A DNA stretch of 34,674 bases from a virus. The translations under genes were made by a program, and so were the position numbers. The first letter of the stretch is position 1, and each line of letters starts with the position of its first letter. The stretch is taken from the IMG/VR virus record IMGVR_UViG_3300045107_000287, positions 1 to 34,674 of that record. One strand, written 5' to 3'. Shown here one piece after another: positions 1 through 34,674 of this stretch. A model generated the notes under the pieces. The model did not search any database and had not been told where the DNA came from. It saw only the letters and a list, made by a program, of their open reading frames with translations.

Positions 1-32
1 TGCGGCGCAGCGCCGGGGGGCGCCGCGCAGTT

Positions 33-41
33 TGCTAGAAT
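33..41 (+). promoter_or_regulatory. Extended -10 promoter of tRNA-Phe
   Basis: TG-C-TAGAAT is an extended -10 element placed 10 nt before the first tRNA base, the right distance for transcription to start just upstream of the tRNA. No good -35 is visible: the sequence before it is GC-rich and holds a 7-bp inverted repeat (2-8 with 20-26). Inferred from sequence only. Confidence 0.45.
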
Positions 42-51
42 CCATGGCTCT

Positions 52-127
52 GGCCCGGTAGCTCAGTTGGTAGAGCAGCGGACTGAAAATCCGTGTGTCG
101 GTGGTTCGATTCCGCCCCAGGCCACCA
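52..127 (+). tRNA. tRNA-Phe (anticodon GAA), CCA encoded
   Basis: A full cloverleaf can be drawn: D stem GCTC/GAGC, anticodon stem GCGGA/TCCGT around the loop CTGAAAA (anticodon GAA), T arm GGTGG-TTCGATT-CCGCC, acceptor GGCCCGG/CCAGGCC and an encoded CCA end. It delivers phenylalanine to UUC/UUU codons. The acceptor stem has a C5-A68 mismatch, unusual for a housekeeping tRNA. It could be a natural variant, a sequencing error, or the trace of a phage-supplied 3' end if integration took place inside the gene. A terminator follows within 10 nt, so the gene is probably transcribed alone. Confidence 0.95.
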
Positions 128-133
128 CTTACC

Positions 134-164
134 AAAAACCCAACCGTTCTCGGTTGGGTTTTTT
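134..164 (+). terminator. Rho-independent terminator of tRNA-Phe
   Basis: An A-tract, a strong stem AACCCAACCG/CGGTTGGGTT with a 4-nt TTCT loop, then a run of T residues. It starts 7 nt after the tRNA CCA end. The A-tract before the stem lets it act weakly in both directions. Confidence 0.9.
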
Positions 165-388
165 CTTGCCCGCAGCGCCAACGTCGGCGCGGATTCCGGG
201 CATGGCCTCTTGAACATGGCCGCTCGATATGCGGCGACTTCCACCCCATTCCCGCCTCTCTGTCTCCGTTTTTCTCTGCTTGCCTCTTGAACATCCAAGA
301 GGCCAGATCTCGTATTCATGCGGGCTTGCGAGCCACCGGTTGGGTTTGGCGTCTGCCCAGGGAGAGCGACCGAGCCTGCTGCGGGCGC
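165..388. other. Gene-free host/prophage junction with 13-bp direct repeat and hairpin (possible attL)
   Basis: No convincing gene is seen here. GCCTCTTGAACAT occurs twice (205-217 and 282-294). The second copy is the left arm of a perfect 8-bp inverted repeat, GCCTCTTG/CAAGAGGC (282-289 with 296-303). The stretch lies between a host tRNA gene and the 3' end of the serine recombinase operon, where an attachment junction is expected. A serine recombinase site is normally a short imperfect palindrome, so 282-303 is a candidate. The right end of the prophage is not in the window, so the core cannot be confirmed. Confidence 0.35.
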
Positions 389-411
389 AAAAAAAACCGC
401 CTTTCGGCGGT
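389..411 (-). terminator. Terminator of the leftward recombinase operon
   Basis: Read on the minus strand: stem ACCGCC/GGCGGT with a GAAA tetraloop, followed by eight T residues. It begins 20 nt after the stop codon of the last gene of the operon and separates prophage transcription from the host tRNA side. Confidence 0.9.
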
Positions 412-430
412 GCTGGGGCGGCGGAACAGG

Positions 431-910
431 TCAGCCAAAGGCGGCACCGAGGGCCTTGCGCTGGGCCGGCCAAGTTGCAAACAGCTTGCTGCGCAGTAAC
501 TGGCTGGCACTCACTTCGATGCGCTCGTGGACAATGTCTTCAACCAAGTCGGGCGCCAGTTGTGTCAGTCGAATGATCTTGCTGGCCTGAGCAAGATTGA
601 TACCCTCGACTTCTGCGATCTCGGTCAACGAGGCGAAGCATTCTTCGTCCAACAGCCGCTGCCAATGGTGCGCGAGGCCCAGTGCCCGCACCAGCGCGCT
701 GTCCTGCGCGGCCGACCGGGCTTCCCGCTCCCGGGTGGCCTCGGACAGAAATTCCTGCGGCGCGTCCAAGGGCGTGATGACCTGCTTCTTCAGCCCGCGC
801 TTGACCAGCGTCCAGGGCACGAAGGTCTCCAGACGTACACCGCCAGCCGGGGTGGGCAACTCGTGGATGGTGGCGCGGCCTGTCTGCTTGCCGTAGTGCT
901 TTCTGGACAT
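431..910 (-). CDS. ParB/KorB-like HTH protein, last gene of recombinase operon
   Basis: A 159-aa protein. The start was chosen because an AGGAGG ribosome site stands 5 nt upstream; a longer reading to about 1333 would overlap the next gene. Residues about 75-125 (HHWQRLLDEECF...SLTEIAEVEGINLAQASKIIRLTQLAPDL in part) form a helix-turn-helix like those of ParB/KorB proteins. It shares the phrase LETFVP and the HTH plan with the 120-aa neighbour upstream, so the two look like diverged paralogues. Proteins of this type commonly sit beside DUF2924-linked recombinases in proteobacterial mobile elements and are usually annotated only as bacteriophage-related. I infer DNA binding, perhaps as an accessory or directionality factor for the recombinase. 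No direct evidence for that role is visible. Confidence 0.85.
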   Translation of the reverse strand: MSRKHYGKQTGRATIHELPTPAGGVRLETFVPWTLVKRGLKKQVITPLDAPQEFLSEATREREARSAAQDSALVRALGLAHHWQRLLDEECFASLTEIAEVEGINLAQASKIIRLTQLAPDLVEDIVHERIEVSASQLLRSKLFATWPAQRKALGAAFG

Positions 911-918
911 CGTGCCTC

Positions 919-1281
919 CTACCTGAACTGTTCCAGCAACTGGCGCTGATCTGCCCAGAGCGCCGGGATGTCGTTTCGCATCAGCCACAGCAATGTGAGC
1001 GGCCGAGGCTGGCAGCCCACCATCAACTGCTCGATGACGTCCGGGGCAAGTCGCGCCAGGCGCAGCAATCGGCCGACCGTCGTCGGCATCAGTCCTTCGG
1101 CCTTGGCGATTTCGGCCACACTCTTGAAGGCTCCTGAGTCGAGCAGGGCGTGCCAGTGCATCGCACGGGCCACGGCCTCGATGATCGTGGTGTCGTGCTC
1201 GCCCTCCTTCCCGTCGACCAGCAGTTTTCCCTTCTTGCGTTTGAACTGCAGGGGCACGAAGGTCTCCAGTGTGTCGTCCAT
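919..1281 (-). CDS. ParB/KorB-like HTH protein, recombinase-linked
   Basis: A 120-aa protein. Its ATG overlaps the recombinase stop codon in a TGATG junction, so translation is probably coupled. Residues about 40-85 (AMHWHALLDSG...SVAEIAKAEGLMPTTVGRLLRLARLAPDV in part) form a ParB/KorB-type helix-turn-helix. The N-terminus LETFVPLQFKRK resembles the LETFVPWTLVKR of the next gene. Family members have no established biochemical role. The conserved coupling to the recombinase argues for a part in integration or excision, for example as a directionality factor. Confidence 0.85.
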   Translation of the reverse strand: MDDTLETFVPLQFKRKKGKLLVDGKEGEHDTTIIEAVARAMHWHALLDSGAFKSVAEIAKAEGLMPTTVGRLLRLARLAPDVIEQLMVGCQPRPLTLLWLMRNDIPALWADQRQLLEQFR

Positions 1282-2672
1282 CAGGCCTCGGCCTCCAGCA
1301 GTTCCGCACCGATGCTCCTTGGGGCGAACTCACCGATCAGGGCGTCCCAGCCCAACTCGCGCCACTTGATCTTGATCCCCTGCACCTCGCCGACGTGGAC
1401 GAGGTCGATGCGCTCGATCATCAGGTTGGCGATGCGGTGACGCTCCACCGGGAACAACTGATCCCACACGTCGTTGAGACGACCCATGGCCATCACCACG
1501 GTGGCCTCGTCGATCTTGGCGCCGCTCATTTGCCGACTCTGCCGGATGTGGCGCACCACCGCTGCGATGGATTCCGGGCTGGTCAGCACCGTGCGGATCT
1601 GGGCCACCACCGCCGCCTCGATCTCCGGCGCGGGCAGGCGCTGGTAGATCTTGCCGGGTGCGCCGAAGCGGCTTTCCGACTTGGACACGTAGTAGTGGTA
1701 CTTGCGCCCGTTCTTGCGCGAGTAGGTCGGGTACATCCGCTCGCCCGAGGGGGCGTACAGCAGGCCGCGCAGCAGGGCATCGGTGCGCGAGCGGATTTTC
1801 GTTTCCACCGACCGGGCATGGCTATCTTTGGCAAGCACGGCATGCACCTTGTCCCAAAGCACCTGGTCGATGATCGGCGCATGCGCGCCGGGGTACCACT
1901 GGCCCCGGTTCGACAACTCCCCGAGGTAGATGCGGTTGCGCAGCACCTTGTGGATGTACTTCTTGTCGATGCGTGTGCCGGTGCGCACCCGCCCCTCCTG
2001 CGTCGTCCAGGCCTTGGTCGTGATGTTCTCGGCGGTGAGGTTGGCGGCGATCCGCGTCGGCGAGCCGATGGTCAGCATCTCCTCGAAGATGCGACGCACC
2101 ACCGCCGCCTCGGCCTCGTTGATGACCAGCTGTCGGTTGACCACGTCGTAGCCCAGGGGCGGGACGCCGCCCATCCACATTCCCTTGCGCTTGGCGGCGG
2201 CGATCTTGTCGCGGATACGCTCGCCGGTGACCTCGCGCTCGAACTGGGCGAAGGACAACAGGACGTTGAGCATCAGCCGGCCCATCGATGTGGCCGAGTT
2301 GATCTGCTGCGTGACGGCGCTGAAGCTCACACCACGCTGATCGAACAGTTCCACCATCTTGGCGAAGTCGGCGAGGCTGCGCGTCAGGCGGTCGATCTTG
2401 TAGACCACCACGATGTCGATCAAGCCGCGCTCGATGTCCGCCAGCAGGCGTTTCAATGCGGGCCGGTCCATGTTGCCGCCGGAGAAGCCAGGGTCGTCGT
2501 AGTCGTCGGCCACCGGAATCCAGCCTTCGGCGCGCTGGCTGGCGATGAAGGCGTGGCCCGCCTCCTTCTGCGCGTCGATGGAGTTGAACTCCTGATCGAG
2601 ACGTTCGTCCGAGGACACCCGGCAGTAGACGGCGCAGCGCTTGCGAGTCTTGGTGCTGGCGATTTCGTTCAT
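1281..2672 (-). CDS. Large serine recombinase (phage integrase)
   Basis: A 463-aa site-specific recombinase that should cut and rejoin attP and attB through a covalent 5'-phosphoserine link. The resolvase/invertase catalytic domain covers about residues 13-165, with the motif YCRVSSDE (nucleophile most likely Ser20) and the downstream phrases VVYKIDRLTRS and QFEREVTGERI. A recombinase domain follows (about 190-300). The region that is normally a zinc ribbon (LLRGLLYAPSGERMY) has lost the usual CxxC pairs. The C-terminus is predicted helical or coiled. The gene overlaps DUF2924 by 4 nt (ATGA) and the next gene by 1 nt, so it is the core of the operon. It is the only integrase in the window. 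It is unusual that it lies next to a tRNA gene, a target more typical of tyrosine integrases. Confidence 0.96.
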   Translation of the reverse strand: MNEIASTKTRKRCAVYCRVSSDERLDQEFNSIDAQKEAGHAFIASQRAEGWIPVADDYDDPGFSGGNMDRPALKRLLADIERGLIDIVVVYKIDRLTRSLADFAKMVELFDQRGVSFSAVTQQINSATSMGRLMLNVLLSFAQFEREVTGERIRDKIAAAKRKGMWMGGVPPLGYDVVNRQLVINEAEAAVVRRIFEEMLTIGSPTRIAANLTAENITTKAWTTQEGRVRTGTRIDKKYIHKVLRNRIYLGELSNRGQWYPGAHAPIIDQVLWDKVHAVLAKDSHARSVETKIRSRTDALLRGLLYAPSGERMYPTYSRKNGRKYHYYVSKSESRFGAPGKIYQRLPAPEIEAAVVAQIRTVLTSPESIAAVVRHIRQSRQMSGAKIDEATVVMAMGRLNDVWDQLFPVERHRIANLMIERIDLVHVGEVQGIKIKWRELGWDALIGEFAPRSIGAELLEAEA

Positions 2673-3193
2673 CGCGCACGTCCCTTGCCGTTGAGGCCGA
2701 AGAACAACGGCCCGCTCCAGTGCTGGCCGGTGATGTGCCGTGCCACGGCGGTCAGGCTTTTGAAAGTGCGACCCTCATACTCGAACAGCCCTTCGGCGGT
2801 GACGGTCACCCGGTGTTCGCGCTCGCCCCATTCGCGCAGCAGCACCGTGCCCGGCGCGAAATTGAACTCGCGCGGCTTGGCCCGCAGCTTGATCTTGGAG
2901 TGGCGCTCGCCGATGGCTTCCAGCCTCCGGCGCAGCTCCGGGTTCAAGCCGCCGAAGACTTCTTCCTGCAGCTTGTAGGCAATGCGCGACTCGATGTGTG
3001 TGCGGTTGGGGTAGTCCGGGCGGCGCGGGAAGTACCGATCCCACAGCGTCCAGAGCTCGGACATCGGCAGGCAGGCGAGCTCGGCGATCCGCGCGGCGAC
3101 GCAGGCTTGTTGGTGGCTGCGGCCGTCCGCTTGCGCGGACTTCCCATCCGCTACGCCGGTATGAGCCTTCAGCAAAACTTCGTTTTCGTTCAT
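2669..3193 (-). CDS. DUF2924 domain protein
   Basis: A 174-aa protein with the DUF2924 signature: a region around LPMSELWTLWDRYFPRRPDYPNRTHIESRIAYKLQEE (quoted here only to locate residues about 45-80), then a basic central part and a C-terminal stretch beginning VTAEGLFEYEGRTFKSLTAVAR, which looks like a small DNA-binding fold. The family nearly always precedes this type of serine recombinase, so a role in site binding or synapsis is a fair inference, but its function is unknown. I chose the ATG at 3193 over the GTG at 3196 because it overlaps the upstream stop codon (TGATG) and has GAGGAG 8 nt upstream. It overlaps the recombinase by 4 nt. Confidence 0.9.
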   Translation of the reverse strand: MNENEVLLKAHTGVADGKSAQADGRSHQQACVAARIAELACLPMSELWTLWDRYFPRRPDYPNRTHIESRIAYKLQEEVFGGLNPELRRRLEAIGERHSKIKLRAKPREFNFAPGTVLLREWGEREHRVTVTAEGLFEYEGRTFKSLTAVARHITGQHWSGPLFFGLNGKGRAR

Positions 3194-3384
3194 CACAACT
3201 GCTCCTCTCGATAGGGGGTTGTATGAACGCGCTGGTCGCCAGGTAAGCCAAGGCCAACAGCTCTCTGATTCGGCTCATCCACAGCAAGGGTGCGGACGAT
3301 GGCAGCCGCAAGGATGGCGGCGATTTCGCCAGCACGGGCGCTGGCGCTCATCTCCGTGGGAGATGCGAGTTCGAGGTTCTTCAT
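3193..3384 (-). CDS. Small hypothetical protein heading the recombinase operon
   Basis: A 63-aa protein, rich in Ala in its first half (SARAGEIAAILAAAIVRTLAV) and basic/polar at its end (TTPYREEQL). The ATG at 3384 has GGAG 5 nt upstream. The stop overlaps the DUF2924 start codon by 1 nt, the same coupling seen through the rest of the operon, which is why I accept so short a gene. I do not recognise a domain, though I recall similar short ORFs before DUF2924 genes. The gene contains the upstream element at 3223-3252, so sequence conservation here may reflect that element rather than the protein. Confidence 0.65.
   Translation of the reverse strand: MKNLELASPTEMSASARAGEIAAILAAAIVRTLAVDEPNQRAVGLGLPGDQRVHTTPYREEQL
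3223..3252 (-). promoter_or_regulatory. Shared bipartite upstream element, copy A (before DUF2924)
   Basis: On the minus strand it reads CTTGGCTT-N11-AGCGCGTTCAT and ends 29 nt before the DUF2924 start codon. The same 19 fixed bases with the same spacing occur at 19062-19091 and 19363-19392, each time before a minus-strand gene. TTGGCT and GTTCAT are 17 nt apart, as in a promoter with -35 and -10 boxes, though the -10 match is poor. A leader RNA or leader peptide is also possible. Copy A lies inside the small gene that heads the operon, so it would give DUF2924 and the recombinase a second, internal start. Confidence 0.6.
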
Positions 3385-3489
3385 GACGGCTCCGAGGAAT
3401 AGCAACCGTCAGAAATAGTGAACCTGATCCTTCGGACAGGATGGCAACGCAGGGTAATCGGCGCAGAAAATTGCGCGTTTACGAAACAG

Positions 3490-3518
3490 TTGACCGGCGC
3501 ACGTCTTGGGCTTATGAT
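3490..3518 (+). promoter_or_regulatory. Sigma70 promoter of the XRE-ImmA cassette
   Basis: TTGACC (3490-3495), 17-nt spacer, TATGAT (3513-3518): both hexamers match the consensus at five of six positions with ideal spacing. The predicted start of transcription, about 3525, falls on the first base of the operator-like motif, so the regulator probably shuts off its own promoter. Confidence 0.75.
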
Positions 3519-3524
3519 CCTGAA

Positions 3525-3542
3525 ATTAACCAATTACGCAAT
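3525..3542. promoter_or_regulatory. Operator-like motif O1 at the XRE transcription start
   Basis: ATTAACC-N6-GCAAT, an imperfect inverted repeat (ATTAAC on one strand, ATTGCG on the other). The same motif with identical spacing is at 4704-4721, before the second half of the cassette. It overlaps the predicted +1 of the XRE promoter and ends 12 nt before the XRE start codon. Most likely the binding site of the XRE protein; this is inferred from position and repetition. Confidence 0.55.
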
Positions 3543-3554
3543 TAGGAAAAGGCC

Positions 3555-3833
3555 ATGCCTTTCGGAGACTTCATTCGCAAGAAGCGCGAAGAGAAGCAGA
3601 TACAGATGAACGACTTCGCGCGTCAGCTTGGGATTTCGCCTGCCTACTGGTCACGCATCGAGCGCAACATGGAAAAGCCGCCCAAGGACGAGCTGATCCG
3701 CAAAGCGGCAGAGATTCTGGGCATCGATCCGGACGACGCCTTCGTTGAGGCCAGCCGTCTGCCGCCCGATATGCGCGAGGATGTGGCCAGCGTGGTGCGG
3801 ATGTACCGCCGGGAAGTCACGGAGAAAAAGTGA
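3555..3833 (+). CDS. XRE-family transcriptional regulator
   Basis: A 92-aa single-domain regulator. The cro/CI-type helix-turn-helix covers about residues 6-60 (FIRKKREEKQIQMNDFARQ, then ISPAYWSRIERN, then KAAEILGI). The tail (residues 65-92) carries no visible partner domain. It is followed without any gap by an ImmA/IrrE protease gene, the classic pairing in which the protease cleaves the repressor after a stress signal (as ImmR/ImmA in ICEBs1, or DdrO/IrrE in Deinococcus). The promoter and O1 directly upstream fit autorepression. It is the only repressor-like gene seen in this prophage, so it may hold the lysogenic switch, or it may control only the cassette behind it. Confidence 0.93.
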   Translation: MPFGDFIRKKREEKQIQMNDFARQLGISPAYWSRIERNMEKPPKDELIRKAAEILGIDPDDAFVEASRLPPDMREDVASVVRMYRREVTEKK

Positions 3834-4646
3834 ATGCCGGCTCTGACCCTCGACTACCGGCATTGCGACCGCAAGCGCCCCAAATTCCTCAAGCACGTTG
3901 AAATCGAAGCCATCGCCGCACAGGCCCGTCAGCAGCTGGTGGAAAGTGGTGTTGATGCCATTGCCTTCGACGCGTTGAGGCAGATCGACCGGTTGGAGAT
4001 CAACGGCATCGACTTCGCGCTCGAGGTCAGCACCGAATGCGAGGTGCATGATGAGGATGGCAAGCCCGTATTCGGGATCTGTGAGTACGACCCATGTGTC
4101 CCGGACACGGCGATGGTATGCGTGTCGCCGGTCAGCGAAAAACTCAACGAGCTGCTGGCACTCAGCACATTGGCCCACGAACTCGGACACGCGGTGTTCG
4201 ATGCACCAGGCTGGATCTTGGATGGCAGCAAGGGACCAGGACTGTTCGACGCCTTTGAACCAAGTGGGCAGCGCGCCTATCGCACCACCACACCGGACAG
4301 CGAGCACTTGGCGAAAGTGCCAACTGCCCCGTCAGCAGCACAGGCGACTGAAGCGCATTTTGCCGAGCTGCGCGCCAACGAGTTCATGGGGTCGCTGCTG
4401 GTACCGCGCCAACTGTTGAGCACAGCAGCAGAGGAGCTGGCTCCGCAATACAAGGTCAGCGTGCATCGTGGGCCTTCGCTCGATGCGGAGATCCCCGGCA
4501 CCAGTCTGCAACTGAGCGCGACATCCCCCGTCGATATGGAATTGCTGGAACGGGCACTGGCCATGCGGTTTGGCGTCAACCCGCGCTTTGTGCAGGTGCG
4601 CTTGCAGCGCTACGGCCTGACCCGACCGGGGGCTGCAGTGCGCTGA
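3834..4646 (+). CDS. ImmA/IrrE-family metallo-endopeptidase
   Basis: A 270-aa cytoplasmic zinc protease. The HELGH motif (His115, Glu116, His119) is the HEXXH metal-binding and catalytic signature. The probable third ligand is Glu178 in the phrase ELRANEFMGSLLVP, the ExxANxF block of the family. The start is the ATG directly after the XRE stop codon, with GGAG 9 nt upstream. Family members cleave a cognate XRE repressor, so the neighbour upstream is the likely substrate. The C-terminal 70 residues (after about 200) extend beyond the minimal domain and could sense the signal. A terminator follows at 4669-4693. Confidence 0.93.
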   Translation: MPALTLDYRHCDRKRPKFLKHVEIEAIAAQARQQLVESGVDAIAFDALRQIDRLEINGIDFALEVSTECEVHDEDGKPVFGICEYDPCVPDTAMVCVSPVSEKLNELLALSTLAHELGHAVFDAPGWILDGSKGPGLFDAFEPSGQRAYRTTTPDSEHLAKVPTAPSAAQATEAHFAELRANEFMGSLLVPRQLLSTAAEELAPQYKVSVHRGPSLDAEIPGTSLQLSATSPVDMELLERALAMRFGVNPRFVQVRLQRYGLTRPGAAVR

Positions 4647-4668
4647 ACAACGAACCGCAAAACTTTCG

Positions 4669-4693
4669 CGCCGACCTCGCGTCGGCGTTTTTT
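4669..4693 (+). terminator. Terminator after the ImmA/IrrE gene
   Basis: A 7-bp stem CGCCGAC/GTCGGCG with a 5-nt loop and six T residues, 23 nt after the protease stop codon. It should separate XRE-ImmA transcription from the two genes behind it, which then need their own promoter near O2 or read-through. Confidence 0.85.
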
Positions 4694-4703
4694 GAACCGA
4701 TCA

Positions 4704-4721
4704 ATTAACCTTTCGCGCAAT
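4704..4721. promoter_or_regulatory. Operator-like motif O2 before the 464-aa gene
   Basis: ATTAACC-N6-GCAAT, the same bases and spacing as O1 at 3525-3542 (14 identical bases over 19 when the flanking A and C are counted). It lies between the terminator and the ribosome site of the 464-aa gene. I find no convincing -35/-10 pair around it, so either the promoter is weak or needs an activator. The repeat suggests that the XRE protein also controls the two unknown genes. Confidence 0.55.
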
Positions 4722-4752
4722 CGCGCACATTGTTTCTCAAGGAGTGGCGTGT

Positions 4753-6147
4753 ATGGCAACAACCGAACTGAACGACATCCAATCCAGCAACGTGTCTGCG
4801 CTTGCCGGGACGGAACATGGCAAAACCCGGACTCGCGGCAAGGACAACGGCCCCAGCACCTTGCCACATCTGGAGCGTCTGGTTCACCTCACACGCAAAG
4901 TGCAGCGCCCGGTGCTGCTGCGGGTGCTACTGGAATCGACGCATGGTCAGGCACTCCCTGCCGTACAGGCGCTGACCGATGACGCCAAAGGCTCGCTGCC
5001 TATTTCATCCCGCAATGCGCTGTTCGCACTGGTTGCCGGGATGCAGCCGGAAGTGCAGGCGCGGCTCGAACGCGCCGCCGAGCGCATCACATTGCTGGTC
5101 GACGAGTATGGCGCGTTGGCAGTGACGGAACTGATGGATGCAAGCAGGCCCGATGATGCTGCCATTCTGGCGGCGCCGTCCGACAAATACAGCCGGGCGT
5201 TGTACCTGTATCTGGAGCAGGAGTGTTCGACGTCAGGCTCCGTGAAAAATCGCTTTGAGCACGCCGAACAACGCCAGCAGGTGCTGCGGCATTTCCAGAG
5301 CGAAAAATACTCGAGCCATTACCTGGGTCCCAAAGGCGCACAGCCCACGTTGGATGCTTATGCAGAAGAAAGCATGAAACAGCGTCTGGCGGAACTGTTT
5401 CCGCAGGTCAAGGCAGAGGACATCCTCGTAGAGCCGTTCGCCCACCGGGAAAGTGATGCCCCCGATGCGCCGGTGCTGCTGTACACGCTATCGGTCAAAT
5501 TCAACGGCAAGCACATTCATTACCCCAAGATCATCAATGGCGAGGACACCGATGTGGATGACTCGTCGACGGTCTATGTGCGCTATTCCTGGCACAGCAG
5601 CAAAGGCGAATTGTCGGTATTCAGTGATGATGAAACCGTGCGGCCCGAACTGGCCAAGGTCTTCCGCGACGTGGTGCTGGGCGGCGATGGCGACATTCAC
5701 ACCATGCCGATGCGCGAGTTCGACCTCATGGGTTTCTGTACGCCCGCCATCCTGGCCCGGTTCAAGAAAGACCGTATTGCAGGCATCGAATCCATCGATA
5801 TCAAGCACATTCTGATTGCCAACCCGGAAGTACGTCAGACCACGGTGAAAAACCGACTGATCGCCCGTCGCGTGGAGAACCCGTTGCTGATCAAGCGCGA
5901 CCGCTTTGAGGATCGCAATATTTACGAGGTGGCAGGACAGGTCTATCCGCTTGTCGACCTTACGAACTACGTCGTGAAGCAGGTCAAACTGACCTTCCGC
6001 ATCGGCCAAACCGCGCATCGCAAAGCGCACGATGTATCGGTGCAGATCACGGCGCCCAACGGGTTCAATGATGCCAAGCTGACCAGGGCCGACAGCGAGC
6101 TGGTGTTTGCCCAGCTCATGCAACTTGATTGCGCGCGCCAGTACTGA
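4753..6147 (+). CDS. Unknown 464-aa protein of the XRE-ImmA cassette
   Basis: I do not recognise this protein. The ATG at 4753 has AAGGAG 8 nt upstream; a GTG at 4744 lies inside that ribosome site and is unlikely. Residues about 35-180 are mainly helical and charged. Residues about 200-420 look like alternating beta strands and helices (VLLYTLSVKFNGKHIHYPKI, STVYVRYSWHSSKGELSVF, EVAGQVYPLVDLTNYVVKQ). No Walker, protease, nuclease or transmembrane signature is evident. The base composition is visibly less GC-rich than the flanking phage genes, which fits acquired cargo. It is followed after 7 nt by the 305-aa gene, so the two probably act together. Its place next to the integrase is where temperate phages often carry defence or fitness genes, but that is inference. 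Confidence 0.85.
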   Translation: MATTELNDIQSSNVSALAGTEHGKTRTRGKDNGPSTLPHLERLVHLTRKVQRPVLLRVLLESTHGQALPAVQALTDDAKGSLPISSRNALFALVAGMQPEVQARLERAAERITLLVDEYGALAVTELMDASRPDDAAILAAPSDKYSRALYLYLEQECSTSGSVKNRFEHAEQRQQVLRHFQSEKYSSHYLGPKGAQPTLDAYAEESMKQRLAELFPQVKAEDILVEPFAHRESDAPDAPVLLYTLSVKFNGKHIHYPKIINGEDTDVDDSSTVYVRYSWHSSKGELSVFSDDETVRPELAKVFRDVVLGGDGDIHTMPMREFDLMGFCTPAILARFKKDRIAGIESIDIKHILIANPEVRQTTVKNRLIARRVENPLLIKRDRFEDRNIYEVAGQVYPLVDLTNYVVKQVKLTFRIGQTAHRKAHDVSVQITAPNGFNDAKLTRADSELVFAQLMQLDCARQY

Positions 6148-6154
6148 AGTCGCC

Positions 6155-7072
6155 ATGCTGCACTCGGAATTTTTGCTGGTACTGGAACGTGCCCGCAGCC
6201 TCGAGGAACGGCTGCAGTCTGACGACTTGCGTGGTCACGCTGCTGCTTTCCTCGCTAGGCGATGGGTGATGGCCGATGGACACCTGACACATATCCTTGT
6301 GCCGGTGCTCGACAGTGAGCAGGAGGTCGAGGTTGATGTCGACGATGACCTGCAGACCTACAGCTACCAAAGCCCGGGTTGCCGTGGCCGGGTCGTCACG
6401 CGACCGTTGGCGGATATCGCGTTGTACGTGGTCAACATTGATGCGTGGATGGACGAGATTTGCGACCTGCTCGAAATCGAGCCTTCACAGCGGGCACGCA
6501 GTCGGGAGGTCATCGCAGATCACCTCTGGCATTTGGGCAATATCCGGGTGGGAAACACACATCGGCACGCGCCGGTCTATGTTGCCCGCCGTATGAATGC
6601 TGGCGATCAGGATTTGCGGCAAGCGCTTCTCAGCGCCAAGCGGCCCAGCCAGGGCATCGTGCTGACTGCACACGACCTGGATATCGAACTACCGAACAGT
6701 CACCAGACCTGTGGCATCGACCGGCTGATCGTGAATTCCGGCGATGGCCTTTCCTGTGACGCCGAGCTCCTCCATCGCTTGCTGAAGGGCGTCGCTGCCG
6801 ATGCAGACGATCCGGATGAGTATTTCGATGCGGATACCGGCGAGCTGAAGCTGGCCTGCGTTGCAGAGCCAAAGATTTTCAAGGGTAAGCAGAAGGAGGT
6901 CATTGCGCTGTTCTGGAAGGCGCGCCAGCAGCACAGCCTCAAATGGGAGGACGTCGTTGCACGAACCGGCTGCGGCAAAGATCCCGACAGCGTTTTTGGT
7001 CGCGGCTGGACGACCTGGCTTGTGCGCATCGAAGGTCAGCGCGGCCATTACCGGCTGCGCACACGTCAGTAA
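6155..7072 (+). CDS. Unknown 305-aa protein of the XRE-ImmA cassette
   Basis: I do not recognise this protein. The ATG at 6155 comes 7 nt after the upstream stop; an in-frame ATG at 6107 would overlap the neighbour by 41 nt and lacks a ribosome site. The N-terminal half is acidic (VEVDVDDDLQTY near residue 60). A helical segment near residues 95-150 carries HLWHLGNIRVGNTHRHAPVYVARR. The last 60 residues (KGKQKEVIALFWKARQQH, then TWLVRIEGQRGHYRLRT) look like a winged helix, which suggests nucleic-acid binding. Co-transcription with the 464-aa gene seems certain. A two-protein effector under XRE/ImmA control is a reasonable hypothesis. Confidence 0.85.
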   Translation: MLHSEFLLVLERARSLEERLQSDDLRGHAAAFLARRWVMADGHLTHILVPVLDSEQEVEVDVDDDLQTYSYQSPGCRGRVVTRPLADIALYVVNIDAWMDEICDLLEIEPSQRARSREVIADHLWHLGNIRVGNTHRHAPVYVARRMNAGDQDLRQALLSAKRPSQGIVLTAHDLDIELPNSHQTCGIDRLIVNSGDGLSCDAELLHRLLKGVAADADDPDEYFDADTGELKLACVAEPKIFKGKQKEVIALFWKARQQHSLKWEDVVARTGCGKDPDSVFGRGWTTWLVRIEGQRGHYRLRTRQ

Positions 7073-7073
7073 A

Positions 7074-7095
7074 TTTCCGGCGCTTTTTCCGGAAA
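7074..7095. repeat. Inverted repeat after the 305-aa gene
   Basis: Perfect 7-bp inverted repeat TTTCCGG/CCGGAAA with an 8-nt loop, 2 nt after the stop codon. No T-tract follows, so it is at best a weak or Rho-assisted stop. ATCCGG is repeated twice just downstream (7099-7104 and 7110-7115). The rest of the gap to 7168 holds a weak promoter-like TTTAAT (7145-7150) before the early operon. Confidence 0.5.
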
Positions 7096-7167
7096 GGCAT
7101 CCGGACACGATCCGGCGTCAGATTCGAAGAATGAGCAGTGCCCGTTTAATTCAAAGGAGCACTGCAA

Positions 7168-7434
7168 ATGGCAAATACCCACCCAACTCGTCGATATGGC
7201 CACGCATCCCGCGTGCCATCGACGCCTACTGCACACCCGTGCATTGCACTGACTGAAGAGGAACTGGCTAGCCGCTGGGGACTTTCTGTCAAAACCCTGC
7301 GCCGCTGGCGGCAGGAACAGCTCGGCCCGGTCTTCTGCAAGCTCGGCTCGCGCGTCACCTATCTGATCTCGGAAGTCGAGGCCTTCGAGCGGCGCGTGGC
7401 GCGCCATTCGACCTTCGCTCGGGCGTACCAGTGA
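7168..7434 (+). CDS. Excisionase/AlpA-like helix-turn-helix protein
   Basis: An 88-aa protein with a MerR/excisionase-type winged helix at residues about 28-75: LTEEELASRWGLSVKTLRRWRQEQLGP followed by a wing ending SEVEAFERR (quoted to locate the fold). AAGGAG stands 7 nt upstream of the ATG. Such small proteins bind DNA and act as excisionases or early-operon regulators. This one opens the rightward early operon and is followed after 11 nt by the next gene, so an early regulatory role is most likely. An Xis role for a serine recombinase would be atypical. Confidence 0.85.
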   Translation: MANTHPTRRYGHASRVPSTPTAHPCIALTEEELASRWGLSVKTLRRWRQEQLGPVFCKLGSRVTYLISEVEAFERRVARHSTFARAYQ

Positions 7435-7445
7435 GGAGGACGGCC

Positions 7446-7922
7446 ATGAGCGATATGACCATCTTCCCCGCCGACATCGCCGCGATGTCCGTCAGCCAGC
7501 TGGCTGCCTTGCCGCCCGAGGTCAAGCACGAGGTCGACAAGAACCTCGATGCGGCCATCGACTGGCTCAAGAAGGCGCGCACCAAGTTCGATGCGGCGCT
7601 GGATCAGTGCTACGGCGAGCGGGCCCGTGCCGCGCTGCGTGAATCCGGCCGCGATTTCGGCACCGCCCACATCAGCGACGGCCCGCTGCACCTGAAGTTC
7701 GAGCTGCCCAAGAAGGTCAGCTGGAACCAGCAGCAACTGGCCGAAATCGCCGAGCGCATCGTGGCTTCGGGCGAGAAGGTCGAGGGCTACCTCGACGTCA
7801 AGCTGTCCGTCTCCGAATCCCGCTACACGAACTGGCCTCCGGCGCTCCAGCAGCAGTTCGCCGCCGCTCGCACCGTGGATTCCGGCAAGCCGTCCTTCAC
7901 CCTTTCCCTTGATTCGGAGTAA
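7446..7922 (+). CDS. Hypothetical early phage protein
   Basis: A 158-aa soluble protein with no domain that I recognise. The ATG at 7446 has GAGGAGG upstream. Residues about 25-60 are helical and charged (KNLDAAIDWLKKARTKFDAAL), and the C-terminal half has beta-type segments (PLHLKFELPKKVSW, GYLDVKLSVSESRY). Its stop overlaps the BRO-N start codon (TAATG), so the two are translated together. Proteins of this kind occur next to BRO and annealing-ATPase genes in related phages. No function can be given. Confidence 0.8.
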   Translation: MSDMTIFPADIAAMSVSQLAALPPEVKHEVDKNLDAAIDWLKKARTKFDAALDQCYGERARAALRESGRDFGTAHISDGPLHLKFELPKKVSWNQQQLAEIAERIVASGEKVEGYLDVKLSVSESRYTNWPPALQQQFAAARTVDSGKPSFTLSLDSE

Positions 7923-8689
7923 TGACCATGAGTGCAATCATTCCCTTCCAGTTCGAAGCACACGCTGTGCGCGTGCAGGTCGACGACGCGGGACTGCCGT
8001 GGTTCAACGCCAGCGATATCTGTTCCGTTTTGGAGTTCGGCAATCCGCGCCAGGCGATTGAATCGCATGTCGATCCGGATGACGTCCAGAAACTGGACGT
8101 CATCGACAACCTCGGCCGCACCCAGCGCGCCAACCACGTCAACGAATCAGGCCTCTACGCCCTGATCCTCGGCAGCACCAAGGACGCTGCCAAACGTTTC
8201 AAGCGCTGGGTGACCAGCGAGGTGCTGCCCACGATCCGCAAGACCGGCAGTTACACCGCTCCGGGTGCGCTGGCTTCCTTGCCCGCACCGACCCACGACC
8301 GCGTGAGCGCGATCCTGCTGATCGGCGAGGCAGTCGCCAAGGTGCCGGGCGTCAAGACCGGCATCGCGATGGCGGCGACGCTGACCTGCATCCACGAGAA
8401 CACGGGCCTCGCCGTCGAAACCCTGCGCCGCGCCTTGCCCGCTGCCAACGAACCGATCTGTTCGCTCAACGCCACCCAGCTCGGCAAGCTGCTCAACCGC
8501 TCGGCCAAGGCCACGAACCAGTTGCTGGCAGCGGCTGGCTTGCAGTTTCGCAACGACCGCGACGAATGGGAACTGACCGAGGCCGGTGAAGCCTGGGCCG
8601 AGGCCATGCCGTACTCGCGCAACGGCCACAGCGGCTACCAGATCCTCTGGAATCCCGCCGTCGCCGAAGAGTTGAAGGAGGTGGCGTGA
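7922..8689 (+). CDS. BRO-N domain protein, putative antirepressor
   Basis: A 255-aa protein. The BRO-N domain covers about residues 8-115: VRVQVDDAGLPWFNASDICSV, then NESGLYALILGSTKDAAKRFK, then WVTSEVLPTIRKTGSY. BRO-N proteins bind DNA and in temperate phages often act as antirepressors. The C-terminal half (about 130-255) has a helical region and LNATQLGKLLNRSAKATNQLL, resembling the C-terminal helix-turn-helix domains of phage antirepressors. If XRE is the phage repressor, this protein is a natural candidate to counter it. The start could also be the ATG at 7928, which has a better distance to GGAG. Confidence 0.9.
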   Translation: MTMSAIIPFQFEAHAVRVQVDDAGLPWFNASDICSVLEFGNPRQAIESHVDPDDVQKLDVIDNLGRTQRANHVNESGLYALILGSTKDAAKRFKRWVTSEVLPTIRKTGSYTAPGALASLPAPTHDRVSAILLIGEAVAKVPGVKTGIAMAATLTCIHENTGLAVETLRRALPAANEPICSLNATQLGKLLNRSAKATNQLLAAAGLQFRNDRDEWELTEAGEAWAEAMPYSRNGHSGYQILWNPAVAEELKEVA

Positions 8690-9534
8690 TGTCCCTCCCG
8701 ATCATCTCCGCGCAGCAGCGCATGGCCGAGCGCAAGGGTGTCAAGCTCCTGATGCTCGGCAAGTCCGGCATCGGCAAGACCACCCGGCTCAAAGACCTCG
8801 ACCCGGCCACCACGCTGTTCCTCGACATCGAGGCGGGCGACCTGGCCGTGGCCGACTGGCCGGGGGACACCATCCGTCCGGGCTCGTGGCCGGAGAGCCG
8901 CGACTTCTTCGTGTTCCTCGCGGGCCCGGACAAATCGCTGCCGCCAGAGTCGGCGTTCTCGCAGGCCCACTACGACCACGTCGTCGAAAAGTTCGGCGAT
9001 CCGGCGCAGCTCGACCGTTACCAGACCTTTTTCCTCGACTCGATCACGCAGCTCTCGCGTCAGTGCTTCGCGTGGTGCAAGACGCAGCCGGGTAGCGTCA
9101 GCGACCGCTCCGGCAAGCCCGACCTGCGCGCGGCCTATGGCCTGCTCGGCCAGGAGATGATCGCGGCGCTGACCCACTTGCAGCACGCGCGCGGCAAGAA
9201 CGTGGTGTTCGTCGCCATCCTCGACGAACGGCTCGACGACTACAACCGCAAAGTGTTCGTGCCGCAGATCGAGGGCAGCAAGACCAGCCTCGAACTGCCC
9301 GGCATCGTCGATGAGGTCGTGACGCTGGCGGAAGTTCGTGCCGAGGACGGCAGCGCCTACCGCGCCTTCGTCACCCACACCGTCAATCCATTCGGCTATC
9401 CGGCCAAAGACCGCAGCGGTCGTCTCGACTTGCTGGAGCCGCCCAACTTGCGCGCGCTGATCGCCAAGTGCGCGGGCACATCCATCACGTCCGCCAGTGC
9501 CGCCACCACGCCCCCCACCGAATCCCAGGAGTAA
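8689..9534 (+). CDS. RecA-like P-loop ATPase (AAA_24, Sak4-like recombinase)
   Basis: A 281-aa ATPase. Walker A is GKSGIGKT (residues 24-31), Walker B is FFLDSI (Asp117), and the core resembles RecA-fold Sak4-type single-strand annealing proteins. These pair complementary DNA strands during phage recombination and replication, usually with a phage ssDNA-binding protein. The next gene fits that partner. The ATG at 8689 has GAAGGAGG 8 nt upstream and overlaps the BRO-N stop codon. The last 20 residues are Ser/Thr/Ala-rich and probably disordered. The Sak4 label is inferred from length, motifs and context; AAA_24 phage nucleotide-binding protein is the safer name. Confidence 0.85.
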   Translation: MSLPIISAQQRMAERKGVKLLMLGKSGIGKTTRLKDLDPATTLFLDIEAGDLAVADWPGDTIRPGSWPESRDFFVFLAGPDKSLPPESAFSQAHYDHVVEKFGDPAQLDRYQTFFLDSITQLSRQCFAWCKTQPGSVSDRSGKPDLRAAYGLLGQEMIAALTHLQHARGKNVVFVAILDERLDDYNRKVFVPQIEGSKTSLELPGIVDEVVTLAEVRAEDGSAYRAFVTHTVNPFGYPAKDRSGRLDLLEPPNLRALIAKCAGTSITSASAATTPPTESQE

Positions 9535-9539
9535 TCGCC

Positions 9540-10172
9540 ATGTCTTCCAACTACTTTGATTTTCAGGATGCCGATCCTCAACAGTCCGGCTTCGACCTGA
9601 TCCCCAAGGGCACCCTCGTCCCGGTGCGCATGACCCTCAAGCCGGGCGGTTATGACGATCCGGCGCAGGGCTGGACGGGCGGCTACGCCACCGAGTCTTT
9701 CGAGACCGGCTCCATCTACCTCGCCGCCGAGTTCGTCGTCACCGCCGGTGAGCACGCCAAACGCAAGATGTGGAGCAACATCGGCCTGCACTCGAAGAAA
9801 GGCCCGACCTGGGGCCAGATGGGGCGCAGCTTCATCCGCGCCGCACTCAACAGCGCGCGCAACGTCCATCCGCAGGACAACAGCCCGCAGGCCGCCGCCG
9901 CGCGCCGCATCCAGGGCTTCCACGAACTGGATGGCCTGGAGTTCCTGGCTCGCGTGGACATCGAGAAAGACGGCAAGGGCCAGGACCGCAACGTGGTCAA
10001 GCTCGCGGTCGAACCCGACCACCCCGAGTACGCCAAGCTCATGGGCGTGCCGCCCAAGGCCAAGACCGGCGGTGGCACCTCGGGCGCTCCGGCGCAGGCA
10101 GCGGCACCAACGTATCAGGCACCGGCACCCCAGCGCGCTCCCGTGACGGGCAAACCGTCGTGGGCGCAGTGA
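9540..10172 (+). CDS. Probable ssDNA-binding partner of the Sak4-like ATPase
   Basis: A 210-aa protein. Residues about 1-160 look like an OB-type beta protein (LIPKGTLVPVRMTLKPGGY, SIYLAAEFVVTAGEHAKRKMW, LEFLARVDIEKD) and resemble DUF669-like phage proteins. The tail (about 170-210) is Pro/Ala/Gly-rich and disordered, ending PSWAQ, the plan of SSB proteins with a flexible tail. It starts 6 nt after the ATPase gene. Annealing ATPase plus SSB-like protein is a well-known phage recombination pair, so I infer that role. Direct homology to SSB cannot be claimed from inspection. Confidence 0.75.
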   Translation: MSSNYFDFQDADPQQSGFDLIPKGTLVPVRMTLKPGGYDDPAQGWTGGYATESFETGSIYLAAEFVVTAGEHAKRKMWSNIGLHSKKGPTWGQMGRSFIRAALNSARNVHPQDNSPQAAAARRIQGFHELDGLEFLARVDIEKDGKGQDRNVVKLAVEPDHPEYAKLMGVPPKAKTGGGTSGAPAQAAAPTYQAPAPQRAPVTGKPSWAQ

Positions 10173-10183
10173 GGGAGGTTGTC

Positions 10184-10453
10184 ATGGATACCGTATTGCC
10201 TTTGCGGCCGGGCGGAATGCCGCTGTGCTTCTCCAGCGCCTCGCAGTACCGGATCTGGAAAGCGTCAGCCCAGCGGGTCAAGCCTGGCGACAGCAAGTAC
10301 TGTGCGGACTGCACCCCTGAGTACCAGGGCGACATGATTCGCGAGCGTCGCTGTGCTTATCCCGGCACGACGTTTCACGTGACCGCCGATGGGTTTTTGG
10401 ATGGTGTGCGCCCGGGGTGTCGCCTCCCGAATCGCAAGAAGGAGGTGGCGTGA
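10184..10453 (+). CDS. Small Cys-rich phage protein
   Basis: An 89-aa basic protein. YCADC (CxxC) near residue 40, a further Cys in RERRCAYPG and one in RPGCRLP suggest a single zinc-binding knuckle. GGGAGG lies 5 nt upstream of the ATG. The stop overlaps the GTG start of the next zinc-finger gene by 3-4 nt. I do not recognise the family. The position in the early operon suggests a nucleic-acid-related role. Confidence 0.75.
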   Translation: MDTVLPLRPGGMPLCFSSASQYRIWKASAQRVKPGDSKYCADCTPEYQGDMIRERRCAYPGTTFHVTADGFLDGVRPGCRLPNRKKEVA

Positions 10454-10950
10454 AATGCTGGGTTTGCAAACGACAAGCACGCGGTTACGGCCACACGGAC
10501 GGTCGATTCAAGACCGGCGATCCGCGCCGCTACGTGCTCGACTGGGTGTTCTGCTCACGCCGCTGCCAGGACGCGTTTCACGTGCTCTATGGGAACTGGC
10601 AACGCGCCAAGGACGGCAGCATCGACAGGACGGAGGTCGCCATGATCGATCCGTCTGACGTCGAACTCGCCGCGATGAGGAAGTGCCTCAAGGCCTTCGG
10701 CGCGGCGGCAGAAAGCATCGGCTTCGACAAGCCCCTCGGCGCGTACTCCGAGGACGAGGCCCTGCGGGTGATCGACGCCATCGTCACCTGCTACACGGAC
10801 GCGATGGTCGCGCACCACGAGGCCAGCAAATTCCCGCCCATGCGGGGCTTGCCGCCCACGCCCGATCCGCTGGCACCGGATGCCGCCAATCCCTTCGCGG
10901 ATCTGGAGGACGACCTGCCTTGGGATGAACCGAAGGGGAAGAAGCCATGA
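10450..10950 (+). CDS. Zinc-finger phage protein with possible internal start
   Basis: A 166-aa protein. I chose the GTG at 10450 because AAGGAGG stands just upstream and the reading begins with a zinc motif, CWVC (residues 3-6) paired with FCSRRC around residue 35. It resembles what I recall as DUF6511. The C-terminal part (about 65-166) is acidic with a Pro-rich segment. An internal in-frame ATG at 10641 has its own GGAGG, so a second product of 103 aa without the zinc finger may also be made. It overlaps the nuclease gene by 4 nt (ATGA). Confidence 0.8.
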   Translation: MKCWVCKRQARGYGHTDGRFKTGDPRRYVLDWVFCSRRCQDAFHVLYGNWQRAKDGSIDRTEVAMIDPSDVELAAMRKCLKAFGAAAESIGFDKPLGAYSEDEALRVIDAIVTCYTDAMVAHHEASKFPPMRGLPPTPDPLAPDAANPFADLEDDLPWDEPKGKKP

Positions 10951-11684
10951 TCGACTACAACTCCTCATCGAGCATCTCGGGCCAGGTCACGGCACTGGTC
11001 GATGCCGGGATGCAGCGCGTCCGCGCGCAGCAGCCCGCGCGCGACTACCTCGGCGCGTCGCGTCTGGGCGCAGCCTGCGAGCGCGCGCTGCAGTTCGAGT
11101 ACGCGCAAGCGCCCGTCGACCCGGGCCGCGAGTCCGATGGCCGTGGCTTACGCATCTTCGAGCGCGGCCACGTCATGGAGGACTGCATGGTCGCGTGGCT
11201 GCGCGACGCGGGCTTCGACCTGCGCACCCGCAAAGCAGATGGCGGGCAGTTCGGTTTCTCGGTGGCTGACGGTCGCCTGCAGGGTCACGTCGACGGCGTC
11301 ATCGTCGGTGGCCCCGATGGCTTCGCCTATCCCGCGCTCTGGGAGTGCAAATGCTTGGGCAATAAATCCTGGAGCGACTTGGAGAAGAAAGGCCTGACCA
11401 TCTCCAAGCCCATCTACGCCGCGCAAGTGGCGATTTACCAAGCCTATCTCGAACTGCACGAGCACCCGGCGATCTTCACAGCGCTCAACGCCGACACGAT
11501 GGAGATCTACACCGAGCTCGTGCCCTTTGACGCGGCGCTGGCCCAGCGCATGTCGGATCGGGCGGCGAGAGTCATCACGGCGACCGAGGCGGGAGAGCTT
11601 CTGCCGCGCGCCTTCCATGACCCGACCCACTTCGAATGCCGGATGTGCGCCTGGCAAGACCGCTGCTGGAGGACGCAAGCATGA
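10947..11684 (+). CDS. Cas4/RecB-like PD-(D/E)XK nuclease with Fe-S cysteines
   Basis: A 245-aa nuclease. The active-site set is visible: HVD (Asp116), ECK (Glu133, Lys135) and QVAIY (Gln160, Tyr164), the order of RecB-family exonucleases. Four cysteines are placed as in Cas4 and AddB: Cys44 (AACERAL) at the N-terminus and Cys231, Cys234 and Cys240 near the end, which should hold a 4Fe-4S cluster. It probably resects DNA ends to make single strands for the annealing ATPase encoded upstream, a typical phage recombination set. It lies in an ATGA-overlap chain on both sides. Confidence 0.9.
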   Translation: MIDYNSSSSISGQVTALVDAGMQRVRAQQPARDYLGASRLGAACERALQFEYAQAPVDPGRESDGRGLRIFERGHVMEDCMVAWLRDAGFDLRTRKADGGQFGFSVADGRLQGHVDGVIVGGPDGFAYPALWECKCLGNKSWSDLEKKGLTISKPIYAAQVAIYQAYLELHEHPAIFTALNADTMEIYTELVPFDAALAQRMSDRAARVITATEAGELLPRAFHDPTHFECRMCAWQDRCWRTQA

Positions 11685-11911
11685 ATACCAACACAACTGA
11701 AACCATGATCGATGGCCGTGAAGCCTCCATCGCTCTGCGGCTGCCGTATTACTGGTTCCGCGACCCCACGGCACGTTCGCGCTACCGCATCCCGCACTAC
11801 GTGTTGGGCGGTTTGATTCGATACCGCTTGTCTGAACTGTCGGAGTGGGCAGCCAAGAGCTCTGCCGTTAAGGAGTGTCGTCCAGACAACGTACAGGGGG
11901 GAGACGCATGA
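11681..11911 (+). CDS. Small HTH-like phage protein
   Basis: A 76-aa protein. Residues about 10-60 (REASIALRLPYYWFRDP, IPHYVLGGLIRYRLSELSEW) have the plan of an excisionase-like winged helix, in which a short helix-turn-helix is followed by an Arg-rich wing and a Leu/Trp closing helix. It overlaps its neighbours by 4 nt on both sides (ATGA), so it is translated with the nuclease and the primase-helicase. It may bind the replication origin or regulate the operon. The domain assignment is tentative. Confidence 0.75.
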   Translation: MNTNTTETMIDGREASIALRLPYYWFRDPTARSRYRIPHYVLGGLIRYRLSELSEWAAKSSAVKECRPDNVQGGDA

Positions 11912-14193
11912 TCGATTTCAACGACGTGCCTCGATCTCCTGTGCAGGAGAACCGTGACGCCGAGCGCGAGGATGTGCGAGCGGAACTTCTCGCCAGGCTG
12001 GAGACGGTGTTGTTCACCCTGTTCCCGGCAGGCAAGAAGCGCCGCGGCAAGTTCCTGATCGGCGATGTGCTGGGCAGCCCCGGCGACAGCCTTGAGGTGG
12101 TGCTGAATGGTGAGAAAGCCGGACTGTGGACGGATCGTGCCACTGACGATGGCGGCGACATCTTCGATCTGATTGCCGAACATTTGGCGCTATCCGTCCA
12201 CACCGACTTCAATCGCGTGCTGGATGCCGCTGCCGATTTGCTTGGGCGTGCGCGCTCTGCGCCGGTGCCAAAGAGCAAGAAGCAATCAGCACCCGTCGAT
12301 GAACTCGGCCCCGCCACCGCCAAGTGGGATTACCTCGATGCGGCGGGTCATCTCATCGCCGTCGTCTACCGCTATGACCCACCGGGGCAGAAGAAGCAGT
12401 TCCGGCCCTGGGATGCGAAGCGGCGCAAGATGGCACCTCCCGATCCGCGCCCGCTGTACAACCAGCCGGGCATGGTCAGTGCCGCGCAGGTGGTGCTGGT
12501 CGAGGGCGAGAAATGCGCGCAGGCATTGATCGACGCGGGCATCACCGCCACCACCGCGATGCACGGTGCGAACGCCCCCATCGACAAGACTGACTGGTCG
12601 CCGCTGAAGGACAAGGCCGTGCTGATCTGGCCCGACCGCGACAAGCCGGGTTGGGAGTACGCAGCACAGGCGGCACAGGCTGTGCTGGCAGCAGGCGCAA
12701 AGTCCTGCCACATCCTGTATCCGCCCGAAGAGGCGCCGGAAGGTTGGGATGCGGCGGACGCCATTGCTGAGGGCTTCGACGTCGCCACCTTCCTCACCCA
12801 CGGCCCGCGCCTGCAGATGCACGATGTGGCCGATGTCGACGAGCCAGTGGTCGGCAGCGACGAATCCGTCTGGGGCACCGAGGATGCGCTGGCGCTGGCC
12901 TTCACCCGGCGCTACCACCGCGACTGGCGCTACGTCGCGGCATGGGGCCGCTGGCTGGTGTGGGACGGGCAACGCTGGCGCACCGAGGACACGCTGGCCG
13001 CCACCGATCTGATCCGCAGTGTCTGCCGCCAGACCGCCGTGCGCGCTGACAACCCCAAGGTCGCCGCCAAATTGGCCAGCGCCAGTACGGTTGGCGGCGT
13101 CGAGCGACTGGCGCGTGCCGACCGCAGGCATGCGGCCACCACCGACGAGTGGGATGCCGATCCGTGGCTGCTCAACACCCCCGGTGGCGTGGTCGATCTC
13201 AAGACCGGACGCAAGCGTCCAAATGAACGCTCTGACCGGATGACCAAGATCACCACGGCCACCCCGGACGGCGAATGTCCGCAGTGGGTGGCATTCCTGT
13301 CCGACATCACGGGCGGCGATATTGATCTGCAGTCCTACATGCAACGGATGGTCGGCTATTGCCTGACCGGCGTGACCAGCGCCCACGCGCTGTTCTTCCT
13401 GTACGGCACCGGTGCCAATGGCAAGAGCGTATTCGCCAACGTCATTAGCACCATCCTCGGCGACTACGCCGCCACCGCCTCGATGGACACCTTCGTCGAA
13501 ACCCGTGGAGACCGCCATCCGACCGACCTCGCGGGTCTGCGCGGCGCACGCTTTGTGACGGCCATCGAAACCGAGCAAGGGCGGCGTTTGAACGAATCCA
13601 AGGTCAAGGCCATCACCGGCGGCGACAAGATTTCCGCGCGCTTCATGCACAAGGATTTCTTCGAGTACACGCCGCAGTTCAAACCGGTGATCGTGGGCAA
13701 CCACAAGCCCGCCATCCGCAACATCGACGAGGCAATGAAACGGCGGATGCACCTGATTCCCTTCACGGTGACGATTCCGCCCGAGCGGCGCGATCCGCGT
13801 TTGACGGAAAAGCTGCTGGCCGAACGGGACGGGATTCTGGCGTGGGCCGTGGCCGGATGCCTTGCCTGGCAGCGCGAGGGATTGAAGCCGCCCGCCAGCG
13901 TGGTGTCGGCAACCGAGGAGTATTTCGAGTCCGAGGACGCGCTTGGCCGCTGGATCGACGAGCGCTGTGTGCGGGAGGTCAACGCCAAGTCACTGACCGC
14001 AGAGCTGTTCACGGATTGGAAGCAGTGGGCCGAGGCATCGGGTGAGTTCATCGGCTCGCAGCGACGTTTCTCCGATCTGCTGATCACCCGCGGACTCGAG
14101 AAGTGGCGCAACAGCATGGGCGTGCGCGGATTCCGGGGCATTGGCCTCAAGCATCCGCCGATGCCTGCCTATACGCCCTATGCGGACGACTGA
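11908..14193 (+). CDS. Phage primase-helicase (TOPRIM plus D5/P4-type helicase)
   Basis: A 761-aa replication protein. Residues about 10-110 form an N-terminal primase-associated region. A TOPRIM-type primase core lies at about 190-260 (VVLVEGEKCAQAL, then LIWPDRDKPG) and should make primers. The C-terminal half is a superfamily-3 helicase of the D5/P4 type: Walker A GTGANGKS at about 500-507, followed by FVTAIETEQGRRLNESKVK and VIVGNHKPAIRN. The order primase then helicase is that of P4 alpha-like proteins. It probably starts and drives theta replication of the phage. The start overlaps the preceding gene (ATGA). The inverted repeat 55 nt downstream may belong to the replication region. Confidence 0.93.
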   Translation: MIDFNDVPRSPVQENRDAEREDVRAELLARLETVLFTLFPAGKKRRGKFLIGDVLGSPGDSLEVVLNGEKAGLWTDRATDDGGDIFDLIAEHLALSVHTDFNRVLDAAADLLGRARSAPVPKSKKQSAPVDELGPATAKWDYLDAAGHLIAVVYRYDPPGQKKQFRPWDAKRRKMAPPDPRPLYNQPGMVSAAQVVLVEGEKCAQALIDAGITATTAMHGANAPIDKTDWSPLKDKAVLIWPDRDKPGWEYAAQAAQAVLAAGAKSCHILYPPEEAPEGWDAADAIAEGFDVATFLTHGPRLQMHDVADVDEPVVGSDESVWGTEDALALAFTRRYHRDWRYVAAWGRWLVWDGQRWRTEDTLAATDLIRSVCRQTAVRADNPKVAAKLASASTVGGVERLARADRRHAATTDEWDADPWLLNTPGGVVDLKTGRKRPNERSDRMTKITTATPDGECPQWVAFLSDITGGDIDLQSYMQRMVGYCLTGVTSAHALFFLYGTGANGKSVFANVISTILGDYAATASMDTFVETRGDRHPTDLAGLRGARFVTAIETEQGRRLNESKVKAITGGDKISARFMHKDFFEYTPQFKPVIVGNHKPAIRNIDEAMKRRMHLIPFTVTIPPERRDPRLTEKLLAERDGILAWAVAGCLAWQREGLKPPASVVSATEEYFESEDALGRWIDERCVREVNAKSLTAELFTDWKQWAEASGEFIGSQRRFSDLLITRGLEKWRNSMGVRGFRGIGLKHPPMPAYTPYADD

Positions 14194-14247
14194 CTTCTAT
14201 GAAAACCATGCCGCCTGACACAACCGACACATTTGCACTAAATCCCG

Positions 14248-14273
14248 CTACACGCGTGTGCGCGCACGTGTAG
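14248..14273. repeat. GC-rich inverted repeat after the primase-helicase
   Basis: CTACACG (14248-14254) and CGTGTAG (14267-14273) form a perfect 7-bp inverted repeat around a 12-nt alternating purine-pyrimidine stretch. No T-tract follows. It lies in the 139-nt gap between the primase-helicase and RuvC-like genes, the only sizeable gap in the early operon. It could be an attenuator or part of a replication origin. Confidence 0.45.
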
Positions 14274-14332
14274 AGAAGTTATGTGCGACTGCGCCAGTTG
14301 CGTCAGATCGGCAAGAAACCGGGACTGACTTT

Positions 14333-14806
14333 ATGACCACGACCATCCTCGCCCTCGATCTGGCCACCACCACCGGCTGGGCGCTGCGCAGCAGCGACGG
14401 CCTCATCACCAGCGGCTCGGAGAGCTTCCGGCCGCAACGTTTCGAGGGCGGCGGCATGCGCTTTTTGCGCTTCAAACGCTGGCTCACCGAGATCAAGCAA
14501 TCCTGCGGCGGTATCGACTGCCTGCACTTCGAGGAAGTACGCCGCCACGTCTCGACCGATGCGGCCCACGCCTACGGCGGCTTCCTCGCCACGCTCACGG
14601 CGTGGTGTGAACACCATCAGATCCCGTACCAGGGCGTGCCGGTGGGCACGATCAAGAAACACGCCACCGGCAAAGGAAACGCGGGCAAGGACGAGGTGAT
14701 CGCGGCGATCCGCGCGCGCGGCCATGCGCCCGGCGACGACAACGAAGCCGACGCGCTGGCCCTGCTGCACTGGGCCATCGCGCAGCACGCACGTGAGGAG
14801 GTGTGA
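14333..14806 (+). CDS. RuvC-like Holliday-junction endonuclease
   Basis: A 157-aa RNase H-fold nuclease. The acidic residues of the RuvC active site are recognisable: LALDLATTTGW near the N-terminus (Asp8), FEEVRRH around residue 65, and GDDNEADALALLHW near residue 140. RuvC-type enzymes resolve four-way junctions left by replication and recombination before packaging. The ATG at 14333 was chosen because the protein begins with the first catalytic strand; the reading upstream of it is not conserved-looking. The ribosome site is poor. The next gene starts 1 nt after its stop codon. Confidence 0.9.
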   Translation: MTTTILALDLATTTGWALRSSDGLITSGSESFRPQRFEGGGMRFLRFKRWLTEIKQSCGGIDCLHFEEVRRHVSTDAAHAYGGFLATLTAWCEHHQIPYQGVPVGTIKKHATGKGNAGKDEVIAAIRARGHAPGDDNEADALALLHWAIAQHAREEV

Positions 14807-14807
14807 G

Positions 14808-15017
14808 ATGAAGATCCCAACACCCCAGTACCGCTGCCCGCTCGGTCGACTGCAACCTGACGTCCAGGATCTGGACGCCATCAAACAACGCGGCTGGCGC
14901 GACCAGCGCATCCTGGTCGTCTCGCCGGACGACGAACGTCTGGACTGGATGGAACGCGAACTGGTGCGCCAGATCGGCGAACGTCTCTACGGAACAGGAG
15001 GGCGACGCCATGGCTGA
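14808..15017 (+). CDS. Small hypothetical phage protein
   Basis: A 69-aa protein with no recognised domain. GAGGAGG lies 4 nt before the ATG region, a strong ribosome site. The middle part (RGWRDQRILVVSPDDERLDWMERELVRQ, located at about residues 28-55) predicts one strand and one helix. It overlaps the following gene by 8 nt. The position between a RuvC-like and a DUF6362-like gene suggests an early function. Confidence 0.75.
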   Translation: MKIPTPQYRCPLGRLQPDVQDLDAIKQRGWRDQRILVVSPDDERLDWMERELVRQIGERLYGTGGRRHG

Positions 15018-15423
15018 CCGTCGCAACGCTTGGACTATTGAGGAAGTGGCCGCACGCTTTGAGGAAGCGGCTAACACCGGACGGCGTCTGCCTCCGGTAC
15101 GTGTGCAAGGCTATTTCAACACGTGGCCTGCCATCGTGCGCAAGGAGTGGGAGTCATTTGCCGCAGATGAGAAGGTGTACCGGCCGTTCCCGCCAAGCCC
15201 GGACGCCATCGACCGGATGCTGGAAACGATGCAGTGGGTGCAATGCCTGGAAGTCGATCAGCGACATCTGGTCTGGATGCGGGCGAAACGTTATGGCTGG
15301 CGGGACATCACGATTCGATTCGCCTGCGACCGCACGACGGCGTGGCGGCGCTGGCAACGGGCGCTGGAGACTGTCACGACCATGCTCAACACAACCAACG
15401 GGCAACAAGCTTCAACTTCCTGA
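15010..15423 (+). CDS. DUF6362-like HTH protein, end of early operon
   Basis: A 137-aa protein. It starts WTIEEVAARFEEAANTGRRLP and ends with a helix-turn-helix-like region, WMRAKRYGWRDITIRFACDRTTAWRRWQ (residues about 88-115), in which a recognition helix rich in Arg and Trp is clear. It resembles the phage family I recall as DUF6362. AGGAGG stands 9 nt upstream of the ATG. The HTH and its position as the last early gene before the late/methylase region suggest a regulator, possibly an activator of late transcription. That is inference. Confidence 0.8.
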   Translation: MADRRNAWTIEEVAARFEEAANTGRRLPPVRVQGYFNTWPAIVRKEWESFAADEKVYRPFPPSPDAIDRMLETMQWVQCLEVDQRHLVWMRAKRYGWRDITIRFACDRTTAWRRWQRALETVTTMLNTTNGQQASTS

Positions 15424-15595
15424 GCAACGTAGGGTAATGCGTAACGTGTTTGTCCTTGTATTGACGCATTTGTCTTTTTTGGGAGCAGCCGGACATGCAA
15501 CAAAACACCCGAGAGTGGCGTAGTATTTGAGCTATCTTCTGGGCAGCGGTGACGATAAAGCGAGCGGCCCGAGGCAAAACGGGTCCTTCCCGGCC

Positions 15596-15633
15596 AAAGC
15601 GCCATGCGGGGGGCGCGAGCGCGGCGCTTTTTT
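15596..15633 (+). terminator. Terminator of the early operon
   Basis: Stem AAAGCGCC/GGCGCTTT with a 19-nt GC-rich loop, ending in six T residues. It follows the last early gene by 172 nt and is the first clear stop signal downstream of the replication genes. Confidence 0.65.
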
Positions 15634-15652
15634 AGCGTCAGGGCGCGAACAA

Positions 15653-15707
15653 GGTTACCAGTCGGCCAGGTTACCGGCTGCGGTTACCACCCCCAGGCGC
15701 GGTGACC
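15653..15707. repeat. Four GGTNACC repeats
   Basis: GGTTACC at 15653-15659, 15669-15675 and 15682-15688, and GGTGACC at 15701-15707. Each is a 7-bp palindrome around a free middle base. Spacing start to start is 16, 13 and 19 nt. The cluster lies between two hairpins directly upstream of the methyltransferase genes and looks like a protein-binding array. The ligand is unknown. Confidence 0.6.
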
Positions 15708-15734
15708 ACCCCACCAGAATCGTCATTCAACCCA

Positions 15735-15764
15735 CCCGCCCGGCGGCAACGCTCGGCGGGTTTT
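15735..15764 (+). terminator. Hairpin before the first methyltransferase
   Basis: Stem CCCGCC/GGCGGG, loop of 14 nt, then TTTT and a further T-rich stretch. It stops 19 nt before the likely start codon at 15783. A similar CCCGCC/GGCGGG hairpin stands before the capsid gene at 26301-26318. Confidence 0.5.
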
Positions 15765-15782
15765 GCTTTTGGGATTCCCACG

Positions 15783-17207
15783 TTGAACACGCTCAACGTC
15801 GAGTACCGCAAGGTCGAGGCGCTGATTCCCTACGCCCGCAATCCGCGCACGCATTCAGATGCCCAGATCGCCAAGATCGCGGCCAGCATCGTCGAGTTCG
15901 GCTGGACGAACCCGATCCTGGTCGATGGCGCGAGCGGCATCATCGCCGGGCACGGGCGGTTGGCGGCGGCGCGCAAGCTGGGCTTGGCCGAGGTGCCGGT
16001 GATCGAACTGGCGCACCTGTCCGCCGCACAAAAGCGCGCCTACGTCATCGCCGACAACCGGCTGGCGCTGGATGCGGGCTGGGATGAGGAAATGCTGGCG
16101 CTGGAGTTGGCCGAGCTCACCGACGCGGGCTATGACCTGGCGCTCACCGGCTTCGAGGACGCCGAGCTGCGAGACCTGCTGGCAAGCGCCGAAGTCTCGG
16201 ACACGGGCGAACAACAGGACGACGCGGCGGACGACGCCGACGACGTGCCGCAAGCGCCGGCCACGCCGGTGTCCCGCGTGGGCGACGTCTGGGCCATCGG
16301 CGCGCATCGCCTGATCTGCGGCGATGCCACCGACCCAGCCGTGGTCGCCACGCTGATGCAGGGTGAGGTCGCACAGCTTTGCTTCACCTCGCCGCCCTAC
16401 GGCAACCAGCGCGACTACACCACGGGCGGCATTGCCGATTGGGACGGCCTGATGCGTGGCGTGTTCGCGCATCTGCCGATGGCGGGCGACGGTCAGGTGC
16501 TGGTGAACCTTGGCCTCATCCACCGCGACAACGAGGTCGTCCCGTACTGGGATGGCTGGCTCGCGTGGATGCGCACGCAAGGCTGGCGGCGCTTTGCGTG
16601 GTACGTCTGGGATCAGGGGCCGGGGATGCCCGGCGACTGGCAGGGCCGACTGGCCCCGAGCTTCGAGTTCGTCTTTCACTTCAACCGGGAGAGCCGCAAG
16701 CCCAACAAGATCGTGCCCTGCAAGCACGCCGGCCAGGAAACCCACCTGCGCGCCGATGGGTCGTCCACCGCGATGCGCGGCAAGGATGGCGAGGTGGGCG
16801 GCTGGACGCACAAGGGGCGGCCGACGCAAGACACCCGCATCCCCGACTCGGTGATCCGGGTGATGCGCCACAAGGGCAAGATCGGCCAGGGGATCGACCA
16901 CCCGGCCGTGTTCCCGGTGGCGCTGCCGCAGTTCATCATCGAGGCCTACACCGATGCGGGCGACATCGTGTTCGAGCCATTCGGTGGCAGTGGCACGACG
17001 ATGCTGGCGGCTGAGCGTGCAGGCCGCATCTGCCGCACCGTCGAGATCGCGCCCGAGTACGTGGACGTGGCCATCAAACGCTTCCAGCAGAACCACCCCG
17101 GCGTTCCGATCACCCTGATCGAGAGTGAAGGCATCGCGTCGGGTCAGTCCTTCGAGCAGGTCGCTGCCGAGCGCGCCACCAACCCGGATGCCGAGGTGGT
17201 GGCATGA
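15783..17207 (+). CDS. ParB-domain DNA methyltransferase (first of tandem pair)
   Basis: A 474-aa fusion. The ParB-like N-terminal domain covers about residues 5-110 (LIPYARNPRTHSDAQIAKIA, IIAGHGRLAAA, VIADNRLALDAGW). The methyltransferase domain has SPPY (203-206, motif IV) before FGGSGTT (400-406, motif I), the beta-class order of N4-cytosine or N6-adenine enzymes. It should methylate phage DNA using S-adenosylmethionine; the ParB part may bind or scan DNA. The start is uncertain: I prefer the TTG at 15783, where similarity to its paralogue begins, over the GTG at 15702, which would place a hairpin inside the gene. It overlaps the next gene by 4 nt. No restriction enzyme is adjacent. Confidence 0.92.
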   Translation: MNTLNVEYRKVEALIPYARNPRTHSDAQIAKIAASIVEFGWTNPILVDGASGIIAGHGRLAAARKLGLAEVPVIELAHLSAAQKRAYVIADNRLALDAGWDEEMLALELAELTDAGYDLALTGFEDAELRDLLASAEVSDTGEQQDDAADDADDVPQAPATPVSRVGDVWAIGAHRLICGDATDPAVVATLMQGEVAQLCFTSPPYGNQRDYTTGGIADWDGLMRGVFAHLPMAGDGQVLVNLGLIHRDNEVVPYWDGWLAWMRTQGWRRFAWYVWDQGPGMPGDWQGRLAPSFEFVFHFNRESRKPNKIVPCKHAGQETHLRADGSSTAMRGKDGEVGGWTHKGRPTQDTRIPDSVIRVMRHKGKIGQGIDHPAVFPVALPQFIIEAYTDAGDIVFEPFGGSGTTMLAAERAGRICRTVEIAPEYVDVAIKRFQQNHPGVPITLIESEGIASGQSFEQVAAERATNPDAEVVA

Positions 17208-18463
17208 ACTGGCTGGCCGACAAGATCGAGCAGTGGCCGACGGCCAAGTTACTGCCCTACGCCCGCAACGCCCGCACCCACTCCGAGGAGCAGGTGGCGC
17301 AGATTGCGGCTTCCATCGCCGAGTTCGGCTTTACCAATCCGATCCTGGCAGGCAGCGACGGCGTGATCGTCGCCGGACACGGGCGGCTGGCCGCCGCCCA
17401 GAAGCTGGGGCTGGAACGGGTACCGGTGGTCGTGCTCGATCACCTCACACCCACCCAGCGCCGGGCGCTGGTGATCGCGGACAACCGCATCGCCGAGAAC
17501 GCGGGTTGGGACGAGACGCTCTTGCGCATCGAGTTGCAAGACTTGCAGGCCGACGGATTCGATCTCGACATCACCGGCTTCGATGCCGACGCGCTGGCCG
17601 AACTGATAGCGGGCGACGAGCCGGACAACGAGGGCCAGACCGATGAGGACGCGGTACCGGAGGTTGGCGAGACACCCATCTCGCGTCCTGGCGACGTCTG
17701 GATCATGGGCCAGCATCGGCTGCTGTGCGGCGACGCGACCGTGGCCGACAGCTACGAGCGGTTGATGCAGGGCACGGTGGCGGACATGGTCTTCACCGAT
17801 CCGCCGTACAACGTCAACTACGGGAGCAGCGCGAAAGACAAGATGCGCGGCAAGGATCGCGCGATCCTGAACGACAACCTGGGCGAGGGCTTCTACGATT
17901 TCCTGCTGGCGGCCTTGACACCCACCATCGCCCACTGCCGGGGTGCGATCTACGTGGCGATGTCCTCCAGCGAACTGGACGTGCTGCAGGCTGCCTTCCG
18001 CGCGGTGGGCGGCCACTGGTCCACCTTCATCATCTGGGCCAAGAACACCTTCACCCTGGGGCGCGCGGACTACCAGCGCCAGTATGAGCCGATCCTGTAC
18101 GGATGGCCCGAGGGGGCGACACGCCACTGGTGTGGCGATCGCGACCAGGGTGACGTGTGGCAGATCAAGAAGCCGCAGAAGAACGACCTGCATCCGACGA
18201 TGAAGCCGGTGGAACTCGTGGAGCGAGCGATCCGCAATTCGAGCCGCCCGGGCAATGTGGTGCTCGATCCCTTCGGCGGTTCCGGCACGACGCTGATCGC
18301 AGCGGAAAAATCAGGTCGCGCGGCGCGGCTGATCGAACTCGATCCGAAGTACGTCGATGTGATCGTGCGCCGGTGGGAAGAGTTCACCGGGAAGCAGGCC
18401 ATCCGTGAGGCGGATGGCGTGGCCTTCGATCAGGCGGATGCATCCTGCCCGGCGATTCTGTAG
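17204..18463 (+). CDS. ParB-domain DNA methyltransferase (second of tandem pair)
   Basis: A 419-aa fusion with the same plan as the gene before it: ParB-like domain at about 8-110 (LLPYARNARTHSEEQVAQIA, VIVAGHGRLAAAQKLGL, LVIADNRIAENAGW) and a beta-class methyltransferase with DPPY (199-202) and DPFGGSGTT (from Asp355). DPPY favours N6-adenine as product. The ParB halves of the two proteins are clearly alike and the catalytic halves much less so, which points to an old duplication with divergence in target site. Its last 34 nt overlap the 3' end of the leftward DUF3489 gene. It may protect the phage from host restriction or regulate gene expression. Confidence 0.93.
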   Translation: MNWLADKIEQWPTAKLLPYARNARTHSEEQVAQIAASIAEFGFTNPILAGSDGVIVAGHGRLAAAQKLGLERVPVVVLDHLTPTQRRALVIADNRIAENAGWDETLLRIELQDLQADGFDLDITGFDADALAELIAGDEPDNEGQTDEDAVPEVGETPISRPGDVWIMGQHRLLCGDATVADSYERLMQGTVADMVFTDPPYNVNYGSSAKDKMRGKDRAILNDNLGEGFYDFLLAALTPTIAHCRGAIYVAMSSSELDVLQAAFRAVGGHWSTFIIWAKNTFTLGRADYQRQYEPILYGWPEGATRHWCGDRDQGDVWQIKKPQKNDLHPTMKPVELVERAIRNSSRPGNVVLDPFGGSGTTLIAAEKSGRAARLIELDPKYVDVIVRRWEEFTGKQAIREADGVAFDQADASCPAIL

Positions 18464-19026
18464 ACGCGCTCCTCGCCTGGGGCCTTGGTCGACACGATGG
18501 CCAGCCCCAGCTTCTTCTTGAAGGCCCCGGCGAAGGTGCCGCGCACCGTGTGCGCTTGCCAGCCGGTGGCTGCGCAGATCTGGGCGATGGTCGCGCCCTC
18601 GGGGCGTTGCAGCATCCGGATCACTTCGGCCTGCTTGCTGTTGTGTCGGGTGCGCGGCTTGGTCTGCGCCGGTGCTTGTGTCCACGTCGCTTCGGCGGTG
18701 GCCACCGCTTGCTCCAGTTCGGGATCGCTCACGGCTGCATGCGCGCCTTCGGCGTTGGCGATGATCCGGTCGAGATTGACTTCGAATGGGCCGACGCGCT
18801 TCTTCACGCCGGGACGCGGCAGCCCCAAGGCATCGTAGCCCTCGGCGGCGACGAACCAGTCGGCACCCTTGGGGGTGATCAGGGCGCGGTTGAACAACCC
18901 GTCGAGCACCTTCTTGCGCGCGCCGCCTTTGATGTGGTCGGGGAACCAGTCGATCTTGCCGCCGCTGGTGTGGATGGCCTTGGCCAGGATGGCGTGCTGG
19001 GCCGGGGTCAGGTTGGTGGTGGTCAT
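18430..19026 (-). CDS. DUF3489 domain protein (winged-helix-like)
   Basis: A 198-aa protein. The N-terminal part (about residues 5-75: LTPAQHAILAKAIHTSGGKID, GLFNRALITPKGADWFV) resembles a small HTH unit. The C-terminal DUF3489 part (about 130-195: KQAEVIRMLQRPEGATIAQI, CAATGWQAHTVRGTFAGA) looks like a winged helix. A DNA-binding role is likely, but the function of the family is unknown. AAGGAG stands 8 nt upstream of the ATG. The gene runs against the late transcription direction and its 3' end overlaps the methyltransferase by 34 nt, so the two transcripts are complementary there. The shared upstream element, copy B, ends 35 nt before its start codon. Confidence 0.9.
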   Translation of the reverse strand: MTTTNLTPAQHAILAKAIHTSGGKIDWFPDHIKGGARKKVLDGLFNRALITPKGADWFVAAEGYDALGLPRPGVKKRVGPFEVNLDRIIANAEGAHAAVSDPELEQAVATAEATWTQAPAQTKPRTRHNSKQAEVIRMLQRPEGATIAQICAATGWQAHTVRGTFAGAFKKKLGLAIVSTKAPGEERVYRIAGQDASA

Positions 19027-19061
19027 GGGCTGCTCCTTCGGGGGTGGTGGATGGTGATGGG

Positions 19062-19091
19062 ATGAACGCGCTCTCTGGGGCTGAAGCCAAG
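19062..19091 (-). promoter_or_regulatory. Shared bipartite upstream element, copy B (before DUF3489)
   Basis: On the minus strand CTTGGCTT-N11-AGCGCGTTCAT, ending 35 nt before the DUF3489 start. Only this copy adds a perfect 9-bp hairpin: AAGCCAAGC (19084-19092) pairs with GCTTGGCTT (19100-19108) across a 7-nt loop, which places half of the element in a stem. The other copies are at 3223-3252 and 19363-19392. Confidence 0.6.
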
Positions 19092-19121
19092 CGCTTTGTG
19101 CTTGGCTTGGCCGCTTTCCGG

Positions 19122-19328
19122 TCAGTCCTTGGGCGTTTCCGCGTCCGTGGCCTTCGGGCTCGATGCGCCACATTCGACGCCCGCCTTGAAGGCCACTTCC
19201 AACGCGTCGCGGATGCACCACACCGCCGCGTCGTGGAAGTCCAGGCTGTCGGCGTGGCGGGTTTGCAGGGTGTCGATGCCCAGATGCTTCTGGGCGATCT
19301 GGGTGAGGAGGGTGTCGATTGGGCTCAT
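19122..19328 (-). CDS. DUF6900-like small protein
   Basis: A 68-aa protein. The conserved-looking core is LTQIAQKHLGIDTLQTRHADSLDFHDAAVWCIRDALEVAF (located at residues about 8-48), which matches what I recall as the DUF6900 family of short proteins. The last 18 residues are polar and probably disordered. It reads leftward like DUF3489 and has its own copy of the shared upstream element (copy C) ending 34 nt before the ATG, with AAAGGAA as ribosome site. The function is unknown. With DUF3489 it forms a small leftward island between the methyltransferases and the terminase. Confidence 0.8.
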   Translation of the reverse strand: MSPIDTLLTQIAQKHLGIDTLQTRHADSLDFHDAAVWCIRDALEVAFKAGVECGASSPKATDAETPKD

Positions 19329-19362
19329 GGCATGTTCCTTTCGGGTTGGTCGGCGTGACGTG

Positions 19363-19392
19363 ATGAACGCGCTGTTTCCGATGGAAGCCAAG
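19363..19392 (-). promoter_or_regulatory. Shared bipartite upstream element, copy C (before DUF6900-like gene)
   Basis: On the minus strand CTTGGCTT-N11-AGCGCGTTCAT. Copies A and C also share GCCGA(A)ATC exactly 14 nt further upstream (19407-19415 here, 3267-3274 in copy A), so their conserved block is longer than in copy B. TTGGCT and GTTCAT are 17 nt apart. If this is a promoter, the transcript would start about 25-30 nt before the start codon. Confidence 0.6.
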
Positions 19393-19445
19393 CTCAATCT
19401 GCAGACGATTTCGGCAAATGAGCGAACAAATGATTGAAGGTGACG

Positions 19446-20009
19446 ATGGGACTTTCCATTCGCGCCTACGCGCGCCACCGTGGCGTGTCGCACGTGGCCG
19501 TGAAGAAGGCCATCGACACCGGGCGGATCACACCGCTGCCGGATGGCACGATCGATCCGGATGCGGCGGACGCACAGTGGGCCCAAAACACCCTGCAGCC
19601 GCGCAAGGCGTCCGCTGACCAAGGCAAGCCCGGCGCCACGGCAAACGCCCCGCTCGCCTCGCGGCAAGCCCCGCCGTCTCCGGCACCGGAGGTGGCGGCT
19701 GCGCCTTTGTCGGCGGGCGGCACCTCGCTGCTGCAGGCGCGCACCGTCAACGAGGTGCTCAAAGCGCAACTCAACAAGGTGGAGCTGGCACAGCGCAAGG
19801 GAGAGCTCGTCGACCGCGCGCAGGCCATCGCCCACGTGTTCAAGCTCGCGCGCACCGAGCGCGATGCGTGGCTGAACTGGCCGGCCCGCATCTCGGCGCA
19901 GATGGCGGCGCGGTTGAACGTCGACCCGCACGCGCTGCACGTGGCGCTCGATGCGGCCGTGCGCGAACACCTGAGCGAACTGGGCGAACTGCGCCCGCGC
20001 GTGGATTGA
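19446..20009 (+). CDS. Terminase small subunit-like DNA-packaging protein
   Basis: A 187-aa protein. The N-terminus (LSIRAYARHRGVSHVAVKKAIDTG, residues about 3-26) is a helix-turn-helix of the lambda Nu1 type that would recognise the packaging site. A disordered Ala/Pro-rich linker (about 55-95) follows, then a helical C-terminal half (residues about 105-180) for oligomerisation and large-subunit contact. It directly precedes a gpA-type terminase gene, which supports the role. I chose the ATG at 19446, with GAAGG upstream, over a TTG at 19434. The cos site of such phages usually lies just before this gene; the sequence there is shared with copy C of the upstream element. Confidence 0.85.
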   Translation: MGLSIRAYARHRGVSHVAVKKAIDTGRITPLPDGTIDPDAADAQWAQNTLQPRKASADQGKPGATANAPLASRQAPPSPAPEVAAAPLSAGGTSLLQARTVNEVLKAQLNKVELAQRKGELVDRAQAIAHVFKLARTERDAWLNWPARISAQMAARLNVDPHALHVALDAAVREHLSELGELRPRVD

Positions 20010-20014
20010 AGAGG

Positions 20015-21964
20015 ATGGAGTACGACGGCGCCGACGACATCCAACGGGCCTGGCGCGAGGGGCTCACCCCCGATCCGCTGCTGACGGTCTCCGAATGGGC
20101 CGACCGCCATCGGGTGCTGTCCAGCAAGGCCTCCGCCGAGCCGGGGCGTTGGCGCACCAGCCGCACGCCTTACCTGCGCGAGATCATGGATTGCCTCTCA
20201 CCGACCTCGCCCATCGAGCGGGTGGTGTTCATGAAGGCCGCCCAGCTCGGCGCGACCGAGATGGGATCGAACTGGATCGGCTACGTGATCCACCACGCGC
20301 CGGGGCCGATGATGGCGGTCTGGCCGACGGTGGAGATGGCCAAGCGCAACTCCAAGCAGCGCATCGACCCGTTGATCGAGGAGTCGCCGGTGCTGTCCGA
20401 GCTGATCGCCCCGGCGCGCAGCCGGGATTCGGGCAACACGATCCTTGCCAAGGAGTTTCGCGGCGGCGTGCTGGTGATGACCGGCGCCAACAGTGCGGTG
20501 GGCTTACGCTCGATGCCGGTGCGGTATCTGTTCCTCGACGAGGTGGACGGCTACCCGCTGGACGTCGAGGGCGAAGGCGACGCGATCTCGCTGGCCGAGG
20601 CGCGCACCCGCACCTTTGCGCGGCGCAAGATCTTCATTGTCTCGACACCGACGATCTCGGGCGCGTCGGCCATCGAGCGTGAGTACGAAGCCAGCGACCA
20701 GCGGCGCTACTTCGTGCCCTGCCCGCATTGCTCGCACCGGCAGTGGCTGCGCTTCGAGCAGCTGCGCTGGGACAAGGGGCTACCGGAGACGGCGGCCTAC
20801 GTCTGCGAATCCTGCGAAGCCCCCATCGCCGAGCATCACAAGACCTGGATGCTGGAGCATGGGCAGTGGCGCGCAATGGCGCCCGGCGCCAAAACGGCAG
20901 GCTTTCACCTGTCGTCGCTGTACAGCCCGGTGGGCTGGCGTTCGTGGCGGGAGATCGCCGCTGCGTGGGAAGCCGCCGTCAGCAAAGAGTCGGGATCGGC
21001 CGCCGCCATCAAGACCTTCAAGAACACCGAACTCGGCGAGACCTGGGTCGAGGAAGGCGAAGCGCCCGACTGGCAGCGCCTCATCGAGCGGCGCGAGGAT
21101 TACCCCATCGGCCGCGTGCCTGCCGGCGGCCTGCTGCTGGTGGGCGGTGCCGACGTGCAGAAGGATCGCATCGAGGCCTCGATCTGGGCCTTCGGGCGCG
21201 GCAAGGAAGCTTGGCTGGTGGAACACCGCGTGCTGATGGGCGACACGGCGCGGGATGCGGTGTGGAAGCGCCTCGCTGAGATGCTGGCCGAGACCTGGAC
21301 GCACGCCAGCGGCGCGCCGATGCCGCTGGCGCGCTTTGCGCTGGACACCGGCTTTGCCACGCAGGAGGCTTATGCCTTCGTGCGCGCTTGCCGTGACGCG
21401 CGTGTGATGGCCGTCAAGGGCGTCGCCAGGGGCGCTGCGCTCATCGGCACGCCCACCGCCGTCGATGTCTCGCAGGGCGGCAAGAAGCTGCGCCGTGGCA
21501 TCAAGGTCTACAGCGTGGCGGTGGGCATCGCCAAGCTGGAGCTCTACAACAACCTGCGCAAGAGCGCCGACGTGGCCGAAGACGGCGTGACGGTGGCCTA
21601 CCCGGTCGGCTACGTCCATCTGCCCAGGATCGACGCCGAGTTCATCCAGCAACTCTGCGCCGAGCAACTGATCACCCGCCGCGACCGCAACGGCTACCCG
21701 GTGCGTGAATGGCAAAAGATGCGCGAGCGCAACGAAGCGCTCGACTGCTACGTCTACGCCCGCGTGGCCGCGTCAAGCGCGGGTCTGGATCGCTTCGAGG
21801 AACGCCACTGGCGGGAACTGGAGCGACAACTGGGGTTGGCCAGTCCCCCAGCCCTTGAAACACCTACTGAATCGATCAACGAGGCCACCCAACGCGGTGG
21901 CCTCGCTGTTTCTGGCAACCGCAACACCGGTCGGCGCGTGATCAAAAGCCGCTGGCTGTCCTGA
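20015..21964 (+). CDS. Phage terminase large subunit, GpA family
   Basis: A 649-aa packaging motor and nuclease of the lambda gpA family. The ATPase part (about residues 50-280) has KAAQLGATEM as the variant Walker A and YLFLDEVDG as Walker B. Two CxxC pairs (CPHC and CESC, about 235-270) form a zinc-binding insert typical of the family. The nuclease part begins near GGADVQKDRIEAS (about 370) with conserved Asp residues and continues to FALDTGFATQEAY. The start at 20015 lies 5 nt after the small-subunit stop; a TTG at 20006 in the same frame is possible. A gpA-type terminase implies cos packaging. Confidence 0.95.
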   Translation: MEYDGADDIQRAWREGLTPDPLLTVSEWADRHRVLSSKASAEPGRWRTSRTPYLREIMDCLSPTSPIERVVFMKAAQLGATEMGSNWIGYVIHHAPGPMMAVWPTVEMAKRNSKQRIDPLIEESPVLSELIAPARSRDSGNTILAKEFRGGVLVMTGANSAVGLRSMPVRYLFLDEVDGYPLDVEGEGDAISLAEARTRTFARRKIFIVSTPTISGASAIEREYEASDQRRYFVPCPHCSHRQWLRFEQLRWDKGLPETAAYVCESCEAPIAEHHKTWMLEHGQWRAMAPGAKTAGFHLSSLYSPVGWRSWREIAAAWEAAVSKESGSAAAIKTFKNTELGETWVEEGEAPDWQRLIERREDYPIGRVPAGGLLLVGGADVQKDRIEASIWAFGRGKEAWLVEHRVLMGDTARDAVWKRLAEMLAETWTHASGAPMPLARFALDTGFATQEAYAFVRACRDARVMAVKGVARGAALIGTPTAVDVSQGGKKLRRGIKVYSVAVGIAKLELYNNLRKSADVAEDGVTVAYPVGYVHLPRIDAEFIQQLCAEQLITRRDRNGYPVREWQKMRERNEALDCYVYARVAASSAGLDRFEERHWRELERQLGLASPPALETPTESINEATQRGGLAVSGNRNTGRRVIKSRWLS

Positions 21965-21981
21965 CACCCCAAGGAGAAAAC

Positions 21982-22473
21982 ATGAGTCTTGCCACCCGTA
22001 TCGAAAGCCTGGTCATCCGCGTCGCGCAGGAGTTCAACGATGTGCGCGCCAAGGCAGGCAACCTGGCCAACCTCACCACCACCGACAAGTCGAATCTGGT
22101 CGCGGCCATCAACGAACTGAAGGCCGCCGTGGTGTCGTCGGCGGTGATCGACGATGCGCAAGTCGCCACCACCAGCACCTATTCGTCGAGCAAGATCGTC
22201 ACGCTGCTCGATGCGCTCAAGGCGGAAATCTTGGGTGGAGCGGACGCCGCCTACGACACGCTGGTGGAAATCCAGCAACTGCTGCAGAACGGAACCAGCG
22301 GTCTGGACGCGCTGCTCGCCGCCGTCAACAACCGCGTGCGCTTCGATGCGGCGCAGTCGCTGACCGTGGCCGAGCAACTTCAGGCGCGCAGCAATATCGG
22401 CGCGGTCGCGGCCAGCGATGTCGGCAATACCGACACCGATTTCGTTGCCGTATTCGAAGGGGCACTGGTCTGA
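21982..22473 (+). CDS. Fibre-like structural protein, unknown
   Basis: A 163-aa protein starting MSLATRIESLVIRVAQEFNDV, so the N-terminus is like that of the next gene (MSLASRISALASRVG). The middle (LVAAINELKAAVV, LLDALKAEILGGADAAYDTLVEIQQLLQ, about residues 36-100) has the coiled, low-complexity look of tail-fibre shafts, and the end (LQARSNIGAVAASDVGNTDTDFVAVFE) resembles fibre proteins too. It lies between terminase and the connector gene, an unusual place for a fibre. It may decorate the capsid or form part of a head fibre. The Shine-Dalgarno sequence AAGGAG is upstream. Confidence 0.75.
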   Translation: MSLATRIESLVIRVAQEFNDVRAKAGNLANLTTTDKSNLVAAINELKAAVVSSAVIDDAQVATTSTYSSSKIVTLLDALKAEILGGADAAYDTLVEIQQLLQNGTSGLDALLAAVNNRVRFDAAQSLTVAEQLQARSNIGAVAASDVGNTDTDFVAVFEGALV

Positions 22474-22865
22474 TGAGTCTCGCATCGCGCATCAGTGCGC
22501 TCGCCAGTCGTGTCGGCCTCGAGGTCAAGACCAAGATCGACGCCAGCCACCCCGGCGTGGCCCGGGCGTGGGTGTGTTTCGGCTATGTCGGCAACCAGGT
22601 CGTCGTGCGCGCATCGCACAACGTGGTCAGCGTGACCCGGACGGCGGCGGGGCGCTACCGCGTGACCTTCGCCACTGCCATGCCCGACGCCAGCTATTGC
22701 TGGACGGCGCTGGCCCGCAGCAGCACCAACAGCGGCACGCAGCGCATTGCCATCGTGCGATCCAGCACCGACCAGAAGACCGCTCAGTACGTTGACATCA
22801 GTTGCGCCACCGCGTCTGCATCGTTCGACGACTCCACCGAAATCAACCTCACGGTGTTCCGCTGA
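22473..22865 (+). CDS. Fibre-tip-like beta domain protein, unknown
   Basis: A 130-aa protein. The N-terminal 16 residues copy the start of the preceding protein. Residues about 30-130 (VVRASHNVVSVTRTAAGRYRVTF, ATAMPDASYCWTALA, EINLTVFR) match the beta-rich domain often found at the C-terminus of tail-fibre proteins. The start codon overlaps the upstream stop (TGATG). The two genes look like a split fibre: a shaft in the first and a tip in the second, joined by the shared N-terminal anchor. The gene order suggests the head side of the virion rather than the tail tip, but this needs testing. Confidence 0.78.
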   Translation: MSLASRISALASRVGLEVKTKIDASHPGVARAWVCFGYVGNQVVVRASHNVVSVTRTAAGRYRVTFATAMPDASYCWTALARSSTNSGTQRIAIVRSSTDQKTAQYVDISCATASASFDDSTEINLTVFR

Positions 22866-23086
22866 TGGCCCACACCCAAGCACACCTCGACGCGCTGGAA
22901 GCGGCGCTCGCCAAAGGCGAGAAGCGCGTGAGCTTCGGCGACAAGACCGTCGAATACCGCAGCGTCGATGAACTCCAGGCCGCCATTGCGGCGGTCAAGC
23001 GCGACCTCTTAGAGCAGGCCGTGGACACCGGGCTGTGGCCCGGTGCGCCTCGGCAGATCCGCGTCACCACGGGCAAGGGGTTCTGA
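22865..23086 (+). CDS. gpW-like head-tail joining protein
   Basis: A 73-aa protein. The sequence (AHLDALEAALAKGEKRVSFGDKTVEYRSVDELQAAIAAVKRDL, residues about 5-50) has two helices around a short hairpin, the gpW fold. gpW closes the head after packaging and forms a platform for the tail in lambda. It stands where W stands in lambda, between terminase and portal. Both junctions are 1-nt overlaps, so it is tightly coupled with its neighbours. Confidence 0.88.
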   Translation: MAHTQAHLDALEAALAKGEKRVSFGDKTVEYRSVDELQAAIAAVKRDLLEQAVDTGLWPGAPRQIRVTTGKGF

Positions 23087-24579
23087 TGGGTTGGCTGTCC
23101 CAGGTTCGCCGTCGTCTGTTCGGCGGCACGCCGCTTTACGACGGCATCGGTGGCGGCCGTCGCGCCTTGGCGTGGCAGGTCGGCAATCCCGGTGCCGTCG
23201 CCGCACTGGCATTCACCCAGAACGAACTGCGCGCCAAGAGCCGCGATCTGGTCCGCCGCAATGCCTGGGCAGCGGCAGGCGTCGAAGCCTTTGTCTCGAA
23301 CGCCATCGGCACCGGCATCAAGCCGCAGAGCATGGTGGTCGATCAGGCGCTGCGCGAGGCGATACACAGCCTGTGGTGGGACTGGTGCGAGGAGGCCGAT
23401 GCGGCGGGGCTCACCGATTTCTACGGCCTGCAGGCCTTGGCCTGTCGCGCCATGTGTGAGGGCGGTGAATGTCTGGTGCGGCTGCGCTATCGGCGCCCGG
23501 AGGACGGCCTGCCGGTGGGACTGCAGTTGCAGTTGCTCGAACCCGAACACCTGCCAGCCACGCTGAATCAGGAGTTGGCTTCCGGAAACGTCATCCGTGC
23601 GGGCATCGAGTTCGACAAGCTCGGACGGCGGGTGGCTTACCACCTGTACCGCTCGCATCCGAACGATGGTGCTTTGGCCCCGATGTCGGGCACGGGCGGG
23701 ATGGAGACGGTGCGCGTTCCGGCCAGCGAAATCATCCACCTGTTTCGTCCCTTGCGGCCCGGACAGATCCGGGGTGAACCGTGGCTGGCCCGGGCGCTGG
23801 TCAAGCTCAACGAACTCGACCAGTACGACGACGCCGAGCTCGTGCGCAAGAAAACCGCCGCGATGTTCGCGGGCTTCATCACGCGTCTGTCCCCCGAGGA
23901 CAACCTGATGGGTGAAGGCCTCCCGGATGCCAGCGGTGCGGCATTGGCCGGGCTGGAGCCGGGCACGCTGCAGATCCTGGAGCCCGGCGAGGATGTGAAG
24001 TTCAGCCAGCCCGCCGACGTGGGCGCGAGCTACGCCGAATTCCTGCGCATGCAGTTCCGGGCGGTGGCAGCGGCGATGGGCATCACTTACGAGATGCTGA
24101 CCGGCGACCTGACGCAAGTGAACTACTCGTCGATCCGGGCCGGGCTGCTGGAGTTTCGCCGCCGCTGCGAGGCCATCCAGCATGGCGTGATCGTCCACCA
24201 GCTATGCCGCCCGATCTGGCGGGCATGGATGGAGCAAGCCGTTTTGGAGGGTGCTCTGGCGCTGCCGCAGTTCAGCGAGAAGAAGCGCGACTACTTCGCC
24301 GCCAAGTGGATTCCACAGGGCTGGCAGTGGGTCGATCCCAAGAAGGAATTCGACGCGATGCTGACCGCCATTCGCGCCGGGCTGCTGTCTCGCTCGGAAG
24401 CCATCTCGGCCTTCGGCTACGACGCCGAGGACATCGACCGCGAGATCGCCGCCGACAACCAGCGCGCCGATGCGCTTGGTCTGGTCTTTGACTCCGACCC
24501 GCGTCATGACAAGGCCCCTCCGAACGCCGCGAATGCGGCCGCCACGGTGGCCGTGCCGCAAGACCCACAAGGCAACTGA
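23086..24579 (+). CDS. Portal protein, lambda gpB family
   Basis: A 497-aa portal. Recognisable blocks are LVRRNAWAAAGVEAFVSNAIGTG (about 45-68), IHLFRPLRPGQIRGEPWLARAL (about 220-242), and the region around QMRFRAVAAAMGITYEMLTGDLTQVNYSSIRAGLLEFRR-type sequence at about 320-365, all typical of lambda-like portals. Twelve copies form the DNA entry ring at the capsid vertex and bind the terminase. The start overlaps the gpW-like stop (TGATG). The tail after residue 470 is Ala-rich and probably disordered. Confidence 0.94.
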   Translation: MGWLSQVRRRLFGGTPLYDGIGGGRRALAWQVGNPGAVAALAFTQNELRAKSRDLVRRNAWAAAGVEAFVSNAIGTGIKPQSMVVDQALREAIHSLWWDWCEEADAAGLTDFYGLQALACRAMCEGGECLVRLRYRRPEDGLPVGLQLQLLEPEHLPATLNQELASGNVIRAGIEFDKLGRRVAYHLYRSHPNDGALAPMSGTGGMETVRVPASEIIHLFRPLRPGQIRGEPWLARALVKLNELDQYDDAELVRKKTAAMFAGFITRLSPEDNLMGEGLPDASGAALAGLEPGTLQILEPGEDVKFSQPADVGASYAEFLRMQFRAVAAAMGITYEMLTGDLTQVNYSSIRAGLLEFRRRCEAIQHGVIVHQLCRPIWRAWMEQAVLEGALALPQFSEKKRDYFAAKWIPQGWQWVDPKKEFDAMLTAIRAGLLSRSEAISAFGYDAEDIDREIAADNQRADALGLVFDSDPRHDKAPPNAANAAATVAVPQDPQGN

Positions 24580-24580
24580 C

Positions 24581-25891
24581 ATGCAACTCGTTCATCTGGC
24601 GTCCCGGATCATTGGGACGCCGCTCCTCATTGCGCGTCCCAAACTCGACGTGATCCTTTCCGTGTTGGGTTCCCGCATCGGCTTGCCCGATCTGGACATG
24701 GCGATGCCGCTGCCCATGCCGCGCCAAAGCGCCACATCGGCTCCGGCGGGCATTGCCGTCATCCCGGTGGTCGGCACGCTGGTCCGGCGTTCGATGGGCA
24801 TCGAAGCCGCCTCGGGCCTGATGTCCTACGGCGAGATCGAAGCCCGCCTGGACGCCGCGCTGGCCGACCCGCAGGTGGCGGGCATCCTGCTCGATATGGA
24901 TTCGCCCGGCGGCGAGGCCTCGGGCGTGTTCGAACTGGCCGAGCGCATCCGCGCCGCCAGCACCATCAAGCCGATCTGGGCGCACGCCAACGATGCCGCC
25001 TACTCGGCGGCTTATGCCATCGCGGCGGCCTGTCAGCGCCTGACGCTGTCGCAGACCGCTGGCGTCGGGTCGATCGGCGTGATCGCGCTGCACGTTGACC
25101 AGTCGGTGAAGGACGCCAAAGACGGCCTGCACTACACCGCCGTTTTCGCGGGCAGCCACAAGAACGATTTCTCGCCGCACGAGCCCCTCAGCCCGCAGGC
25201 CACCACTGCGTTGCAGGCCGAGGTGGATCGCCTCTACGACATCTTCGTGCATCAGGTCGCACAGATGCGCGGCCTCGACCCGGATGCCGTGCGCGCCACC
25301 GAGGCGGGGCTGTTCTACGGCGATCAGGCGGTGGCCGCAGGCCTCGCCGACGCGGTGATGCCGCTCGATGCGGTGCTGACCGAGTTCACCGAGGCGTTGG
25401 CGGCCAAGCAGCGCTTGGCGCAGCCCGGCAGCGCCCGTGCATCCAAGCGAAGCCTGTCCACTCAATCCATTTCAAACCCGCCCCAAAGCAAACCGTTCAC
25501 CCTGGAGAACAGCATGACCGAACCCAGAGACGAGCACGAAGACACCGCCCTTGATCCGACCGAGGCCGATCCGCAAGGCGATCCGCCGCAGCCCGACACC
25601 GATCCGCAGCCGACGCCTGCAGCCCAAGCCGCTCTGACGCCGTCCAACGCCTGCGGTCGCGCCCAGGCGCAGGCCATTGCGGAGTTGTGCCTGATCGCGG
25701 GCCAGTCCCAACGCACGGCGGAATTCCTCGCAGCAGGCTTCTCGGAAGCGCAGGTGCGTCGCGCCTTGCTCGACGCCCGTGCCGACCAACCCGAAATCGC
25801 CTCGCGCATCACCGCCGAGGCAGGAACCAGCCAGCACCCGGAAAACAGTCCGGTGGTCGCTGCCGTCAAGAAGCTCACCGCCAAGGAGTAA
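24581..25891 (+). CDS. Head maturation protease (S49/SppA-like), lambda gpC type
   Basis: A 436-aa protein. Residues about 55-270 form the S49 serine-peptidase domain: IAVIPVVGTLVRR, ILLDMDSPGGEASG (oxyanion region), HANDAAYSAAYAIAAAC (nucleophile Ser in YSAAY) and QTAGVGSIGVIALHVDQS with the general-base Lys downstream. It cuts the scaffold and portal during head maturation. Residues about 310-436 are acidic and Pro-rich and form the scaffold. An internal start with its own ribosome site (25514) would make that part alone, as Nu3 is made from C in lambda. The gene precedes the decoration and capsid genes. Confidence 0.93.
   Translation: MQLVHLASRIIGTPLLIARPKLDVILSVLGSRIGLPDLDMAMPLPMPRQSATSAPAGIAVIPVVGTLVRRSMGIEAASGLMSYGEIEARLDAALADPQVAGILLDMDSPGGEASGVFELAERIRAASTIKPIWAHANDAAYSAAYAIAAACQRLTLSQTAGVGSIGVIALHVDQSVKDAKDGLHYTAVFAGSHKNDFSPHEPLSPQATTALQAEVDRLYDIFVHQVAQMRGLDPDAVRATEAGLFYGDQAVAAGLADAVMPLDAVLTEFTEALAAKQRLAQPGSARASKRSLSTQSISNPPQSKPFTLENSMTEPRDEHEDTALDPTEADPQGDPPQPDTDPQPTPAAQAALTPSNACGRAQAQAIAELCLIAGQSQRTAEFLAAGFSEAQVRRALLDARADQPEIASRITAEAGTSQHPENSPVVAAVKKLTAKE
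25514..25891 (+). CDS. Nested scaffold protein, Nu3-like (internal start in protease gene)
   Basis: A 125-aa product in the same frame as the protease. ATG at 25514 is preceded by CTGGAGAACAGC, giving GGAG with a spacing of 6 nt. The sequence begins MTEPRDEHEDTALD, is acidic and Pro-rich, and ends in a helical, basic segment (AAVKKLTAKE). Acidic, helical proteins encoded at the 3' end of the protease gene act as scaffolds for capsid assembly in lambda-like phages and are cleaved afterwards. The existence of a separate product is inferred from the ribosome site and the family plan. Confidence 0.65.
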   Translation: MTEPRDEHEDTALDPTEADPQGDPPQPDTDPQPTPAAQAALTPSNACGRAQAQAIAELCLIAGQSQRTAEFLAAGFSEAQVRRALLDARADQPEIASRITAEAGTSQHPENSPVVAAVKKLTAKE

Positions 25892-25894
25892 GCC

Positions 25895-26272
25895 ATGTCC
25901 ACAGTCGCTCAACCCAAAAATCTCGGCGACCTGCTCAAGTACGAAGCGCCGAATCTCTACTCGCGTGACCAGGACACCGTCGCGGCCGCGCAGAATCTGT
26001 CACTGGGCACCGTGGTGGGCCGCGAAACGGCTACCGCCAAGCTCAAGGCCCTCGACCCGAGCGCCACGGACGGCACGGAAACCGCCGTGGGCGTGCTCGG
26101 CAATGACGTCGATGCGACGCTGATCGACCGCGAGGACGCCATCCTGATCGCCCGTCACGCCATCGTCGCGCGCGGCGCATTGGTCTGGCCCACCGGTATC
26201 ACGGCCGCGCAAAAAGCCGCCGCCGTCGCCCAACTGGAAGTGCGCGGCATCCTGGTCCGCGACAGCGTCTGA
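25895..26272 (+). CDS. Head decoration protein, lambda gpD family
   Basis: A 125-aa protein. The family signature is visible in the middle: LSLGTVVGRETATAKLKAL (about 30-50), AVGVLGNDVDATLIDREDAILIARHAIV (about 65-95) and the end VAQLEVRGILVRDSV. Trimers bind the outside of the expanded capsid and stabilise it. AAGGAG stands upstream of the ATG at 25895. It sits between the protease/scaffold and major capsid genes, as D does in lambda. Confidence 0.92.
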   Translation: MSTVAQPKNLGDLLKYEAPNLYSRDQDTVAAAQNLSLGTVVGRETATAKLKALDPSATDGTETAVGVLGNDVDATLIDREDAILIARHAIVARGALVWPTGITAAQKAAAVAQLEVRGILVRDSV

Positions 26273-26300
26273 CCGACACCCCCGATCCCACCCCGCACGA

Positions 26301-26318
26301 CCCGCCGCCGGCGGGTTT
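26301..26318 (+). terminator. Hairpin between decoration and capsid genes
   Basis: CCCGCC/GGCGGG stem with a 3-nt GCC loop, followed by TTTGCTGTTT. It lies in the 66-nt gap between gpD-like and capsid genes. It could be a partial terminator or an RNA-stabilising hairpin that sets the ratio of the two proteins. Confidence 0.5.
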
Positions 26319-26338
26319 GCTGTTTCTGGAGTCCCGAC

Positions 26339-27361
26339 ATGCTCAATCCCTTCGACAACCCCGGCTTCTCGATGGCGAGCCTCACGGCCGCCATCAACCT
26401 CCTGCCCAACCGCTATGGGCGGCTGGAGCAACTCAACCTGTTCCCGGCCAGGCCGGTGCGCACCCGGCAGATCCTCGTCGAGGAATACGCCGGTCGTCTG
26501 AACCTGCTGCCCACCCGGCCGCCCGGCTCGCCCGGCACGGTGGGTGAACGGGGCAAACGCAAGCTGCGCTCCTTCGTGATCCCGCACATCCCCCACGACG
26601 ACGTGGTGCTGCCCGAGGAAGTGCAAGGCCTGCGCGCCTTCGGCTCGGAAACCGAGATGGAAGCCCTCGGCGGTGTCATGGCCCGCCATCTGGAGACCAT
26701 GCGCAACAAGCACGCCATCACCCTGGAGCATCTGCGCATGGGCGCGCTCAAGGGCAAGATCCTCGACGCCGATGGCAGTGAACTCGTCGATCTGTTCGAC
26801 GAGTTCGACATCACCCCGCCATCGGTGTCCTTCGAGTTCTCGACGGCGGCCGACAACGGGCAAATCAAGACGGCCTGTCTGGAACTGCTGGGCCTGATGG
26901 AGGATGGCCTTGCGGGCGAGTTCTCGACCGGCGTGCATGTGCTGTGCTCGACCGAGTTCTTCCGGGCGCTGACCACCCACAAGGAGGTCAAGACCGCCTA
27001 CCAGAACTGGCAGCAGGGTGCAGTGCTGATCAACGACATGCGCTCGGGTTTCAGCTACAGCGGCATCACCTTCGAGGAATACCGTGGGCAAGCATCCTAT
27101 GTGAAAGACGATGGCACGCTGGGCACGCGCCGCTTCATCGCCGCAGGGGAAGCCCATGCCTTCCCGGTCGGCACGGTGGACACCTTCGCGACCTACTTCG
27201 CGCCGGCGGACTTCAACGAGACCGTCAACACCCTCGGCCAGCCGCTGTATGCCAAGCAGGAGCCGCGCAAGTTCGACCGGGGCACCGATCTGCACACGCA
27301 GAGCAACCCGCTGCCGATGTGCCACCGCCCAGGCGTGCTGATCAAGCTCGTTGCAGCCTGA
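26339..27361 (+). CDS. Major capsid protein, lambda gpE family
   Basis: A 340-aa shell protein with the HK97 fold typical of the family. Recognisable parts are LNPFDNPGFSMASLTAAINLLPN at the N-terminus, RKLRSFVIPHIPHDDVVLPEEVQGLRAFGS-type sequence at about 77-105, ITLEHLRMGALKGKILDADGSEL (about 125-147) and a C-terminal block with ETVNTLGQPLYAKQEPRKFD (about 297-316). GGAG lies 8 nt upstream of the ATG. The stop overlaps the following start codon (TGATG). Confidence 0.94.
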   Translation: MLNPFDNPGFSMASLTAAINLLPNRYGRLEQLNLFPARPVRTRQILVEEYAGRLNLLPTRPPGSPGTVGERGKRKLRSFVIPHIPHDDVVLPEEVQGLRAFGSETEMEALGGVMARHLETMRNKHAITLEHLRMGALKGKILDADGSELVDLFDEFDITPPSVSFEFSTAADNGQIKTACLELLGLMEDGLAGEFSTGVHVLCSTEFFRALTTHKEVKTAYQNWQQGAVLINDMRSGFSYSGITFEEYRGQASYVKDDGTLGTRRFIAAGEAHAFPVGTVDTFATYFAPADFNETVNTLGQPLYAKQEPRKFDRGTDLHTQSNPLPMCHRPGVLIKLVAA

Positions 27362-27639
27362 TGGACGTCGCGACCTTGTACGAGGCAGCCCGCCATGCCG
27401 GACTGCTGACCGCCGTCACGGTGGCGGGCAGCACCGTGCACTGCGCCTTCCGGGCCCCCGACGAAACCGTGCTGGATGGTTTTGCACTGTCGCGGGACTA
27501 CCAGATCGACTACCCGGCGTCCTGGCTGACGCTGGCCGCCGGGGACACGGTCGAGGTGGCAGGCAACACCTATCAGGTGCGCGACGTGCGTGCCATCGGC
27601 GACGGCTCCGAGCGTCGCGCCTCGCTCTCCCAACTCTGA
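27361..27639 (+). CDS. Head-tail joining protein, gpFII-like
   Basis: A 92-aa protein. Residues about 1-90 predict a small beta barrel (LLTAVTVAGSTVHCAFRAPDETV, DTVEVAGNTYQVRDVRAIGDG). It stands directly after the capsid gene, where the lambda FII connector stands, and resembles phage head-tail attachment proteins. It would bind the neck and receive the tail. The start overlaps the capsid stop codon. The name rests mainly on position and size. Confidence 0.78.
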   Translation: MDVATLYEAARHAGLLTAVTVAGSTVHCAFRAPDETVLDGFALSRDYQIDYPASWLTLAAGDTVEVAGNTYQVRDVRAIGDGSERRASLSQL

Positions 27640-27652
27640 GGAACCCATGTGA

Positions 27653-27719
27653 ACCACCCCCACGCTCACTTCGTTCGCTGCCCCCCGAGGGGGCGCAGTA
27701 CGTTTGGGGCGGCCCGGCA
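27653..27719. repeat. REP-like palindromic element inside the late operon
   Basis: It starts near ACCCCCACGCTCACTTCG and ends near GGGGCGGCCCGGC. The core is a perfect 6-bp hairpin GCCCCC/GGGGGC with a CGA loop (27680-27694). I recall very similar repeats scattered between genes in Comamonadaceae chromosomes. It fills the gap between the joining protein and tail-terminator genes. Finding a host-type repeat in a tail operon is unusual. Confidence 0.6.
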
Positions 27720-27728
27720 CGTACTGCC

Positions 27729-28154
27729 ATGAACTCCGTCCGCGAGCGCCTCTTGCGGGAGGTCATCGCACGCCTGTCGTCGGCGATTGCCCCGACACCG
27801 GTGCTGCGCATGCCGGCCGTGCCGGTCACCCGCGAGGCCAGTCCAGCGCTGCTGCTGTTCGTCGATGGCGACAGCATCACTGCCCACGCCAACCATCTGG
27901 TCGACCGGCAACTGTCTGTCCGGCTTGCCGTGGTGGCGCGCGGTGCGGATGCCTTCGACGTCGCCGACCGGCTGCTCACTGCGGCCCATGCGGCCCTGCT
28001 CGCCGACCCGAATCTGGGCGGTCTGGCCATCGCCGTGCGCGAGATCGACGCCGAGTGGGAAGCCGAGGACGCTGACGCCGGGGCCGTGCTGCTGCCGGCG
28101 CGCTACGAGATCCGCTACCGCACCCATGCCATCGACCTCACCCGAACAGGATGA
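27729..28154 (+). CDS. Tail terminator-like protein (gpU position)
   Basis: A 141-aa protein. Residues about 2-140 (VRERLLREVIARLSSAIAP, NHLVDRQLSVRLAVVARGADAFDVADRLLTAAHAALL-type sequence at about 60-95, ending LLPARYEIRYRTHAIDL) have the alpha/beta plan of tail-terminator proteins that cap the tube. It stands before the tail-tube gene, as U does in lambda. The ATG at 27729 lies just beyond the REP-like repeat, and its ribosome site is weak. Confidence 0.8.
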   Translation: MNSVRERLLREVIARLSSAIAPTPVLRMPAVPVTREASPALLLFVDGDSITAHANHLVDRQLSVRLAVVARGADAFDVADRLLTAAHAALLADPNLGGLAIAVREIDAEWEAEDADAGAVLLPARYEIRYRTHAIDLTRTG

Positions 28155-28158
28155 ATCC

Positions 28159-28347
28159 ATGCACATCGAACTTCTCAAACCCCATACCCACGCAGGCAAG
28201 GGCCTCGCCGTGGGTGATCGCCTTGATCTGAATGACGCCAGCGCGCGTTGGCTGATCGCACAGGGCGTTGCCAAGGCGGCTGCGCCTGCCGCTGACAACA
28301 AACCCACCCGCCGCGATGTCACGTCCGGCACCAACCAAGGAGACTGA
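28159..28347 (+). CDS. Small DUF7210-like phage protein
   Basis: A 62-aa protein. The first half (MHIELLKPHTHAGKGLAVGD, then SARWLIAQGVAKAAA) fits the DUF7210 family of short proteins found before tail-tube genes; the second half is polar and disordered. It is separated from its neighbours by only 2-4 nt. The function is unknown, perhaps a tail assembly aid. Confidence 0.78.
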   Translation: MHIELLKPHTHAGKGLAVGDRLDLNDASARWLIAQGVAKAAAPAADNKPTRRDVTSGTNQGD

Positions 28348-28349
28348 CC

Positions 28350-29102
28350 ATGGCTTACTTCTCCGGACAAGGCCGCGTCTACATCGGCGCACGCGATGAC
28401 CTCGGCAATCCAGCAGGACTGACCTTCGTCGGCAACGTACCCGAACTGAAGGTGTCGCTGTCGGTGGACACCATCGAGCACCAGGAAGCGCAGTCGGGTC
28501 AGCGCCTGACCGACCTGCAGCTCATCAAGACCAAGAAAGGCGAGTTCGCCTGCACGCTGGAAGAGCTGATCGCCACCAATCTGGCGCTGGCGCTCTACGG
28601 CACCACGACCACGATTACCCCTGGCACGGTGACCGGTGAACTGCTGCCCAACCCGGTCACGGTCGGCAGCCTGTATCCGCTGGCGCACCAAAACGTCTCG
28701 GCGGTGCAAATCCAGGACTCGGGCGCCACACCCAAGACGCTGCCGCCGGCGCAATACCAGATCAACGCCCGCCATGGTTCGGTCGTGATCCTGGACGCCA
28801 CCACCGGCGGCCCGTACACCGAGCCCTTCACGGTGGATTACGCCTATGGCGCGGCACAGAGCACGGCGATGTTCACCCAGCCCCTGCCCGAGCGCTGGAT
28901 TCGCTTCGAGGGGCTCAACACCGCCGACGGCAACCGCGAGGTGGTGATCGATCTCTACCGCGTGGCCATCAACCCGGCCAAGGAACTCTCGATCATCACC
29001 GACGACTTGCTCAAGTTCGAGCTGTCGGGCCAGGTACTGGCGGATCTGACCAAGCCCGTCGGCGGCGATCTCGGGCAGTTTGGGCGCATGGTGCTTATGT
29101 AA
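28350..29102 (+). CDS. Major tail tube protein, gpV-like
   Basis: A 250-aa protein. Blocks such as FVGNVPELKVSLSVDTIEHQEAQSGQRL (about 27-55, given to locate it), IKTKKGEFACTLEELIATNLALAL (about 62-86) and EVVIDLYRVAINPAKELSI (about 200-219) are typical of phage tail-tube proteins of siphoviruses. Hexamers stack into the tail tube that carries the DNA. AAGGAG stands upstream of the ATG. The gene sits just before the G/GT chaperone genes, as V does in lambda. Confidence 0.88.
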   Translation: MAYFSGQGRVYIGARDDLGNPAGLTFVGNVPELKVSLSVDTIEHQEAQSGQRLTDLQLIKTKKGEFACTLEELIATNLALALYGTTTTITPGTVTGELLPNPVTVGSLYPLAHQNVSAVQIQDSGATPKTLPPAQYQINARHGSVVILDATTGGPYTEPFTVDYAYGAAQSTAMFTQPLPERWIRFEGLNTADGNREVVIDLYRVAINPAKELSIITDDLLKFELSGQVLADLTKPVGGDLGQFGRMVLM

Positions 29103-29112
29103 GGGGTGGGAG

Positions 29113-29526
29113 ATGAGCGATACGAGCACCGACTTCCAGACCTTTCCGCCGACGCCGAAGGTGGTGACGCTGTCCGGTACCGCGCTGGAATTGACGCCGA
29201 TCCGGCTGGGTGAGTTGCCACGGCTGCTGGCCGTGACGCGCCCGCTGGCCGAGGAAATCACCAGTGATCCGGACTGGATGGCGCTGCTGGGACGGCACGG
29301 CGATGCCGTGCTGGATTTGCTGGCGATCACCACCCGGCGTGAGCGCGCGTGGATCAACGACCTGTCGTTGGAGGACGCCGTGCAACTGGCCGCCGCCGTG
29401 TTCGAGGTGAACGCGGATTTTTTCGTGGCGCACGTCGTTCCGGCGATTCAAGGCGCGGCCCAGCGACTCGCCCCGACGCTGCGCTCACTAACGACCTCGG
29501 CTGGGACTGCGCCGTCGCCCGCCTGA
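29113..29526 (+). CDS. Tail assembly chaperone G
   Basis: A 137-aa helical protein. Characteristic are ELTPIRLGELPRLLAVTRPLAEEIT (about 25-50) and LLAITTRRERAWINDLSLEDAVQLAAAVFEVNADFF-type sequence at about 70-105. It occupies the place of lambda G before the tape measure and, with its frameshifted GT form, would keep the tape measure in a form ready for tail assembly. A T TTT TTC slippery heptamer lies in frame at 29418-29424. The ATG at 29113 has a purine-rich site AAGGGG upstream. Confidence 0.85.
   Translation: MSDTSTDFQTFPPTPKVVTLSGTALELTPIRLGELPRLLAVTRPLAEEITSDPDWMALLGRHGDAVLDLLAITTRRERAWINDLSLEDAVQLAAAVFEVNADFFVAHVVPAIQGAAQRLAPTLRSLTTSAGTAPSPA
29418..29424 (+). promoter_or_regulatory. 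Candidate -1 frameshift slippery site (T TTT TTC)
   Basis: Codons GAT TTT TTC of the G frame contain the perfect X XXY YYZ heptamer T TTT TTC. A -1 slip there enters the frame that runs to 29711 without a stop and encodes the conserved-looking T part. The heptamer lies about 100 nt before the G stop codon, within the overlap of both frames. Confidence 0.65.
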
Positions 29527-29711
29527 TCCGCGCCGGTCACCGCCTGGGCGACGTGATGGCCTACACACTCACGCAGGCGCAAGCCTTTCTGGATGCCGAC
29601 GGACAGATCGAACGGCAGCAACTGGCCCAGTGGCTCGGCATCCATGCCGTGGCAGCCCAAGGCGAGAAGCGTGACATCGAACAACTGCAACGCGATCTGC
29701 TCAAGGACTGA
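29424..29711 (+). CDS. Frameshift extension T of tail chaperone GT
   Basis: Read in the -1 frame relative to G. It begins RGARRSGDSRRGP and contains NDLGWDCAVARLIRAGHRLG, AYTLTQAQAFLDADGQIE and ends LQRDLLKD. The block GWDxxVARLIRAGH is typical of the T part of siphovirus tail chaperones, and it has no good ribosome site of its own. Only an ATG at 29556 lies within it, after that conserved block. I therefore treat it as the part added to G by a programmed -1 frameshift, giving a G-T fusion of about 199 aa. The exact slip site is inferred. Confidence 0.75.
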   Translation, partial: RGARRSGDSRRGPATRPDAALTNDLGWDCAVARLIRAGHRLGDVMAYTLTQAQAFLDADGQIERQQLAQWLGIHAVAAQGEKRDIEQLQRDLLKD

Positions 29712-29714
29712 CCC

Positions 29715-30356
29715 ATGCGTCTCTCGCTCACCACCACCGGGCTATTGGACCCGCGCCAGTTGGCGGCGTGGGGCAGCGAGCGGCGTCGCGCCATCCATAC
29801 CGCCGTCGCCCGCGGCATGCAATCGGGCGGGCGCGAGGTGCGGGATGCGGCGCGCTCGGCGATGTTCAGTGCTTTCAGCGTCAAGCGCGCGAGCTTCGTC
29901 GCCTCGATGGGCGTGAAGGTGTTCGACAAGAAGCCGGATCTCTTGCCGGCCTTGTGGGTGGGCAGCCGGATCCCCTGGCTGGGCATCCACACCCAAGGCG
30001 GCACCGTGAGCGGCAATCTGCTAATCCCTCTGCTGCCCGGTCGCATCGGCCCGAAGCGCTTCAAGGCGGTCATCGATGGCCTGATGCGCTCGGGCAATGC
30101 CTTCTTCATCGAGAAGAACCGTCGCGTGCTGCTGATGGCCGAGAACATCAAAGAGAACGCATCGCAACTGGGTCGCTTCAAACGCGCCGAGCGGCAGCGC
30201 AGTGGCGTCAAGCGCCTGCAGCGCGGCCAGGAGATTCCGATTGCCGTACTGGTGAAGCGCGTCGATCTCAAACGACGGTTGAATCTTGCGGGGAACGTGC
30301 AGCGCGCATTGCCTGGCTTGGCGCGGGCGATTCAACAAGAACTGGACAAAGTCTGA
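29715..30356 (+). CDS. Minor tail protein, DUF6441-like
   Basis: A 213-aa basic protein. Segments such as ARGMQSGGREVRDAARSAMF (about 32-52), LLPALWVGSRIPWLGIHTQGGT (about 76-97) and RFKAVIDGLMRSGNAFFIEKNRR (about 115-137) fit the tail family I recall as DUF6441. It stands between the chaperone and the tape measure, which agrees with a role in tail assembly. It begins 3 nt after the T frame ends and overlaps the tape-measure start by 1 nt. Confidence 0.82.
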   Translation: MRLSLTTTGLLDPRQLAAWGSERRRAIHTAVARGMQSGGREVRDAARSAMFSAFSVKRASFVASMGVKVFDKKPDLLPALWVGSRIPWLGIHTQGGTVSGNLLIPLLPGRIGPKRFKAVIDGLMRSGNAFFIEKNRRVLLMAENIKENASQLGRFKRAERQRSGVKRLQRGQEIPIAVLVKRVDLKRRLNLAGNVQRALPGLARAIQQELDKV

Positions 30357-33061
30357 TGGCAAGCAATCGCGCGCAAATCCTGATCAGCGCCGTCGACCAG
30401 ACCAAGGCCGCGTTCGACTCGATCCAGCGCGGTTTAGGTGGGCTGGCCGATGCGGCCCGAAGCGTCAGCGGCGTGCTGGCCAACCTCGGGGTGGCTGTCT
30501 CCGTGGCCGGTCTGACCGCGATGGTCAAATCGGCCATCGACACCGGGGATGCGCTGGACGAGATGTCGCAACGTGTCGGTGTCAGTGTCGAGACTCTGTC
30601 GGTCTGGAAGCCGGCGGCGGAGCAATCCGGTGTGTCCGGCGAATCGTTCGAGAAGGGTCTGCGCAAGCTGTCCACCACGATGCTGGAAGCTGCGACCGGG
30701 TCGGAAGATGCCGCGCGCAACTTTGCGGCGGTGGGTGTCGAGTTCAAGAACCAGGACGGCCAGCTTCGCGCCACCGATGCCGTGCTGCTCGATCTGGCCG
30801 AACGCTTCAAAGCCATGCCCGACGGCGCGGAAAAAACCGCGCTGGCCGTGCAATTGTTCGGCAAGTCTGGCACCGAGCTGATCCCGTTCCTGAATCAGGG
30901 GCGCGACGGCATCGAGGAGCTGGCCGCCGAGATGCAGGCGCTGGGCGTGCAGATGAGCAGCGAAACGGCGGCGCAGGCGGGCCACTTCAACGACGCGCTC
31001 GACAAGTTACATCTGGCCACCCAGAGCATCGGCAACCAGATCATCGCGTCCTTGCTGCCCGCCCTCAACGACATGGCCGGCGGCATGGTCGAGTCGGCCA
31101 AGCAAGGCGGCACGCTGCGCGCGATCCTGGACGGCGTGGTGCTGGTGCTCAAGACCCTGGCGCTCGGTGCCGCCACCGTCGGCAAGGCCTTCGTCGCCTT
31201 GGGCGAAGCCATTGGCGCGGGTGTCGCCGCCGCTGTGGAAGCGCTCAAGGGCAACACCTCGGCTGCCCGCGCCATCATTGCCGACCTCAAGGGCAGCCTG
31301 ATCAAGCGGCTGGATGAACTGGCGTCTTTCCGTGACAGTCTGTTTGACCCCAAGCCCATCGAGGTCAAGGCACCCAAGATCCAGGCCGATCCGGAACTGC
31401 TTCAACGCCTGACCAAGCCCAAGGCCGCCAAGCCTGCGCAGGACACGACCGGCGCGCAAACCACGCTGATGAAAGCGCAGCTGGACGCCGAATTCGCCCT
31501 GCTCAAGGACGGTCTGACCCGGCAACAAACTGCGCTGGATGCCGCGCTCGAAGACCGTCTGGTCTCGGTGCGCGATTACTACACCCAGAAAACCGCCATC
31601 GAACAGCGCGAGCTCGATGCCGAAATTGCCCGCAAGCAGCAGGAGCTGGCCCGCAGCCAACAGATGGCTGTCGGTGGCAAGTCGGAGAACGAGCGCCTCA
31701 AAGCCAAGGCCGAGGTCGCCAAGGCGGAAGCCGACCTCATCACGCTCAACAACCGGCGCACGGACATCGAGCAGGCCAATGCGCGCAAGGCGGCACAAGC
31801 CGAGCGTGAGCTGGCCGATGCGCTGGCGCAGGCGCGTGAGGAACTGGCGCAAATCACCGGCACGGCGACCGATGCCGACCGCCGCGCGGCCATCGAGCGA
31901 AGCTATCGGGACTTGCGCGCGCGCCTGCTGGCGGAGAGCGACGCCGACGGCGTGTCGCTCGTTGACCGGCTGATCGATGTGAAGGCCGCGCTGGCCAATC
32001 TGGCGGCGCTCGAAGCTCAGTGGCGGCAGGTCACCGAACGGCTGCGCAATGCGCAGGAGGCCATTCAGACCCAGCAACAGGCAGGGCTGCTCACCGAAGC
32101 ACAGGCGCGTGGGCAGATCGTGGCCCTGCAACAGCAATCGGCCACCGAGATGGAGCGATTGTTGCCGACCATGCAGCAAGCCGCGCAGGCCATCGGGCCG
32201 GAGGCGGTGATTCGCGTGCAGGCGTGGCGCAACGAGCTGGAGCGCACGCGGTTGGTCACCGATGCACTGGCCCCAGTGTGGAACCAAATTGGTGAGGGCT
32301 TCAGCAGCGCGTTGCAGGGCGTGATCACCGGCGCGCAAAGCCTGCGCGAGGCGCTGTCGAACATCTTCCGCAGCATCGCCGAGGCCTTCTTGCAGCAGAT
32401 GGTGCTGCAGCCCTTCCAGCAGTGGGTGGCCATGCAGGCGCGGATGCTGGCATTGAAGCTCGGCTTCATCCAGCAGGAGCAGACCGCCGATGCGGCAGCC
32501 AGCGCCGCCAAACTCGCGCAGAAGTCGGCGGAAACCACCGCCGTGGTGTCGATGGATGCGGCCAAGGCGGGAGCCGGTGCGGCGGCGTCGCAGGCCTCGA
32601 TCCCGGTGGTTGGCCCAGGGCTGGCGATTGCCGCCATGGTGGCGATGGTCGCCGCCGTCATGGCGCTCTTGGGCAATGTGAAGAAGTTTGCCGCCGGTGG
32701 CTTGGTGTCGGGCGCGGGCACGGCCACCAGCGATTCGATCCCGGCGCGTCTGTCGGCGGGCGAATACGTGGTGCGGGCGGCTGCCGTGCGCCAAGTCGGC
32801 GTGGCCTTCCTCGACTCGCTCAACGGCTTGTCGGCAGGCCCACGTTTCAAGGGCGGCGAACTGGCCTTCGCAGCGGGCGGGCTGGTGCCGGAGGTGAAAG
32901 TGCCACCCGCGCAGCCACAGATGAATCAGTCCGTGCGCATCGTCAACGCGGTCGATCCGGGCGTGACCCACGACCACCTGCAAACGCCCGCCGGCGAGCG
33001 GGTGATCCTCAACATCATCGGCCGCAACGCCCGCGCGGTGCGCGCCGCACTCCAGGGATAA
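30356..33061 (+). CDS. Tail tape measure protein
   Basis: A 901-aa protein. The N-terminus (ILISAVDQTKAAFDSIQRGLGGLADAARSVSG-type sequence, residues 8-40) is typical of tape measures. Long helical coiled segments follow (about 360-500, rich in Ala, Glu, Lys and Arg, then 540-640). A hydrophobic stretch (VVGPGLAIAAMVAMVAAVMALLG-type, about 755-778) could insert into the membrane during DNA injection. The C-terminal part has FAAGGLVSGAGTATSDSIPA (about 779-798), the usual conserved box. Its length sets the tail length; at 901 residues I expect a tail of about 135 nm by the usual rule of 0.15 nm per residue. The start overlaps the stop of the gene before it. Confidence 0.92.
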   Translation: MASNRAQILISAVDQTKAAFDSIQRGLGGLADAARSVSGVLANLGVAVSVAGLTAMVKSAIDTGDALDEMSQRVGVSVETLSVWKPAAEQSGVSGESFEKGLRKLSTTMLEAATGSEDAARNFAAVGVEFKNQDGQLRATDAVLLDLAERFKAMPDGAEKTALAVQLFGKSGTELIPFLNQGRDGIEELAAEMQALGVQMSSETAAQAGHFNDALDKLHLATQSIGNQIIASLLPALNDMAGGMVESAKQGGTLRAILDGVVLVLKTLALGAATVGKAFVALGEAIGAGVAAAVEALKGNTSAARAIIADLKGSLIKRLDELASFRDSLFDPKPIEVKAPKIQADPELLQRLTKPKAAKPAQDTTGAQTTLMKAQLDAEFALLKDGLTRQQTALDAALEDRLVSVRDYYTQKTAIEQRELDAEIARKQQELARSQQMAVGGKSENERLKAKAEVAKAEADLITLNNRRTDIEQANARKAAQAERELADALAQAREELAQITGTATDADRRAAIERSYRDLRARLLAESDADGVSLVDRLIDVKAALANLAALEAQWRQVTERLRNAQEAIQTQQQAGLLTEAQARGQIVALQQQSATEMERLLPTMQQAAQAIGPEAVIRVQAWRNELERTRLVTDALAPVWNQIGEGFSSALQGVITGAQSLREALSNIFRSIAEAFLQQMVLQPFQQWVAMQARMLALKLGFIQQEQTADAAASAAKLAQKSAETTAVVSMDAAKAGAGAAASQASIPVVGPGLAIAAMVAMVAAVMALLGNVKKFAAGGLVSGAGTATSDSIPARLSAGEYVVRAAAVRQVGVAFLDSLNGLSAGPRFKGGELAFAAGGLVPEVKVPPAQPQMNQSVRIVNAVDPGVTHDHLQTPAGERVILNIIGRNARAVRAALQG

Positions 33062-33064
33062 GCC

Positions 33065-34123
33065 ATGGCCTTGCTCTTCATCGACGGTTTCGATCACTAC
33101 GACCCGCAGGCCGTGGACAGCTTTGGCGATCCGTGGCTGGCGCGCGGCAAGGCAGCGTATCTGTCGCCGCAGGCCATCCGGATCAATGGCCGCCGCCCGT
33201 CCTCCTATGCGCTGCGTTTGCCGGAAGGCTCGGGTGGCGGCTATGTCAAGAACCTCGACGCCACCAAGACCAGCCTGATCGTCGGAGCGGCCATTCGCGT
33301 GGTGCCGTTCGAGAACACGGGGGTCGAGCCCGTGCTGCTGGGCGTGCGTGACGCCAACGCGCAGGTCGCGCATCTCGTCAAAATCGGCGATGACGGTCGG
33401 CTCAAGCTCTACCGTTGGCAGTACGGCTACGACCAGTTGATCTCGACCTCGGTCGCCACGGCGGCAGCACGCGGCTGGCACTACATCGAGTTGCAGGTCA
33501 CCCAAGGCACGAGCAACGGTGTCTTATCGGTACGCGTCAACGGCATCCTCGCCATCCAGATGACCGCGCAGAACACCATTCAGGGCGGCGGCCAACTGCT
33601 CACGGCATTCGTGGGTGCAGTGCCCGGCCAGAACTGCCCGCTGACCATCGACGTCGACGACCTCTACATCGCCGATACCAGCGGCACGATCAACAACACC
33701 TTTCTCGGTGATGTGCGCGTCGATGCCTTGCAGGCACAGGCCGATGGCAGCTTGAACCAGTGGACGGCAAGCCCGGTCGGTACCGCCGCATGGGAAGCAG
33801 TGAGCGACGAGGACGAAGCTACGGCGATCAATGCGCCGAACGTGGGGTTGCGCCAGTCCTTCGATGTCGAGCCGCTGCCGGTGATGGCCACGCCCGCCAT
33901 CTACGGTGTGCAACTGACCATGCTGGCGCGCAAGACCGACGCGGGGCTGGGCAAGGTCAAAGGACTCGTGGTCAGTGGTGCGCAGAGCGCCGTCAGCACC
34001 GACATCGTCCTGCAGGAGCAACTGGCGTGGCAGAGCACGCTGTTCGAGCGCAATCCGAACGGCAACGTGCAGTGGACGGAGGCCGCCTTCAATGCCGCTG
34101 AGTTCGGCCTGGAGTCGGCATGA
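33065..34123 (+). CDS. Tail protein with beta-rich (lectin-like) fold
   Basis: A 352-aa protein. The N-terminal half (LLFIDGFDHYDP, SYALRLPEGSGGGYVKNL, SLIVGAAIRVVPF, YIELQVTQGTSNGVLSVRVNGI) looks like a concanavalin-type beta sandwich. The C-terminal half (QSFDVEPLPVMATPAIYGVQLTMLARKTDAG-type, about 275-305) is found in tail-tip-associated proteins of related phages. It comes directly after the tape measure, so it is likely a distal tail or adhesion component that may bind surface sugars. I am sure it is a tail protein but not of its exact role. Confidence 0.82.
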   Translation: MALLFIDGFDHYDPQAVDSFGDPWLARGKAAYLSPQAIRINGRRPSSYALRLPEGSGGGYVKNLDATKTSLIVGAAIRVVPFENTGVEPVLLGVRDANAQVAHLVKIGDDGRLKLYRWQYGYDQLISTSVATAAARGWHYIELQVTQGTSNGVLSVRVNGILAIQMTAQNTIQGGGQLLTAFVGAVPGQNCPLTIDVDDLYIADTSGTINNTFLGDVRVDALQAQADGSLNQWTASPVGTAAWEAVSDEDEATAINAPNVGLRQSFDVEPLPVMATPAIYGVQLTMLARKTDAGLGKVKGLVVSGAQSAVSTDIVLQEQLAWQSTLFERNPNGNVQWTEAAFNAAEFGLESA

Positions 34124-34674
34124 CGGAGCGTGTCGTCGTTCAAGACATTGCGGAGGTTTCTAGCAAGCCGATGCCGGGGAGCGAACTGCCCACCTTCCAG
34201 GGTGAAGTGCTCTCGCGCGCCACCTTCGGGGCGAGCGCAGCCAGCTTCACGCCGGAAACAGCTGTCGCTCCGCTGCCGCCCAATCTGACGGCCAGCCTGC
34301 TGGCGGAATCCTTGGCGGGCCCCTGGCCACCCATCGATGCGCCGATCTTTCTGGTCGAAGTGTTACGCCGGGACACGGCCTCAAGCGCCATCGTCGCCAC
34401 CGGTATGGATGCCTTTGGCGACCAGCCTTGGCCGGATGCGCAACGCGGCGTGTTTGCCTTCCGTCATGATTGGATGGAGCCCCTCGTCGAACGGCTGGAG
34501 TGGCAGACCAGCGTCACGCGGCTGGCCAGTGGCAACGAATCCCGGCAGGCACGCCGACGCGTTCCTCGGCGCTGGCTCACCTACAAGGTGGGCAACGCCC
34601 GGCAGACCGATGCCCTGGTGGCCGACTGGCTGGCCGATCATCTCGGTCAAATGGCGCTGTGGCCGCTGCCGCAG
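34120..34674 (+). CDS. Tail protein, 3' end outside the window
   Basis: Open from the ATG at 34120 to the window end, at least 185 aa. The start overlaps the stop of the preceding gene (ATGA). Residues about 75-130 hold PIDAPIFLVEVLRRD and FAFRHDWMEPLVERLEWQTSVT, and residues about 140-160 have ESRQARRRVPRRWLTYKV, a pattern common in phage distal-tail proteins. I read it as a structural tail protein next in the tail module; its type cannot be settled without the C-terminus. Confidence 0.8.
   Translation, partial: MTERVVVQDIAEVSSKPMPGSELPTFQGEVLSRATFGASAASFTPETAVAPLPPNLTASLLAESLAGPWPPIDAPIFLVEVLRRDTASSAIVATGMDAFGDQPWPDAQRGVFAFRHDWMEPLVERLEWQTSVTRLASGNESRQARRRVPRRWLTYKVGNARQTDALVADWLADHLGQMALWPLPQ

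Follow-up and report, generated by a model that had tools for sequence, protein, structure and literature searches.

In phage lambda, the promoters activated by CII (pI, pRE and paQ) carry the sequence TTGC-N6-TTGC around -35, and in ICEclc the BisDC factor, which is encoded by the mobile element itself, serves several of its promoters. We compared these systems with a bipartite upstream element found in a temperate-phage record of 34.7 kb (34,674 nucleotides, hereafter the window), which ends inside the tail genes. As in lambda, a shared, here putative, promoter type would tie the integrase to further genes, most of which are transcribed opposite to the lytic ones. In contrast to lambda, neither the window copies nor the site profile contain TTGC-N6-TTGC around -35 as judged by inspection, the element has more copies per genome, and no CII-like gene was identified. 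The BisDC-controlled promoters resemble the locus in the idea that a factor encoded by a mobile element serves several of its promoters. On the level of whole genomes, the Acidithiobacillus caldus temperate phage AcaML1 (JX507079) is related to the window record. It harbors four exact, unannotated copies of the element, which precede the DUF2924/recombinase operon and three units of small genes, and its core gene order is largely that of the window, both sharing the serine integrase, primase, methylases, terminase, portal and capsid common to the AcaML1-like clade. AcaML1 differs in that tail-sheath and baseplate genes are annotated, its small-terminase homologue sits before the methylases, its DUF3489 gene comes after DUF6900 without an element copy of its own, and the window genes for HTH_3, ImmA-like and DUF6362 proteins have no match there.

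Scanning the window for CTTGGCTT-N11-AGCGCGTTCAT revealed three matches, all on the minus strand and with 0 mismatches (copy A, 3223..3252; copy B, 19062..19091; copy C, 19363..19392), and still three when 3 mismatches were allowed. These are exactly the copies that a previous sequence-only reading had reported, including the identity of all 19 fixed bases and of the 11-nt spacing. About 1e-7 exact copies are expected in the window from base composition, and dinucleotide shuffles yielded 0.01 matches on average, with none of 100 shuffles getting to three. The distances from the copies to the start codons are 29 nt (DUF2924, 166 bits), 35 nt (DUF3489, 110 bits) and 34 nt (DUF6900, 79 bits), so that the gene families and spacings had also been assigned correctly. 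The additional block GCCGA(A)ATC described in the same reading did not generalize, since it is present 12–16 nt upstream in only 4 of 335 unique exact sites, the window's own copies among them.

Copy A precedes the integration operon, which is composed of the DUF2924 gene (2669..3193, minus strand), an integrase/DNA invertase family gene (1281..2672, minus; phrog_95, E 1.2e-107; phrog_125), whose product we take to be a recombinase of the serine class, and a second recombinase-family open reading frame (431..1333, minus; phrog_14161). It lies within a small open reading frame (3193..3384, minus), close to the 3′ end; this frame is the counterpart of AcaML1 gp5, and its TGA stop overlaps the DUF2924 start. 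Copies B and C stand before the DUF3489 gene (18430..19026, minus), for which two winged-helix domains are predicted, and the DUF6900 gene (19122..19328, minus), respectively, copy C being divergent from the terminase genes. Lytic genes are mostly oriented opposite to the element-bearing genes. The proposal that a shared upstream element connects the integration operon to an island at a distance of 16 kb is supported.

The anatomy of the element is strongly conserved beyond the window. When spacings of 8–14 were scanned, 459 of 464 matches at ≤3 mismatches had N11, and the excess of N10 and N12 at 4–5 mismatches may reflect shifted alignments. When no constraint was placed on the -35 side, 254 protein-anchored loci contained AGCGCGTTCAT 269 times, and 267 of these occurrences have CTTGGCTT (≤1 mismatch) exactly 11 nt upstream. 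An open reading frame start, chosen by a simple score, lies within 90 nt for 442 of 448 sites with ≤2 mismatches, in 411 cases 28–41 nt downstream. The A+T content is higher in the 35 nt upstream of the element than farther out.

Judging from these sequence features, we consider it likely that the element acts as a promoter of a type specific to AcaML1-like temperate phages and those integrative modules that have recombination genes in common with them. The -35-side box would be GCTTGGCTTC (3252-3245, minus strand, in copy A), and the -10-side box with its hexamer (GTTCAT, 3228-3223, minus, in copy A) would be AGCGCGTTCAT or AGCGCGTTACT; the spacing between both boxes is fixed at 17 nt. Hexamers in 357 sites are GTTCAT (263) and GTTACT (62), the remainder being scattered. 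This profile agrees with the promoter-like geometry suggested earlier, i.e. a 17-nt spacing and an unusual -10. Transcription would begin about 7 nt past the hexamer, at position 36 of a profile built from 327 of 380 exact sites (contig-end sites and duplicates left out). Of 234 non-DUF2924 sites, 97% have a pyrimidine at position 35, 86% a purine at position 36 (where T never occurs) and 94% a pyrimidine at position 37, and sites with GTTACT likewise possess this Y-R-Y context. Y-R-Y is not unique to the predicted start, as over 335 sites it occurs in 65% at +1, 55% at -6 and 53% at +4. The predicted starts of copies B (19055, minus) and C (19356, minus) are the A in C-A-C. For copy A, the predicted start (3216, minus) is a C and therefore a poor start; DUF2924-type copies in general tend to C at this position. 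The resulting leader of about 28 nt would carry its own Shine-Dalgarno sequence, and Shine-Dalgarno-like 4-mers are found between the predicted +1 and the start codon in 313 of 335 sites.

Since the element shares two boxes, a 17-nt spacer and a T at -7 (356/357 sites) with sigma70 promoters, the Y-R-Y context at the predicted +1 would suit a start, and TTGGCT matches TTGACA in 4 of 6 bases, it might represent an ordinary weak housekeeping promoter that was duplicated together with every accessory gene and needs no dedicated factor to be read. The HdN1 genome, in which the element is intact in a module and no window-like early phage gene is found in the 40 kb read around it, fits recognition by the host RNA polymerase alone. 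However, none of the 357 sites carries the sigma70-type A at -11, there is no drift to TATAAT, and the 8- and 11-nt boxes are rigid. Furthermore, the 19 bases are exact even before DUF2924 proteins just 36–43% identical to that of the window, and in 12 element-bearing whole genomes 62 of 68 matches (≤2 mismatches) share, by their coordinates, a stretch with further copies or with DUF2924/DUF3489. We thus regard a housekeeping promoter as rather unlikely. A sigma-70 consensus scan gave nothing at the three copies, nor could it have given a match there, because it demands an A at hexamer position 2. To our knowledge, none of the sigma28, sigma32, sigma54 and ECF consensus sequences seems to fit the element either.

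Because the -10-side box is far from TATAAT and both boxes appear too rigid for a housekeeping promoter, the proposed clade-specific promoter probably depends on an additional factor that the mobile element itself encodes. The DUF2924/serine-recombinase operon and many small accessory genes would each be served by a copy, and since each of these units carries one, they may form one regulon separate from the lytic genes. That a special factor is required and that these genes are regulated jointly, as the sequence-only reading had suggested, are both plausible.

The rigidity of both boxes could also be explained if the element were the binding site of a repressor, activator or other protein near the promoter core instead of the core itself. 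In its commonest form, the element contains a partial dyad, GAAC-N5-GTTC, overlapping the hexamer, and upstream of DUF3489-type sites the -35-side box recurs in inverted orientation. However, the dyad is missing in window copies A and B and in six DUF2924-type sites inspected, the inverted copy is strong in the DUF3489 family only, and no sigma-70-like promoter was found beside copies B and C, which makes an operator improbable. For the same reason, i.e. its strength only before DUF3489, we rejected the inverted repeat as a general activator site.

The position of most elements 28–41 nt before start codons would also suit a leader RNA that exerts its effect as a folded part of the mRNA, as the sequence-only reading had considered. 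The region from 25 nt upstream through the start codon folds slightly better than shuffled controls (mean z -0.78, with z below -2 at 13 of 60 sites), an advantage that perhaps stems from the inverted repeats of DUF3489-type sites. Against this, mean z over 60 sites is -0.08 for the element and +0.5 for the leader, and the consensus fold of 30 sites drawn from 89 diverse ones has 3 invariant pairs and no covariation. At gathering score, Rfam matched only a tRNA elsewhere in the window, and at E up to 5 two stretches returned only two matches, which lie far under the gathering score and are not credible. With no Rfam family at the element and no covariation, we judge a leader RNA to be very improbable.

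The same reading had noted a shared peptide ('LA...SAFI'), and a conserved leader peptide would be in line with copy A lying inside a small open reading frame and with frames 0 and 1 being usually open inside the element (322 and 321 of 335 sites, respectively). Yet the spacing between element and gene is spread over all three frames (156/90/89 of 335), in no frame does the frequency of stops differ from that in column-shuffled controls, and the common change from GTTCAT to GTTACT would alter residues. A leader peptide is thus almost certainly not the explanation. Since the spacing uses all frames and the stops match the shuffled controls, the similarity seems to follow simply from the identity of the bases.

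The element is common in the AcaML1-related phage clade and in integrative modules, before integration and accessory genes. Further copies in other genomes, on which the sequence-only reading had made its case depend, are numerous and stand before the same gene families. The element belongs to a phage clade with related integrative modules and not to an ICE. DUF2924-anchored viral loci carried the element upstream within 3 mismatches in 80 of 80 cases (scanned stretch lengthened by 60 nt) and DUF3489-anchored loci within 1 mismatch in 79 of 80, each set consisting of the 80 best, i.e. closest, out of 590 and 581 relatives, respectively, found with query alignments built from proteins behind the element; the link is rarer in distant relatives. 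All 15 primase-anchored records, which were picked for length from 80 such loci and by their hit lists hold at least two near-identical pairs (G023/G026 and G034/G035), contained the element, with 0 in the reversed control. A separate set of 20 records was selected because they carry the element. Genomes drawn regardless of the element had it within 3 mismatches at 5 of 11 DUF2924 loci (2 more at 4 mismatches) and at 6 of 10 DUF3489 loci, the two draws overlapping and being treated as one shared class. When loci found by HMM were scanned over their entire fetched length (at most about 3.4 kb) and not just the immediate upstream bases, 22 of 32 DUF2924 loci had the element within 3 mismatches, 3 at 4–5 and 7 not at all, 21 of the 32 belonging to 12 genomes that had been chosen because they carry the element; for DUF3489 this applied to 12 of 16 loci within 3 mismatches, 6 of the 16 originating from one genome (G036). 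The element was also present 5′ of a lone DUF2924/serine-recombinase module in one bacterial genome. A blastn search of 50,697 phage records with the consensus, which is not exhaustive, matched 29 records; the three AcaML1 records are set apart by an E-value of 4e-5, and all others have E 3 or more. Partial matches in 91 plasmid records never covered 80% of the query, one 54-base element query had no match in E. coli genomes, and no element was found in Wolbachia phage WO.

In literature searches on DUF2924, DUF3489, AcaML1 and element strings, we came across no account of the element and no paper joining DUF3489 with DUF2924. The DUF2924 literature found, in its accessible portions, consists of Wolbachia studies, the accessible text of PMC5567305 and PMC3826726 on AcaML1 does not mention the element, and among the matches listed for element strings none concerns phages and none has AGCGCGTTCAT. 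The element offers one sequence tag for the apparent non-lytic regulon of a phage clade that is large and for the most part uncultured, directs attention to the small unannotated genes of this clade and predicts which genes are co-expressed in the lysogen.

As to the factor that might read the proposed promoter, the hosts concerned are as different as Burkholderiales, Lysobacterales, Acidithiobacillus and Nitrospira. We tentatively suggest that a factor encoded by the phage or module could let RNA polymerase of such hosts read a promoter they do not themselves use, coupling integration with accessory genes. Either the RAMA-like DUF2924 protein of the integration operon or DUF3489, with its two predicted winged-helix domains, might be this factor and regulate its own promoter. 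If true, a dedicated factor would mean a portable promoter specificity working across bacterial phyla. DUF2924 and DUF3489 are no more than candidates; DUF6362 was rejected as it was not found in AcaML1 by BLAST. DUF3489 as sole factor was likewise rejected, being missing from 3 of 12 element-bearing genomes, in one of which (G038) a single isolated match is probably due to chance; the HdN1 genome has the element and no DUF3489. DUF2924 is present in 11 of the 12 genomes, but 7 of the 32 HMM-found loci, of which one lies at a contig edge, lack an element even when 5 mismatches are allowed. In its predicted model, the C-terminal domain of DUF2924 resembles domains of MPND and CcrM, which we presume to be RAMA domains, and Pfam gives a weak match for RAMA. 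The fold matches are middling, with Z 6.5–6.7 for this C-terminal part, a helical N-terminal match ranking top at 7.1, a best match of Z 10.1 for DUF3489 and Foldseek E-values all above 0.001 for both proteins.

PHROG and Pfam searches revealed that the window, a 34,674-base virus record, has the gene content of a temperate tailed-phage genome. Besides a tRNA gene (52–124), it carries leftward genes for a recombinase-family ORF, an integrase of the invertase/serine type and DUF2924, followed by rightward genes for an HTH repressor-like protein, an IrrE/ImmA-like peptidase, an Ant antirepressor, recombination proteins, a primase, RuvC, DUF6362 and two ParB-methyltransferase fusions. After these come leftward DUF3489 and DUF6900 and then terminase, portal, capsid and tail genes. 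A pattern scan of all 34,674 bases found three copies of the element, all exact, on the minus strand before DUF2924 (3223–3252), DUF3489 (19062–19091) and DUF6900 (19363–19392), where close to zero would be expected by chance. The three identical copies proposed in the sequence-only reading are thus real, and its distances to the start codons and its assignment of the downstream genes proved correct as well. Judged from its sequence and surroundings, the element appears to be a promoter-like signal of a regulon in a large phage clade. Phage-specific promoters as a general kind are already known; in the literature searched on DUF2924, DUF3489, the Acidithiobacillus caldus temperate phage AcaML1 (JX507079) and the element strings, we found no description of the motif or of its place before a stand-alone integration module, nor of its rigidity or its un-sigma70-like -10 side.

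A profile built from 327 unique exact sites and split by gene family reads GCTTGGCTTC-n6-GAACAGCGCGTTCAT, with A-rich DNA upstream. Because these sites had been gathered by exact pattern, we rescanned 254 protein-anchored loci with the -10-side hexamer left free and obtained 357 sites. The hexamer was GTTCAT in 263 of them, GTTACT in 62, GTCAAT and CTTCAT in 6 each and GTGAAT in 5, besides rarer forms; position -11 was T in 350/357 and A in 0/357, and position -7 was T in 356/357. With the -35 side left free, AGCGCGTTCAT occurred 269 times, 267 of them with the CTTGGCTT box (≤1 mismatch) exactly 11 nt upstream. Non-DUF2924 sites have a pyrimidine-purine-pyrimidine triplet at profile positions 35–37, where transcription would start, and GTTACT sites also retain this triplet downstream. 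The DUF2924-type sites shown tend to have C at the predicted start. Over all 335 sites the triplet is found in 65% at the predicted start, yet two other offsets reach 55% and 53%. The implied leader has a median length of about 28 nt, and an SD-like 4-mer is present in 313 of these 335 sites. The sigma-70 consensus scan requires A at hexamer position 2 and is therefore unable to report the element; it gave no other candidate at 19062–19091 and 19363–19392, and found TTGACC-17-TATGAT at 3490–3518, ahead of the rightward repressor gene. At DUF3489-type sites (e.g. window 19062–19118) the -35-side box recurs upstream in inverted form; across 66 sites the mean match is 6.05/10 at the best offset, versus 2.91 averaged over offsets. 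A recurrent look-alike, CTTGGCGTA-n-AGCGC(G/A/C)CGCTC, lies in one conserved stretch of primase-anchored loci (L465, L471, L505, L507 and others) and is probably coding sequence rather than the element.

A leader RNA or a leader peptide had also been considered for the element. Consensus folding of 30 sites gave three invariant pairs and zero covariation, so the covarying stems looked for were not seen. Mean fold-energy z-scores were -0.08 for the element and +0.5 for the leader (60 sites); with 25 nt of upstream DNA added the mean was -0.78, and 13 of the 60 sites fell under -2. The peptide reading fared no better, as stop codons occur in all frames of the element as frequently as in column-shuffled controls.

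Further copies before these gene families, whose absence the sequence-only reading had named as one ground for refuting it, were found ahead of DUF2924 and DUF3489 in many viral loci. Among the closest 80 of 590 DUF2924-anchored viral loci the element was present in 80/80 at ≤3 mismatches (exact in 65; best reversed control 7 mismatches), and among the closest 80 of 581 for DUF3489 in 79/80 at ≤1 mismatch (best control 6), the query alignments having been made from proteins located behind the element. The link is weaker in genomes drawn blind to the element and searched with Pfam models: five of 11 DUF2924 loci had it at ≤3 mismatches, two more at 4, and four, one of them at a contig edge, were without; for DUF3489 it was found at 6/10 loci, two of the four misses scoring under Pfam's cut-off. 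No element was found in the DUF2924 region of Wolbachia phage WO.

The exact element occurs on at least 119 stretches in genome contigs and at least 119 in viral contigs, many with 2–7 copies; among the matches listed, record titles include Burkholderiales, Rhodocyclaceae, Lysobacterales, Pseudomonas, Halotalea, Thiomonas and Nitrospira. Twenty records selected by the element pattern itself hold 2–9 copies each at ≤2 mismatches, and all 15 records picked on primase similarity and record length, blind to the element, carry 2–5 copies each; the reversed control gave 0 in both sets. Twelve element-bearing whole genomes yielded 68 matches at ≤2 mismatches, against one for the reversed control (in genome G046). 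By coordinates, 62 of these share their stretch with further copies or with DUF2924/DUF3489 genes, some of them being 25–34 kb from the nearest other copy. The six isolated matches, one exact (G038) and five with 1–2 mismatches (G043 near 2.41 Mb, three in G046, one in G047), look like chance.

Clustering of the 403 distinct products of ORFs downstream of the element gave 46 clusters, including a few spurious readings; naming by Pfam was applied to ten representatives. The largest are DUF2924 (79), DUF3489 (73), DUF6900 (58), an unnamed family (54) and another of 24, followed by smaller ones. We mapped 19 phage records, namely 17 of the 20 pattern-chosen ones (some read incompletely), AcaML1 and the window. 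Their 96 elements, 77 against the terminase direction and 19 along it, stand before the integration operon and in an island between the second methylase and the terminase, and in some cases also in a second island or ahead of a right-end gene. In each of the 14 mapped records with an identified DUF2924 gene, that gene has an element, in either orientation. The adjacent ParB-methyltransferase fusion genes (window 15702–18463) have relatives in 19/19 mapped phages, next to the island putatively driven by the element. A small ORF encloses the copy at 3223–3252, its stop overlapping the DUF2924 start; tblastn found relatives in 7/19 records, including AcaML1 gp5. Divergent from the integration operon, the short HTH repressor-like gene and the following IrrE/ImmA-like peptidase gene (window 3555–4646) form an arrangement that resembles an ImmR/ImmA switch.

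In gammaproteobacterium HdN1 the one element present heads a module of DUF2924, a serine recombinase and a phrog_14161 relative. The 40 kb read around this module yielded no match to any other window gene tested, and DUF3489 was not found in the HdN1 genome; hence, the integration module by itself can carry the element along. On visual inspection, the ORFs next to the module (loci L538–L539) seem similar to a methyltransferase, a helicase-like protein and a DUF262-like protein, and have the appearance of a restriction-modification or defence island.

DUF2924 and DUF3489 are only candidate readers of the element. The predicted C-terminal domain of DUF2924 aligns with DNA-bound MPND and the C-terminal part of CcrM (Z 6.5–6.7), which we take to be RAMA domains; the Pfam RAMA match is under cut-off (E 0.009). 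The predicted DUF3489 model consists of two winged helices; its best match is the C-terminal domain of RuvB (Z 10), followed by NiaR/BirA-type domains at Z about 8. DUF3489 is present in 19/19 mapped phages and DUF2924 in at least 14/19, the remaining five being incomplete or incompletely read; of the 12 element-bearing genomes, 11 have DUF2924 and 9 have DUF3489.

AcaML1, given as an A. caldus prophage in PMC3826726, is the closest isolate found, with a primase 72.5% identical to that of the window and four exact element copies. Core gene order is largely alike, but in AcaML1 the small-terminase homologue precedes the methylases: 16258–16794 is homologous to the window's putative small terminase. 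The record annotates as small terminase the plus-strand ORF gp33 (22018–22479), which overlaps an unannotated 80-aa DUF6900-like gene on the minus strand (JX507079.1, 21967–22209), 34 nt behind an element copy.

Follow-up and report, generated by a model that had tools for sequence, protein, structure and literature searches.

Conserved operator-like sites flanking the XRE–ImmA regulator genes of a prophage family

The window analysed here, the whole 34,674-nt stretch of the IMG/VR virus record IMGVR_UViG_3300045107_000287, carries the motif ATTAACC-N6-GCAAT twice on the + strand, at 3525-3542 (ATTAACCAATTACGCAAT) and at 4704-4721 (ATTAACCTTTCGCGCAAT). Both motifs are genuine conserved sites, and the reading as a whole, which rests on sequence comparison, is that they are quite likely the operators of the prophage's own XRE repressor and form its lysogeny switch. 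A preliminary description had reported this identical pair, and it is borne out: the two are the only matches in the whole window with up to one mismatch allowed, where 0.04 are expected, and none of 100 shuffles of the window contained two. The agreement of 14 of 19 bases given for the motifs with flanks holds with one base added on the right, and becomes 15 of 19 if it is added on the left. The sites had also been placed correctly. Judged from the -35 and -10 elements and their spacing, XRE transcription is predicted to start near 3525, where the first motif begins, and the second motif lies between the terminator and the gene for a 464-aa protein, flanked by a hairpin with a T-tract (4670-4693) and the ATG at 4753. 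The features are listed below in window coordinates.

3471..3486, + strand: site U, a third, weaker site, TTGCGCGTTTACGAAA = TTGC-GCGTTTAC-GAAA, with one good half-site
3490..3518, + strand: predicted XRE promoter TTGACC-17-TATGAT, -35 at 3490-3495, -10 at 3513-3518, start near 3525
3526..3541, + strand: candidate operator O1, TTAACCAATTACGCAA, at the XRE transcript start; top matrix match of the window (26.2)
3555..3833, + strand: XRE-family HTH protein, 92 aa, presumed repressor (HTH_3, E 5e-11)
3834..4646, + strand: ImmA/IrrE-type (M78) metallopeptidase, 270 aa, presumed anti-repressor (PF06114, above cut-off)
4670..4693, + strand: terminator hairpin GCCGAC-CTCGC-GTCGGC with T-tract; stem conserved and covarying
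4705..4720, + strand: candidate operator O2, TTAACCTTTCGCGCAA, before the early genes; second matrix match (25.2), found in 98/100 relatives
4722..4728, + strand: extra half-site CGCGCAC, directly 3' of O2, conserved in most loci
4753..6147, + strand: first early gene, encoding a 464-aa protein without family match; fold weakly RdgC-like
6155..7072, + strand: second early gene, encoding a 305-aa protein that matches no family and no fold

Regulator genes and prophage context

We read the region as the part of a prophage family that controls lysogeny and early genes, with a regulator pair of the ImmR/ImmA type, and not as the cassette with effector genes that had been proposed, because its gene order is nearly constant among the relatives and the rest of the window carries tailed-phage genes (primase, large terminase, portal, head protease and tape measure). 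In about 100 relatives, drawn from IMG/VR and GTDB genomes, a leftward block of ParB-like, serine recombinase and DUF2924 genes and a rightward block of XRE, ImmA, 464-aa, 305-aa, excisionase-like HTH, phrog_2480, Ant, Sak4 and primase genes are nearly constant. The family is found mostly in Burkholderiales and other Proteobacteria, a tRNA-Phe lies at the left edge of the window, and a nucleotide search of phage and plasmid collections returned no match.

The best phage matches of the XRE protein in PHROGs are repressors. The ImmA gene begins immediately after the XRE stop codon, and its product has an intact metal site, with H115, E116, H119 and E178 invariant; a sequence search of solved structures gave no match for it. 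Two hallmarks of ImmR/ImmA systems were found, namely a cI-like HTH gene directly before an M78/ImmA peptidase with HExxH, and mobile-element surroundings, with neighbouring genes for a recombinase, an excisionase-like protein, Sak4, a primase, a terminase and a portal protein.

Regarding the early genes, neither the 464-aa nor the 305-aa protein had a family match or a solved structure by sequence search. A model of the 464-aa protein (pLDDT 80) gave a weak fold match to RdgC (E 2e-4, TM 0.2-0.3), a hint that it may have a recombination-related role, and a fold search with the 305-aa model found nothing. A PADLOC search matched neither protein; a defence-system reading was rejected, having no PADLOC support for the downstream genes, and phage early genes come next. 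Where the 464-aa gene would stand, as the first early gene behind XRE/ImmA, Limnohabitans and alphaproteobacterial relatives have one for a sigma-70-region-2 protein: L097:8901-9476 and L100:8901-9479 (Pfam E 6e-6 and 4e-5) and, with a weaker E of 0.003, L042:7163-7771 (L numbers denote loci of relatives).

Conservation and shape of the operator

The preliminary description had suggested looking for the motif pair in homologous regions, and it is kept there. The dyad TT(A/G)(A/C)-N8-GCAA is found upstream of XRE in 91/100 relatives (O1) and upstream of the 464-aa gene in 98/100 (O2), the 100 loci being relatives with the same genes, including the 464-aa gene, in a redundant set that contains close kin; about 0.02 chance matches per locus are expected in the stretches searched. 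O1 lies 28-29 nt before the XRE start codon in 91/100 relatives, and is degenerate in L034-L039 and L089. Among 32 non-redundant loci (<85% identity), the information content is 1.5-2 bits in most columns of the operator core, compared with 0-0.5 bits in the linker beside the operator and 0-0.4 bits from -8 to -3 in the stretch between T-tract and operator. Across relatives, the O2 core is 95% identical to the window, against 51% for the adjacent ten bases. A weight matrix built from 38 sites, its training restricted to distant relatives, was scanned over about 69,000 positions of the window and ranked O1 first (26.2) and O2 second (25.2), the next match scoring 13.4. A matrix match at 4883, within the 464-aa gene, was judged to be due to chance: it falls in a conserved coding stretch, and its ACACGC core becomes ACCCGC in near homologs.

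The half-sites ATTAAC and ATTGCG had been described as facing each other. A dyad operator, conserved in about 100 relatives, stands, but from the alignments the window operator proper is TTAAC-N4-NRCGCAA, a 16-bp dyad. Its left half is TTAAC and its right half GCGCAA or ACGCAA, and the mirror is weak, since TTAAC matches TTGCG at some positions only. Before the 464-aa gene of distant relatives (L034-L040, L090, L093 and L094), a near-perfect mirror, TTGCGCG-TT-CGCGCAA, or a version one base off, stands in the same register as TTAAC-N4-CGCGCAA of the window. Upstream of the regulator operon, the sites of the Limnohabitans group, with GTCGTTGC-GCTATAAT-GCAACGAC over the XRE -10, and of some alphaproteobacterial relatives, with TTGCGTGANNNCGCAA, all fit TTGC-N8-GCAA; several other alphaproteobacterial relatives inspected had no clear dyad. 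From these comparisons, the ancestral operator is read as the 16-bp TTGC-N8-GCAA. The dyad is probably bound by a dimer of the adjacent XRE protein. TTGC-N8-GCAA provides a testable operator code for the prophage family across Burkholderiales and other Proteobacteria, and the comparison points to the switch by which lysogeny is probably decided in that family.

Site U adjoins the XRE -35 on its upstream side and has the fourth matrix score in the window (13.2); its left half is kept as TTGCGCGTTWAC or TTTCGCGTTAAC in most loci. The minus-strand half-site noted earlier near 3468-3475 does exist within TTGCGCGTTTACGAAA and is conserved, but the possible contact with the integrase side that had been attached to it is unsupported, no conserved candidate among the loci having been found for a leftward promoter at site U.

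Terminator, fixed spacing and control at O2

In the proposed switch, XRE at O1 would limit its own synthesis, the site being on the start of its own strong promoter, and XRE at O2 would hold down the early genes (464-aa, 305-aa, excisionase-like HTH, anti-repressor-like, Sak4 and primase). While XRE is intact both sites would be held down and the phage would stay lysogenic; ImmA, made from the XRE transcript, would presumably cut XRE once a signal arrives, for example DNA damage, releasing both sites. The earlier proposal that one protein controls its own synthesis and effector genes survives in part: conserved dyads are present at both places, but the presumed targets are early genes, and O2 has no recognisable promoter.

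The terminator stem covaries, with A-U changed to G-C in 6/13 sequences, and is therefore read as RNA. From the end of the stem to O2 there are 18 nt in 30/32 non-redundant loci, the exceptions being one locus with 17 nt and L095, without the usual stem, whereas the next ATG stands anywhere from 9 to 37 nt behind O2. The position of O2 is thus set relative to the terminator. In a literature search covering few subscription journals, no prophage repressor operator at a fixed distance behind a terminator was found described. Between ImmA and the 464-aa homolog of L090, L093 and L094 the T-tract is broken (ATTTATTGG and similar) and the 18-nt spacing is kept. The extra half-site CGCGCAC is absent in L086-L088 and L143.

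In two relatives (L062:8832-9335 and L120:4241-4744) a deletion has removed most of the 464-aa gene and part of the 305-aa gene, fusing the beginning of the former with the 3' part of the latter, and O2 is retained; one base is altered in the extra half-site after it. In the Limnohabitans group, where the sigma-70 region 2 gene is first after the terminator, the best dyad stands 6 bp further on. This retention of O2 in the deletions, and of the dyad before the sigma-like gene, supports a role for O2 as the control point of whichever early gene stands there.

How O2 would act depends on the promoters. In a sigma70 scan of the loci the XRE promoter has a mean score of 13.5, compared with 6.6 for shuffles; it scores 14.3 in the near-identical L002 (shuffle mean 7.8), and its layout is alike in nearly all loci. 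Before the 464-aa gene, no sigma70 promoter was recognisable in the 78 loci scored (mean 5.7 against 4.8 for shuffles, no consistent -10). Because this is near the shuffle level, a plain repressed promoter at O2 is less likely, and the downstream genes would have to be controlled in some way other than simple promoter blocking, unless a promoter there escaped recognition.

Such a hidden promoter is the main alternative, and it departs from the best explanation solely in the mechanism at O2: the early operon would have a promoter, weak or unusual and missed by the sigma70 matrix, that overlaps the site and at which XRE blocks initiation, for example with TTAAC as the -35 and a poor -10 at 4726-4733. 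We consider this a real possibility, somewhat short of an even chance. TTAAC does resemble a -35, the best match in 4300-4770 is TTAACC-17-CATTGT (score 7.1), L048 has TTAACT-17-TATTGT at the same place (11.8), and blocking of initiation is the usual action of such repressors. However, scores average close to the shuffle level, the -10 differs in position and sequence among loci, TTGCG replaces TTAAC in distant loci, and the fixed 18-nt spacing to the hairpin is left unexplained.

The best explanation instead has XRE at O2 blocking RNA polymerase that has passed the terminator closing the XRE-ImmA transcript, a step that we put forward tentatively. Judging from the known size of the polymerase, its front would meet O2-bound XRE at about the moment when the hairpin has just been copied. 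A little more doubtful is the fuller picture of an early operon that, lacking its own promoter where it is controlled, is fed by read-through of the conserved terminator and is locked by XRE 18 nt behind the hairpin, the bound protein halting polymerase at the terminator. The CI repressors of lambda and 186 are poor roadblocks (PMC10310618), and roadblocking by a phage-type repressor is therefore not expected by default. Mfd clears away polymerase that has stalled at a roadblock (PMC4132739). If read-through is indeed stopped at O2, the lysogeny switch would differ from lambda-type switches in acting on elongation instead of initiation, and the rigid 18-nt spacing would be explained, which ordinary promoter blocking does not do.

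Other readings and known systems

It is very unlikely that the sites are bound by a protein other than XRE, be it the 464-aa protein, the 305-aa protein or a host factor. The weak fold match of the 464-aa protein is to RdgC, which binds DNA, yet neither the 464-aa nor the 305-aa protein is present in the Limnohabitans and alphaproteobacterial relatives, many of which keep the dyad beside XRE, whose recognition helix, ISPAYWSRIER, is invariant across 14 aligned homologs. We regard as highly improbable that the motif acts in RNA, with CGCG-CAAT-CGCG at the second site forming a hairpin that controls translation. Both sites are in 5' leaders, transcribed or probably so, and CGCGCAATCGCG could pair with itself; nevertheless, L086-L088, L143 and L102 keep the dyad but not the pairing, the second CGCG is absent from O1, outside the transcript, on the upstream side of the -35, there is a related half-site, there is no Rfam match, and the distance to the next ATG is variable (9 to 37 nt). 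That the likeness is accidental, or simply inherited in DNA that diverges slowly, has a negligible probability: many loci are close relatives, so that raw counts overstate independence, but the non-redundant core columns are far richer in information than the linker (mostly 1.5-2 against 0-0.5 bits), and core and linker identity (95% and 51%) and the 0.04 matches in shuffles point the same way.

Three known systems resemble the arrangement. ImmR/ImmA of ICEBs1 and TnSmu1 pairs a cI-like HTH protein, which represses the genes of the mobile element carrying it, with an ImmA-type metallopeptidase encoded behind it (PMC10233336). The window likewise has a presumed HTH repressor followed by an ImmA-type peptidase on a mobile element, cleavage being presumed here. 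Unlike in ICEBs1 and TnSmu1, the pair resides in proteobacterial tailed prophages, and the repressor and early genes are co-oriented, with terminator and operator between them; no sensing gene was identified for the window's pair in this comparison. In CapH/CapP, an HTH repressor and a peptidase activated by ssDNA lie upstream of the operon that both control (PMC13373217, PMC10233336). Here too HTH and peptidase genes precede a presumed target operon, with weak profile matches (capH E 4e-5, capP E 4e-4), but the target genes are phage early genes and no known immune operon is adjacent. C proteins are small XRE-type HTH proteins. The restriction-modification controller C.Kpn2I stops elongating RNA polymerase by binding inside the transcribed region (PMC6237814), which is a precedent for the block proposed at O2. 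At O2 no sigma70 promoter is recognisable, and transcription across it is presumed; the C.Kpn2I site falls within the coding sequence of the C gene, whereas O2 is behind a terminator at a fixed distance and would act by a blocking that we infer.

Elsewhere in the window, a perfect TTGC-N8-GCAA at 579-594, inside the leftward ParB-like gene, is probably due to chance, a looser pattern being expected about three times by chance. Two genes lying side by side at 15702-18463 (501 and 419 aa) each encode a ParB-like domain fused to a DNA methyltransferase, with phrog_498 as the best match.
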